This document shows, one piece after another, positions 1 to 64,000 of a DNA stretch of 64,000 bases. Under the pieces are notes generated by a model. It did not search any database and was not told the origin of the DNA. It saw only the letters and a list, made by a program, of their open reading frames with translations. How positions within the stretch are numbered: position 1 is the stretch's first letter; the number at the start of each line of letters is the position of its first letter. The position numbers and the translations under genes are program-made. The stretch is from Cylicocyclus nassatus (Eukaryota; Nematoda; Chromadorea; Rhabditida; Strongylidae), in assembly GCA_958299035.1 (NCBI GenBank), contig CATQJL010000001.1, forward strand, positions 28,933,521 through 28,997,520, in the 5' to 3' direction.

Positions 1-67
1 TTCGTTTTGCAGGCCAACCACGATATAGGGTGTGAATGCGAAACAGATAGCTTTGCGCCATGAACGT

Positions 68-75
68 CTACGTAG
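68..75 (+). promoter_or_regulatory. Palindrome CTACGTAG about 25 bp upstream of tRNA (candidate upstream element)
   Basis: CTACGTAG is its own reverse complement and sits at -28 to -21 relative to the tRNA 5' base, where pol III upstream elements bound by TFIIIB/TBP often lie. Alternative alleles at the same place are CTATGTAG (common after 36 kb), TTTGCGTAG, TTTACGTAG and CTACGCAG. A CAA or CAC triplet sits at -3 to -1. A regulatory role is inferred from position only. Confidence 0.35.
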
Positions 76-95
76 TTTGAAGGAACTGCTAACAA

Positions 96-167
96 GCGTT
101 CGTGGTGTAATGGTCAGCATGGATGCCTTCCAAGCATTCGACGGGGGTTCGATTCCCCCTGAACGCA
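96..167 (+). tRNA. tRNA-Gly(UCC), first copy in the window
   Basis: This is identical to the consensus copy except for C65 to T (CCCCCTGAACGCA), which turns the last acceptor pair G7-C65 into a G-U wobble. The fold and anticodon UCC are retained. The same change recurs sporadically, for example in the copies at 1265-1336, 1766-1837, 3436-3507, 20637-20708 and 21806-21877. Confidence 0.95.
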
Positions 168-262
168 TTCGTTTTGCAGGCCAACCACGATATAGGGTGT
201 GAATGCGAAACAGGTAGCTTTGCGCCGTGAACGTTTGCGTAGTTTGAAGGAACTGCTATCAC
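168..262 (+). other. 95-bp spacer between tRNA genes (representative)
   Basis: The spacer holds no separate gene that I can recognise. In order it has the TTTT terminator (spacer 5-8), a GATATAGG segment (22-29), GAATGCG (34-40), the variable CAG[A/G]TAGCTTTGCGCC region (43-59), the variable GTCTACGTAG/GTCTATGTAG/GTTTGCGTAG region (66-75) and a TATCAA, TATCAC, AACAA or ACCAA end directly before the tRNA. Variation is concentrated at spacer positions 11, 18, 47, 51-54, 60, 66-72 and 91-95. GATATAGG lies about 70 bp upstream of the next gene, so it is too far to be a classical TATA element. Confidence 0.8.
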
Positions 263-269
263 GCGTTCG

Positions 270-281
270 TGGTGTAATGGT
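270..281 (+). promoter_or_regulatory. pol III A box (internal promoter), consensus copy
   Basis: TGGTGTAATGGT at tRNA positions 8-19 fits the eukaryotic A-box pattern TRGYNNARNNGG with the D-loop GG. It is present in nearly all units. Copies with C at position 17 or T at position 18 have a damaged A box and are listed separately. Confidence 0.85.
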
Positions 282-312
282 CAGCATGGATGCCTTCCAA
301 GCATTCGACGGG

Positions 313-323
313 GGTTCGATTCC
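313..323 (+). promoter_or_regulatory. pol III B box (internal promoter), consensus copy
   Basis: GGTTCGATTCC at tRNA positions 51-61 matches the eukaryotic B-box consensus GGTTCGANTCC exactly. This is the TFIIIC-binding element. A large minority of units carry T at position 60 (GGTTCGATTTC), and a few carry stronger damage. Confidence 0.9.
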
Positions 324-338
324 CCCCGAACGCATTCG

Positions 339-342
339 TTTT
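339..342 (+). terminator. pol III terminator TTTT, consensus copy
   Basis: Four T residues begin five bases after the discriminator (A-TTCG-TTTT-GC). Four Ts suffice for pol III in many eukaryotes though not in budding yeast. The predicted 3' trailer is therefore very short. The element is invariant in the units I read, including units where the tRNA itself is damaged. Confidence 0.8.
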
Positions 343-429
343 GCAGGCCAACCACGATATAGGGTGTGAATGCGAAACAGGTAGCTTTGCGCCATGAACG
401 TCTACGTAGTTTGAAGGAACTGCTACCAA

Positions 430-501
430 GCGTTCGTGGTGTAATGGTCAGCATGGATGCCTTCCAAGCATTCGACGGGGGTTCGATTTCCCCCGAACGC
501 A
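430..501 (+). tRNA. tRNA-Gly(UCC) with B-box variant T60
   Basis: GATTTCCCCCG replaces GATTCCCCCCG. The change makes the T-stem pair next to the loop G52-U60 and alters the B box at the position equivalent to C61, which is nearly invariant in tRNAs. Reduced TFIIIC binding is expected but the gene may still work. The same allele is present in dozens of copies across the array. Confidence 0.9.
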
Positions 502-3500
502 TTCGTTTTGCAGGCCAACCACGATATAGGGTGTGAATGCGAAACAGATAGCTTTGCGCCATGAACGTCTACGTAGTTTGAAGGAACTGCTAACAAGCGT
601 TCGTGGTGTAATGGTCAGCATGGATGCCTTCCAAGCATTCGACGGGGGTTCGATTCCCCCCGAACGCATTCGTTTTGCAGGCCAACCACGATATAGGGTG
701 TGAATGCGAAACAGATAGCTTTCCGCCATGAACGTCTACGTAGTTTGAAGGAACTGCTATCACGCGTTCGTGGTGTAATGGTCAGCATGGATGCCTTCCA
801 AGCATTCGACGGGGGTTCGATTCCCCCCGAACGCATTCGTTTTGCAAGCCAACCACGATATAGGGTGTGAATGCGAAACAGATACCTTTGCGCCATGAAC
901 GTCTACGTAGTTTGAAGGAACTGCTATCAAGCGTTCGTGGTGTAATGGTCAGCATGGATGCCTTCCAAGCATTCGACGGGGGTTCGATTCCCCCCGAACG
1001 CATTCGTTTTGCAGGCCAACCACGATATAGGGTGTGAATGCGAAACAGGTAGCTTTGCGCCGTGAACGTTTGCGTAGTTTGAAGGAACTGCTATCACGCG
1101 TTCGTGGTGTAATGGTCAGCATGGATGCCTTCCAAGCATTCGACGGGGGTTCGATTCCCCCCGAACGCATTCGTTTTGCAGGCCAACCACGATATAGGGT
1201 GTGAATGCGAAACAGATAGCTTTGCGCCATGAACGTCTACGTAGTTTGAAGGAACTGCTAACAAGCGTTCGTGGTGTAATGGTCAGCATGGATGCCTTCC
1301 AAGCATTCGACGGGGGTTCGATTCCCCCTGAACGCATTCGTTTTGCAGGCCAACCACGATATAGGGTGTGAATGCGAAACAGGTAGCTTTGCGCCATGAA
1401 CGTCTACGTAGTTTGAAGGAACTGCTATCACGCGTTCGTGGTGTAATGGTCAGCATGGATGCCTTCCAAGCATTCGACGGGGGTTCGATTCCCCCCGAAC
1501 GCATTCGTTTTGCAGGCCAACCACGATATAGGGTGTGAATGCGAAACAGGTAGCTTTGCGCCGTGAACGTTTGCGTAGTTTGAAGGAACTGCTATCACGC
1601 GTTCGTGGTGTAATGGTCAGCATGGATGCCTTCCAAGCATTCGACGGGGGTTCGATTCCCCCCGAACGCATTCGTTTTGCAGGCCAACCACGATATAGGG
1701 TGTGAATGCGAAACAGATAGCTTTGCGCCATGAACGTCTACGTAGTTTGAAGGAACTGCTAACAAGCGTTCGTGGTGTAATGGTCAGCATGGATGCCTTC
1801 CAAGCATTCGACGGGGGTTCGATTCCCCCTGAACGCATTCGTTTTGCAGGCCAACCACGATATAGGGTGTGAATGCGAAACAGGTAGCTTTGCGCCGTGA
1901 ACGTTTGCGTAGTTTGAAGGAACTGCTATCACGCGTTCGTGGTGTAATGGTCAGCATGGATGCCTTCCAAGCATTCGACGGGGGTTCGATTCCCCCCGAA
2001 CGCATTCGTTTTGCAGGCCAACCACGATATAGGGTGTGAATGCGAAACAGGTAGCTTTGCGCCATGAACGTCTACGTAGTTTGAAGGAACTGCTACCAAG
2101 CGTTCGTGGTGTAATGGTCAGCATGGATGCCTTCCAAGCATTCGACGGGGGTTCGATTTCCCCCGAACGCATTCGTTTTGCAGGCCAACCACGATATAGG
2201 GTGTGAATGCGAAACAGGTAGCTTTGCGCCATGAACGTCTACGTAGTTTGAAGGAACTGCTATCAAGCGTTCGTGGTGTAATGGTCAGCATGGATGCCTT
2301 CCAAGCATTCGACGGGGGTTCGATTCCCCCCGAACGCATTCGTTTTGCAGGCCAACCACGATATAGGGTGTGAATGCGAAACAGATAGCTTTGCGCCATG
2401 AACGTTTGCGTAGTTTGAAGGAACTGCTATCACGCGTTCGTGGTGTAATGGTCAGCATGGATGCCTTCCAAGCATTCGACGGGGGTTCGATTCCCCCCGA
2501 ACGCATTCGTTTTGCAGGCCAACCACGATATAGGGTGTGAATGCGAAACAGGTAGCTTTGCGCCGTGAACGTTTGCGTAGTTTGAAGGAACTGCTATCAC
2601 GCGTTCGTGGTGTAATGGTCAGCATGGATGCCTTCCAAGCATTCGACGGGGGTTCGATTCCCCCCGAACGCATTCGTTTTGCAGGCCAACCACGATATAG
2701 GGTGTGAATGCGAAACAGATAGCTTTGCGCCATGAACGTCTACGTAGTTTGAAGGAACTGCTAACAAGCGTTCGTGGTGTAATGGTCAGCATGGATGCCT
2801 TCCAAGCATTCGACGGGGGTTCGATTCCCCCCGAACGCATTCGTTTTGCAGGCCAACCACGATATAGGGTGTGAATGCGAAACAGATAGCTTTCCGCCAT
2901 GAACGTCTACGTAGTTTGAAGGAACTGCTATCACGCGTTCGTGGTGTAATGGTCAGCATGGATGCCTTCCAAGCATTCGACGGGGGTTCGATTCCCCCCG
3001 AACGCATTCGTTTTGCAAGCCAACCACGATATAGGGTGTGAATGCGAAACAGATACCTTTGCGCCATGAACGTCTACGTAGTTTGAAGGAACTGCTATCA
3101 AGCGTTCGTGGTGTAATGGTCAGCATGGATGCCTTCCAAGCATTCGACGGGGGTTCGATTCCCCCCGAACGCATTCGTTTTGCAGGCCAACCACGATATA
3201 GGGTGTGAATGCGAAACAGGTAGCTTTGCGCCGTGAACGTTTGCGTAGTTTGAAGGAACTGCTATCACGCGTTCGTGGTGTAATGGTCAGCATGGATGCC
3301 TTCCAAGCATTCGACGGGGGTTCGATTCCCCCCGAACGCATTCGTTTTGCAGGCCAACCACGATATAGGGTGTGAATGCGAAACAGATAGCTTTGCGCCA
3401 TGAACGTCTACGTAGTTTGAAGGAACTGCTAACAAGCGTTCGTGGTGTAATGGTCAGCATGGATGCCTTCCAAGCATTCGACGGGGGTTCGATTCCCCCT

Positions 3501-4103
3501 GAACGCATTCGTTTTGCAGGCCAACCACGATATAGGGTGTGAATGCGAAACAGGTAGCTTTGCGCCATGAACGTCTACGTAGTTTGAAGGAACTGCTACC
3601 AAGCGTTCGTGGTGTAATGGTCAGCATGGATGCCTTCCAAGCATTCGACGGGGGTTCGATTTCCCCCGAACGCATTCGTTTTGCAGGCCAACCACGATAT
3701 AGGGTGTGAATGCGAAACAGGTAGCTTTGCGCCATGAACGTCTACGTAGTTTGAAGGAACTGCTATCAAGCGTTCGTGGTGTAATGGTCAGCATGGATGC
3801 CTTCCAAGCATTCGACGGGGGTTCGATTCCCCCCGAACGCATTCGTTTTGCAGGCCAACCACGATATAGGGTGTGAATGCGAAACAGATAGCTTTGCGCC
3901 ATGAACGTTTGCGTAGTTTGAAGGAACTGCTATCACGCGTTCGTGGTGTAATGGTCAGCATGGATGCCTTCCAAGCATTCGACGGGGGTTCGATTCCCCC
4001 CGAACGCATTCGTTTTGCAGGCCAACCACGATATAGGGTGTGAATGCGAAACAGGTAGCTTTGCGCCGTGAACGTTTGCGTAGTTTGAAGGAACTGCTAT
4101 CAC

Positions 4104-4175
4104 GCGTTCGTGGTGTAATGGTCAGCATGGATGCCTTCCAAGCATTCGACGGGAATTCGATTCCCCCCGAACGCA
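4104..4175 (+). pseudogene. tRNA-Gly(UCC) copy with damaged B box (GG to AA)
   Basis: GACGGGAATTCGATTCC replaces GACGGGGGTTCGATTCC, so positions 51-52 are AA. Two T-stem pairs are lost and the B box reads AATTCGATTCC. It is very likely inactive. Its nine-unit-upstream paralogue at 2601-2672 is intact, so the change followed duplication. Confidence 0.75.
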
Positions 4176-5105
4176 TTCGTTTTGCAGGCCAACCACGATA
4201 TAGGGTGTGAATGCGAAACAGATAGCTTTGCGCCATGAACGTCTACGTAGTTTGAAGGAACTGCTAACAAGCGTTCGTGGTGTAATGGTCAGCATGGATG
4301 CCTTCCAAGCATTCGACGGGGGTTCGATTCCCCCCGAACGCATTCGTTTTGCAGGCCAACCACGATATAGGGTGTGAATGCGAAACAGATAGCTTTCCGC
4401 CATGAACGTCTACGTAGTTTGAAGGAACTGCTATCACGCGTTCGTGGTGTAATGGTCAGCATGGATGCCTTCCAAGCATTCGACGGGGGTTCGATTCCCC
4501 CCGAACGCATTCGTTTTGCAAGCCAACCACGATATAGGGTGAGAATGCGAAACAGATACCTTTGCGCCATGAACGTCTACGTAGTTTGAAGGAACTGCTA
4601 TCAAGCGTTCGTGGTGTAATGGTCAGCATGGATGCCTTCCAAGCATTCGACGGGGGTTCGATTCCCCCCGAACGCATTCGTTTTGCAGGCCAACCACGAT
4701 ATAGGGTGTGAATGCGAAACAGGTAGCTTTGCGCCATGAACGTCTACGTAGTTTGAAGGAACTGCTATCAAGCGTTCGTGGTGTAATGGTCAGCATGGAT
4801 GCCTTCCAAGCATTCGACGGGGGTTCGATTTCCCCCGAACGCATTCGTTTTGCAGGCCAACCACGATATAGGGTGTGAATGCGAAACAGATAGCTTTGCG
4901 CCATGAACGTTTACGTAGTTTGAAGGAACTGCTATCAAGCGTTCGTGGTGTAATGGTCAGCATGGATGCCTTCCAAGCATTCGACGGGGGTTCGATTTCC
5001 CCCGAACGCATTCGTTTTGCAGGCCAACCACGATATAGGGTGTGAATGCGAAACAGATAGCTTTGCGCCATGAACGTTTACGTAGTTTGAAGGAACTGCT
5101 GTCAA

Positions 5106-5177
5106 GCGTTCGTGGTGTAATGGTCAACATGGATGCCTTCCAAGCATTCGACGGGGGTTCGATTCCCCCCGAACGCA
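5106..5177 (+). tRNA. tRNA-Gly(UCC) variant A22
   Basis: G22 to A (GGTCAACATGG) converts the D-stem pair U13-G22 to U13-A22, so the fold is preserved. The anticodon remains UCC. Confidence 0.85.
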
Positions 5178-5272
5178 TTCGTTTTGCAGGCCAACCACGA
5201 TATAGGGTGTGAATGCGAAACAGATAGCTTTGCGCCATGAACGTCTACGTAGTTTGAAGGAACTGCTATCAC

Positions 5273-5344
5273 GCGTTCGTGGTGTAATGGTCAGCATGGA
5301 TGCCTTCCAAGCATTCGACTGGGGTTCGATTCCCCCCGAACGCA
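5273..5344 (+). tRNA. tRNA-Gly(UCC) variant T48 (T-stem mismatch)
   Basis: GACTGGGGTTCG replaces GACGGGGGTTCG, giving a U48-C64 mismatch at the outer end of the T stem. The B box is intact. I find this allele in 21 copies, starting at 5273, 8279, 9615, 10283, 11953, 12454, 14458, 16128, 16629, 17130, 17798, 18299, 20136, 24641, 25643, 26645, 27647, 30319, 31822, 34160 and 35162, and in none after 35.3 kb. It is usually followed by the GCAAGCC...GATACC spacer. Confidence 0.85.
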
Positions 5345-5439
5345 TTCGTTTTGCAAGCCAACCACGATATAGGGTGTGAATGCGAAACAGATACCTTTGC
5401 GCCATGAACGTCTACGTAGTTTGAAGGAACTGCTATCAA

Positions 5440-5511
5440 GCGTTCGTGGTGTAATGGTCAGCATGGATGCCTTCCAAGCATTCGACGGGCGTTCGATTCC
5501 CACTGAACGCA
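5440..5511 (+). pseudogene. tRNA-Gly(UCC) copy with degraded T arm
   Basis: GACGGGCGTTCGATTCCCACTGAACGCA carries C51, A63 and T65. Two T-stem pairs are lost, one B-box base is changed and one acceptor pair becomes wobble. It is probably non-functional. Confidence 0.65.
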
Positions 5512-5606
5512 TTCGTTTTGCAGGCCAACCACGATATAGGGTGTGAATGCGAAACAGATAGCTTTGCGCCATGAACGTCTACGTAGTTTGAAGGAACTGC
5601 TATCAC

Positions 5607-5678
5607 GCGTTCGTGGTGTAATGGTCAGCATGGATGCCTTCAAAGCATTCGACGGGGGTTCGATTCCCCCCGAACGCA
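5607..5678 (+). tRNA. tRNA with glycine body and anticodon UCA (UGA-reading), copy 1 of 9
   Basis: The only difference from the consensus gene is C36 to A, making the anticodon loop CTTCAAA and the anticodon UCA (5640-5642), complementary to the stop codon UGA. All stems, the A and B boxes and the terminator are intact. Glycyl-tRNA synthetase normally reads C35 and C36, so charging is uncertain. It could be a UGA suppressor, an uncharged or mischarged tRNA, or a silent variant. Confidence 0.9.
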
Positions 5679-8600
5679 TTCGTTTTGCAGGCCAACCACG
5701 ATATAGGGTGTGAATGCGAAACAGGTAGCTTTGCGCCATGAACGTTTGCGTAGTTTGAAGGAACTGCTATCACGCGTTCGTGGTGTAATGGTCAGCATGG
5801 ATGCCTTCCAAGCATTCGACGGGGGTTCGATTCCCCCCGAACGCATTCGTTTTGCAGGCCAACCACGATATAGGGTGTGAATGCGAAACAGATAGCTTTG
5901 CGCCATGAACGTCTACGTAGTTTGAAGGAACTGCTAACAAGCGTTCGTGGTGTAATGGTCAGCATGGATGCCTTCCAAGCATTCGACGGGGGTTCGATTC
6001 CCCCCGAACGCATTCGTTTTGCAGGCCAACCACGATATAGGGTGTGAATGCGAAACAGATAGCTTTCCGCCATGAACGTCTACGTAGTTTGAAGGAACTG
6101 CTATCACGCGTTCGTGGTGTAATGGTCAGCATGGATGCCTTCCAAGCATTCGACGGGGGTTCGATTCCCCCCGAACGCATTCGTTTTGCAGGCCAACCAC
6201 GATATAGGGTGTGAATGCGAAACAGATAGCTTTGCGCCATGAACGTTTGCGTAGTTTGAAGGAACTGCTATCACGCGTTCGTGGTGTAATGGTCAGCATG
6301 GATGCCTTCCAAGCATTCGACGGGGGTTCGATTCCCCCCGAACGCATTCGTTTTGCAGGCCAACCACGATATAGGGTGTGAATGCGAAACAGATAGCTTT
6401 CCGCCATGAACGTCTACGTAGTTTGAAGGAACTGCTATCACGCGTTCGTGGTGTAATGGTCAGCATGGATGCCTTCCAAGCATTCGACGGGGGTTCGATT
6501 CCCCCCGAACGCATTCGTTTTGCAGGCCAACCACGATATAGGGTGTGAATGCGAAACAGATAGCTTTGCGCCATGAACGTTTGCGTAGTTTGAAGGAACT
6601 GCTATCACGCGTTCGTGGTGTAATGGTCAGCATGGATGCCTTCCAAGCATTCGACGGGGGTTCGATTCCCCCCGAACGCATTCGTTTTGCAGGCCAACCA
6701 CGATATAGGGTGTGAATGCGAAACAGATAGCTTTGCGCCATGAACGTCTACGTAGTTTGAAGGAACTGCTAACAAGCGTTCGTGGTGTAATGGTCAGCAT
6801 GGATGCCTTCCAAGCATTCGACGGGGGTTCGATTCCCCCCGAACGCATTCGTTTTGCAGGCCAACCACGATATAGGGTGTGAATGCGAAACAGATACCTT
6901 TGCGCCATGAACGTCTACGTAGTTTGAAGGAACTGCTATCAAGCGTTCGTGGTGTAATGGTCAGCATGGATGCCTTCCAAGCATTCGACGGGGGTTCGAT
7001 TCCCCCCGAACGCATTCGTTTTGCAGGCCAACCACGATATAGGGTGTGAATGCGAAACAGATAGCTTTGCGCCATGAACGTTTGCGTAGTTTGAAGGAAC
7101 TGCTATCACGCGTTCGTGGTGTAATGGTCAGCATGGATGCCTTCCAAGCATTCGACGGGGGTTCGATTTCCCCCGAACGCATTCGTTTTGCAGGCCAACC
7201 ACGATATAGGGTGTGAATGCGAAACAGATAGCTTTGCGCCATGAACGTTTACGTAGTTTGAAGGAACTGCTATCAAGCGTTCGTGGTGTAATGGTCAGCA
7301 TGGATGCCTTCCAAGCATTCGACGGGGGTTCGATTCCCCCCGAACGCATTCGTTTTGCAGGCCAACCACGATATAGGGTGTGAATGCGAAACAGATAGCT
7401 TTGCGCCATGAACGTTTGCGTAGTTTGAAGGAACTGCTATCACGCGTTCGTGGTGTAATGGTCAGCATGGATGCCTTCCAAGCATTCGACGGGGGTTCGA
7501 TTCCCCCCGAACGCATTCGTTTTGCAGGCCAACCACGATATAGGGTGTGAATGCGAAACAGATAGCTTTGCGCCATGAACGTTTACGTAGTTTGAAGGAA
7601 CTGCTATCAAGCGTTCGTGGTGTAATGGTCAGCATGGATGCCTTCCAAGCATTCGACGGGGGTTCGATTCCCCCCGAACGCATTCGTTTTGCAGGCCAAC
7701 CACGATATAGGGTGTGAATGCGAAACAGGTAGCTTTGCGCCATGAACGTTTGCGTAGTTTGAAGGAACTGCTATCACGCGTTCGTGGTGTAATGGTCAGC
7801 ATGGATGCCTTCCAAGCATTCGACGGGGGTTCGATTTCCCCCGAACGCATTCGTTTTGCAGGCCAACCACGATATAGGGTGTGAATGCGAAACAGATAGC
7901 TTTGCGCCATGAACGTCTACGTAGTTTGAAGGAACTGCTAACAAGCGTTCGTGGTGTAATGGTCAGCATGGATGCCTTCCAAGCATTCGACGGGGGTTCG
8001 ATTCCCCCCGAACGCATTCGTTTTGCAGGCCATCCACGATATAGGGTGTGAATGCGAAACAGATAGCTTTCCGCCATGAACGTCTACGTAGTTTGAAGGA
8101 ACTGCTATCACGCGTTCGTGGTGTAATGGTCAGCATGGATGCCTTCCAAGCATTCGACGGGGGTTCGATTCCCCCCGAACGCATTCGTTTTGCAGGCCAA
8201 CCACGATATAGGGTGTGAATGCGAAACAGATAGCTTTGCGCCATGAACGTCTACGTAGTTTGAAGGAACTGCTATCACGCGTTCGTGGTGTAATGGTCAG
8301 CATGGATGCCTTCCAAGCATTCGACTGGGGTTCGATTCCCCCCGAACGCATTCGTTTTGCAAGCCAACCACGATATAGGGTGTGAATGCGAAACAGATAC
8401 CTTTGCGCCATAAACGTCTACGTAGTTTGAAGGAACTGCTATCAAGCGTTCGTGGTGTAATGGTCAGCATGGATGCCTTCCAAGCATTCGACGGGGGTTC
8501 GATTCCCCCCGAACGCATTCGTTTTGCAGGCCAACCACGATATAGGGTGTGAATGCGAAACAGGTAGCTTTGCGCCATGAACGTCTACGTAGTTTGTAGG

Positions 8601-8946
8601 AACTGCTATCAAGCGTTCGTGGTGTAATGGTCAGCATGGATGCCTTCCAAGCATTCGACGGGGGTTCGATTTCCCCCGAACGCATTCGTTTTGCAGGCCA
8701 ACCACGATATAGGGTGTGAATGCGAAACAGATAGCTTTGCGCCATGAACGTCTACGTAGTTTGAAGGAACTGCTATCACGCGTTCGTGGTGTAATGGTCA
8801 GCATGGATGCCTTCCAAGCATTCGACGGGGGTTCGATTTCCCCCGAACGCATTCGTTTTGCAGGCCAACCACGATATAGGGTGTGAATGCGAAACAGATA
8901 GCTTTGCGCCATGAACGTTTACGTAGTTTGAAGGAACTGCTATCAA

Positions 8947-9018
8947 GCGTTCGTGGTGTAATGTTCAGCATGGATGCCTTCCAAGCATTCGACGGGGGTT
9001 CGATTCCCCCCGAACGCA
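8947..9018 (+). tRNA. tRNA-Gly(UCC) variant T18 in the D loop (possibly defective)
   Basis: AATGTTCAGC replaces AATGGTCAGC. The changed base corresponds to the invariant G19 that contacts the T loop and lies in the A box. Stems are intact, but tertiary folding and transcription are probably impaired. Confidence 0.7.
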
Positions 9019-9113
9019 TTCGTTTTGCAGGCCAACCACGATATAGGGTGTGAATGCGAAACAGATAGCTTTGCGCCATGAACGTTTGCGTAGTTTGAAG
9101 GAACTGCTATCAC

Positions 9114-9185
9114 GCGTTCGTGGTGTAATCGTCAGCATGGATGCCTTCCAAGCATTCGACGGGGGTTCGATTCCCCCCGAACGCA
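9114..9185 (+). tRNA. tRNA-Gly(UCC) variant C17 in the D loop (possibly defective)
   Basis: AATCGTCAGC replaces AATGGTCAGC at 9127-9136. The base corresponds to invariant G18, which intercalates into the T loop. The stems are intact. It has an identical partner 4175 bp downstream at 13289. Confidence 0.7.
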
Positions 9186-11117
9186 TTCGTTTTGCAGGCC
9201 AACCACGATATAGGGTGTGAATGCGAAACAGATAGCTTTGCGCCATGAACGTCTACGTAGTTTGAAGGAACTGCTAACAAGCGTTCGTGGTGTAATGGTC
9301 AGCATGGATGCCTTCCAAGCATTCGACGGGGGTTCGATTCCCCCCGAACGCATTCGTTTTGCAGGCCATCCACGATATAGGGTGTGAATGCGAAACAGAT
9401 AGCTTTCCGCCATGAACGTCTACGTAGTTTGAAGGAACTGCTATCACGCGTTCGTGGTGTAATGGTCAGCATGGATGCCTTCCAAGCATTCGACGGGGGT
9501 TCGATTCCCCCCGAACGCATTCGTTTTGCAGGCCAACCACGATATAGGGTGTGAATGCGAAACAGAAAGCTTTGCGCCATGAACGTCTACGTAGTTTGAA
9601 GGAACTGCTATCACGCGTTCGTGGTGTAATGGTCAGCATGGATGCCTTCCAAGCATTCGACTGGGGTTCGATTCCCCCCGAACGCATTCGTTTTGCAGGC
9701 CAACCACGATATAGGGTGTGAATGCGAAACAGGTAGCTTTGCGCCATGAACGTTTGCGTAGTTTGAAGGAACTGCTATCACGCGTTCGTGGTGTAATGGT
9801 CAGCATGGATGCCTTCCAAGCATTCGACGGGGGTTCGATTTCCCCCGAACGCATTCGTTTTGCAGGCCAACCACGATATAGGGTGTGAATGCGAAACAGA
9901 TAGCTTTGCGCCATGAACGTCTACGTAGTTTGAAGGAACTGCTAACAAGCGTTCGTGGTGTAATGGTCAGCATGGATGCCTTCCAAGCATTCGACGGGGG
10001 TTCGATTCCCCCCGAACGCATTCGTTTTGCAGGCCATCCACGATATAGGGTGTGAATGCGAAACAGATAGCTTTCCGCCATGAACGTCTACGTAGTTTGA
10101 AGGAACTGCTATCACGCGTTCGTGGTGTAATGGTCAGCATGGATGCCTTCCAAGCATTCGACGGGGGTTCGATTCCCCCCGAACGCATTCGTTTTGCAGG
10201 CCAACCACGATATAGGGTGTGAATGCGAAACAGATAGCTTTGCGCCATGAACGTCTACGTAGTTTGAAGGAACTGCTATCACGCGTTCGTGGTGTAATGG
10301 TCAGCATGGATGCCTTCCAAGCATTCGACTGGGGTTCGATTCCCCCCGAACGCATTCGTTTTGCAAGCCAACCACGATATAGGGTGTGAATGCGAAACAG
10401 ATACCTTTGCGCCATGAACGTCTACGTAGTTTGAAGGAACTGCTATCAAGCGTTCGTGGTGTAATGGTCAGCATGGATGCCTTCCAAGCATTCGACGGGG
10501 GTGCGATTCCCCCCGAACGCATTCGTTTTGCAGGCCAACCACGATATAGGGTGTGAATGCGAAACAGATAGCTTTGCGCCATGAACGTTTGCGTAGTTTG
10601 AAGGAACTGCTATCACGCGTTCGTGGTGTAATGGTCAGCATGGATGCCTTCCAAGCATTCGACGGGGGTTCGATTCCCCCCGAACGCATTCGTTTTGCAG
10701 GCCAACCACGATATAGGGTGTGAATGCGAAACAGGTAGCTTTGCGCCATGAACGTCTACGTAGTTTGTAGGAACTGCTATCAAGCGTTCGTGGTGTAATG
10801 GTCAGCATGGATGCCTTCCAAGCATTCGACGGGGGTTCGATTTCCCCCGAACGCATTCGTTTTGCAGGCCAACCACGATATAGGGTGTGAATGCGAAACA
10901 GATAGCTTTGCGCCATGAACGTTTACGTAGTTTGAAGGAACTGCTATCAAGCGTTCGTGGTGTAATGGTCAGCATGGATGCCTTCCAAGCATTCGACGGG
11001 GGTTCGATTCCCCCCGAACGCATTCGTTTTGCAGGCCAACCACGATATAGGGTGTGAATGCGAAACAGATAGCTTTGCGCCATGAACGTTTGCGTAGTTT
11101 GAAGGAACTGCTATCAC

Positions 11118-11189
11118 GCGTTCGTGGTGTAATCGTCAGCATGGATGCCTTCCAAGCATTCGACGGGGGTTCGATTCCCCCCGAACGCA
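11118..11189 (+). tRNA. tRNA-Gly(UCC) variant C17 in the D loop (possibly defective)
   Basis: It carries the same G to C change as the copy at 9114, at 11134. Its partner is the copy at 15293. Confidence 0.7.
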
Positions 11190-12119
11190 TTCGTTTTGCA
11201 GGCCAACCACGATATAGGGTGTGAATGCGAAACAGATAGCTTTGCGCCATGAACGTTTGCGTAGTTTGAAGGAACTGCTATCACGCGTTCGTGGTGTAAT
11301 GGTCAGCATGGATGCCTTCCAAGCATTCGAGGGGGGTTCGATTCCCCCCGAACGCATTCGTTTTGCAGGCCAACCACGATATAGGGTGTGAATGCGAAAC
11401 AGGTAGCTTTGCGCCATGAACGTTTGCGTAGTTTGAAGGAACTGCTATCACGCGTTCGTGGTGTAATGGTCAGCATGGATGCCTTCCAAGCATTCGACGG
11501 GGGTTCGATTCCCCCCGAACGCATTCGTTTTGCAGGCCAACCACGATATAGGGTGTGAATGCGAAACAGATAGCTTTGCGCCATGAACGTCTACGTAGTT
11601 TGAAGGAACTGCTAACAAGCGTTCGTGGTGTAATGGTCAGCATGGATGCCTTCCAAGCATTCGACGGGGGTTCGATTCCCCCCGAACGCATTCGTTTTGC
11701 AGGCCATCCACGATATAGGGTGTGAATGCGAAACAGATAGCTTTCCGCCATGAACGTCTACGTAGTTTGAAGGAACTGCTATCACGCGTTCGTGGTGTAA
11801 TGGTCAGCATGGATGCCTTCCAAGCATTCGACGGGGGTTCGATTCCCCCCGAACGCATTCGTTTTGCAGGCCAACCACGATATAGGGTGTGAATGCGAAA
11901 CAGATAGCTTTGCGCCATGAACGTCTACGTAGTTTGAAGGAACTGCTATCACGCGTTCGTGGTGTAATGGTCAGCATGGATGCCTTCCAAGCATTCGACT
12001 GGGGTTCGATTCCCCCCGAACGCATTCGTTTTGCAGGCCAACCACGATATAGGGTGTGAATGCGAAACAGGTAGCTTTGCGCCATGAACGTTTGCGTAGT
12101 TTGAAGGAACTGCTATCAC

Positions 12120-12191
12120 GCGGTCGTGGTGTAATGGTCAGCATGGATGCCTTCCAAGCATTCGACGGGGGTTCGATTCCCCCCGAACGCA
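12120..12191 (+). tRNA. tRNA-Gly(UCC) variant G4 in the acceptor stem
   Basis: GCGGTCG replaces GCGTTCG, giving a G-A mismatch in the acceptor stem opposite A68. The promoter boxes are intact. The identical variant recurs at 16295, 4175 bp downstream. Confidence 0.75.
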
Positions 12192-12453
12192 TTCGTTTTG
12201 CAGGCCAACCACGATATAGGGTGTGAATGCGAAACAGATAGCTTTCCGCCATGAACGTCTACGTAGTTTGAAGGAACTGCTATCACGCGTTCGTGGTGTA
12301 ATGGTCAGCATGGATGCCTTCCAAGCATTCGACGGGGGTTCGATTCCCCCCGAACGCATTCGTTTTGCAGGCCAACCACGATATAGGGTGTGAATGCGAA
12401 ACAGATAGCTTTGCGCCATGAACGTCTACGTAGTTTGAAGGAACTGCTATCAC

Positions 12454-12525
12454 GCGTTCGTGGTGTAATGGTCAGCATGGATGCCTTCCAAGCATTCGAC
12501 TGGGGTTCGATTCCCCCCGTACGCA
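12454..12525 (+). tRNA. tRNA-Gly(UCC) with T48 and T67 (two stem mismatches)
   Basis: It combines the T48 T-stem mismatch with A67 to T (CCCCGTACGCA), which gives a U-U mismatch in the acceptor stem. Function is doubtful. Confidence 0.65.
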
Positions 12526-13288
12526 TTCGTTTTGCAAGCCAACCACGATATAGGGTGTGAATGCGAAACAGATACCTTTGCGCCATGAACGTCTACGTAG
12601 TTTGAAGGAACTGCTATCAAGCGTTCGTGGTGTAATGGTCAGCATGGATGCCTTCCAAGCATTCGACGGGGGTTCGATTCCCCCCGAACGCATTCGTTTT
12701 GCAGGCCAACCACGATATAGGGTGTGAATGCGAAACAGATAGCTTTGCGCCATGAACGTTTGCGTAGTTTGAAGGAACTGCTATCACGCGTTCGTGGTGT
12801 AATGGTCAGCATGGATGCCTTCCAAGCATTCGACGGGGGTTCGATTCCCCCCGAACGCATTCGTTTTGCAGGCCAACCACGATATAGGGTGTGAATGCGA
12901 AACAGGTAGCTTTGCGCCATGAACGTCTACGTAGTTTGTAGGAACTGCTATCAAGCGTTCGTGGTGTAATGGTCAGCATGGATGCCTTCCAAGCATTCGA
13001 CGGGGGTTCGATTTCCCCCGAACGCATTCGTTTTGCAGGCCAACCACGATATAGGGTGTGAATGCGAAACAGATAGCTTTGCGCCATGAACGTCTACGTA
13101 GTTTGAAGGAACTGCTATCAAGCGTTCGTGGTGTAATGGTCAGCATGGATGCCTTCCAAGCATTCGACGGGGGTTCGATTCCCCCCGAACGCATTCGTTT
13201 TGCAGGCCAACCACGATATAGGGTGTGAATGCGAAACAGATAGCTTTGCGCCATGAACGTTTGCGTAGTTTGAAGGAACTGCTATCAC

Positions 13289-13360
13289 GCGTTCGTGGTG
13301 TAATCGTCAGCATGGATGCCTTCCAAGCATTCGACGGGGGTTCGATTCCCCCCGAACGCA
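13289..13360 (+). tRNA. tRNA-Gly(UCC) variant C17 in the D loop (possibly defective)
   Basis: G to C at 13305. It is the duplicate of the copy at 9114. Confidence 0.7.
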
Positions 13361-14959
13361 TTCGTTTTGCAGGCCAACCACGATATAGGGTGTGAATGCG
13401 AAACAGATAGCTTTGCGCCATGAACGTCTACGTAGTTTGAAGGAACTGCTAACAAGCGTTCGTGGTGTAATGGTCAGCATGGATGCCTTCCAAGCATTCG
13501 ACGGGGGTTCGATTCCCCCCGAACGCATTCGTTTTGCAGGCCATCCACGATATAGGGTGTGAATGCGAAACAGATAGCTTTCCGCCATGAACGTCTACGT
13601 AGTTTGAAGGAACTGCTATCACGCGTTCGTGGTGTAATGGTCAGCATGGATGCCTTCCAAGCATTCGACGGGGGTTCGATTCCCCCCGAACGCATTCGTT
13701 TTGCAGGCCAACCACGATATAGGGTGTGAATGCGAAACAGAAAGCTTTGCGCCATGAACGTCTACGTAGTTTGAAGGAACTGCTATCACGCGTTCGTGGT
13801 GTAATGGTCAGCATGGATGCCTTCCAAGCATTCGACTGGGGTTCGATTCCCCCCGAACGCATTCGTTTTGCAGGCCAACCACGATATAGGGTGTGAATGC
13901 GAAACAGGTAGCTTTGCGCCATGAACGTTTGCGTAGTTTGAAGGAACTGCTATCACGCGTTCGTGGTGTAATGGTCAGCATGGATGCCTTCCAAGCATTC
14001 GACGGGGGTTCGATTTCCCCCGAACGCATTCGTTTTGCAGGCCAACCACGATATAGGGTGTGAATGCGAAACAGATAGCTTTGCGCCATGAACGTCTACG
14101 TAGTTTGAAGGAACTGCTAACAAGCGTTCGTGGTGTAATGGTCAGCATGGATGCCTTCCAAGCATTCGACGGGGGTTCGATTCCCCCCGAACGCATTCGT
14201 TTTGCAGGCCATCCACGATATAGGGTGTGAATGCGAAACAGATAGCTTTCCGCCATGAACGTCTACGTAGTTTGAAGGAACTGCTATCACGCGTTCGTGG
14301 TGTAATGGTCAGCATGGATGCCTTCCAAGCATTCGACGGGGGTTCGATTCCCCCCGAACGCATTCGTTTTGCAGGCCAACCACGATATAGGGTGTGAATG
14401 CGAAACAGATAGCTTTGCGCCATGAACGTCTACGTAGTTTGAAGGAACTGCTATCACGCGTTCGTGGTGTAATGGTCAGCATGGATGCCTTCCAAGCATT
14501 CGACTGGGGTTCGATTCCCCCCGAACGCATTCGTTTTGCAAGCCAACCACGATATAGGGTGTGAATGCGAAACAGATACCTTTGCGCCATGAACGTCTAC
14601 GTAGTTTGAAGGAACTGCTATCAAGCGTTCGTGGTGTAATGGTCAGCATGGATGCCTTCCAAGCATTCGACGGGGGTTCGATTCCCCCCGAACGCATTCG
14701 TTTTGCAGGCCAACCACGATATAGGGTGTGAATGCGAAACAGATAGCTTTGCGCCATGAACGTTTGCGTAGTTTGAAGGAACTGCTATCACGCGTTCGTG
14801 GTGTAATGGTCAGCATGGATGCCTTCCAAGCATTCGACGGGGGTTCGATTCCCCCCGAACGCATTCGTTTTGCAGGCCAACCACGATATAGGGTGTGAAT
14901 GCGAAAACAGGTAGCTTTGCGCCATGAACGTCTACGTAGTTTGTAGGAACTGCTATCAA

Positions 14960-15030
14960 GCGTTCGTGGTGTAATGGTCAGCATGGATGCCTTCCAAGAG
15001 TACTCTGCGTTGATACCACTGCTTTACGCA
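14960..15030 (+). pseudogene. tRNA-Gly(UCC) copy interrupted by adapter-like sequence
   Basis: The first 39 bases match the gene through the anticodon (TCC) and stop at G39. The next 26 bases are unrelated to the array, and TACGCA then resumes the 3' end and spacer. The whole T arm, B box and 3' anticodon strand are missing. The matching unit 4175 bp upstream (10784-10855) is intact, so this is probably an assembly or library artefact rather than a real pseudogene. The preceding spacer also has one extra A near 14901-14907. Confidence 0.85.
14999..15024 (-). other. Library adapter/primer remnant (SMART-type amplification oligo)
   Basis: On the + strand the 26 bases run from AGTACTCTGC to ACCACTGCTT. 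Read on the minus strand they start AAGCAGTGGTATCAACGCAG and end AGTACT. This is the SMART PCR primer as I recall it, and with the final T also the adapter I recall from PacBio ultra-low-input gDNA amplification. Nothing else in the window resembles it. Recognition is from memory, without a database check. Confidence 0.9.
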
Positions 15031-15292
15031 TTCGTTTTGCAGGCCAACCACGATATAGGGTGTGAATGCGAAACAGATAGCTTTGCGCCATGAACGTTTA
15101 CGTAGTTTGAAGGAACTGCTATCAAGCGTTCGTGGTGTAATGGTCAGCATGGATGCCTTCCAAGCATTCGACGGGGGTTCGATTCCCCCCGAACGCATTC
15201 GTTTTGCAGGCCAACCACGATATAGGGTGTGAATGCGAAACAGATAGCTTTGCGCCATGAACGTTTGCGTAGTTTGAAGGAACTGCTATCAC

Positions 15293-15364
15293 GCGTTCGT
15301 GGTGTAATCGTCAGCATGGATGCCTTCCAAGCATTCGACGGGGGTTCGATTCCCCCCGAACGCA
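15293..15364 (+). tRNA. tRNA-Gly(UCC) variant C17 in the D loop (possibly defective)
   Basis: G to C at 15309. It is the duplicate of the copy at 11118. Confidence 0.7.
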
Positions 15365-16294
15365 TTCGTTTTGCAGGCCAACCACGATATAGGGTGTGAA
15401 TGCGAAACAGATAGCTTTGCGCCATGAACGTTTGCGTAGTTTGAAGGAACTGCTATCACGCGTTCGTGGTGTAATGGTCAGCATGGATGCCTTCCAAGCA
15501 TTCGAGGGGGGTTCGATTCCCCCCGAACGCATTCGTTTTGCAGGCCAACCACGATATAGGGTGTGAATGCGAAACAGGTAGCTTTGCGCCATGAACGTTT
15601 GCGTAGTTTGAAGGAACTGCTATCACGCGTTCGTGGTGTAATGGTCAGCATGGATGCCTTCCAAGCATTCGACGGGGGTTCGATTCCCCCCGAACGCATT
15701 CGTTTTGCAGGCCAACCACGATATAGGGTGTGAATGCGAAACAGATAGCTTTGCGCCATGAACGTCTACGTAGTTTGAAGGAACTGCTAACAAGCGTTCG
15801 TGGTGTAATGGTCAGCATGGATGCCTTCCAAGCATTCGACGGGGGTTCGATTCCCCCCGAACGCATTCGTTTTGCAGGCCATCCACGATATAGGGTGTGA
15901 ATGCGAAACAGATAGCTTTCCGCCATGAACGTCTACGTAGTTTGAAGGAACTGCTATCACGCGTTCGTGGTGTAATGGTCAGCATGGATGCCTTCCAAGC
16001 ATTCGACGGGGGTTCGATTCCCCCCGAACGCATTCGTTTTGCAGGCCAACCACGATATAGGGTGTGAATGCGAAACAGATAGCTTTGCGCCATGAACGTC
16101 TACGTAGTTTGAAGGAACTGCTATCACGCGTTCGTGGTGTAATGGTCAGCATGGATGCCTTCCAAGCATTCGACTGGGGTTCGATTCCCCCCGAACGCAT
16201 TCGTTTTGCAGGCCAACCACGATATAGGGTGTGAATGCGAAACAGGTAGCTTTGCGCCATGAACGTTTGCGTAGTTTGAAGGAACTGCTATCAC

Positions 16295-16366
16295 GCGGTC
16301 GTGGTGTAATGGTCAGCATGGATGCCTTCCAAGCATTCGACGGGGGTTCGATTCCCCCCGAACGCA
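16295..16366 (+). tRNA. tRNA-Gly(UCC) variant G4 in the acceptor stem
   Basis: It is the duplicate of the 12120 copy, with the same G-A acceptor mismatch. Confidence 0.75.
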
Positions 16367-17964
16367 TTCGTTTTGCAGGCCAACCACGATATAGGGTGTG
16401 AATGCGAAACAGATAGCTTTCCGCCATGAACGTCTACGTAGTTTGAAGGAACTGCTATCACGCGTTCGTGGTGTAATGGTCAGCATGGATGCCTTCCAAG
16501 CATTCGACGGGGGTTCGATTCCCCCCGAACGCATTCGTTTTGCAGGCCAACCACGATATAGGGTGTGGATGCGAAACAGATAGCTTTGCGCCATGAACGT
16601 CTACGTAGTTTGAAGGAACTGCTATCACGCGTTCGTGGTGTAATGGTCAGCATGGATGCCTTCCAAGCATTCGACTGGGGTTCGATTCCCCCCGAACGCA
16701 TTCGTTTTGCAGGCCAACCACGATATAGGGTGTGAATGCGAAACAGGTAGCTTTGCGCCATGAACGTTTGCGTAGTTTGAAGGAACTGCTATCACGCGTT
16801 CGTGGTGTAATGGTCAGCATGGATGCCTTCCAAGCATTCGACGGGGGTTCGATTCCCCCCGAACGCATTCGTTTTGCAGGCCAACCACGATATAGGGTGT
16901 GAATGCGAAACAGATAGCTTTGCGCCATGAACGTCTACGTAGTTTGAAGGAACTGCTAACAAGCGTTCGTGGTGTAATGGTCAGCATGGATGCCTTCCAA
17001 GCATTCGACGGGGGTTCGATTCCCCCCGAACGCATTCGTTTTGCAGGCCAACCACGATATAGGGTGTGGATGCGAAACAGATAGCTTTGCGCCATGAACG
17101 TCTACGTAGTTTGAAGGAACTGCTATCACGCGTTCGTGGTGTAATGGTCAGCATGGATGCCTTCCAAGCATTCGACTGGGGTTCGATTCCCCCCGAACGC
17201 ATTCGTTTTGCAGGCCAACCACGATATAGGGTGTGAATGCGAAACAGGTAGCTTTGCGCCATGAACGTTTGCGTAGTTTGAAGGAACTGCTATCACGCGT
17301 TCGTGGTGTAATGGTCAGCATGGATGCCTTCCAAGCATTCGACGGGGGTTCGATTCCCCCCGAACGCATTCGTTTTGCAGGCCAACCACGATATAGGGTG
17401 TGAATGCGAAACAGATAGCTTTGCGCCATGAACGTCTACGTAGTTTGAAGGAACTGCTAACAAGCGTTCGTGGTGTAATGGTCAGCATGGATGCCTTCCA
17501 AGCATTCGACGGGGGTTCGATTCCCCCCGAACGCATTCGTTTTGCAGGCCATCCACGATATAGGGTGTGAATGCGAAACAGATAGCTTTCCGCCATGAAC
17601 GTCTACGTAGTTTGAAGGAACTGCTATCACGCGTTCGTGGTGTAATGGTCAGCATGGATGCCTTCCAAGCATTCGACGGGGGTTCGATTCCCCCCGAACG
17701 CATTCGTTTTGCAGGCCAACCACGATATAGGGTGTGAATGCGAAACAGATAGCTTTGCGCCATGAACGTCTACGTAGTTTGAAGGAACTGCTATCACGCG
17801 TTCGTGGTGTAATGGTCAGCATGGATGCCTTCCAAGCATTCGACTGGGGTTCGATTCCCCCCGAACGCATTCGTTTTGCAAGCCAACCACGATATAGGGT
17901 GTGAATGCGAAACAGATACCTTTGCGCCATGAACGTCTACGTAGTTTGAAGGAACTGCTATCAA

Positions 17965-18036
17965 GCGTTCGTGGTGTAATGGTCAGCATGGATGCCTTCC
18001 AAGCATTCGACGGTTGTTCGATTCCCCCCGAATGCA
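17965..18036 (+). pseudogene. tRNA-Gly(UCC) copy with degraded T stem
   Basis: GACGGTTGTTCG puts T at positions 50-51, breaking two T-stem pairs and the B box. C69 to T (GAATGCA) makes an acceptor wobble. It is probably inactive. Confidence 0.65.
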
Positions 18037-18131
18037 TTCGTTTTGCAGGCCAACCACGATATAGGGTGTGAATGCGAAACAGATAGCTTTGCGCCATGAA
18101 CGTTTGCGTAGTTTGAAGGAACTGCTATCAC

Positions 18132-18203
18132 GCGTTCGTGGGGTAATGGTCAGCATGGATGCCTTCCAAGCATTCGACGGGGGTTCGATTCCCCCCGAAC
18201 GCA
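18132..18203 (+). tRNA. tRNA-Gly(UCC) variant G11 in D stem and A box
   Basis: CGTGGGGTAATGG replaces CGTGGTGTAATGG. The D-stem pair U11-A24 becomes a G-A mismatch and the A box is altered. The same variant occurs at 18633, three units later. Confidence 0.75.
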
Positions 18204-18632
18204 TTCGTTTTGCAGGCCAACCACGATATAGGGTGTGAATGCGAAACAGATAGCTTTGCGCCATGAACGTCTACGTAGTTTGAAGGAACTGCTATCACGC
18301 GTTCGTGGTGTAATGGTCAGCATGGATGCCTTCCAAGCATTCGACTGGGGTTCGATTCCCCCCGAACGCATTCGTTTTGCAAGCCAACCACGATATAGGG
18401 TGTGAATGCGAAACAGATACCTTTGCGCCATGAACGTCTACGTAGTTTGAAGGAACTGCTATCAAGCGTTCGTGGTGTAATGGTCAGCATGGATGCCTTC
18501 CAAGCATTCGACGGGGGTTCGATTCCCCCCGAACGCATTCGTTTTGCAGGCCAACCACGATATAGGGTGTGAATGCGAAACAGATAGCTTTGCGCCATGA
18601 ACGTTTGCGTAGTTTGAAGGAACTGCTATCAC

Positions 18633-18704
18633 GCGTTCGTGGGGTAATGGTCAGCATGGATGCCTTCCAAGCATTCGACGGGGGTTCGATTCCCCCCGAA
18701 CGCA
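18633..18704 (+). tRNA. tRNA-Gly(UCC) variant G11 in D stem and A box
   Basis: It is the three-unit (501-bp) duplicate of the variant at 18132, with G at 18643. Confidence 0.75.
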
Positions 18705-19968
18705 TTCGTTTTGCAGGCCAACCACGATATAGGGTGTGAATGCGAAACAGGTAGCTTTGCGCCATGAACGTCTACGTAGTTTGAAGGAACTGCTATCAAG
18801 CGTTCGTGGTGTAATGGTCAGCATGGATGCCTTCCAAGCATTCGACGGGGGTTCGATTTCCCCCGAACGCATTCGTTTTGCAGGCCAACCACGATATAGG
18901 GTGTGAATGCGAAACAGATAGCTTTGCGCCATGAACGTTTACGTAGTTTGAAGGAACTGCTATCAAGCGTTCGTGGTGTAATGGTCAGCATGGATGCCTT
19001 CCAAGCATTCGACGGGGGTTCGATTCCCCCCGAACGCATTCGTTTTGCAGGCCAACCACGATATAGGGTGTGAATGCGAAACAGATAGCTTTGCGCCATG
19101 AACGTTTGCGTAGTTTGAAGGAACTGCTATCACGCGTTCGTGGTGTAATGGTCAGCATGGATGCCTTCCAAGCATTCGACGGGGGTTCGATTCCCGCCGA
19201 ACGCATTCGTTTTGCAGGCCAACCACGATATAGGGTGTGAATGCGAAACAGGTAGCTTTGCGCCATGAACGTCTACGTAGTTTGAAGGAACTGCTATCAA
19301 GCGTTCGTGGTGTAATGGTCAGCATGGATGCCTTCCAAGCATTCGACGTGGGTTCGATTTCCCCCGAACGCATTCGTTTTGCAGGCCAACCACGATATAG
19401 GGTGTGAATGCGAAACAGATAGCTTTGCGCCATGAACGTTTACGTAGTTTGAAGGAACTGCTATCAAGCGTTCGTGGTGTAATGGTCAGCATGGATGCCT
19501 TCCAAGCATTCGACGGGGGTTCGATTCCCCCCGAACGCATTCGTTTTGCAGGCCAACCACGATATAGGGTGTGAATGCGAAACAGATAGCTTTGCGCCAT
19601 GAACGTTTGCGTAGTTTGAAGGAACTGCTATCACGCGTTCGTGGTGTAATGGTCAGCATGGATGCCTTCCAAGCATTCGACGGGGGTTCGATTCCCCCCG
19701 AACGCATTCGTTTTGCAGGCCAACCACGATATAGGGTGTGAATGCGAAACAGGTAGCTTTGCGCCATGAACGTCTACGTAGTTTGAAGGAACTGCTATCA
19801 AGCGTTCGTGGTGTAATGGTCAGCATGGATGCCTTCCAAGCATTCGACGGGGGTTCGATTCCCCCCGAACGCATTCGTTTTGCAGGCCAACCACGATATA
19901 GGGTGTGAATGCGAAACAGGTAGCTTTGCGCCATGAACGTTTGCGTAGTTTGAAGGAACTGCTATCAC

Positions 19969-20040
19969 GCGTTCGTGGTGTAATGGTCAGCATGGATGCC
20001 TTCCATGCATTCGACGGGGGTTCGATTCCCCCCGAACGCA
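19969..20040 (+). tRNA. tRNA-Gly(UCC) variant T38 in the anticodon loop
   Basis: CTTCCAT replaces CTTCCAA; the base at 20006 is T. The anticodon UCC and all stems are unchanged. Confidence 0.8.
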
Positions 20041-21471
20041 TTCGTTTTGCAGGCCAACCACGATATAGGGTGTGAATGCGAAACAGATAGCTTTGCGCCA
20101 TGAACGTCTACGTAGTTTGAAGGAACTGCTATCACGCGTTCGTGGTGTAATGGTCAGCATGGATGCCTTCCAAGCATTCGACTGGGGTTCGATTCCCCCC
20201 GAACGCATTCGTTTTGCAAGCCAACCACGATATAGGGTGTGAATGCGAAACAGATACCTTTGCGCCATGAACGTCTACGTAGTTTGAAGGAACTGCTATC
20301 AAGCGTTCGTGGTGTAATGGTCAGCATGGATGCCTTCCAAGCATTCGACGGGGGTTCGATTCCCCCCGAACGCATTCGTTTTGCAGGCCAACCACGATAT
20401 AGGGTGTGAATGCGAAACAGATAGCTTTGCGCCATGAACGTTTGCGTAGTTTGAAGGAACTGCTATCACGCGTTCGTGGTGTAATGGTCAGCATGGATGC
20501 CTTCCAAGCATTCGACGGGGGTTCGATTCCCCCCGAACGCATTCGTTTTGCAGGCCAACCACGATATAGGGTGTGAATGCGAAACAGGTAGCTTTGCGCC
20601 ATGAACGTCTACGTAGTTTGAAGGAACTGCTATCAAGCGTTCGTGGTGTAATGGTCAGCATGGATGCCTTCCAAGCATTCGACGGGGGTTCGATTTCCCC
20701 TGAACGCATTCGTTTTGCAGGCCAACCACGATATAGGGTGTGAATGCGAAACAGATAGCTTTGCGCCATGAACGTTTACGTAGTTTGAAGGAACTGCTAT
20801 CAAGCGTTCGTGGTGTAATGGTCAGCATGGATGCCTTCCAAGCATTCGACGGGGGTTCGATTCCCCCCGAACGCATTCGTTTTGCAGGCCAACCACGATA
20901 TAGGGTGTGAATGCGAAACAGATAGCTTTGCGCCATGAACGTTTGCGTAGTTTGAAGGAACTGCTATCACGCGTTCGTGGTGTAATGGTCAGCATGGATG
21001 CCTTCCAAGCATTCGACGGGGGTTCGATTCCCCCCGAACGCATTCGTTTTGCAGGCCAACCACGATATAGGGTGTGAATGCGAAACAGGTAGCTTTGCGC
21101 CATGAACGTCTACGTAGTTTGAAGGAACTGCTATCAAGCGTTCGTGGTGTAATGGTCAGCATGGATGCCTTCCAAGCATTCGACGGGGGTTCGATTTCCC
21201 CCGAACGCATTCGTTTTGCAGGCCAACCACGATATAGGGTGTGAATGCGAAACAGATAGCTTTGCGCCATGAACGTTTGCGTGGTTTGAAGGAGCTGCTA
21301 TCACGCGTTCGTGGTGTAATGGTCAGCATGGATGCCTTCCAAGCATTCGACGGGGGTTCGATTCCCCCCGAACGCATTCGTTTTGCAGGCCAACCACGAT
21401 ATAGGGTGTGAATGCGAAACAGGTAGCTTTGCGCCATGAACGTCTACGTAGTTTGAAGGAACTGCTATCAA

Positions 21472-21543
21472 GCGTTCGTGGTGTAATGGTCAGCATGGAT
21501 GCCTTCCAAGCATTCGACGGGGGTTCGATTTTCCCCGAACGCA
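21472..21543 (+). tRNA. tRNA-Gly(UCC) variant T60 T61
   Basis: GATTTTCCCCG changes two adjacent T-stem bases to U, both able to wobble with G but altering the B box. The same double change occurs at 22307 (five units later) and at 54502. Confidence 0.75.
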
Positions 21544-22640
21544 TTCGTTTTGCAGGCCAACCACGATATAGGGTGTGAATGCGAAACAGATAGCTTTGCG
21601 CCATGAACGTTTACGTAATTTGAAGGAACTGCTATCAAGCGTTCGTGGTGTAATGGTCAGCATGGATGCCTTCCAAGCATTCGACGGGGGTTCGATTCCC
21701 CCCGAACGCATTCGTTTTGCAGGCCAACCACGATATAGGGTGTGAATGCGAAACAGGTAGCTTTGCGCCATGAACGTCTACGTAGTTTGAAGGAACTGCT
21801 ATCAAGCGTTCGTGGTGTAATGGTCAGCATGGATGCCTTCCAAGCATTCGACGGGGGTTCGATTTCCCCTGAACGCATTCGTTTTGCAGGCCAACCACGA
21901 TATAGGGTGTGAATGCGAAACAGATAGCTTTGCGCCATGAACGTTTACGTAGTTTGAAGGAACTGCTATGAAGCGTTCGTGGTGTAATGGTCAGCATGGA
22001 TGCCTTCCAAGCATTCGACGGGGGTTCGATTCCCCCCGAACGCATTCGTTTTGCAGGCCAACCACGATATAGGGTGTGAATGCGAAACAGATAGCTTTGC
22101 GCCATGAACGTTTGCGTGGTTTGAAGGAACTGCTATCACGCGTTCGTGGTGTAATGGTCAGCATGGATGCCTTCCAAGCATTCGACGGGGGTTCGATTCC
22201 CCCCGAACGCATTCGTTTTGCAGGCCAACCACGATATAGGGTGTGAATGCGAAACAGGTAGCTTTGCGCCATGAACGTCTACGTAGTTTGAAGGAACTGC
22301 TATCAAGCGTTCGTGGTGTAATGGTCAGCATGGATGCCTTCCAAGCATTCGACGGGGGTTCGATTTTCCCCGAACGCATTCGTTTTGCAGGCCAACCACG
22401 ATATAGGGTGTGAATGCGAAACAGATAGCTTTGCGCCATGAACGTTTACGTAATTTGAAGGAACTGCTATCAAGCGTTCGTGGTGTAATGGTCAGCATGG
22501 ATGCCTTCCAAGCATTCGACGGGGGTTCGATTCCCCCCGAACGCATTCGTTTTGCAGGCCAACCACGATATAGGGTGTGAATGCGAAACAGATAGCTTTG
22601 CGCCATGAACGTTTGCGTAGTTTGAAGGAACTGCTATCAC

Positions 22641-22712
22641 GCTTTCGTGGTGTAATGGTCAGCATGGATGCCTTCCAAGCATTCGACGGGGGTTCGATTC
22701 CCCCCGAACGCA
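22641..22712 (+). tRNA. tRNA-Gly(UCC) variant T3 in the acceptor stem
   Basis: GCTTTCG replaces GCGTTCG, giving a U-C mismatch in the acceptor stem opposite C69. Function may be reduced. Confidence 0.7.
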
Positions 22713-23591
22713 TTCGTTTTGCAGGCCAACCACGATATAGGGTGTGAATGCGAAACAGGTAGCTTTGCGCCATGAACGTCTACGTAGTTTGAAGGAACTG
22801 CTATCAAGCGTTCGTGGTGTAATGGTCAGCATGGATGCCTTCCAAGCATTCGACGGGGGTTCGATTTCCCCCGAACGCATTCGTTTTGCAGGCCAACCAC
22901 GATATAGGGTGTGAATGCGAAACAGATAGCTTTGCGCCATGAACGTTTACGTAGTTTGAAGGAACTGCTATCAAGCGTTCGTGGTGTAATGGTCAGCATG
23001 GATGCCTTCCAAGCATTCGACGGGGGTTCGATTCCCCCCGAACGCATTCGTTTTGCAGGCCAACCACGATATAGGGTGTGAATGCGAAACAGATAGCTTT
23101 GCGCCATGAACGTTTGCGTAGTTTGAAGGAACTGCTATCACGCGTTCGTGGTGTAATGGTCAGCATGGATGCCTTCCAAGCATTCGACGGGGGTTCGATT
23201 CCCCCCGAACGCATTCGTTTTGCAGGCCAACCACGATATAGGGTGTGAATGCGAAACAGGTAGCTTTGCGCCATGAACGTCTACGTAGTTTGAAGGAACT
23301 GCTATCAAGCGTTCGTGGTGTAATGGTCAGCATGGATGCCTTCCAAGCATTCGACGGGGGTTCGATTCCCCCCGAACGCATTCGTTTTGCAGGCCAACCA
23401 CGATATAGGGTGTGAATGCGAAACAGGTAGCTTTGCGCCATGAACGTCTACGTAGTTTGAAGGAACTGCTATCAAGCGTTCGTGGTGTAATGGTCAGCAT
23501 GGATGCCTTCCAAGCATTCGACGGGGGTTCGATTTCCCCCGAACGCATTCGTTTTGCAGGCCAACCACGATATAGGGTGTGAATGCGAAAC

Positions 23592-23610
23592 AGGTAGCTT
23601 TGCGCAACGT
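23592..23610 (+). other. Spacer with 4-bp deletion
   Basis: CTTTGCGCAACGTC replaces CTTTGCGCCATGAACGTC, a net loss of four bases and the first phase shift of the array. Nothing else in the unit is altered. Confidence 0.85.
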
Positions 23611-24139
23611 CTACGTAGTTTGAAGGAACTGCTATCAAGCGTTCGTGGTGTAATGGTCAGCATGGATGCCTTCCAAGCATTCGACGGGGGTTCGATTCCC
23701 CCCGAACGCATTCGTTTTGCAGGCCAACCACGATATAGGGTGTGAATGCGAAACAGATAGCTTTGCGCCATGAACGTTTGCGTAGTTTGAAGGAACTGCT
23801 ATCAAGCGTTCGTGGTGTAATGGTCAGCATGGATGCCTTCCAAGCATTCGACGGGGGTTCGATTTCCCCCGAACGCATTCGTTTTGCAGGCCAACCACGA
23901 TATAGGGTGTGAATGCGAAACAGATAGCTTTGCGCCATGAACGTTTACGTAGTTTGAAGGAACTGCTATCAAGCGTTCGTGGTGTAATGGTCAGCATGGA
24001 TGCCTTCCAAGCATTCGACGGGGGTTCGATTTCCCCCGAACGCATTCGTTTTGCAGGCCAACCACGATATAGGGTGTGAATGCGAAACAGGTAGCTTTGC
24101 GCCATGAACGTCTACGTAGTTTGAAGGAACTGCTATCAA

Positions 24140-24211
24140 GCGTTCGTGGTGTAATGGTCAGCATGGATGCCTTCCAAGTATTCGACGGGGGTTCGATTTC
24201 TCCCGAGCGCA
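24140..24211 (+). tRNA. tRNA-Gly(UCC) variant with four transitions, all tolerated as G-U pairs
   Basis: This copy has T40, T60, T62 and G68. Each converts a Watson-Crick pair into a G-U wobble (G30-U40, G52-U60, G50-U62, U4-G68), so the cloverleaf still closes. The B box carries T60. A 12-unit duplicate lies at 26144. Confidence 0.75.
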
Positions 24212-24807
24212 TTCGTTTTGCAGGCCAACCACGATATAGGGTGTGAATGCGAAACAGATAGCTTTGCGCCATGAACGTCTACGTAGTTTGAAGGAACTGC
24301 TAACAAGCGTTCGTGGTGTAATGGTCAGCATGGATGCCTTCCAAGCATTCGACGGGGGTTCGATTCCCCCCGAACGCATTCGTTTTGCAGGCCAACCACG
24401 ATATAGGGTGTGAATGCGAAACAGATAGCTTTGCGCCATGAACGTCTACGTAGTTTGAAGGAACTGCTATCACGCGTTCGTGGTGTAATGGTCAGCATGG
24501 ATGCCTTCCAAGCATTCGACGGGGGTTCGATTCCCCCCGAACGCATTCGTTTTGCAGGCCAACCACGATATAGGGTGTGAATGCGAAACAGATAGCTTTG
24601 CGCCATGAACGTCTACGTAGTTTGAAGGAACTGCTATCAAGCGTTCGTGGTGTAATGGTCAGCATGGATGCCTTCCAAGCATTCGACTGGGGTTCGATTC
24701 CCCCCGAACGCATTCGTTTTGCAAGCCAACCACGATATAGGGTGTGAATGCGAAACAGATACCTTTGCGCCATGAACGTCTACGTAGTTTGAAGGAACTG
24801 CTATCAA

Positions 24808-24879
24808 GCGTTCGTGGTGTAATGGTCAGCATGGATGCCTTCAAAGCATTCGACGGGGGTTCGATTCCCCCCGAACGCA
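24808..24879 (+). tRNA. tRNA with glycine body and anticodon UCA, copy 2 of 9
   Basis: Anticodon TCA is at 24841-24843 and the rest matches the consensus. It follows the T48 tRNA and GCAAGCC/GATACC spacer unit, as do most UCA copies. Confidence 0.9.
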
Positions 24880-25809
24880 TTCGTTTTGCAGGCCAACCAC
24901 GATATAGGGTGTGAATGCGAAACAGGTAGCTTTGCGCCATGAACGTCTACGTAGTTTGAAGGAACTGCTATCAAGCGTTCGTGGTGTAATGGTCAGCATG
25001 GATGCCTTCCAAGCATTCGACGGGGGTTCGATTTCCCCCGAACGCATTCGTTTTGCAGGCCAACCACGATATAGGGTGTGAATGCGAAACAGATAGCTTT
25101 GCGCCATGAACGTCTACGTAGTTTGAAGGAACTGCTAACAAGCGTTCGTGGTGTAATGGTCAGCATGGATGCCTTCCAAGCATTCGACGGGGGTTCGATT
25201 CCCCCCGAACGCATTCGTTTTGCAGGCCAACCACGATATAGGGTGTGAATGCGAAACAGATAGCTTTGCGCCATGAACGTCTACGTAGTTTGAAGGAACT
25301 GCTATCACGCGTTCGTGGTGTAATGGTCAGCATGGATGCCTTCCAAGCATTCGACGGGGGTTCGATTCCCCCCGAACGCATTCGTTTTGCAGGCCAACCA
25401 CGATATAGGGTGTGAATGCGAAACAGATAGCTTTGCGCCATGAACGTCTACGTAGTTTGAAGGAACTGCTATCACGCGTTCGTGGTGTAATGGTCAGCAT
25501 GGATGCCTTCCAAGCATTCGACGGGGGTTCGATTCCCCCCGAACGCATTCGTTTTGCAGGCCAACCACGATATAGGGTGTGAATGCGAAACAGATAGCTT
25601 TGCGCCATGAACGTCTACGTATTTTGAAGGAACTGCTATCACGCGTTCGTGGTGTAATGGTCAGCATGGATGCCTTCCAAGCATTCGACTGGGGTTCGAT
25701 TCCCCCCGAACGCATTCGTTTTGCAAGCCAACCACGATATAGGGTGTGAATGCGAAACAGATACCTTTGCGCCATGAACGTCTACGTAGTTTGAAGGAAC
25801 TGCTATCAA

Positions 25810-25881
25810 GCGTTCGTGGTGTAATGGTCAGCATGGATGCCTTCAAAGCATTCGACGGGGGTTCGATTCCCCCCGAACGCA
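25810..25881 (+). tRNA. tRNA with glycine body and anticodon UCA, copy 3 of 9
   Basis: Anticodon TCA is at 25843-25845. It lies six units after the previous UCA copy and the body is intact. Confidence 0.9.
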
Positions 25882-26143
25882 TTCGTTTTGCAGGCCAACC
25901 ACGATATAGGGTGTGAATGCGAAACAGGTAGCTTTGCGCCATGAACGTCTACGTAGTTTGAAGGAACTGCTATCAAGCGTTCGTGGTGTAATGGTCAGCA
26001 TGGATGCCTTCCAAGCATTCGACGGGGGTTCGATTTCCCCCGAACGCATTCGTTTTGCAGGCCAACCACGATATAGGGTGTGAATGCGAAACAGGTAGCT
26101 TTGCGCCATGAACGTCTACGTAGTTTGAAGGAACTGCTATCAA

Positions 26144-26215
26144 GCGTTCGTGGTGTAATGGTCAGCATGGATGCCTTCCAAGTATTCGACGGGGGTTCGA
26201 TTTCTCCCGAGCGCA
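26144..26215 (+). tRNA. tRNA-Gly(UCC) variant with four G-U-compatible transitions, second copy
   Basis: It is identical in its four changes to the copy at 24140, 2004 bp upstream, and so arrived by block duplication. Confidence 0.75.
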
Positions 26216-26811
26216 TTCGTTTTGCAGGCCAACCACGATATAGGGTGTGAATGCGAAACAGATAGCTTTGCGCCATGAACGTCTACGTAGTTTGAAGGAA
26301 CTGCTAACAAGCGTTCGTGGTGTAATGGTCAGCATGGATGCCTTCCAAGCATTCGACGGGGGTTCGATTCCCCCCGAACGCATTCGTTTTGCAGGCCAAC
26401 CACGATATAGGGTGTGAATGCGAAACAGATAGCTTTGCGCCATGAACGTCTACGTAGTTTGAAGGAACTGCTATCACGCGTTCGTGGTGTAATGGTCAGC
26501 ATGGATGCCTTCCAAGCATTCGACGGGGGTTCGATTCCCCCCGAACGCATTCGTTTTGCAGGCCAACCACGATATAGGGTGTGAATGCGAAACAGATAGC
26601 TTTGCGCCATGAACGTCTACGTAGTTTGAAGGAACTGCTATCAAGCGTTCGTGGTGTAATGGTCAGCATGGATGCCTTCCAAGCATTCGACTGGGGTTCG
26701 ATTCCCCCCGAACGCATTCGTTTTGCAAGCCAACCACGATATAGGGTGTGAATGCGAAACAGATACCTTTGCGCCATGAACGTCTACGTAGTTTGAAGGA
26801 ACTGCTATCAA

Positions 26812-26883
26812 GCGTTCGTGGTGTAATGGTCAGCATGGATGCCTTCAAAGCATTCGACGGGGGTTCGATTCCCCCCGAACGCA
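26812..26883 (+). tRNA. tRNA with glycine body and anticodon UCA, copy 4 of 9
   Basis: Anticodon TCA is at 26845-26847. It is the 12-unit duplicate of the copy at 24808. Confidence 0.9.
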
Positions 26884-27813
26884 TTCGTTTTGCAGGCCAA
26901 CCACGATATAGGGTGTGAATGCGAAACAGGTAGCTTTGCGCCATGAACGTCTACGTAGTTTGAAGGAACTGCTATCAAGCGTTCGTGGTGTAATGGTCAG
27001 CATGGATGCCTTCCAAGCATTCGACGGGGGTTCGATTTCCCCCGAACGCATTCGTTTTGCAGGCCAACCACGATATAGGGTGTGAATGCGAAACAGATAG
27101 CTTTGCGCCATGAACGTCTACGTAGTTTGAAGGAACTGCTAACAAGCGTTCGTGGTGTAATGGTCAGCATGGATGCCTTCCAAGCATTCGACGGGGGTTC
27201 GATTCCCCCCGAACGCATTCGTTTTGCAGGCCAACCACGATATAGGGTGTGAATGCGAAACAGATAGCTTTGCGCCATGAACGTCTACGTAGTTTGAAGG
27301 AACTGCTATCACGCGTTCGTGGTGTAATGGTCAGCATGGATGCCTTCCAAGCATTCGACGGGGGTTCGATTCCCCCCGAACGCATTCGTTTTGCAGGCCA
27401 ACCACGATATAGGGTGTGAATGCGAAACAGATAGCTTTGCGCCATGAACGTCTACGTAGTTTGAAGGAACTGCTATCACGCGTTCGTGGTGTAATGGTCA
27501 GCATGGATGCCTTCCAAGCATTCGACGGGGGTTCGATTCCCCCCGAACGCATTCGTTTTGCAGGCCAACCACGATATAGGGTGTGAATGCGAAACAGATA
27601 GCTTTGCGCCATGAACGTCTACGTATTTTGAAGGAACTGCTATCACGCGTTCGTGGTGTAATGGTCAGCATGGATGCCTTCCAAGCATTCGACTGGGGTT
27701 CGATTCCCCCCGAACGCATTCGTTTTGCAAGCCAACCACGATATAGGGTGTGAATGCGAAACAGATACCTTTGCGCCATGAACGTCTACGTAGTTTGAAG
27801 GAACTGCTATCAA

Positions 27814-27885
27814 GCGTTCGTGGTGTAATGGTCAGCATGGATGCCTTCAAAGCATTCGACGGGGGTTCGATTCCCCCCGAACGCA
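27814..27885 (+). tRNA. tRNA with glycine body and anticodon UCA, copy 5 of 9
   Basis: Anticodon TCA is at 27847-27849. It is the 12-unit duplicate of the copy at 25810. Confidence 0.9.
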
Positions 27886-30485
27886 TTCGTTTTGCAGGCC
27901 AACCACGATATAGGGTGTGAATGCGAAACAGGTAGCTTTGCGCCATGAACGTCTACGTAGTTTGAAGGAACTGCTATCAAGCGTTCGTGGTGTAATGGTC
28001 AGCATGGATGCCTTCCAAGCATTCGACGGGGGTTCGATTTCCCCCGAACGCATTCGTTTTGCAGGCCAACCACGATATAGGGTGTGAATGCGAAACAGAT
28101 AGCTTTGCGCCATGAACGTCTACGTAGTTTGAAGGAACTGCTAACAAGCGTTCGTGGTGTAATGGTCAGCATGGATGCCTTCCAAGCATTCGACGGGGGT
28201 TCGATTCCCCCCGAACGCATTCGTTTTGCAGGCCAACCACGATATAGGGTGTGAATGCGAAACAGATAGCTTTGCGCCATGAACGTCTACGTAGTTTGAA
28301 GGAACTGCTATCACGCGTTCGTGGTGTAATGGTCAGCATGGATGCCTTCCAAGCATTCGACGGGGGTTCGATTCCCCCCGAACGCATTCGTTTTGCAGGC
28401 CAACCACGATATAGGGTGTGAATGCGAAACAGATAGCTTTGCGCCATGAACGTCTACGTAGTTTGAAGGAACTGCTAACAAGCGTTCGTGGTGTAATGGT
28501 CAGCATGGATGCCTTCCAAGCATTCGACGGGGGTTCGATTCCCCCCGAACGCATTCGTTTTGCAGGCCAACCACGATATAGGGTGTGAATGCGAAACAGA
28601 TAGCTTTGCGCCATGAACGTCTACGTAGTTTGAAGGAACTGCTATCACGCGTTCGTGGTGTAATGGTCAGCATGGATGCCTTCCAAGCATTCGACGGGGG
28701 TTCGATTCCCCCCGAACGCATTCGTTTTGCAGGCCAACCACGATATAGGGTGTGAATGCGAAACAGATAGCTTTGCGCCATGAACGTCTACGTAGTTTGA
28801 AGGAACTGCTATCACGCGTTCGTGGTGTAATGGTCAGCATGGATGCCTTCCAAGCATTCGACGGGGGTTCGATTCCCCCCGAACGCATTCGTTTTGCAGG
28901 CCAACCACGATATAGGGTGTGAATGCGAAACAGATAGCTTTGCGCCATGAACGTCTACGTAGTTTGAAGGAACTGCTATCACGCGTTCGTGGTGTAATGG
29001 TCAGCATGGATGCCTTCCAAGCATTCGACGGGGGTTCGATTCCCCCCGAACGCATTCGTTTTGCAGGCCAACCACGATATAGGGTGTGAATGCGAAACAG
29101 ATAGCTTTGCGCCATGAACGTCTACGTATTTTGAAGGAACTGCTATCACGCGTTCGTGGTGTAATGGTCAGCATGGATGCCTTCCAAGCATTCGACGGGG
29201 GTTCGATTTCCCCCGAACGCATTCGTTTTGCAGGCCAACCACGATATAGGGTGTGAATGCGAAACAGATAGCTTTGCGCCATGAACGTCTACGTAGTTTG
29301 AAGGAACTGCTAACAAGCGTTCGTGGTGTAATGGTCAGCATGGATGCCTTCCAAGCATTCGACGGGGGTTCGATTCCCCCCGAACGCATTCGTTTTGCAG
29401 GCCAACCACGATATAGGGTGTGAATGCGAAACAGATAGCTTTGCGCCATGAACGTCTACGTAGTTTGAAGGAACTGCTATCACGCGTTCGTGGTGTAATG
29501 GTCAGCATGGATGCCTTCCAAGCATTCGACGGGGGTTCGATTCCCCCCGAACGCATTCGTTTTGCAGGCCAACCACGATATAGGGTGTGAATGCGAAACA
29601 GATAGCTTTGCGCCATGAACGTCTACGTAGTTTGAAGGAACTGCTAACAAGCGTTCGTGGTGTAATGGTCAGCATGGATGCCTTCCAAGCATTCGACGGG
29701 GGTTCGATTCCCCCCGAACGCATTCGTTTTGCAGGCCAACCACGATATAGGGTGTGAATGCGAAACAGATAGCTTTGCGCCATGAACGTCTACGTAGTTT
29801 GAAGGAACTGCTATCACGCGTTCGTGGTGTAATGGTCAGCATGGATGCCTTCCAAGCATTCGACGGGGGTTCGATTCCCCCCGAACGCATTCGTTTTGCA
29901 GGCCAACCACGATATAGGGTGTGAATGCGAAACAGATAGCTTTGCGCCATGAACGTCTACGTAGTTTGAAGGAACTGCTATCACGCGTTCGTGGTGTAAT
30001 GGTCAGCATGGATGCCTTCCAAGCATTCGACGGGGGTTCGATTCCCCCCGAACGCATTCGTTTTGCAGGCCAACCACGATATAGGGTGTGAATGCGAAAC
30101 AGATAGCTTTGCGCCATGAACGTCTACGTAGTTTGAAGGAACTGCTATCACGCGTTCGTGGTGTAATGGTCAGCATGGATGCCTTCCAAGCATTCGACGG
30201 GGGTTCGATTCCCCCCGAACGCATTCGTTTTGCAGGCCAACCACGATATAGGGTGTGAATGCGAAACAGATAGCTTTGCGCCATGAACGTCTACGTATTT
30301 TGAAGGAACTGCTATCACGCGTTCGTGGTGTAATGGTCAGCATGGATGCCTTCCAAGCATTCGACTGGGGTTCGATTCCCCCCGAACGCATTCGTTTTGC
30401 AAGCCAACCACGATATAGGGTGTGAATGCGAAACAGATACCTTTGCGCCATGAACGTCTACGTAGTTTGAAGGAACTGCTATCAA

Positions 30486-30557
30486 GCGTTCGTGGTGTAA
30501 TGGTCAGCATGGATGCCTTCAAAGCATTCGACGGGGGTTCGATTCCCCCCGAACGCA
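30486..30557 (+). tRNA. tRNA with glycine body and anticodon UCA, copy 6 of 9
   Basis: Anticodon TCA is at 30519-30521, 16 units after the previous copy. The body is intact. Confidence 0.9.
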
Positions 30558-31988
30558 TTCGTTTTGCAGGCCAACCACGATATAGGGTGTGAATGCGAAA
30601 CAGGTAGCTTTGCGCCATGAACGTCTACGTAGTTTGAAGGAACTGCTATCAAGCGTTCGTGGTGTAATGGTCAGCATGGATGCCTTCCAAGCATTCGACG
30701 GGGGTTCGATTTCCCCCGAACGCATTCGTTTTGCAGGCCAACCACGATATAGGGTGTGAATGCGAAACAGATAGCTTTGCGCCATGAACGTCTACGTAGT
30801 TTGAAGGAACTGCTAACAAGCGTTCGTGGTGTAATGGTCAGCATGGATGCCTTCCAAGCATTCGACGGGGGTTCGATTCCCCCCGAACGCATTCGTTTTG
30901 CAGGCCAACCACGATATAGGGTGTGAATGCGAAACAGATAGCTTTGCGCCATGAACGTCTACGTAGTTTGAAGGAACTGCTATCACGCGTTCGTGGTGTA
31001 ATGGTCAGCATGGATGCCTTCCAAGCATTCGACGGGGGTTCGATTCCCCCCGAACGCATTCGTTTTGCAGGCCAACCACGATATAGGGTGTGAATGCGAA
31101 ACAGATAGCTTTGCGCCATGAACGTCTACGTAGTTTGAAGGAACTGCTAACAAGCGTTCGTGGTGTAATGGTCAGCATGGATGCCTTCCAAGCATTCGAC
31201 GGGGGTTCGATTCCCCCCGAACGCATTCGTTTTGCAGGCCAACCACGATATAGGGTGTGAATGCGAAACAGATAGCTTTGCGCCATGAACGTCTACGTAG
31301 TTTGAAGGAACTGCTATCACGCGTTCGTGGTGTAATGGTCAGCATGGATGCCTTCCAAGCATTCGACGGGGGTTCGATTCCCCCCGAACGCATTCGTTTT
31401 GCAGGCCAACCACGATATAGGGTGTGAATGCGAAACAGATAGCTTTGCGCCATGAACGTCTACGTAGTTTGAAGGAACTGCTATCACGCGTTCGTGGTGT
31501 AATGGTCAGCATGGATGCCTTCCAAGCATTCGACGGGGGTTCGATTCCCCCCGAACGCATTCGTTTTGCAGGCCAACCACGATATAGGGTGTGAATGCGA
31601 AACAGATAGCTTTGCGCCATGAACGTCTACGTAGTTTGAAGGAACTGCTATCACGCGTTCGTGGTGTAATGGTCAGCATGGATGCCTTCCAAGCATTCGA
31701 CGGGGGTTCGATTCCCCCCGAACGCATTCGTTTTGCAGGCCAACCACGATATAGGGTGTGAATGCGAAACAGATAGCTTTGCGCCATGAACGTCTACGTA
31801 TTTTGAAGGAACTGCTATCACGCGTTCGTGGTGTAATGGTCAGCATGGATGCCTTCCAAGCATTCGACTGGGGTTCGATTCCCCCCGAACGCATTCGTTT
31901 TGCAAGCCAACCACGATATAGGGTGTGAATGCGAAACAGATACCTTTGCGCCATGAACGTCTACGTAGTTTGAAGGAACTGCTATCAA

Positions 31989-32060
31989 GCGTTCGTGGTG
32001 TAATGGTCAGCATGGATGCCTTCAAAGCATTCGACGGGGGTTCGATTCCCCCCGAACGCA
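31989..32060 (+). tRNA. tRNA with glycine body and anticodon UCA, copy 7 of 9
   Basis: Anticodon TCA is at 32022-32024. It is nine units after the copy at 30486, within a nine-unit duplication. Confidence 0.9.
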
Positions 32061-32155
32061 TTCGTTTTGCAGGCCAACCACGATATAGGGTGTGAATGCG
32101 AAACAGGTAGCTTTGCGCCATGAACGTCTACGTAGTTTGAAGGAACTGCTATCAA

Positions 32156-32227
32156 GCGTTCGTGGTGTAATGGTCAGCATGGATGCCTTCCAAGCATTCG
32201 ACGGGGGTTCGATTTCCCCCGAAAGCA
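32156..32227 (+). tRNA. tRNA-Gly(UCC) variant T60 plus A69
   Basis: CCCCCGAAAGCATTC replaces CCCCCGAACGCATTC, breaking the G3-C69 acceptor pair. It also carries B-box T60. It is probably weak or inactive. Confidence 0.65.
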
Positions 32228-32990
32228 TTCGTTTTGCAGGCCAACCACGATATAGGGTGTGAATGCGAAACAGATAGCTTTGCGCCATGAACGTCTACGT
32301 AGTTTGAAGGAACTGCTAACAAGCGTTCGTGGTGTAATGGTCAGCATGGATGCCTTCCAAGCATTCGACGGGGGTTCGATTCCCCCCGAACGCATTCGTT
32401 TTGCAGGCCAACCACGATATAGGGTGTGAATGCGAAACAGATAGCTTTGCGCCATGAACGTCTACGTAGTTTGAAGGAACTGCTATCACGCGTTCGTGGT
32501 GTAATGGTCAGCATGGATGCCTTCCAAGCATTCGACGGGGGTTCGATTCCCCCCGAACGCATTCGTTTTGCAGGCCAACCACGATATAGGGTGTGAATGC
32601 GAAACAGATAGCTTTGCGCCATGAACGTCTACGTAGTTTGAAGGAACTGCTAACAAGCGTTCGTGGTGTAATGGTCAGCATGGATGCCTTCCAAGCATTC
32701 GACGGGGGTTCGATTCCCCCCGAACGCATTCGTTTTGCAGGCCAACCACGATATAGGGTGTGAATGCGAAACAGATAGCTTTGCGCCATGAACGTCTACG
32801 TAGTTTGAAGGAACTGCTATCACGCGTTCGTGGTGTAATGGTCAGCATGGATGCCTTCCAAGCATTCGACGGGGGTTCGATTCCCCCCGAACGCATTCGT
32901 TTTGCAGGCCAACCACGATATAGGGTGTGAATGCGAAACAGATACCTTTGCGCCATGAACGTCTACGTAGTTTGAAGGAACTGCTATCAA

Positions 32991-33062
32991 GCGTTCGTGG
33001 TGTAATGGTCAGCATGGATGCCTTCAAAGCATTCGACGGGGGTTCGATTCCCCCCGAACGCA
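32991..33062 (+). tRNA. tRNA with glycine body and anticodon UCA, copy 8 of 9
   Basis: Anticodon TCA is at 33024-33026. Here the preceding tRNA is not the T48 type and the preceding spacer has GCAGGCC with GATACC, so the usual linked haplotype has been recombined. Confidence 0.9.
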
Positions 33063-34326
33063 TTCGTTTTGCAGGCCAACCACGATATAGGGTGTGAATG
33101 CGAAACAGGTAGCTTTGCGCCATGAACGTCTACGTAGTTTGAAGGAACTGCTATCAAGCGTTCGTGGTGTAATGGTCAGCATGGATGCCTTCCAAGCATT
33201 CGACGGGGGTTCGATTTCCCCCGAACGCATTCGTTTTGCAGGCCAACCACGATATAGGGTGTGAATGCGAAACAGATAGCTTTGCGCCATGAACGTCTAC
33301 GTAGTTTGAAGGAACTGCTAACAAGCGTTCGTGGTGTAATGGTCAGCATGGATGCCTTCCAAGCATTCGACGGGGGTTCGATTCCCCCCGAACGCATTCG
33401 TTTTGCAGGCCAACCACGATATAGGGTGTGAATGCGAAACAGATAGCTTTGCGCCATGAACGTCTACGTAGTTTGAAGGAACTGCTATCACGCGTTCGTG
33501 GTGTAATGGTCAGCATGGATGCCTTCCAAGCATTCGACGGGGGTTCGATTCCCCCCGAACGCATTCGTTTTGCAGGCCAACCACGATATAGGGTGTGAAT
33601 GCGAAACAGATAGCTTTGCGCCATGAACGTCTACGTAGTTTGAAGGAACTGCTAACAAGCGTTCGTGGTGTAATGGTCAGCATGGATGCCTTCCAAGCAT
33701 TCGACGGGGGTTCGATTCCCCCCGAACGCATTCGTTTTGCAGGCCAACCACGATATAGGGTGTGAATGCGAAACAGATAGCTTTGCGCCATGAACGTCTA
33801 CGTAGTTTGAAGGAACTGCTATCACGCGTTCGTGGTGTAATGGTCAGCATGGATGCCTTCCAAGCATTCGACGGGGGTTCGATTCCCCCCGAACGCATTC
33901 GTTTTGCAGGCCAACCACGATATAGGGTGTGAATGCGAAACAGATAGCTTTGCGCCATGAACGTCTACGTAGTTTGAAGGAACTGCTATCACGCGTTCGT
34001 GGTGTAATGGTCAGCATGGATGCCTTCCAAGCATTCGACGGGGGTTCGATTCCCCCCGAACGCATTCGTTTTGCAGGCCAACCACGATATAGGGTGTGAA
34101 TGCGAAACAGATAGCTTTGCGCCATGAACGTCTACGTATTTTGAAGGAACTGCTATCACGCGTTCGTGGTGTAATGGTCAGCATGGATGCCTTCCAAGCA
34201 TTCGACTGGGGTTCGATTCCCCCCGAACGCATTCGTTTTGCAAGCCAACCACGATATAGGGTGTGAATGCGAAACAGATACCTTTGCGCCATGAACGTCT
34301 ACGTAGTTTGAAGGAACTGCTATCAA

Positions 34327-34398
34327 GCGTTCGTGGTGTAATGGTCAGCATGGATGCCTTCAAAGCATTCGACGGGGGTTCGATTCCCCCCGAACGCA
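34327..34398 (+). tRNA. tRNA with glycine body and anticodon UCA, copy 9 of 9
   Basis: Anticodon TCA is at 34360-34362 and the body is intact. It is the last UCA copy I see; none follow in the remaining 29 kb. Confidence 0.9.
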
Positions 34399-34994
34399 TT
34401 CGTTTTGCAGGCCAACCACGATATAGGGTGTGAATGCGAAACAGGTAGCTTTGCGCCATGAACGTCTACGTAGTTTGAAGGAACTGCTATCAAGCGTTCG
34501 TGGTGTAATGGTCAGCATGGATGCCTTCCAAGCATTCGACGGGGGTTCGATTTCCCCCGAACGCATTCGTTTTGCAGGCCAACCACGATATAGGGTGTGA
34601 ATGCGAAACAGATAGCTTTGCGCCATGAACGTCTACGTAGTTTGAAGGAACTGCTAACAAGCGTTCGTGGTGTAATGGTCAGCATGGATGCCTTCCAAGC
34701 ATTCGACGGGGGTTCGATTCCCCCCGAACGCATTCGTTTTGCAGGCCAACCACGATATAGGGTGTGAATGCGAAACAGATAGCTTTGCGCCATGAACGTC
34801 TACGTAGTTTGAAGGAACTGCTATCACGCGTTCGTGGTGTAATGGTCAGCATGGATGCCTTCCAAGCATTCGACGGGGGTTCGATTCCCCCCGAACGCAT
34901 TCGTTTTGCAGGCCAACCACGATATAGGGTGTGAGTGCGAAACAGATAGCTTTGCGCCATGAACGTCTACGTAGTTTGAAGGAACTGCTATCAC

Positions 34995-35066
34995 GCGTTC
35001 GTGGTGTAATGGTCAGAATGGATGCCTTCCAAGCATTCGACGGGGGTTCGATTCCCCCCGAACGCA
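34995..35066 (+). tRNA. tRNA-Gly(UCC) variant A23 in the D stem
   Basis: GGTCAGAATGG replaces GGTCAGCATGG; base 35017 is A. The D-stem pair G12-C23 becomes a G-A mismatch. Confidence 0.75.
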
Positions 35067-35996
35067 TTCGTTTTGCAGGCCAACCACGATATAGGGTGTG
35101 AATGCGAGACAGATAGCTTTGCGCCATGAACGTCTACGTATTTTGAAGGAACTGCTATCACGCGTTCGTGGTGTAATGGTCAGCATGGATGCCTTCCAAG
35201 CATTCGACTGGGGTTCGATTCCCCCCGAACGCATTCGTTTTGCAAGCCAACCACGATATAGGGTGTGAATGCGAAACAGATACCTTTGCGCCATGAACGT
35301 CTACGTAGTTTGAAGGAACTGCTATCAAGCGTTCGTGGTGTAATGGTCAGCATGGATGCCTTCCAAGCATTCGACGGGGGTTCGATTCCCCCCGAACGCA
35401 TTCGTTTTGCAGGCCAACCACGATATAGGGTGTGAATGCGAAACAGATAGCTTTGCGCCATGAACGTTTGCGTAGTTTGAAGGAACTGCTATCACGCGTT
35501 CGTGGTGTAATGGTCAGCATGGATGCCTTCCAAGCATTCGACGGGGGTTCGATTCCCCCCGGACGCATTCGTTTTGCAGGCCAACCACGATATAGGGTGT
35601 GAATGCGAAACAGGTAGCTTTGCGCCATGAACGTCTACGTAGTTTGAAGGAACTGCTATCAAGCGTTCGTGGTGTAATGGTCAGCATGGATGCCTTCCAA
35701 GCATTCGACGGGGGTTCGATTTCCCCCGAACGCATTCGTTTTGCAGGCCAACCACGATATAGGGTGTGAATGCGAAACAGATAGCTTTGCGCCATGAACG
35801 TCTACGTAGTTTGAAGGAACTGCTAACAAGCGTTCGTGGTGTAATGGTCAGCATGGATGCCTTCCAAGCATTCGACGGGGGTTCGATTCCCCCCGAACGC
35901 ATTCGTTTTGCAGGCCAACCACGATATAGGGTGTGAATGCGAAACAGGTAGCTTTGCGCCATGAACGTCTACGTAGTTTGAAGGAACTGCTATCAA

Positions 35997-36068
35997 GCGT
36001 TCGTGGTGTAATGGTCAGCATGGATGCCTTCTAAGCATTCGACGGGGGTTCGATTCCCCCCGAACGCA
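35997..36068 (+). tRNA. tRNA with glycine body and anticodon UCU (AGA-reading), copy 1 of 3
   Basis: C36 to T gives anticodon loop CTTCTAA and anticodon UCU at 36030-36032, which reads the arginine codon AGA. The rest matches the consensus. C35/U36 are arginyl-tRNA synthetase recognition bases in yeast, so mischarging is conceivable. Identity is unproven. Confidence 0.9.
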
Positions 36069-36831
36069 TTCGTTTTGCAGGCCAACCACGATATAGGGTG
36101 TGAATGCGAAACAGATAGCTTTGCGCCATGAACGTCTATGTAGTTTGAAGGAACTGCTATCAAGCGTTCGTGGTGTAATGGTCAGCATGGATGCCTTCCA
36201 AGCATTCGACGGGGGTTCGATTCCCCCCGAACGCATTCGTTTTGCAGGCCAACCACGATATAGGGTGTGAATGCGAAACAGATAGCTTTGCGCCATGAAC
36301 GTTTGCGTAGTTTGAAGGAACTGCTATCACGCGTTCGTGGTGTAATGGTCAGCATGGATGCCTTCCAAGCATTCGACGGGGGTTCGATTCCCCCCGGACG
36401 CATTCGTTTTGCAGGCCAACCACGATATAGGGTGTGAATGCGAAACAGGTAGCTTTGCGCCATGAACGTCTACTTAGTTTGAAGGAACTGCTATCAAGCG
36501 TTCGTGGTGTAATGGTCAGCATGGATGCCTTCCAAGCATTCGACGGGGGTTCGATTTCCCCCGAACGCATTCGTTTTGCAGGCCAACCACGATATAGGGT
36601 GTGAATGCGAAACAGATAGCTTTGCGCCATGAACGTCTACGTAGTTTGAAGGAACTGCTAACAAGCGTTCGTGGTGTAATGGTCAGCATGGATGCCTTCC
36701 AAGCATTCGACGGGGGTTCGATTCCCCCCGAACGCATTCGTTTTGCAGGCCAACCACGATATAGGGTGTGAATGCGAAACAGGTAGCTTTGCGCCATGAA
36801 CGTCTACGTAGTTTGAAGGAACTGCTATCAA

Positions 36832-36903
36832 GCGTTCGTGGTGTAATGGTCAGCATGGATGCCTTCTAAGCATTCGACGGGGGTTCGATTCCCCCCGAAC
36901 GCA
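36832..36903 (+). tRNA. tRNA with glycine body and anticodon UCU, copy 2 of 3
   Basis: Anticodon TCT is at 36865-36867. It is the five-unit (835-bp) duplicate of the copy at 35997, with an intact body. Confidence 0.9.
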
Positions 36904-38501
36904 TTCGTTTTGCAGGCCAACCACGATATAGGGTGTGAATGCGAAACAGATAGCTTTGCGCCATGAACGTCTATGTAGTTTGAAGGAACTGCTATCAAGC
37001 GTTCGTGGTGTAATGGTCAGCATGGATGCCTTCCAAGCATTCGACGGGGGTTCGATTCCCCCCGAACGCATTCGTTTTGCAGGCCAACCACGATATAGGG
37101 TGTGAATGCGAAACAGATAGCTTTGCGCCATGAACGTTTGCGTAGTTTGAAGGAACTGCTATCACGCGTTCGTGGTGTAATGGTCAGCATGGATGCCTTC
37201 CAAGCATTCGAGGGGGGTTCGATTCCCCCCGAACGCATTCGTTTTGCAGGCCAACCACGATATAGGGTGTGAATGCGAAACAGGTAGCTTTGCGCCATGA
37301 ACGTTTGCGTAGTTTGAAGGAACTGCTATCACGCGTTCGTGGTGTAATGGTCAGCATGGATGCCTTCCAAGCATTCGACGGGGGTTCGATTCCCCCCGAA
37401 CGCATTCGTTTTGCAGGCCAACCACGATATAGGGTGTGAATGCGAAACAGATAGCTTTGCGCCATGAACGTCTACGTAGTTTGAAGGAACTGCTAACAAG
37501 CGTTCGTGGTGTAATGGTCAGCATGGATGCCTTCCAAGCATTCGACGGGGGTTCGATTCCCCCCGAACGCATTCGTTTTGCAGGCCAACCACGATATAGG
37601 GTGTGAATGCGAAACAGATAGCTTTGCGCCATGAACGTCTATGTAGTTTGAAGGAACTGCTATCAAGCGTTCGTGGTGTAATGGTCAGCATGGATGCCTT
37701 CCAAGCATTCGACGGGGGTTCGATTCCCCCCGAACGCATTCGTTTTGCAGGCCAACCACGATATAGGGTGTGAATGCGAAACAGGTAGCTTTGCGCCATG
37801 AACGTCTATGTAGTTTGAAGGAACTGCTATCAAGCGTTCGTGGTGTAATGGTCAGCATGGATGCCTTCCAAGCATTCGACGGGGGTTCGATTCCCCCCGA
37901 ACGCATTCGTTTTGCAGGCCAACCACGATATAGGGTGTGAATGCGAAACAGATAGCTTTGCGCCATGAACGTCTATGTAGTTTGAAGGAACTGCTACCAA
38001 GCGTTCGTGGTGTAATGGTCAGCATGGATGCCTTCCAAGCATTCGACGGGGGTTCGATTCCCCCCGAACGCATTCGTTTTGCAGGCCAACCACGATATAG
38101 GGTGTGAATGCGAAACAGGTAGCTTTGCGCCATGAACGTCTACGTAGTTTGAAGGAACTGCTATCAAGCGTTCGTGGTGTAGTGGTCAGCATGGATGCCT
38201 TCCAAGCATTCGACGGGGGTTCGATTTCCCCCGAACGCATTCGTTTTGCAGGCCAACCACGATATAGGGTGTGAATGCGAAACAGACAGCTTTGCGCCAT
38301 GAACGTCTACGTAGTTTGAAGGGACTGCTAACAAGCGTTCGTGGTGTAATGGTCAGCATGGATGCCTTCCAAGCATTCGACGGGGGTTCGATTCCCCCCG
38401 AACGCATTCGTTTTGCAGGCCAACCACGATATAGGGTGTGAATGCGAAACAGATAGCTTTGCGCCATGAACGTCTATGTAGTTTGAAGGAACTGCTATCA
38501 A

Positions 38502-38572
38502 GCGTTCGTGGTGTAATGGTCAGCATGGATGCCTTCCAAGCATTCGACGGGGTTCGATTCCCCCCGAACGCA
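38502..38572 (+). tRNA. tRNA-Gly(UCC), 71-bp variant lacking one T-stem G
   Basis: GACGGGGTTCG has four Gs instead of five. The T arm can re-register by taking a base from the variable region or lose one pair. Function is uncertain. Similar copies are listed below. Confidence 0.75.
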
Positions 38573-39001
38573 TTCGTTTTGCAGGCCAACCACGATATAG
38601 GGTGTGAATGCGAAACAGGTAGCTTTGCGCCATGAACGTCTATGTAGTTTGAAGGAACTGCTATCAAGCGTTCGTGGTGTAATGGTCAGCATGGATGCCT
38701 TCCAAGCATTCGACGGGGGTTCGATTCCCCCCGAACGCATTCGTTTTGCAGGCCAACCACGATATAGGGTGTGAATGCGAAACAGGTAGCTTTGCGCCAT
38801 GAACGTCTACGTAGTTTGAAGGAACTGCTATCAAGCGTTCGTGGTGTAATGGTCAGCATGGATGCCTTCCAAGCATTCGACGGGGGTTCGATTTCCCCCG
38901 AACGCATTCGTTTTGCAGCCCAACCACGATATAGGGTGTGAATGCGAAACAGATAGCTTTGCGCCATGAACGTCTATGTAGTTTGAAGGAACTGCTATCA
39001 A

Positions 39002-39072
39002 GCGTTCGTGGTGTAATGGTCAGCATGGATGCCTTCTAAGCATTCGACGGGGTTCGATTCCCCCCGAACGCA
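39002..39072 (+). pseudogene. tRNA with anticodon UCU and shortened T stem, copy 3 of 3
   Basis: Anticodon TCT is at 39035-39037. It also lacks one G of the T-stem G run (GACGGGGTTCG), so the gene is 71 bp. The B box remains, but the T stem or variable region is one base short. Confidence 0.75.
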
Positions 39073-39501
39073 TTCGTTTTGCAGGCCAACCACGATATAG
39101 GGTGTGAATGCGAAACAGGTAGCTTTGCGCCATGAACGTCTACGTAGTTTGAAGGAACTGCTATCAAGCGTTCGTGGTGTAGTGGTCAGCATGGATGCCT
39201 TCCAAGCATTCGACGGGGGTTCGATTTCCCCCGAACGCATTCGTTTTGCAGGCCAACCACGATATAGGGTGTGAATGCGAAACAGATAGCTTTGCGCCAT
39301 GAACGTCTACGTAGTTTGAAGGAACTGCTAACAAGCGTTCGTGGTGTAATGGTCAGCATGGATGCCTTCCAAGCATTCGACGGGGGTTCGATTCCCCCCG
39401 AACGCATTCGTTTTGCAGGCCAACCACGATATAGGGTGTGAATGCGAAACAGATAGCTTTGCGCCATGAACGTCTATGTAGTTTGAAGGAACTGCTATCA
39501 A

Positions 39502-39571
39502 GCGTTCGTGGTGTAATGGTCAGCATGGTGCCTTCCAAGCATTCGACGGGGTTCGATTCCCCCCGAACGCA
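39502..39571 (+). pseudogene. tRNA-Gly(UCC) copy with two single-base deletions (70 bp)
   Basis: CATGGTGCC replaces CATGGATGCC, losing A28 of the anticodon stem, and the T-stem G run is one short. The anticodon stem cannot form normally. The identical double deletion recurs at 45167, so it was copied by a 34-unit block duplication. Confidence 0.75.
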
Positions 39572-40167
39572 TTCGTTTTGCAGGCCAACCACGATATAGG
39601 GTGTGAATGCGAAACAGGTAGCTTTGCGCCATGAACGTCTATGTAGTTTGAAGGAACTGCTATCAAGCGTTCGTGGTGTAATGGTCAGCATGGATGCCTT
39701 CCAAGCATTCGACGGGGGTTCGATTCCCCCCGAACGCATTCGTTTTGCAGGCCAACCACGATATAGGGTGTGAATGCGAAACAGGTAGCTTTGCGCCATG
39801 AACGTCTACGTAGTTTGAAGGAACTGCTATCAAGCGTTCGTGGTGTAATGGTCAGCATGGATGCCTTCCAAGCATTCGACGGGGGTTCGATTTCCCCCGA
39901 ACGCATTCGTTTTGCAGGCCAACCACGATATAGGGTGTGAATGCGAAACAGATAGCTTTGCGCCATGAACGTCTACGTAGTTTGAAGGAACTGCTAACAA
40001 GCGTTCGTGGTGTAATGGTCAGCATGGATGCCTTCCAAGCATTCGACGGGGGTTCGATTCCCCCCGAACGCATTCGTTTTGCAGGCCAACCACGATATAG
40101 GGTGTGAATGCGAAACAGATAGCTTTGCGCCATGAACGTCTATGTAGTTTGAAGGAACTGCTATCAA

Positions 40168-40238
40168 GCGTTCGTGGTGTAATGGTCAGCATGGATGCCT
40201 TCCAAGCATTCGACGGGGTTCGATTCCCCCCGAACGCA
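40168..40238 (+). tRNA. tRNA-Gly(UCC), 71-bp variant lacking one T-stem G
   Basis: GACGGGGTTCGATTCC with a normal CCCCCCG run. Its duplicate is at 45833. Confidence 0.7.
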
Positions 40239-41836
40239 TTCGTTTTGCAGGCCAACCACGATATAGGGTGTGAATGCGAAACAGGTAGCTTTGCGCCATG
40301 AACGTCTATGTAGTTTGAAGGAACTGCTATCAAGCGTTCGTGGTGTAATGGTCAGCATGGATGCCTTCCAAGCATTCGACGGGGGTTCGATTCCCCCCGA
40401 ACGCATTCGTTTTGCAGGCCAATCACGATATAGGGTGTGAATGCGAAACAGATAGCTTTGCGCCATGAACGTCTATGTAGTTTGAAGGAACTGCTATCAA
40501 GCGTTCGTGGTGTAATGGTCAGCATGGATGCCTTCCAAGCATTCGACGGGGGTTCGATTCCCCCCGAACGCATTCGTTTTGCAGGCCAACCACGATATAG
40601 GGTGTGAATGCGAAACAGATAGCTTTGCGCCATGAACGTCTATGTAGTTTGAAGGAACTGCTATCAAGCGTTCGTGGTGTAATGGTCAGCATGGATGCCT
40701 TCCAAGCATTCGACGGGGGTTCGATTCCCCCCGAACGCATTCGTTTTGCAGGCCAACCACGATATAGGGTGTGAATGCGAAACAGATAGCTTTGCGCCAT
40801 GAACGTCTATGTAGTTTGAAGGAACTGCTATCAAGCGTTCGTGGTGTAATGGTCAGCATGGATGCCTTCCAAGCATTCGACGGGGGTTCGATTCCCCCCG
40901 AACGCATTCGTTTTGCAGGCCAACCACGATATAGGGTGTGAATGCGAAACAGATAGCTTTGCGCCATGAACGTCTATGTAGTTTGAAGGAACTGCTATCA
41001 AGCGTTCGTGGTGTAATGGTCAGCATGGATGCCTTCCAAGCATTCGACGGGGGTTCGATTCCCCCCGAACGCATTCGTTTTGCAGGCCAACCACGATATA
41101 GGGTGTGAATGCGAAACAGATAGCTTTGCGCCATGAACGTCTATGTAGTTTGAAGGAACTGCTATCAAGCGTTCGTGGTGTAATGGTCAGCATGGATGCC
41201 TTCCAAGCATTCGACGGGGGTTCGATTCCCCCCGAACGCATTCGTTTTGCAGGCCAACCACGATATAGGGTGTGAATGCGAAACAGATAGCTTTGCGCCA
41301 TGAACGTCTATGTAGTTTGAAGGAACTGCTGTCAAGCGTTCGTGGTGTAATGGTCAGCATGGATGCCTTCCAAGCATTCGACGGGGGTTCGATTCCCCCC
41401 GAACGCATTCGTTTTGCAGGCCAACCACGATATAGGGTGTGAATGCGAAACAGGTAGCTTTGCGCCATGAACGTCTACGTAGTTTGAAGGAACTGCTATC
41501 AAGCGTTCGTGGTGTAGTGGTCAGCATGGATGCCTTCCAAGCATTCGACGGGGGTTCGATTTCCCCCGAACGCATTCGTTTTGCAGGCCAACCACGATAT
41601 AGGGTGTGAATGCGAAACAGATAGCTTTGCGCCATGAACGTCTACGTAGTTTGAAGGAACTGCTAACAAGCGTTCGTGGTGTAATGGTCAGCATGGATGC
41701 CTTCCAAGCATTCGACGGGGGTTCGATTCCCCCCGAACGCATTCGTTTTGCAGGCCAACCACGATATAGGGTGTGAATGCGAAACAGATAGCTTTGCGCC
41801 ATGAACGTCTATGTAGTTTGAAGGAACTGCTATCAA

Positions 41837-41907
41837 GCGTTCGTGGTGTAATGGTCAGCATGGATGCCTTCCAAGCATTCGACGGGGTTCGATTCCCACC
41901 GAACGCA
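41837..41907 (+). pseudogene. tRNA-Gly(UCC), 71-bp variant with extra C to A
   Basis: It lacks one T-stem G and also reads ATTCCCACCG, so one more T-stem pair is broken. The same combination is at 43506 and 47668. Confidence 0.7.
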
Positions 41908-43505
41908 TTCGTTTTGCAGGCCAACCACGATATAGGGTGTGAATGCGAAACAGGTAGCTTTGCGCCATGAACGTCTATGTAGTTTGAAGGAACTGCTATC
42001 AAGCGTTCGTGGTGTAATGGTCAGCATGGATGCCTTCCAAGCATTCGACGGGGGTTCGATTCCCCCCGAACGCATTCGTTTTGCAGGCCAACCACGATAT
42101 AGGGTGTGAATGCGAAACAGGTAGCTTTGCGCCATGAACGTCTATGTAGTTTGAAGGAACTGCTATCAAGCGTTCGTGGTGTAATGGTCAGCATGGATGC
42201 CTTCCAAGCATTCGACGGGGGTTCGATTCCCCCCGAACGCATTCGTTTTGCAGGCCAACCACGATATAGGGTGTGAATGCGAAACAGATAGCTTTGCGCC
42301 ATGAACGTCTATGTAGTTTGAAGGAACTGCTATCAAGCGTTCGTGGTGTAATGGTCAGCATGGATGCCTTCCAAGCATTCGACGGGGGTTCGATTCCCCC
42401 CGAACGCATTCGTTTTGCAGGCCAACCACGATATAGGGTGTGAATGCGAAACAGATAGCTTTGCGCCATGAACGTCTATGTAGTTTGAAGGAACTGCTAT
42501 CAAGCGTTCGTGGTGTAATGGTCAGCATGGATGCCTTCCAAGCATTCGACGGGGGTTCGATTCCCCCCGAACGCATTCGTTTTGCAGGCCAACCACGATA
42601 TAGGGTGTGAATGCGAAACAGATAGCTTTGCGCCATGAACGTCTATGTAGTTTGAAGGAACTGCTATCAAGCGTTCGTGGTGTAATGGTCAGCATGGATG
42701 CCTTCCAAGCATTCGACGGGGGTTCGATTCCCCCCGAACGCATTCGTTTTGCAGGCCAACCACGATATAGGGTGTGAATGCGAAACAGATAGCTTTGCGC
42801 CATGAACGTCTATGTAGTTTGAAGGAACTGCTATCAAGCGTTCGTGGTGTAATGGTCAGCATGGATGCCTTCCAAGCATTCGACGGGGGTTCGATTCCCC
42901 CCGAACGCATTCGTTTTGCAGGCCAACCACGATATAGGGTGTGAATGCGAAACAGATAGCTTTGCGCCATGAACGTCTATGTAGTTTGAAGGAACTGCTG
43001 TCAAGCGTTCGTGGTGTAATGGTCAGCATGGATGCCTTCCAAGCATTCGACGGGGGTTCGATTCCCCCCGAACGCATTCGTTTTGCAGGCCAACCACGAT
43101 ATAGGGTGTGAATGCGAAACAGGTAGCTTTGCGCCATGAACGTCTACGTAGTTTGAAGGAACTGCTATCAAGCGTTCGTGGTGTAGTGGTCAGCATGGAT
43201 GCCTTCCAAGCATTCGACGGGGGTTCGATTTCCCCCGAACGCATTCGTTTTGCAGGCCAACCACGATATAGGGTGTGAATGCGAAACAGATAGCTTTGCG
43301 CCATGAACGTCTACGTAGTTTGAAGGAACTGCTAACAAGCGTTCGTGGTGTAATGGTCAGCATGGATGCCTTCCAAGCATTCGACGGGGGTTCGATTCCC
43401 CCCGAACGCATTCGTTTTGCAGGCCAACCACGATATAGGGTGTGAATGCGAAACAGATAGCTTTGCGCCATGAACGTCTATGTAGTTTGAAGGAACTGCT
43501 ATCAA

Positions 43506-43576
43506 GCGTTCGTGGTGTAATGGTCAGCATGGATGCCTTCCAAGCATTCGACGGGGTTCGATTCCCACCGAACGCA
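43506..43576 (+). pseudogene. tRNA-Gly(UCC), 71-bp variant with extra C to A
   Basis: It is the duplicate of the copy at 41837, 1669 bp (ten units minus one base) downstream. Confidence 0.7.
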
Positions 43577-44172
43577 TTCGTTTTGCAGGCCAACCACGAT
43601 ATAGGGTGTGAATGCGAAACAGGTAGCTTTGCGCCATGAACGTCTATGTAGTTTGAAGGAACTGCTATCAAGCGTTCGTGGTGTAATGGTCAGCATGGAT
43701 GCCTTCCAAGCATTCGACGGGGGTTCGATTCCCCCCGAACGCATTCGTTTTGCAGGCCAACCACGATATAGGGTGTGAATGCGAAACAGGTAGCTTTGCG
43801 CCATGAACGTCTATGTAGTTTGAAGGAACTGCTATCAAGCGTTCGTGGTGTAATGGTCAGCATAGATGCCTTCCAAGCATTCGACGGGGGTTCGATTCCC
43901 CCCGAACGCATTCGTTTTGCAGGCCAACCACGATATAGGGTGTGAATGCGAAACAGGTAGCTTTGCGCCATGAACGTCTATGTAGTTTGAAGGAACTGCT
44001 ATCAAGCGTTCGTGGTGTAATGGTCAGCATGGATGCCTTCCAAGCATTCGACGGGGGTTCGATTCCCCCCGAACGCATTCGTTTTGCAGGCCAACCACGA
44101 TATAGGGTGTGAATGCGAAACAGATAGCTTTGCGCCATGAACGTCTACGTAGTTTGAAGGAACTGCTAACAA

Positions 44173-44243
44173 GCGTTCGTGGTGTAATGGTCAGCATGGA
44201 TGCCTTCCAAGCATTCGACGGGGGTTCGATTCCCCCGAACGCA
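44173..44243 (+). tRNA. tRNA-Gly(UCC), 71-bp variant lacking one C
   Basis: GATTCCCCCGAAC has five Cs instead of six. Either the T stem or the last acceptor pair loses its partner. The B box is intact. Confidence 0.7.
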
Positions 44244-44412
44244 TTCGTTTTGCAGGCCAACCACGATATAGGGTGTGAATGCGAAACAGATAGCTTTGCG
44301 CCATGAACGTCTATGTAGTTTGAAGGAACTGCTATCAAGCGTTCGTGGTGTAATGGTCAGCATGGATGCCTTCCAAGCATTCGACGGGGGTTCGATTCCC
44401 CCCGAACGCATT

Positions 44413-44430
44413 CGTTTTGCACAACCACGA
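44413..44430 (+). other. Spacer with 3-bp deletion (GCACAACC allele)
   Basis: TTTTGCACAACCACG replaces TTTTGCAGGCCAACCACG just after the pol III terminator. The same allele is near 44751, 48582, 48912, 51247 and 62096, and nowhere before 44 kb. Confidence 0.85.
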
Positions 44431-44502
44431 TATAGGGTGTGAATGCGAAACAGGTAGCTTTGCGCCATGAACGTCTATGTAGTTTGAAGGAACTGCTATC
44501 AA

Positions 44503-44573
44503 GCGTTCGTGGTGTAATGGTCAGCATGGATGCCTTCCAAGCATTCGACGGGGGTTCGATTCCCCCGAACGCA
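44503..44573 (+). tRNA. tRNA-Gly(UCC), 71-bp variant lacking one C
   Basis: It has the same five-C run as the copy at 44173. Its upstream spacer carries the 3-bp deletion GCACAACC. Confidence 0.7.
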
Positions 44574-45166
44574 TTCGTTTTGCAGGCCAACCACGATATA
44601 GGGTGTGAATGCGAAACAGATAGCTTTGCGCCATGAACGTCTATGTAGTTTGAAGGAACTGCTATCAAGCGTTCGTGGTGTAATGGTCAGCATGGATGCC
44701 TTCCAAGCATTCGACGGGGGTTCGATTCCCCCCGAACGCATTCGTTTTGCACAACCACGATATAGGGTGTGAATGCGAAACAGGTAGCTTTGCGCCATGA
44801 ACGTCTACGTAGTTTGAAGGAACTGCTATCAAGCGTTCGTGGTGTAGTGGTCAGCATGGATGCCTTCCAAGCATTCGACGGGGGTTCGATTTCCCCCGAA
44901 CGCATTCGTTTTGCAGGCCAACCACGATATAGGGTGTGAATGCGAAACAGATAGCTTTGCGCCATGAACGTCTACGTAGTTTGAAGGAACTGCTAACAAG
45001 CGTTCGTGGTGTAATGGTCAGCATGGATGCCTTCCAAGCATTCGACGGGGGTTCGATTCCCCCCGAACGCATTCGTTTTGCAGGCCAACCACGATATAGG
45101 GTGTGAATGCGAAACAGATAGCTTTGCGCCATGAACGTCTATGTAGTTTGAAGGAACTGCTATCAA

Positions 45167-45236
45167 GCGTTCGTGGTGTAATGGTCAGCATGGTGCCTTC
45201 CAAGCATTCGACGGGGTTCGATTCCCCCCGAACGCA
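45167..45236 (+). pseudogene. tRNA-Gly(UCC) copy with two single-base deletions (70 bp), duplicate
   Basis: It has the same loss of A28 and of one T-stem G as the copy at 39502. Confidence 0.75.
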
Positions 45237-45832
45237 TTCGTTTTGCAGGCCAACCACGATATAGGGTGTGAATGCGAAACAGGTAGCTTTGCGCCATGAA
45301 CGTCTATGTAGTTTGAAGGAACTGCTATCAAGCGTTCGTGGTGTAATGGTCAGCATGGATGCCTTCCAAGCATTCGACGGGGGTTCGATTCCCCCCGAAC
45401 GCATTCGTTTTGCAGGCCAACCACGATATAGGGTGTGAATGCGAAACAGGTAGCTTTGCGCCATGAACGTCTACGTAGTTTGAAGGAACTGCTATCAAGC
45501 GTTCGTGGTGTAATGGTCAGCATGGATGCCTTCCAAGCATTCGACGGGGGTTCGATTTCCCCCGAACGCATTCGTTTTGCAGGCCAACCACGATATAGGG
45601 TGTGAATGCGAAACAGATAGCTTTGCGCCATGAACGTCTACGTAGTTTGAAGGAACTGCTAACAAGCGTTCGTGGTGTAATGGTCAGCATGGATGCCTTC
45701 CAAGCATTCGACGGGGGTTCGATTCCCCCCGAACGCATTCGTTTTGCAGGCCAACCACGATATAGGGTGTGAATGCGAAACAGATAGCTTTGCGCCATGA
45801 ACGTCTATGTAGTTTGAAGGAACTGCTATCAA

Positions 45833-45903
45833 GCGTTCGTGGTGTAATGGTCAGCATGGATGCCTTCCAAGCATTCGACGGGGTTCGATTCCCCCCGAAC
45901 GCA
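45833..45903 (+). tRNA. tRNA-Gly(UCC), 71-bp variant lacking one T-stem G
   Basis: It is the duplicate of the copy at 40168, 5665 bp downstream. Confidence 0.7.
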
Positions 45904-46666
45904 TTCGTTTTGCAGGCCAACCACGATATAGGGTGTGAATGCGAAACAGGTAGCTTTGCGCCATGAACGTCTATGTAGTTTGAAGGAACTGCTATCAAGC
46001 GTTCGTGGTGTAATGGTCAGCATGGATGCCTTCCAAGCATTCGACGGGGGTTCGATTCCCCCCGAACGCATTCGTTTTGCAGGCCAATCACGATATAGGG
46101 TGTGAATGCGAAACAGATAGCTTTGCGCCATGAACGTCTATGTAGTTTGAAGGAACTGCTATCAAGCGTTCGTGGTGTAATGGTCAGCATGGATGCCTTC
46201 CAAGCATTCGACGGGGGTTCGATTCCCCCCGAACGCATTCGTTTTGCAGGCCAACCACGATATAGGGTGTGAATGCGAAACAGATAGCTTTGCGCCATGA
46301 ACGTCTATGTAGTTTGAAGGAACTGCTATCAAGCGTTCGTGGTGTAATGGTCAGCATGGATGCCTTCCAAGCATTCGACGGGGGTTCGATTCCCCCCGAA
46401 CGCATTCGTTTTGCAGGCCAACCACGATATAGGGTGTGAATGCGAAACAGATAGCTTTGCGCCATGAACGTCTATGTAGTTTGAAGGAACTGCTATCAAG
46501 CGTTCGTGGTGTAATGGTCAGCATGGATGCCTTCCAAGCATTCGACGGGGGTTCGATTCCCCCCGAACGCATTCGTTTTGCAGGCCAACCACGATATAGG
46601 GTGTGAATGCGAAACAGATAGCTTTGCGCCATGAACGTCTATGTAGTTTGAAGGAACTGCTATCAA

Positions 46667-46737
46667 GCGTTCGTGGTGTAATGGTCAGCATGGATGCCTT
46701 CCAAGCATTCGACGGGGGTTCGATTCCCCCGAACGCA
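46667..46737 (+). tRNA. tRNA-Gly(UCC), 71-bp variant lacking one C
   Basis: Five-C run before GAACGCA; otherwise consensus. Confidence 0.7.
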
Positions 46738-47667
46738 TTCGTTTTGCAGGCCAACCACGATATAGGGTGTGAATGCGAAACAGGTAGCTTTGCGCCATGA
46801 ACGTCTATGTAGTTTGAAGGAACTGCTATCAAGCGTTCGTGGTGTAATGGTCAGCATGGATGCCTTCCAAGCATTCGACGGGGGTTCGATTCCCCCCGAA
46901 CGCATTCGTTTTGCAGGCCAACCACGATATAGGGTGTGAATGCGAAACAGATAGCTTTGCGCCATGAACGTCTATGTAGTTTGAAGGAACTGCTATCAAG
47001 CGTTCGTGGTGTAATGGTCAGCATGGATGCCTTCCAAGCATTCGACGGGGGTTCGATTCCCCCCGAACGCATTCGTTTTGCAGGCCAACCACGATATAGG
47101 GTGTGAATGCGAAACAGATAGCTTTGCGCCATGAACGTCTATGTAGTTTGAAGGAACTGCTGTCAAGCGTTCGTGGTGTAATGGTCAGCATGGATGCCTT
47201 CCAAGCATTCGACGGGGGTTCGATTCCCCCCGAACGCATTCGTTTTGCAGGCCAACCACGATATAGGGTGTGAATGCGAAACAGGTAGCTTTGCGCCATG
47301 AACGTCTACGTAGTTTGAAGGAACTGCTATCAAGCGTTCGTGGTGTAGTGGTCAGCATGGATGCCTTCCAAGCATTCGACGGGGGTTCGATTTCCCCCGA
47401 ACGCATTCGTTTTGCAGGCCAACCACGATATAGGGTGTGAATGCGAAACAGATAGCTTTGCGCCATGAACGTCTACGTAGTTTGAAGGAACTGCTAACAA
47501 GCGTTCGTGGTGTAATGGTCAGCATGGATGCCTTCCAAGCATTCGACGGGGGTTCGATTCCCCCCGAACGCATTCGTTTTGCAGGCCAACCACGATATAG
47601 GGTGTGAATGCGAAACAGATAGCTTTGCGCCATGAACGTCTATGTAGTTTGAAGGAACTGCTATCAA

Positions 47668-47738
47668 GCGTTCGTGGTGTAATGGTCAGCATGGATGCCT
47701 TCCAAGCATTCGACGGGGTTCGATTCCCACCGAACGCA
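47668..47738 (+). pseudogene. tRNA-Gly(UCC), 71-bp variant with extra C to A
   Basis: It is the duplicate of the copy at 43506, 4162 bp downstream, within the 25-unit block duplication. Confidence 0.7.
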
Positions 47739-48334
47739 TTCGTTTTGCAGGCCAACCACGATATAGGGTGTGAATGCGAAACAGGTAGCTTTGCGCCATG
47801 AACGTCTATGTAGTTTGAAGGAACTGCTATCAAGCGTTCGTGGTGTAATGGTCAGCATGGATGCCTTCCAAGCATTCGACGGGGGTTCGATTCCCCCCGA
47901 ACGCATTCGTTTTGCAGGCCAACCACGATATAGGGTGTGAATGCGAAACAGGTAGCTTTGCGCCATGAACGTCTATGTAGTTTGAAGGAACTGCTATCAA
48001 GCGTTCGTGGTGTAATGGTCAGCATAGATGCCTTCCAAGCATTCGACGGGGGTTCGATTCCCCCCGAACGCATTCGTTTTGCAGGCCAACCACGATATAG
48101 GGTGTGAATGCGAAACAGGTAGCTTTGCGCCATGAACGTCTATGTAGTTTGAAGGAACTGCTATCAAGCGTTCGTGGTGTAATGGTCAGCATGGATGCCT
48201 TCCAAGCATTCGACGGGGGTTCGATTCCCCCCGAACGCATTCGTTTTGCAGGCCAACCACGATATAGGGTGTGAATGCGAAACAGATAGCTTTGCGCCAT
48301 GAACGTCTACGTAGTTTGAAGGAACTGCTAACAA

Positions 48335-48405
48335 GCGTTCGTGGTGTAATGGTCAGCATGGATGCCTTCCAAGCATTCGACGGGGGTTCGATTCTCCCGA
48401 ACGCA
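48335..48405 (+). pseudogene. tRNA-Gly(UCC), 71-bp variant lacking one C with an extra C to T
   Basis: GATTCTCCCGAAC combines the lost C with a C to T change that alters the last base of the B box. It is the 4162-bp duplicate of 44173 with an added mutation. Confidence 0.65.
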
Positions 48406-48664
48406 TTCGTTTTGCAGGCCAACCACGATATAGGGTGTGAATGCGAAACAGATAGCTTTGCGCCATGAACGTCTATGTAGTTTGAAGGAACTGCTATCAA
48501 GCGTTCGTGGTGTAATGGTCAGCATGGATGCCTTCCAAGCATTCGACGGGGGTTCGATTCCCCCCGAACGCATTCGTTTTGCACAACCACGATATAGGGT
48601 GTGAATGCGAAACAGGTAGCTTTGCGCCATGAACGTCTATGTAGTTTGAAGGAACTGCTATCAA

Positions 48665-48735
48665 GCGTTCGTGGTGTAATGGTCAGCATGGATGCCTTCC
48701 AAGCATTCGACGGGGGTTCGATTCCCCCGAACGCA
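48665..48735 (+). tRNA. tRNA-Gly(UCC), 71-bp variant lacking one C
   Basis: It is the duplicate of 44503 at 4162 bp, with the same upstream spacer deletion. Confidence 0.7.
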
Positions 48736-49234
48736 TTCGTTTTGCAGGCCAACCACGATATAGGGTGTGAATGCGAAACAGATAGCTTTGCGCCATGAAC
48801 GTCTATGTAGTTTGAAGGAACTGCTATCAAGCGTTCGTGGTGTAATGGTCAGCATGGATGCCTTCCAAGCATTCGACGGGGGTTCGATTCCCCCCGAACG
48901 CATTCGTTTTGCACAACCACGATATAGGGTGTGAATGCGAAACAGGTAGCTTTGCGCCATGAACGTCTATGTAGTTTGAAGGAACTGCTATCAAGCGTTC
49001 GTGGTGTAATGGTCAGCATGGATGCCTTCCAAGCATTCGACGGGGGTTCGATTCCCCCCGAACGCATTCGTTTTGCAGGCCAACCACGATATAGGGTGTG
49101 AATGCGAAACAGGTAGCTTTGCGCCATGAACGTCTACGTAGTTTGAAGGAACTGCTATCAAGCGTTCGTGGTGTAATGGTCAGCATGGATGCCTTCCAAG
49201 CATTCGACGGGGGTTCGATTCCCCCCGAACGCAT

Positions 49235-49255
49235 TCGTTTTGCGGCCAACTACGA
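49235..49255 (+). other. Spacer with 1-bp deletion (GCGGCCAACTACG allele)
   Basis: GCGGCCAACTACG replaces GCAGGCCAACCACG. The same allele occurs near 51577 and 62758, each time followed by a GTTTACGTAG...TATCAC end, so a whole unit haplotype has been moved. Confidence 0.8.
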
Positions 49256-51661
49256 TATAGGGTGTGAATGCGAAACAGATAGCTTTGCGCCATGAACGTT
49301 TACGTAGTTTGAAGGAACTGCTATCACGCGTTCGTGGTGTAATGGTCAGCATGGATGCCTTCCAAGCATTCGACGGGGGTTCGATTCCCCCCGAACGCAT
49401 TCGTTTTGCAGGCCAACCACGATATAGGGTGTGAATGCGAAACAGGTAGCTTTGCGCCATGAACGTCTACGTAGTTTGAAGGAACTGCTATCAAGCGTTC
49501 GTGGTGTAATGGTCAGCATGGATGCCTTCCAAGCATTCGACGGGGGTTCGATTCCCCCCGAACGCATTCGTTTTGCAGGCCAACCACGATATAGGGTGTG
49601 AATGCGAAACAGGTAGCTTTGCGCCATGAACGTCTACGTAGCTTGAAGGAACTGCTATCACGCGTTCGTGGTGTAATGGTCAGCATGGATGCCTTCCAAG
49701 CATTCGACGGGGGTTCGATTCCCCCCGAACGCATTCGTTTTGCAGGCCAACCACGATATAGGGTGTGAATGCGAAACAGGTAGCTTTGCGCCATGAACGT
49801 CTACGTAGTTTGAAGGAACTGCTATCAAGCGTTCGTGGTGTAATGGTCAGCATGGATGCCTTCCAAGCATTCGACGGGGGTTCGATTCCCCCCGAACGCA
49901 TTCGTTTTGCAGGCCAACCACGATATAGGGTGTGAATGCGAAACAGGTAGCTTTGCGCCATGAACGTCTACGTAGCTTGAAGGAACTGCTATCAAGCGTT
50001 CGTGGTGTAATGGTCAGCATGGATGCCTTCCAAGCATTCGACGGGGGTTCGATTTCCCCCGAACGCATTCGTTTTGCAGGCCAACCACGATATAGGGTGT
50101 GAATGCGAAACAGATAGCTTTGCGCCATGAACGTCTACGTAGTTTGAAGGAACTGCTAACAAGCGTTCGTGGTGTAATGGTCAGCATGGATGCCTTCCAA
50201 GCATTCGACGGGGGTTCGATTCCCCCCGAACGCATTCGTTTTGCAGGCCAACCACGATATAGGGTGTGAATGCGAAACAGATAGCTTTGCGCCATGAACG
50301 TCTATGTAGTTTGAGTGAACTGCTATCAAGCGTTCGTGGTGTAATGGTCAGCATGGATGCCTTCCAAGCATTCGACGGGGGTTCGATTCCCCCCGAACGC
50401 ATTCGTTTTGCAGGCCAACCACGATATAGGGTGTGAATGCGAAACAGGTAGCTTTGCGCCATGAACGTCTACGTAGCTTGAAGGAACTGCTATCAAGCGT
50501 TCGTGGTGTAATGGTCAGCATGGATGCCTTCCAAGCATTCGACGGGGGTTCGATTTCCCCCGAACGCATTCGTTTTGCAGGCCAACCACGATATAGGGTG
50601 TGAATGCGAAACAGATAGCTTTGCGCCATGAACGTCTACGTAGTTTGAAGGAACTGCTAACAAGCGTTCGTGGTGTAATGGTCAGCATGGATGCCTTCCA
50701 AGCATTCGACGGGGGTTCGATTCCCCCCGAACGCATTCGTTTTGCAGGCCAACCACGATATAGGGTGTGAATGCGAAACAGATAGCTTTGCGCCATGAAC
50801 GTCTATGTAGTTTGAAGGAACTGCTATCAAGCGTTCGTGGTGTAATGGTCAGCATGGATGCCTTCCAAGCATTCGACGGGGGTTCGATTCCCCCCGAACG
50901 CATTCGTTTTGCAGGCCAACCACGATATAGGGTGTGAATGCGAAACAGGTAGCTTTGCGCCATGAACGTCTATGTAGTTTGAAGGAACTGCTATCAAGCG
51001 TTCGTGGTGTAATGGTCAGCATGGATGCCTTCCAAGCATTCGACGGGGGTTCGATTCCCCCCGAACGCATTCGTTTTGCAGGCCAACCACGATATAGGGT
51101 GTGAATGCGAAACAGGTAGCTTTGCGCCATGAACGTCTACGTAGTTTGAAGGAACTGCTATCAAGCGTTCGTGGTGTAATGGTCAGCATGGATGCCTTCC
51201 AAGCATTCGACGGGGGTTCGATTCCCCCCGAACGCATTCGTTTTGCACAACCACGATATAGGGTGTGAATGCGAAACAGGTAGCTTTGCGCCATGAACGT
51301 CTATGTAGTTTGAAGGAACTGCTATCAAGCGTTCGTGGTGTAATGGTCAGCATGGATGCCTTCCAAGCATTCGACGGGGGTTCGATTCCCCCCGAACGCA
51401 TTCGTTTTGCAGGCCAACCACGATATAGGGTGTGAATGCGAAACAGGTAGCTTTGCGCCATGAACGTCTACGTAGTTTGAAGGAACTGCTATCAAGCGTT
51501 CGTGGTGTAATGGTCAGCATGGATGCCTTCCAAGCATTCGACGGGGGTTCGATTCCCCCCGAACGCATTCGTTTTGCGGCCAACTACGATATAGGGTGTG
51601 AATGCGAAACAGATAGCTTTGCGCCATGAACGTTTACGTAGTTTGAAGGAACTGCTATCAC

Positions 51662-51732
51662 GCGTTCGTGGTGTAATGGTCAGCATGGATGCCTTCCAAG
51701 CATTCGACGGGGGTTCGATTCCCCCGAACGCA
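51662..51732 (+). tRNA. tRNA-Gly(UCC), 71-bp variant lacking one C
   Basis: Five-C run. It follows the GCGGCCAACTACG spacer. Its 14-unit partner at 49329-49400 has the normal six Cs, so the loss is later than the duplication. Confidence 0.7.
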
Positions 51733-54700
51733 TTCGTTTTGCAGGCCAACCACGATATAGGGTGTGAATGCGAAACAGGTAGCTTTGCGCCATGAACGTC
51801 TACGTAGTTTGAAGGAACTGCTATCAAGCGTTCGTGGTGTAATGGTCAGCATGGATGCCTTCCAAGCATTCGACGGGGGTTCGATTCCCCCCGAACGCAT
51901 TCGTTTTGCAGGCCAACCACGATATAGGGTGTGAATGCGAAACAGGTAGCTTTGCGCCATGAACGTCTACGTAGCTTGAAGGAACTGCTATCACGCGTTC
52001 GTGGTGTAATGGTCAGCATGGATGCCTTCCAAGCATTCGACGGGGGTTCGATTCCCCCCGAACGCATTCGTTTTGCAGGCCAACCACGATATAGGGTGTG
52101 AATGCGAGACAGGTAGCTTTGCGCCATGAACGTCTACGTAGTTTGAAGGAACTGCTATCAAGCGTTCGTGGTGTAATGGTCAGCATGGATGCCTTCCAAG
52201 CATTCGACGGGGGTTCGATTCCCCCCGAACGCATTCGTTTTGCAGGCCAACCACGATATAGGGTGTGAATGCGAAACAGGTAGCTTTGCGCCATGAACGT
52301 CTACGTAGCTTGAAGGAACTGCTATCAAGCGTTCGTGGTGTAATGGTCAGCATGGATGCCTTCCAAGCATTCGACGGGGGTTCGATTTCCCCCGAACGCA
52401 TTCGTTTTGCAGGCCAACCACGATATAGGGTGTGAATGCGAAACAGATAGCTTTGCGCCATGAACGTCTACGTAGTTTGAAGGAACTGCTAACAAGCGTT
52501 CGTGGTGTAATGGTCAGCATGGATGCCTTCCAAGCATTCGACGGGGGTTCGATTCCCCCCGAACGCATTCGTTTTGCAGGCCAACCACGATATAGGGTGT
52601 GAATGCGAAACAGATAGCTTTGCGCCATGAACGTCTATGTAGTTTGAGTGAACTGCTATCAAGCGTTCGTGGTGTAATGGTCAGCATGGATGCCTTCCAA
52701 GCATTCGACGGGGGTTCGATTCCCCCCGAACGCATTCGTTTTGCAGGCCAACCACGATATAGGGTGTGAATGCGAAACAGGTAGCTTTGCGCCATGAACG
52801 TCTACGTAGCTTGAAGGAACTGCTATCAAGCGTTCGTGGTGTAATGGTCAGCATGGATGCCTTCCAAGCATTCGACGGGGGTTCGATTTCCCCCGAACGC
52901 ATTCGTTTTGCAGGCCAACCACGATATAGGGTGTGAATGCGAAACAGATAGCTTTGCGCCATGAACGTCTACGTAGTTTGAAGGAACTGCTAACAAGCGT
53001 TCGTGGTGTAATGGTCAGCATGGATGCCTTCCAAGCATTCGACGGGGGTTCGATTCCCCCCGAACGCATTCGTTTTGCAGGCCAACCACGATATAGGGTG
53101 TGAATGCGAAACAGATAGCTTTGCGCCATGAACGTCTATGTAGTTTGAAGGAACTGCTATCAAGCGTTCGTGGTGTAATGGTCAGCATGGATGCCTTCCA
53201 AGCATTCGACGGGGGTTCGATTCCCCCCGAACGCATTCGTTTTGCAGGCCAACCACGATATAGGGTGTGAATGCGAAACAGGTAGCTTTGCGCCATGAAC
53301 GTCTATGTAGTTTGAAGGAACTGCTATCAAGCGTTCGTGGTGTAATGGTCAGCATGGATGCCTTCCAAGCATTCGACGGGGGTTCGATTCCCCCCGAACG
53401 CATTCGTTTTGCAGGCCAACCACGATATAGGGTGTGAATGCGAAACAGGTAGCTTTGCGCCATGAACGTCTACGTAGTTTGAAGGAACTGCTATCAAGCG
53501 TTCGTGGTGTAATGGTCAGCATGGATGCCTTCCAAGCATTCGACGGGGGTTCGATTCCCCCCGAACGCATTCGTTTTGCAGGCCAACCACGATATAGGGT
53601 GTGAATGCGAAACAGGTAGCTTTGCGCCATGAACGTCTACGTAGTTTGAAGGAACTGCTATCAAGCGTTCGTGGTGTAATGGTCAGCATGGATGCCTTCC
53701 AAGCATTCGACGGGGGTTCGATTCCCCCCGAACGCATTCGTTTTGCAGGCCAACCACGATATAGGGTGTGAATGCGAAACAGGTAGCTTTGCGCCATGAA
53801 CGTCTACGTAGTTTGAAGGAACTGCTATCAAGCGTTCGTGGTGTAATGGTCAGCATGGATGCCTTCCAAGCATTCGACGGGGGTTCGATTTCCCCCGAAC
53901 GCATTCGTTTTGCAGGCCAACCACGATATAGGGTGTGAATGCGAAACAGGTAGCTTTGCGCCATGAACGTCTACGTAGTTTGAAGGAACTGCTAACAAGC
54001 GTTCGTGGTGTAATGGTCAGCATGGATGCCTTCCAAGCATTCGACGGGGGTTCGATTCCCCCCGAACGCATTCGTTTTGCAGGCCAACCACGATATAGGG
54101 TGTGAATGCGAAACAGGTAGCTTTGCGCCATGAACGTCTATGTAGTTTGAAGGAACTGCTATCAAGCGTTCGTGGTGTAATGGTCAGCATGGATGCCTTC
54201 CAAGCATTCGACGGGGGTTCGATTCCCCCCGAACGCATTCGTTTTGCAGGCCAACCACGATATAGGGTGTGAATGCGAAACAGATAGCTTTGCGCCATGA
54301 ACGTCTATGTAGTTTGAAGGAACTGCTATCAAGCGTTCGTGGTGTAATGGTCAGCATGGATGCCTTCCAAGCATTCGACGGGGGTTCGATTCCCCCCGAA
54401 CGCATTCGTTTTGCAGGCCAACCACGATATAGGGTGTGAATGCGAAACAGGTAGCTTTGCGCCATGAACGTCTATGTAGTTTGAAGGAATTGCTATCAAG
54501 CGTTCGTGGTGTAATGGTCAGCATGGATGCCTTCCAAGCATTCGACGGGGGTTCGATTTTCCCCGAACGCATTCGTTTTGCAGGCCAACCACGATATAGG
54601 GTGTGAATGCGAAACAGGTAGCTTTGCGCCATGAACGTCTACGTAGTTTGAAGGAACTGCTAACAAGCGTTCGTGGTGTAATGGTCAGCATGGATGCCTT

Positions 54701-56467
54701 CCAAGCATTCGACGGGGGTTCGATTTCCCCCGAACGCATTCGTTTTGCAGGCCAACCACGATATAGGGTGTGAATGCGAAACAGGTAGCTTTGCGCCATG
54801 AACGTCTACGTAGTTTGAAGGAACTGCTAACAAGCGTTCGTGGTGTAATGGTCAGCATGGATGCCTTCCAAGCATTCGACGGGGGTTCGATTCCCCCCGA
54901 ACGCATTCGTTTTGCAGGCCAACCACGATATAGGGTGTGAATGCGAAACAGGTAGCTTTGCGCCATGAACGTCTATGTAGTTTGAAGGAACTGCTATCAA
55001 GCGTTCGTGGTGTAATGGTCAGCATGGATGCCTTCCAAGCATTCGACGGGGGTTCGATTCCCCCCGAACGCATTCGTTTTGCAGGCCAACCACGATATAG
55101 GGTGTGAATGCGAAACAGATAGCTTTGCGCCATGAACGTCTATGTAGTTTGAAGGAACTGCTATCAAGCGTTCGTGGTGTAATGGTCAGCATGGATGCCT
55201 TCCAAGCATTCGACGGGGGTTCGATTCCCCCCGAACGCATTCGTTTTGCAGGCCAACCACGATATAGGGTGTGAATGCGAAACAGGTAGCTTTGCGCCAT
55301 GAACGTCTATGTAGTTTGAAGGAATTGCTATCAAGCGTTCGTGGTGTAATGGTCAGCATGGATGCCTTCCAAGCATTCGACGGGGGTTCGATTTCCCCCG
55401 AACGCATTCGTTTTGCAGGCCAACCACGATATAGGGTGTGAATGCGAAACAGGTAGCTTTGCGCCATGAACGTCTACGTAGTTTGAAGGAAATGCTATCA
55501 AGCGTTCGTGGTGTAATGGTCAGCATGGATGCCTTCCAAGCATTCGACGGGGGTTCGATTCCCCCCGAACGCATTCGTTTTGCAGGCCAACCACGATATA
55601 GGGTGTGAATGCGAAACAGGTAGCTTTGCGCCATGAACGTCTATGTAGTTTGAAGGAACTGCTATCAAGCGTTCGTGGTGTAATGGTCAGCATAGATGCC
55701 TTCCAAGCATTCGACGGGGGTTCGATTCCCCCCGAACGCATTCGTTTTGCAGGCCAACCACGATATAGGGTGTGAATGCGAAACAGGTAGCTTTGCGCCA
55801 TGAACGTCTATGTAGTTTGAAGGAACTGCTATCAAGCGTTCGTGGTGTAATGGTCAGCATGGATGCCTTCCAAGCATTCGACGGGGGTTCGATTCCCCCC
55901 GAACGCATTCGTTTTGCAGGCCAACCACGATATAGGGTGTGAATGCGAAACAGGTAGCTTTGCGCCATGAACGTCTACGTAGTTTGAAGGAACTGCTATC
56001 AAGCGTTCGTGGTGTAATGGTCAGCATGGATGCCTTCCAAGCATTCGACGGGGGTTCGATTCCCCCCGAACGCATTCGTTTTGCAGGCCAACCACGATAT
56101 AGGGTGTGAATGCGAAACAGATAGCTTTGCGCCATGAACGTCTACGTAGTTTGAAGGAACTGCTAACAAGCGTTCGTGGTGTAATGGTCAGCATGGATGC
56201 CTTCCAAGCATTCGACGGGGGTTCGATTCCCCCCGAACGCATTCGTTTTGCAGGCCAACCACGATATAGGGTGTGAATGCGAAACAGATAGCTTTGCGCC
56301 ATGAACGTCTATGTAGTTTGAAGGAACTGCTATCAAGCGTTCGTGGTGTAATGGTCAGCATGGATGCCTTCCAAGCATTCGACGGGGGTTCGATTCCCCC
56401 CGAACGCATTCGTTTTGCAGGCCAACCACGATATAGGGTGTGAATGCGAAACAGGTAGCTTTGCGCC

Positions 56468-56486
56468 ATGAACTCTACGCAGCTTG
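56468..56486 (+). other. Spacer with GAACTCTACGCAGCTTG allele
   Basis: It has one base lost and two T to C changes relative to GAACGTCTACGTAGTTTG, removing the CTACGTAG palindrome. It recurs near 57138 and 59476. Confidence 0.8.
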
Positions 56487-58839
56487 AAGGAACTGCTATC
56501 AAGCGTTCGTGGTGTAATGGTCAGCATAGATGCCTTCCAAGCATTCGACGGGGGTTCGATTCCCCCCGAACGCATTCGTTTTGCAGGCCAACCACGATAT
56601 AGGGTGTGAATGCGAAACAGATAGCTTTGCGCCATGAACGTCTACGTAGTTTGAAGGAACTGCTATCAAGCGTTCGTGGTGTAATGGTCAGCATGGATGC
56701 CTTCCAAGCATTCGACGGGGGTTCGATTCCCCCCGAACGCATTCGTTTTGCAGGCCAACCACGATATAGGGTGTGAATGCGAAACAGATAGCTTTGCGCC
56801 ATGAACGTCTACGTAGTTTGAAGGAACTGCTAACAAGCGTTCGTGGTGTAATGGTCAGCATGGATGCCTTCCAAGCATTCGACGGGGGTTCGATTCCCCC
56901 CGAACGCATTCGTTTTGCAGGCCAACCACGATATAGGGTGTGAATGCGAAACAGATAGCTTTGCGCCATGAACGTCTATGTAGTTTGAAGGAACTGCTAT
57001 CAAGCGTTCGTGGTGTAATGGTCAGCATGGATGCCTTCCAAGCATTCGACGGGGGTTCGATTCCCCCCGAACGCATTCGTTTTGCAGGCCAACCACGATA
57101 TAGGGTGTGAATGCGAAACAGGTAGCTTTGCGCCATGAACTCTACGCAGCTTGAAGGAACTGCTATCAAGCGTTCGTGGTGTAATGGTCAGCATGGATGC
57201 CTTCCAAGCATTCGACGGGGGTTCGATTTCCCCCGAACGCATTCGTTTTGCAGGCCAACCACGATATAGGGTGTGAATGCGAAACAGATAGCTTTGCGCC
57301 ATGAACGTCTACGTAGTTTGAAGGAACTGCTAACAAGCGTTCGTGGTGTAATGGTCAGCATGGATGCCTTCCAAGCATTCGACGGGGGTTCGATTCCCCC
57401 CGAACGCATTCGTTTTGCAGGCCAACCACGATATAGGGTGTGAATGCGAAACAGATAGCTTTGCGCCATGAACGTCTATGTAGTTTGAAGGAACTGCTAT
57501 CAAGCGTTCGTGGTGTAATGGTCAGCATGGATGCCTTCCAAGCATTCGACGGGGGTTCGATTCCCCCCGAACGCATTCGTTTTGCAGGCCAACCACGATA
57601 TAGGGTGTGAATGCGAAACAGGTAGCTTTGCGCCATGAACGTCTATGTAGTTTGAAGGAACTGCTATCAAGCGTTCGTGGTGTAATGGTCAGCATGGATG
57701 CCTTCCAAGCATTCGACGGGGGTTCGATTCCCCCCGAACGCATTCGTTTTGCAGGCCAACCACGATATAGGGTGTGAATGCGAAACAGATAGCTTTGCGC
57801 CATGAACGTCTATGTAGTTGGAAGGAACTGCTATCAAGCGTTCGTGGTGTAATGGTCAGCATGGATGCCTTCCAAGCATTCGACGGGGGTTCGATTCCCC
57901 CCGAACGCATTCGTTTTGCAGGCCAACCACGATATAGGGTGTGAATGCGAAACAGGTAGCTTTGCGCCATGAACGTCTACGTAGTTTGAAGGAACTGCTA
58001 TCAAGCGTTCGTGGTGTAATGGTCAGCATGGATGCCTTCCAAGCATTCGACGGGGGTTCGATTCCCCCCGAACGCATTCGTTTTGCAGGCCAACCACGAT
58101 ATAGGGTGTGAATGCGAAACAGATAGCTTTGCGCCATGAACGTCTACGTAGTTTGAAGGAACTGCTAACAAGCGTTCGTGGTGTAATGGTCAGCATGGAT
58201 GCCTTCCAAGCATTCGACGGGGGTTCGATTCCCCCCGAACGCATTCGTTTTGCAGGCCAACCACGATATAGGGTGTGAATGCGAAACAGATAGCTTTGCG
58301 CCATGAACGTCTACGTAGTTTGAAGGAACTGCTAACAAGCGTTCGTGGTGTAATGGTCAGCATGGATGCCTTCCAAGCATTCGACGGGGGTTCGATTCCC
58401 CCCGAACGCATTCGTTTTGCAGGCCAACCACGATATAGGGTGTGAATGCGAAACAGATAGCTTTGCGCCATGAACGTCTACGTAGTTTGAAGGAACTGCT
58501 AACAAGCGTTCGTGGTGTAATGGTCAGCATGGATGCCTTCCAAGCATTCGACGGGGGTTCGATTCCCCCCGAACGCATTCGTTTTGCAGGCCAACCACGA
58601 TATAGGGTGTGAATGCGAAACAGGTAGCTTTGCGCCATGAACGTCTATGTAGTTTGAAGGAACTGCTATCAAGCGTTCGTGGTGTAATGGTCAGCATAGA
58701 TGCCTTCCAAGCATTCGACGGGGGTTCGATTCCCCCCGAACGCATTCGTTTTGCAGGCCAACCACGATATAGGGTGTGAATGCGAAACAGGTAGCTTTGC
58801 GCCATGAACGTCTATGTAGTTTGAAGGAACTGCTATCAA

Positions 58840-58912
58840 GCGTTCGTGGTGTAATGGTCAGCATGGATGCCTTCCAAGCATTCGACGGGGGTTCGATTCC
58901 CCCCCGAACGCA
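58840..58912 (+). tRNA. tRNA-Gly(UCC), 73-bp variant with one extra C
   Basis: GATTCCCCCCCGAAC has seven Cs instead of six. This is the only insertion I found inside an otherwise normal tRNA copy. Confidence 0.7.
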
Positions 58913-60509
58913 TTCGTTTTGCAGGCCAACCACGATATAGGGTGTGAATGCGAAACAGGTAGCTTTGCGCCATGAACGTCTACGTAGTTTGAAGGAACTG
59001 CTATCAAGCGTTCGTGGTGTAATGGTCAGCATGGATGCCTTCCAAGCATTCGACGGGGGTTCGATTCCCCCCGAACGCATTCGTTTTGCAGGCCAACCAC
59101 GATATAGGGTGTGAATGCGAAACAGATAGCTTTGCGCCATGAACGTCTACGTAGTTTGAAGGAACTGCTAACAAGCGTTCGTGGTGTAATGGTCAGCATG
59201 GATGCCTTCCAAGCATTCGACGGGGGTTCGATTCCCCCCGAACGCATTCGTTTTGCAGGCCAACCACGATATAGGGTGTGAATGCGAAACAGATAGCTTT
59301 GCGCCATGAACGTCTATGTAGTTTGAAGGAACTGCTATCAAGCGTTCGTGGTGTAATGGTCAGCATGGATGCCTTCCAAGCATTCGACGGGGGTTCGATT
59401 CCCCCCGAACGCATTCGTTTTGCAGGCCAACCACGATATAGGGTGTGAATGCGAAACAGGTAGCTTTGCGCCATGAACTCTACGCAGCTTGAAGGAACTG
59501 CTATCAAGCGTTCGTGGTGTAATGGTCAGCATGGATGCCTTCCAAGCATTCGACGGGGGTTCGATTTCCCCCGAACGCATTCGTTTTGCAGGCCAACCAC
59601 GATATAGGGTGTGAATGCGAAACAGATAGCTTTGCGCCATGAACGTCTACGTAGTTTGAAGGAACTGCTAACAAGCGTTCGTGGTGTAATGGTCAGCATG
59701 GATGCCTTCCAAGCATTCGACGGGGGTTCGATTCCCCCCGAACGCATTCGTTTTGCAGGCCAACCACGATATAGGGTGTGAATGCGAAACAGATAGCTTT
59801 GCGCCATGAACGTCTATGTAGTTTGAAGGAACTGCTATCAAGCGTTCGTGGTGTAATGGTCAGCATGGATGCCTTCCAAGCATTCGACGGGGGTTCGATT
59901 CCCCCCGAACGCATTCGTTTTGCAGGCCAACCACGATATAGGGTGTGAATGCGAAACAGGTAGCTTTGCGCCATGAACGTCTATGTAGTTTGAAGGAACT
60001 GCTATCAAGCGTTCGTGGTGTAATGGTCAGCATGGATGCCTTCCAAGCATTCGACGGGGGTTCGATTCCCCCCGAACGCATTCGTTTTGCAGGCCAACCA
60101 CGATATAGGGTGTGAATGCGAAACAGATAGCTTTGCGCCATGAACATCTATGTAGTTGGAAGGAACTGCTATCAAGCGTTCGTGGTGTAATGGTCAGCAT
60201 GGATGCCTTCCAAGCATTCGACGGGGGTTCGATTCCCCCCGAACGCATTCGTTTTGCAGGCCAACCACGATATAGGGTGTGAATGCGAAACAGGTAGCTT
60301 TGCGCCATGAACGTCTACGTAGTTTGAAGGAACTGCTATCAAGCGTTCGTGGTGTAATGGTCAGCATGGATGCCTTCCAAGCATTCGACGGGGGTTCGAT
60401 TCCCCCCGAACGCATTCGTTTTGCAGGCCAACCACGATATAGGGTGTGAATGCGAAACAGATAGCTTTGCGCCATGAACGTCTACGTAGTTTGAAGGAAC
60501 TGCTATCAA

Positions 60510-60581
60510 GCGTTCGTGGTGTAATGTTCAGCATGGATGCCTTCCAAGCATTCGACGGGGGTTCGATTCCCCCCGAACGCA
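60510..60581 (+). tRNA. tRNA-Gly(UCC) variant T18 in the D loop (possibly defective)
   Basis: AATGTTCAGC, with T at 60527. It is the same change as at 8947, more than 50 kb away, and so probably independent. A four-unit duplicate lies at 61178. Confidence 0.7.
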
Positions 60582-61177
60582 TTCGTTTTGCAGGCCAACC
60601 ACGATATAGGGTGTGAATGCGAAACAGGTAGCTTTGCGCCATGAACGTCTACGTAGTTTGAAGGAACTGCTATCAAGCGTTCGTGGTGTAATGGTCAGCA
60701 TGGATGCCTTCCAAGCATTCGACGGGGGTTCGATTCCCCCCGAACGCATTCGTTTTGCAGGCCAACCACGATATAGGGTGTGAATGCGAAACAGGTAGCT
60801 TTGCGCCATGAACGTCTACGTAGTTGGAAGGAACTGCTATCAAGCGTTCGTGGTGTAATGGTCAGCATGGATGCCTTCCAAGCATTCGACGGGGGTTCGA
60901 TTCCCCCCGAACGCATTCGTTTTGCAGGCCAACCACGATATAGGGTGTGAATGCGAAACAGGTAGCTTTGCGCCATGAACGTCTACGTAGTTTGAAGGAA
61001 CTGCTATCAAGCGTTCGTGGTGTAATGGTCAGCATGGATGCCTTCCAAGCATTCGACGGGGGTTCGATTCCCCCCGAACGCATTCGTTTTGCAGGCCAAC
61101 CACGATATAGGGTGTGAATGCGAAACAGATAGCTTTGCGCCATGAACGTCTATGTAGTTTGAAGGAACTGCTATCAA

Positions 61178-61249
61178 GCGTTCGTGGTGTAATGTTCAGC
61201 ATGGATGCCTTCCAAGCATTCGACGGGGGTTCGATTCCCCCCGAACGCA
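61178..61249 (+). tRNA. tRNA-Gly(UCC) variant T18 in the D loop (possibly defective)
   Basis: It is the duplicate of the 60510 copy, with T at 61195. Confidence 0.7.
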
Positions 61250-63845
61250 TTCGTTTTGCAGGCCAACCACGATATAGGGTGTGAATGCGAAACAGGTAGC
61301 TTTGCGCCATGAACGTCTACGTAGTTTGAAGGAACTGCTATCAAGCGTTCGTGGTGTAATGGTCAGCATGGATGCCTTCCAAGCATTCGACGGGGGTTCG
61401 ATTCCCCCCGAACGCATTCGTTTTGCAGGCCAACCACGATATAGGGTGTGAATGCGAAACAGGTAGCTTTGCGCCATGAACGTCTACGTAGTTTGAAGGA
61501 ACTGCTATCAAGCGTTCGTGGTGTAATGGTCAGCATGGATGCCTTCCAAGCATTCGACGGGGGTTCGATTTCCCCCGAACGCATTCGTTTTGCAGGCCAA
61601 CCACGATATAGGGTGTGAATGCGAAACAGATAGCTTTGCGCCATGAACGTCTACGTAGTTTGAAGGAACTGCTAACAAGCGTTCGTGGTGTAATGGTCAG
61701 CATGGATGCCTTCCAAGCATTCGACGGGGGTTCGATTCCCCCCGAACGCATTCGTTTTGCAGGCCAACCACGATATAGGGTGTGAATGCGAAACAGATAG
61801 CTTTGCGCCATGAACGTCTACGTAGTTTGAAGGAACTGCTAACAAGCGTTCGTGGTGTAATGGTCAGCATGGATGCCTTCCAAGCATTCGACGGGGGTTC
61901 GATTCCCCCCGAACGCATTCGTTTTGCAGGCCAACCACGATATAGGGTGTGAATGCGAAACAGATAGCTTTGCGCCATGAACGTCTATGTAGTTTGAAGG
62001 AACTGCTATCAAGCGTTCGTGGTGTAATGGTCAGCATGGATGCCTTCCAAGCATTCGACGAGGGTTCGATTCCCCCCGAACGCATTCGTTTTGCACAACC
62101 ACGATATAGGGTGTGAATGCGAAACAGGTAGCTTTGCGCCATGAACGTCTACGTAGTTTGAAGGAACTGCTATCAAGCGTTCGTGGTGTAATGGTCAGCA
62201 TGGATGCCTTCCAAGCATTCGACGGGGGTTCGATTCCCCCCGAACGCATTCGTTTTGCAGGCCAACCACGATATAGGGTGTGAATGCGAAACAGGTAGCT
62301 TTGCGCCATGAACGTCTACGTAGTATGAAGGAACTGCTATCAAGCGTTCGTGGTGTAATGGTCAGCATGGATGCCTTCCAAGCATTCGACGGGGGTTCGA
62401 TTCCCGCCGAACGCATTCGTTTTGCAGGCCAACCACGATATAGGGTGTGAATGCGAAACAGATAGCTTTGCGCCATGAACGTCTACGTAGTTTGAAGGAA
62501 CTGCTAACAAGCGTTCGTGGTGTAATGGTCAGCATGGATGCCTTCCAAGCATTCGACGGGGGTTCGATTCCCCCCGAACGCATTCGTTTTGCAGGCCAAC
62601 CACGATATAGGGTGTGAATGCGAAACAGATAGCTTTGCGCCATGAACGTCTATGTAGTTTGAAGGAACTGCTATCAAGCGTTCGTGGTGTAATGGTCAGC
62701 ATGGATGCCTTCCAAGCATTCGACGGGGGTTCGATTCCCCCCGAACGCATTCGTTTTGCGGCCAACTACGATATAGGGTGTGAATGCGAAACAGATAGCT
62801 TTGCGCCATGAACGTTTACGTAGTTTGAAGGAACTGCTATCACGCGTTCGTGGTGTAATGGTCAGCATGGATGCCTTCCAAGCATTCGACGGGGGTTCGA
62901 TTCCCCCCGAACGCATTCGTTTTGCAGGCCAACCACGATATAGGGTGTGAATGCGAAACAGGTAGCTTTGCGCCATGAACGTCTACGTAGTTTGAAGGAA
63001 CTGCTATCAAGCGTTCGTGGTGTAATGGTCAGCATGGATGCCTTCCAAGCATTCGACGGGGGTTCGATTCCCCCCGAACGCATTCGTTTTGCAGGCCAAC
63101 CACGATATAGGGTGTGAATGCGAAACAGGTAGCTTTGCGCCATGAACGTCTACGTAGCTTGAAGGAACTGCTATCAAGCGTTCGTGGTGTAATGGTCAGC
63201 ATGGATGCCTTCCAAGCATTCGACGGGGGTTCGATTCCCCCCGAACGCATTCGTTTTGCAGGCCAACCACGATATAGGGTGTGAATGCGAAACAGATAGC
63301 TTTGCGCCATGAACGTCTACGTAGTTTGAAGGAACTGCTAACAAGCGTTCGTGGTGTAATGGTCAGCATGGATGCCTTCCAAGCATTCGACGGGGGTTCG
63401 ATTCCCCCCGAACGCATTCGTTTTGCAGGCCAACCACGATATAGGGTGTGAATGCGAAACAGATAGCTTTGCGCCATGAACGTCTACGTAGTTTGAAGGA
63501 ACTGCTAACAAGCGTTCGTGGTGTAATGGTCAGCATGGATGCCTTCCAAGCATTCGACGGGGGTTCGATTCCCCCCGAACGCATTCGTTTTGCAGGCCAA
63601 CCACGATATAGGGTGTGAATGCGAAACAGATAGCTTTGCGCCATGAACGTCTATGTAGTTTGAAGGAACTGCTATCAAGCGTTCGTGGTGTAATGGTCAG
63701 CATGGATGCCTTCCAAGCATTCGACGGGGGTTCGATTCCCCCCGAACGCATTCGTTTTGCAGGCCAACCACGATATAGGGTGTGAATGCGAAACAGGTAG
63801 CTTTGCGCCATGAATGTCTATGTAGTTTGAAGGAACTGCTATCAA

Positions 63846-63917
63846 GCGTTCGTGGTGTAATGGTCAGCATGGATGCCTTCCAAGCATTCGACGGGGGTTC
63901 GATTCCCCCCGAACGCA
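63846..63917 (+). tRNA. tRNA-Gly(UCC), last complete copy
   Basis: It has the consensus sequence with anticodon UCC at 63879-63881. It is followed by 83 bp of spacer (CTATGTAG allele) to the window end, so the array continues beyond. Confidence 0.95.
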
Positions 63918-64000
63918 TTCGTTTTGCAGGCCAACCACGATATAGGGTGTGAATGCGAAACAGATAGCTTTGCGCCATGAACGTCTATGTAGTTTGAAGG

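What the first reader, a model, noticed from the sequence alone, without database searches (positions are those of the whole stretch)
1..64000. A tRNA-Gly(UCC) gene amplified into a satellite-like array of at least 383 copies
Seen directly: a uniform, head-to-tail array of 167-bp units, each with a near-perfect tRNA gene, internal pol III promoter and terminator, filling 64 kb with no edge. Known tandem tRNA arrays (for example Entamoeba, and a multi-tRNA repeat in Xenopus) differ in unit content. A single-isoacceptor array this long and short-period is unusual. It could be a tRNA supply locus for GGA-rich secreted proteins, a tRNA-derived satellite, a pol III-rich insulator or centromeric element, or a source of small RNAs.
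Basis: partly seen in the sequence, partly recalled or inferred. Interest (0 to 1): 0.88.

Follow-up and report, generated by a model that had tools for sequence, protein, structure and literature searches.

The report
Long tandem array of glycine tRNA genes
The whole stretch is one glycine-tRNA gene copied head to tail several hundred times, a real but not unprecedented kind of tRNA 'satellite'; one copy is overwritten by a leftover laboratory adapter sequence, so the exact length and order should be checked against the raw reads.

Summary
All 64 kb is one same-strand array of a 167-bp unit: 383 full units plus an 83-bp partial, 97% matching, no edge. ARAGORN calls a tRNA in 382 of 383 full units: 370 Gly(UCC), 9 with anticodon UCA, 3 with UCU. 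319 of 383 are structurally intact UCC copies; 256 of 383 also keep canonical A and B boxes.

The uncalled unit is not a pseudogene. Positions 14999-15024 exactly match a 26-base library oligo whose first 25 bases are printed as a SMART-type oligo in PMC9546769. So the assembly has an adapter remnant, and probably a read-end join, inside the array. Block order is kept across it, and no exact repeat exceeds 2,149 bp, so a looped-assembly origin of the whole array is unlikely.

Best reading: a tRNA-gene satellite that turns over by unequal exchange and segmental duplication, with at most weak selection on the tRNA part. Precedents: Entamoeba's single-gene Gly(UCC) array, maize's 92-kb 'tRNA satellite', Hydractinia tRNA arrays. 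Supply, centromere and small-RNA roles could not be tested; no genome is held and the organism is unknown.

The parts
1..64000 (+). Tandem array of the 167-bp unit (72-bp tRNA-Gly(UCC) gene plus 95-bp spacer), 383 full units and an 83-bp partial unit; no edge in the window
502..668 (+). A representative full unit: spacer 502-596, tRNA-Gly(UCC) gene 597-668
669..677 (+). TTCGTTTTG just downstream of the representative gene, with the T4 pol III-type terminator; the same 9 bases open 383 of 383 full units
554..611 (+). Predicted hairpin in a read-through RNA: spacer 554-568 pairs with tRNA nucleotides 1-15 (597-611)
   Evidence: RNA fold; spacer-only shuffles. Prediction only; local sequence alignment did not support it
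14864..15030 (+). Unit index 89, the only full unit without a tRNA call; left part keeps the 47G and 80T variants of a common haplotype, right part is overwritten by the adapter, and it has one extra A
14999..15024 (-). Exact 26-base library-adapter sequence; sequencing-library artefact, probable read end and assembly join
   Evidence: one exact match, none expected in 100 shuffles; first 25 bases printed as an oligo in PMC9546769
24808..34398 (+). Stretch holding 8 of the 9 copies with anticodon UCA (C to A at tRNA position 36); the ninth is at 5607-5678. Spread by block duplication
23946..28098 (+). Longest exact internal repeat: 2,149 bp at 23946 and at 25950, offset 12 units
9019..16533 (+). 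20-unit block (9019-12358) repeated 25 units further on (13194-16533); apart from one substitution, the extra A and the adapter stretch the two copies follow the same haplotype order

Best explanation
A satellite whose repeat unit is a complete tRNA-Gly(UCC) gene. Shown: one gene per 167-bp unit with A box, B box and T4; blocks of up to 12 consecutive units recur exactly elsewhere in the array; most copies look transcribable. Inferred: a single tRNA-Gly gene with its 95-bp spacer was amplified and is kept homogeneous by unequal exchange and segmental duplication. The tRNA part feels at most weak purifying selection, because copies are hugely redundant and many are probably silent. RNA polymerase III can use intact copies, so the array may add to the tRNA pool, but its size reflects satellite turnover more than demand.
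For: 20 runs of at least 5 identical consecutive units recur at another place, longest 12 units, covering 176 of 383 units; the longest run in 50 shuffles of unit order was 4. 105 haplotypes among 383 units. 319 of 383 copies intact. Mutations land in the tRNA as often as in the spacer (27 of 72 against 37 of 95 positions, p 0.87, unit 89 left out), but diversity is lower in the tRNA (0.0107 against 0.0286, permutation p 0.045) and pair-keeping variants are in more copies than pair-breaking ones (p 0.016). Variants expected to harm the gene have been copied: UCA anticodon in 9 units, C60T in box B in 57, G48T in 22, so selection is weak. Precedents in print: maize tRNA satellite, Entamoeba, Hydractinia.
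Against: The selection signals are marginal: copies per variant, spacer against tRNA, p 0.013 with unit 89 but 0.072 without it and 0.15 without singletons. The T4-containing opening of the unit is invariant in 383 of 383, which may mean stronger constraint on expression. No expression, chromatin or flank data exist here, and PCR chimaeras from an amplified library could have made some haplotypes.
Confidence: 0.6

Rival explanations
1. A selected tRNA supply locus: high copy number is kept because some tissue needs much tRNA-Gly(UCC) for GGA-rich proteins such as cuticle or silk.
For: 319 of 383 copies intact and 256 with canonical boxes; lower diversity in the tRNA than in the spacer (p 0.045); terminator opening invariant in 383 of 383. 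Analogy: deletion of the Arabidopsis Ser/Tyr tRNA cluster alters accumulation of a Ser/Tyr/Pro-rich glycoprotein (PMC12308677, abstract and passages).
Against: Spread of UCA (9 copies), box-B C60T (57) and stem-breaking G48T (22, unit 89 left out) argues against strong selection per copy. Codon usage and expression are not available.
Confidence: 0.2
2. A structural element (centromere, boundary or heterochromatin repeat) that happens to use a tRNA gene; the period of 167 bp is close to chromatosome length.
For: Period 167 and local block duplication resemble centromeric satellites (resemblance recalled). A human tRNA tandem repeat was implicated as a boundary element (PMC4041453, passages).
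Against: Nothing here tests chromatin. No CENP-B-box or nucleosome-periodicity test was run. CpG is not depleted (13 sites, observed/expected 1.21) and CpG transitions are not enriched (6 of 26 against 17 of 59 bases, p 0.79), so no footprint of germline CpG methylation.
Confidence: 0.1
3. Largely an assembly or amplification artefact: a short array blown up by PCR concatemers, chimaeras or looped assembly.
For: An intact 26-base library adapter lies inside the array; adapter-bearing HiFi reads are known to cause insertions and mis-joins in assemblies (PMC8864876, passages). The 1,542-bp exact repeat of 10851 begins at 15026, two bases after the adapter.
Against: Only one adapter in 64 kb. No exact repeat at offsets of 150 bp or more exceeds 2,149 bp, and 105 haplotypes occur in a non-random order; a loop or concatemer of a short template would repeat exactly. 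Haplotype order is kept across the adapter in register with the copy 25 units away.
Confidence: 0.08

Closest known systems
Entamoeba single-gene tRNA array [Gly-TCC] (PMC2652664, passages and the tables section)
   Same: Tandem units with one tRNA gene, the same isoacceptor, homogenised by concerted evolution as its authors propose
   Different: Entamoeba intergenic regions are 63.2-85.3% A+T over the five species tabulated, here the spacer is 54.7%; Entamoeba histolytica intergenic regions carry short tandem repeats, and TRF reported none here besides the 167-bp array. There nearly all tRNA genes are in arrays; here that is unknown
Maize tRNA satellite, tRNASAT_ZM, 91.95 kb on chr4L (PMC10335936, passages)
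   Same: A tRNA-based satellite array of similar or greater length
   Different: Isoacceptor, unit length and intactness of its tRNA are not given in the passages seen, so unit-level comparison was not possible
Hydractinia tRNA tandem arrays (PMC11067881, passages)
   Same: Evenly spaced arrays of tens to hundreds of near-identical ncRNA genes, tRNAs included
Arabidopsis tRNA-Pro and Ser-Tyr-Tyr clusters, maize tRNA-Ile cluster, moss clusters (PMC12308677, PMC11700998, PMC12652284; passages)
   Same: Tandem amplification of one or a few tRNA genes; the Arabidopsis cluster is silent in most tissues
   Different: 27 to 28 repeats in Arabidopsis and maize, clusters of 2 to 110 genes in the 50-plant survey; here at least 383 single-gene units
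Human 1q23.3 tRNA tandem repeat (PMC4041453, passages)
   Same: Variable-number tandem repeat carrying tRNA genes
   Different: 7.3-kb units with several tRNA genes, 9-43 units

Membership tests
Eukaryotic tRNA-Gly(UCC) gene | Cloverleaf with UCC anticodon, box A and box B, T-run terminator, no encoded CCA | tested here: met
   RF00005 68.2 bits for the common copy; 319 of 383 intact UCC, 256 also with canonical boxes; T4 context in 383 of 383; gene ends GCA followed by TTCG
Eukaryotic tRNA-Gly(UCC) gene | Transcribed and charged with glycine | not testable with these tools
   No expression or biochemical data
Tandem tRNA gene array / tRNA satellite | Head-to-tail near-identical units, each with a tRNA gene | tested here: met
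Tandem tRNA gene array / tRNA satellite | Local block duplication expected of satellite turnover | tested here: met
   20 recurring runs of at least 5 units, longest 12; longest in 50 shuffles 4
Entamoeba-type tRNA array | A+T-rich intergenic region with short tandem repeats | tested here: not met
   Spacer 54.7% A+T against 63.2-85.3%; TRF lists no short-period array
tRNA-derived SINE | tRNA-like head, unrelated body and A-rich or simple-repeat tail, dispersed copies | tested here: inconclusive
   Unit is strictly tandem with a full tRNA gene and no A-rich tail in the 95-bp spacer; dispersal untestable without a genome
Centromeric satellite | CENP-A or kinetochore association | not testable with these tools
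   No chromatin data
Selenocysteine tRNA (ARAGORN label of 9 copies) | Long acceptor/variable-arm architecture of tRNA-Sec (recalled) | tested here: not met
   The 9 copies are 72-nt members of the same Gly array with C to A at position 36

The most novel reading that the evidence does not exclude
The spacer carries a built-in partial antisense of its own gene. In a read-through RNA, spacer bases 53-67 of the unit pair with tRNA nucleotides 1-15, locking the downstream tRNA in a hairpin. Transcripts that fail to stop at T4 would then give double-stranded RNA instead of tRNA, which could feed small RNAs that silence the array and let it expand as tolerated heterochromatin. Support: spacer-only shuffles fold as well in 1 of 300 cases on the + strand and the minus strand shows nothing (p 0.575, 200 shuffles). 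Against: ordinary local alignment of the reversed spacer to the tRNA is no better than chance (p 0.37), the duplex alone has p 0.013, and no RNA data exist.
Probability: 0.07. Interest if true: 0.7.

Novelty: new member of a known kind. Interest (0 to 1): 0.42.

Why it matters
If the copy number holds in reads, this is a long single-isoacceptor tRNA array with a very short period, a clean system for asking when redundant tRNA genes are supply and when they are satellite: the same locus gives hundreds of positions where mutations in box A, box B, stems and anticodon can be followed as they spread. The adapter remnant is a practical warning that tandem arrays in assemblies from adapter-amplified libraries need a read-level check before copy numbers are quoted.

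Tried and rejected
Origin by search: the tRNA or spacer was not found in IMG/VR (exact patterns; degenerate tRNA pattern), in GTDB genomes (exact 28-base spacer pattern) or in plasmids. In phages only Halorubrum tailed virus 10 matched (two records, 34% of the query, 79.4%), at a tRNA-Gly; this is a general tRNA resemblance. Exact strings of the tRNA were in none of the library's papers. No eukaryote collection is held; the eukaryotic origin is inferred from the gene features and from the absence of a held genome.

Unit 89 as a decaying pseudogene: rejected, the change is an exact library oligo. First statistics included it and counted false variants from the misaligned adapter; repeats the main ones without it, and the weaker values are the ones reported.

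Transcription-linked mutation asymmetry: A>G against T>C variants 15 to 4 (p 0.010), 14 to 4 without unit 89 (p 0.017). It is one of six strand comparisons made, so after correction it is not significant, and it is not used.

Invariant run of 13 spacer bases (unit 20-32): p 0.017 with unit 89, 0.047 without; noted, not used.

Literature: a search for tRNA-Gly with tandem array and satellite found no paper; two searches found none; searches gave nothing on point beyond the cat flea paper (over 4000 tRNA genes, Gly reduced; passages). No claim is made that such an array is absent from print: the library lacks most subscription journals.

Two papers were opened for the oligo and did not hold it: PMC6062574 and PMC7059395. 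PMC8138834 describes ultra-low-input PacBio libraries with a T-overhang adapter and PCR and discarding of reads with complete PCR adapters, but does not print the oligo (passages); PMC10682056 does not print it either. That this oligo is the one in that kit is recalled.
Full report
What is there. The window is a single array. TRF reports one row, 1-64000, period 167, 383.5 copies, 97% matches. Segmentation yields 383 full units and an 83-bp partial one; 357 of the 384 segments are exactly 167 bp. Each unit is a 95-bp spacer followed by a 72-bp tRNA gene. ARAGORN genes, all on the + strand: 370 Gly(TCC), 9 TCA and 3 TCT. In the first 1000 bases, the part given to Rfam, complete copies score 62.4 to 68.2 bits for RF00005 (gathering 29), and one copy cut by the end scores 59.2.

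How intact the genes are. Of 383 tRNAs, 241 equal the majority sequence; 319 keep all stem pairs, have no indel and read TCC; 256 of those also have canonical A and B boxes. Most of the loss between 319 and 256 comes from the last-but-one base of box B: C60T, found in 57 units and giving a G-U pair in the T stem. The 9 bases TTCGTTTTG that open the unit, and so follow the preceding gene with a T4, are the same in 383 of 383. No CCA is encoded.

The adapter. The one full unit without a tRNA call is unit index 89 (14864-15030). Its last part reads as an exact 26-base match, on the minus strand at 14999-15024, to AAGCAGTGGTATCAACGCAGAGTACT; with up to 3 mismatches this is the only match in the window, and 100 shuffles gave none. 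No other 11-base piece of it occurs elsewhere in the window. The first 25 bases are printed as the FLASH-seq template-switching oligo, a SMART-type sequence, in PMC9546769 (passages). That the same oligo, with a T overhang, is the PCR adapter of PacBio ultra-low-input libraries is recalled; the workflow with a T-overhang adapter and PCR, and the discarding of reads with complete PCR adapters, is described in PMC8138834 (passages). Adapter-bearing HiFi reads can be built into assemblies and cause insertions and mis-joins (PMC8864876, passages). The simplest account is that a read ending in an adapter was assembled into the array here. The unit also has one extra A in a homopolymer.

Does the adapter undermine the array? 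Partly. Haplotype order is kept across it: units 87-98 follow the order of units 62-73, 25 units earlier, and unit 89 still shows the 47G and 80T variants of the haplotype (47G 80T 155T) expected in that slot. The block 9019-12358 and its partner 13194-16533 differ by one substitution before the extra A and the adapter, and match exactly again for 1,542 bp from 15026. This fits a correct in-register join, but it also fits a false duplication of the earlier block, and sequence alone cannot decide. Across the window as a whole, the longest exact repeat (all offsets from 150 bp) is 2,149 bp and there are 105 haplotypes in 383 units, which a looped assembly or a concatemer of a short template would not give. 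PCR chimaeras could still have made some haplotypes.

How it evolves. Twenty runs of at least 5 consecutive identical units recur elsewhere in the array; the longest is 12 units, 176 of 383 units lie in such runs, and 50 shuffles of unit order never exceeded a run of 4. Three runs share an offset of 25 units. This is the mark of unequal exchange and segmental duplication. Of the 9 UCA copies, 8 lie at 24808-34398 and 7 of the 9 share one haplotype, so a copy that would read UGA, if charged, was multiplied without being removed. Loss of glycine identity by a change at C36 is recalled, not tested.

Selection. With unit 89 left out (382 units), variable positions are as common in the tRNA (27 of 72) as in the spacer (37 of 95; p 0.87), but diversity is lower in the tRNA (0.0107 against 0.0286; permutation p 0.045), and among tRNA variants those that keep a pair are in more copies than those that break one (p 0.016). 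Copies per variant, spacer against tRNA, gave p 0.013 with unit 89, 0.072 without it and 0.15 without singletons. Taken together: weak purifying selection at most. CpG sites are not depleted (13, observed/expected 1.21) and CpG transitions are not enriched (6 of 26 against 17 of 59; p 0.79), so there is no footprint of germline CpG methylation (unit 89 included).

A possible hairpin. Folded as RNA, one unit gives -63.8 kcal/mol against a shuffle mean of -47.5 (z -3.78, 0 of 200 as low), because spacer bases 53-67 pair with tRNA nucleotides 1-15. Shuffling the spacer alone reaches this energy in 1 of 300 cases; the duplex alone in about 4 of 300 (p 0.013); the minus strand shows nothing (p 0.575). 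The duplex energy is the same, -33.3, in 307 of 383 units. Against it: local alignment of the reversed spacer with the tRNA is at chance level (p 0.37). The 5' arm lies 29-43 bases upstream of the gene and would normally be outside its own transcript, so the hairpin matters only in read-through RNA. It is kept as the bold reading, at low odds.

Comparison. Maize Mo17 has a 91.95-kb 'tRNA satellite' (PMC10335936, passages). Hydractinia has evenly spaced tRNA arrays with tens to hundreds of copies and longer spacers (PMC11067881, passages). Plant clusters are smaller: 27-28 repeats in Arabidopsis and maize, and clusters of up to 110 genes in a 50-species survey (PMC11700998, PMC12652284, passages). 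The Arabidopsis Ser/Tyr cluster is silent in most tissues yet used in root cap cells (PMC12308677, passages), a caution against calling such arrays either inert or essential.

Verdict. A real tandem array, a new member of a known kind, long and short-period, with an adapter artefact inside it. Most likely a satellite built from a working tRNA gene. Function beyond that is open.

Noticed in passing
14999-15024: Exact library-adapter sequence embedded in the assembly, with an extra A at about 14904 in the same unit; a submission-screening miss and a probable read-end join.
   Followed up: yes
5607-5678, and eight places in 24808-34398: Nine tRNA copies with anticodon UCA; ARAGORN labels them SeC but they are Gly-array members with C36A, potential UGA readers if charged.
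   Followed up: partly
35997, 36832, 39002: Three copies with anticodon UCU (labelled Arg), again array members with a change at position 36.
   Followed up: no
38407-48240 for the G-run loss and 44078-51568 for the C-run loss (unit starts): One-base losses in the T-stem G run (9 units) and C run (6 units), never both in one unit; they recur with the block structure, so they look inherited, but homopolymer error is not excluded.
   Followed up: partly
unit positions 20-32 (for example 521-533): ACGATATAGGGTG, the longest stretch without any variant in the units aligned; p 0.047 for such a run with unit 89 left out.
   Followed up: partly
37 places, for example 58691-59140: All 37 ORFs of at least 100 aa lie on the minus strand; they are mechanical and no evidence of a gene.
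   Followed up: no
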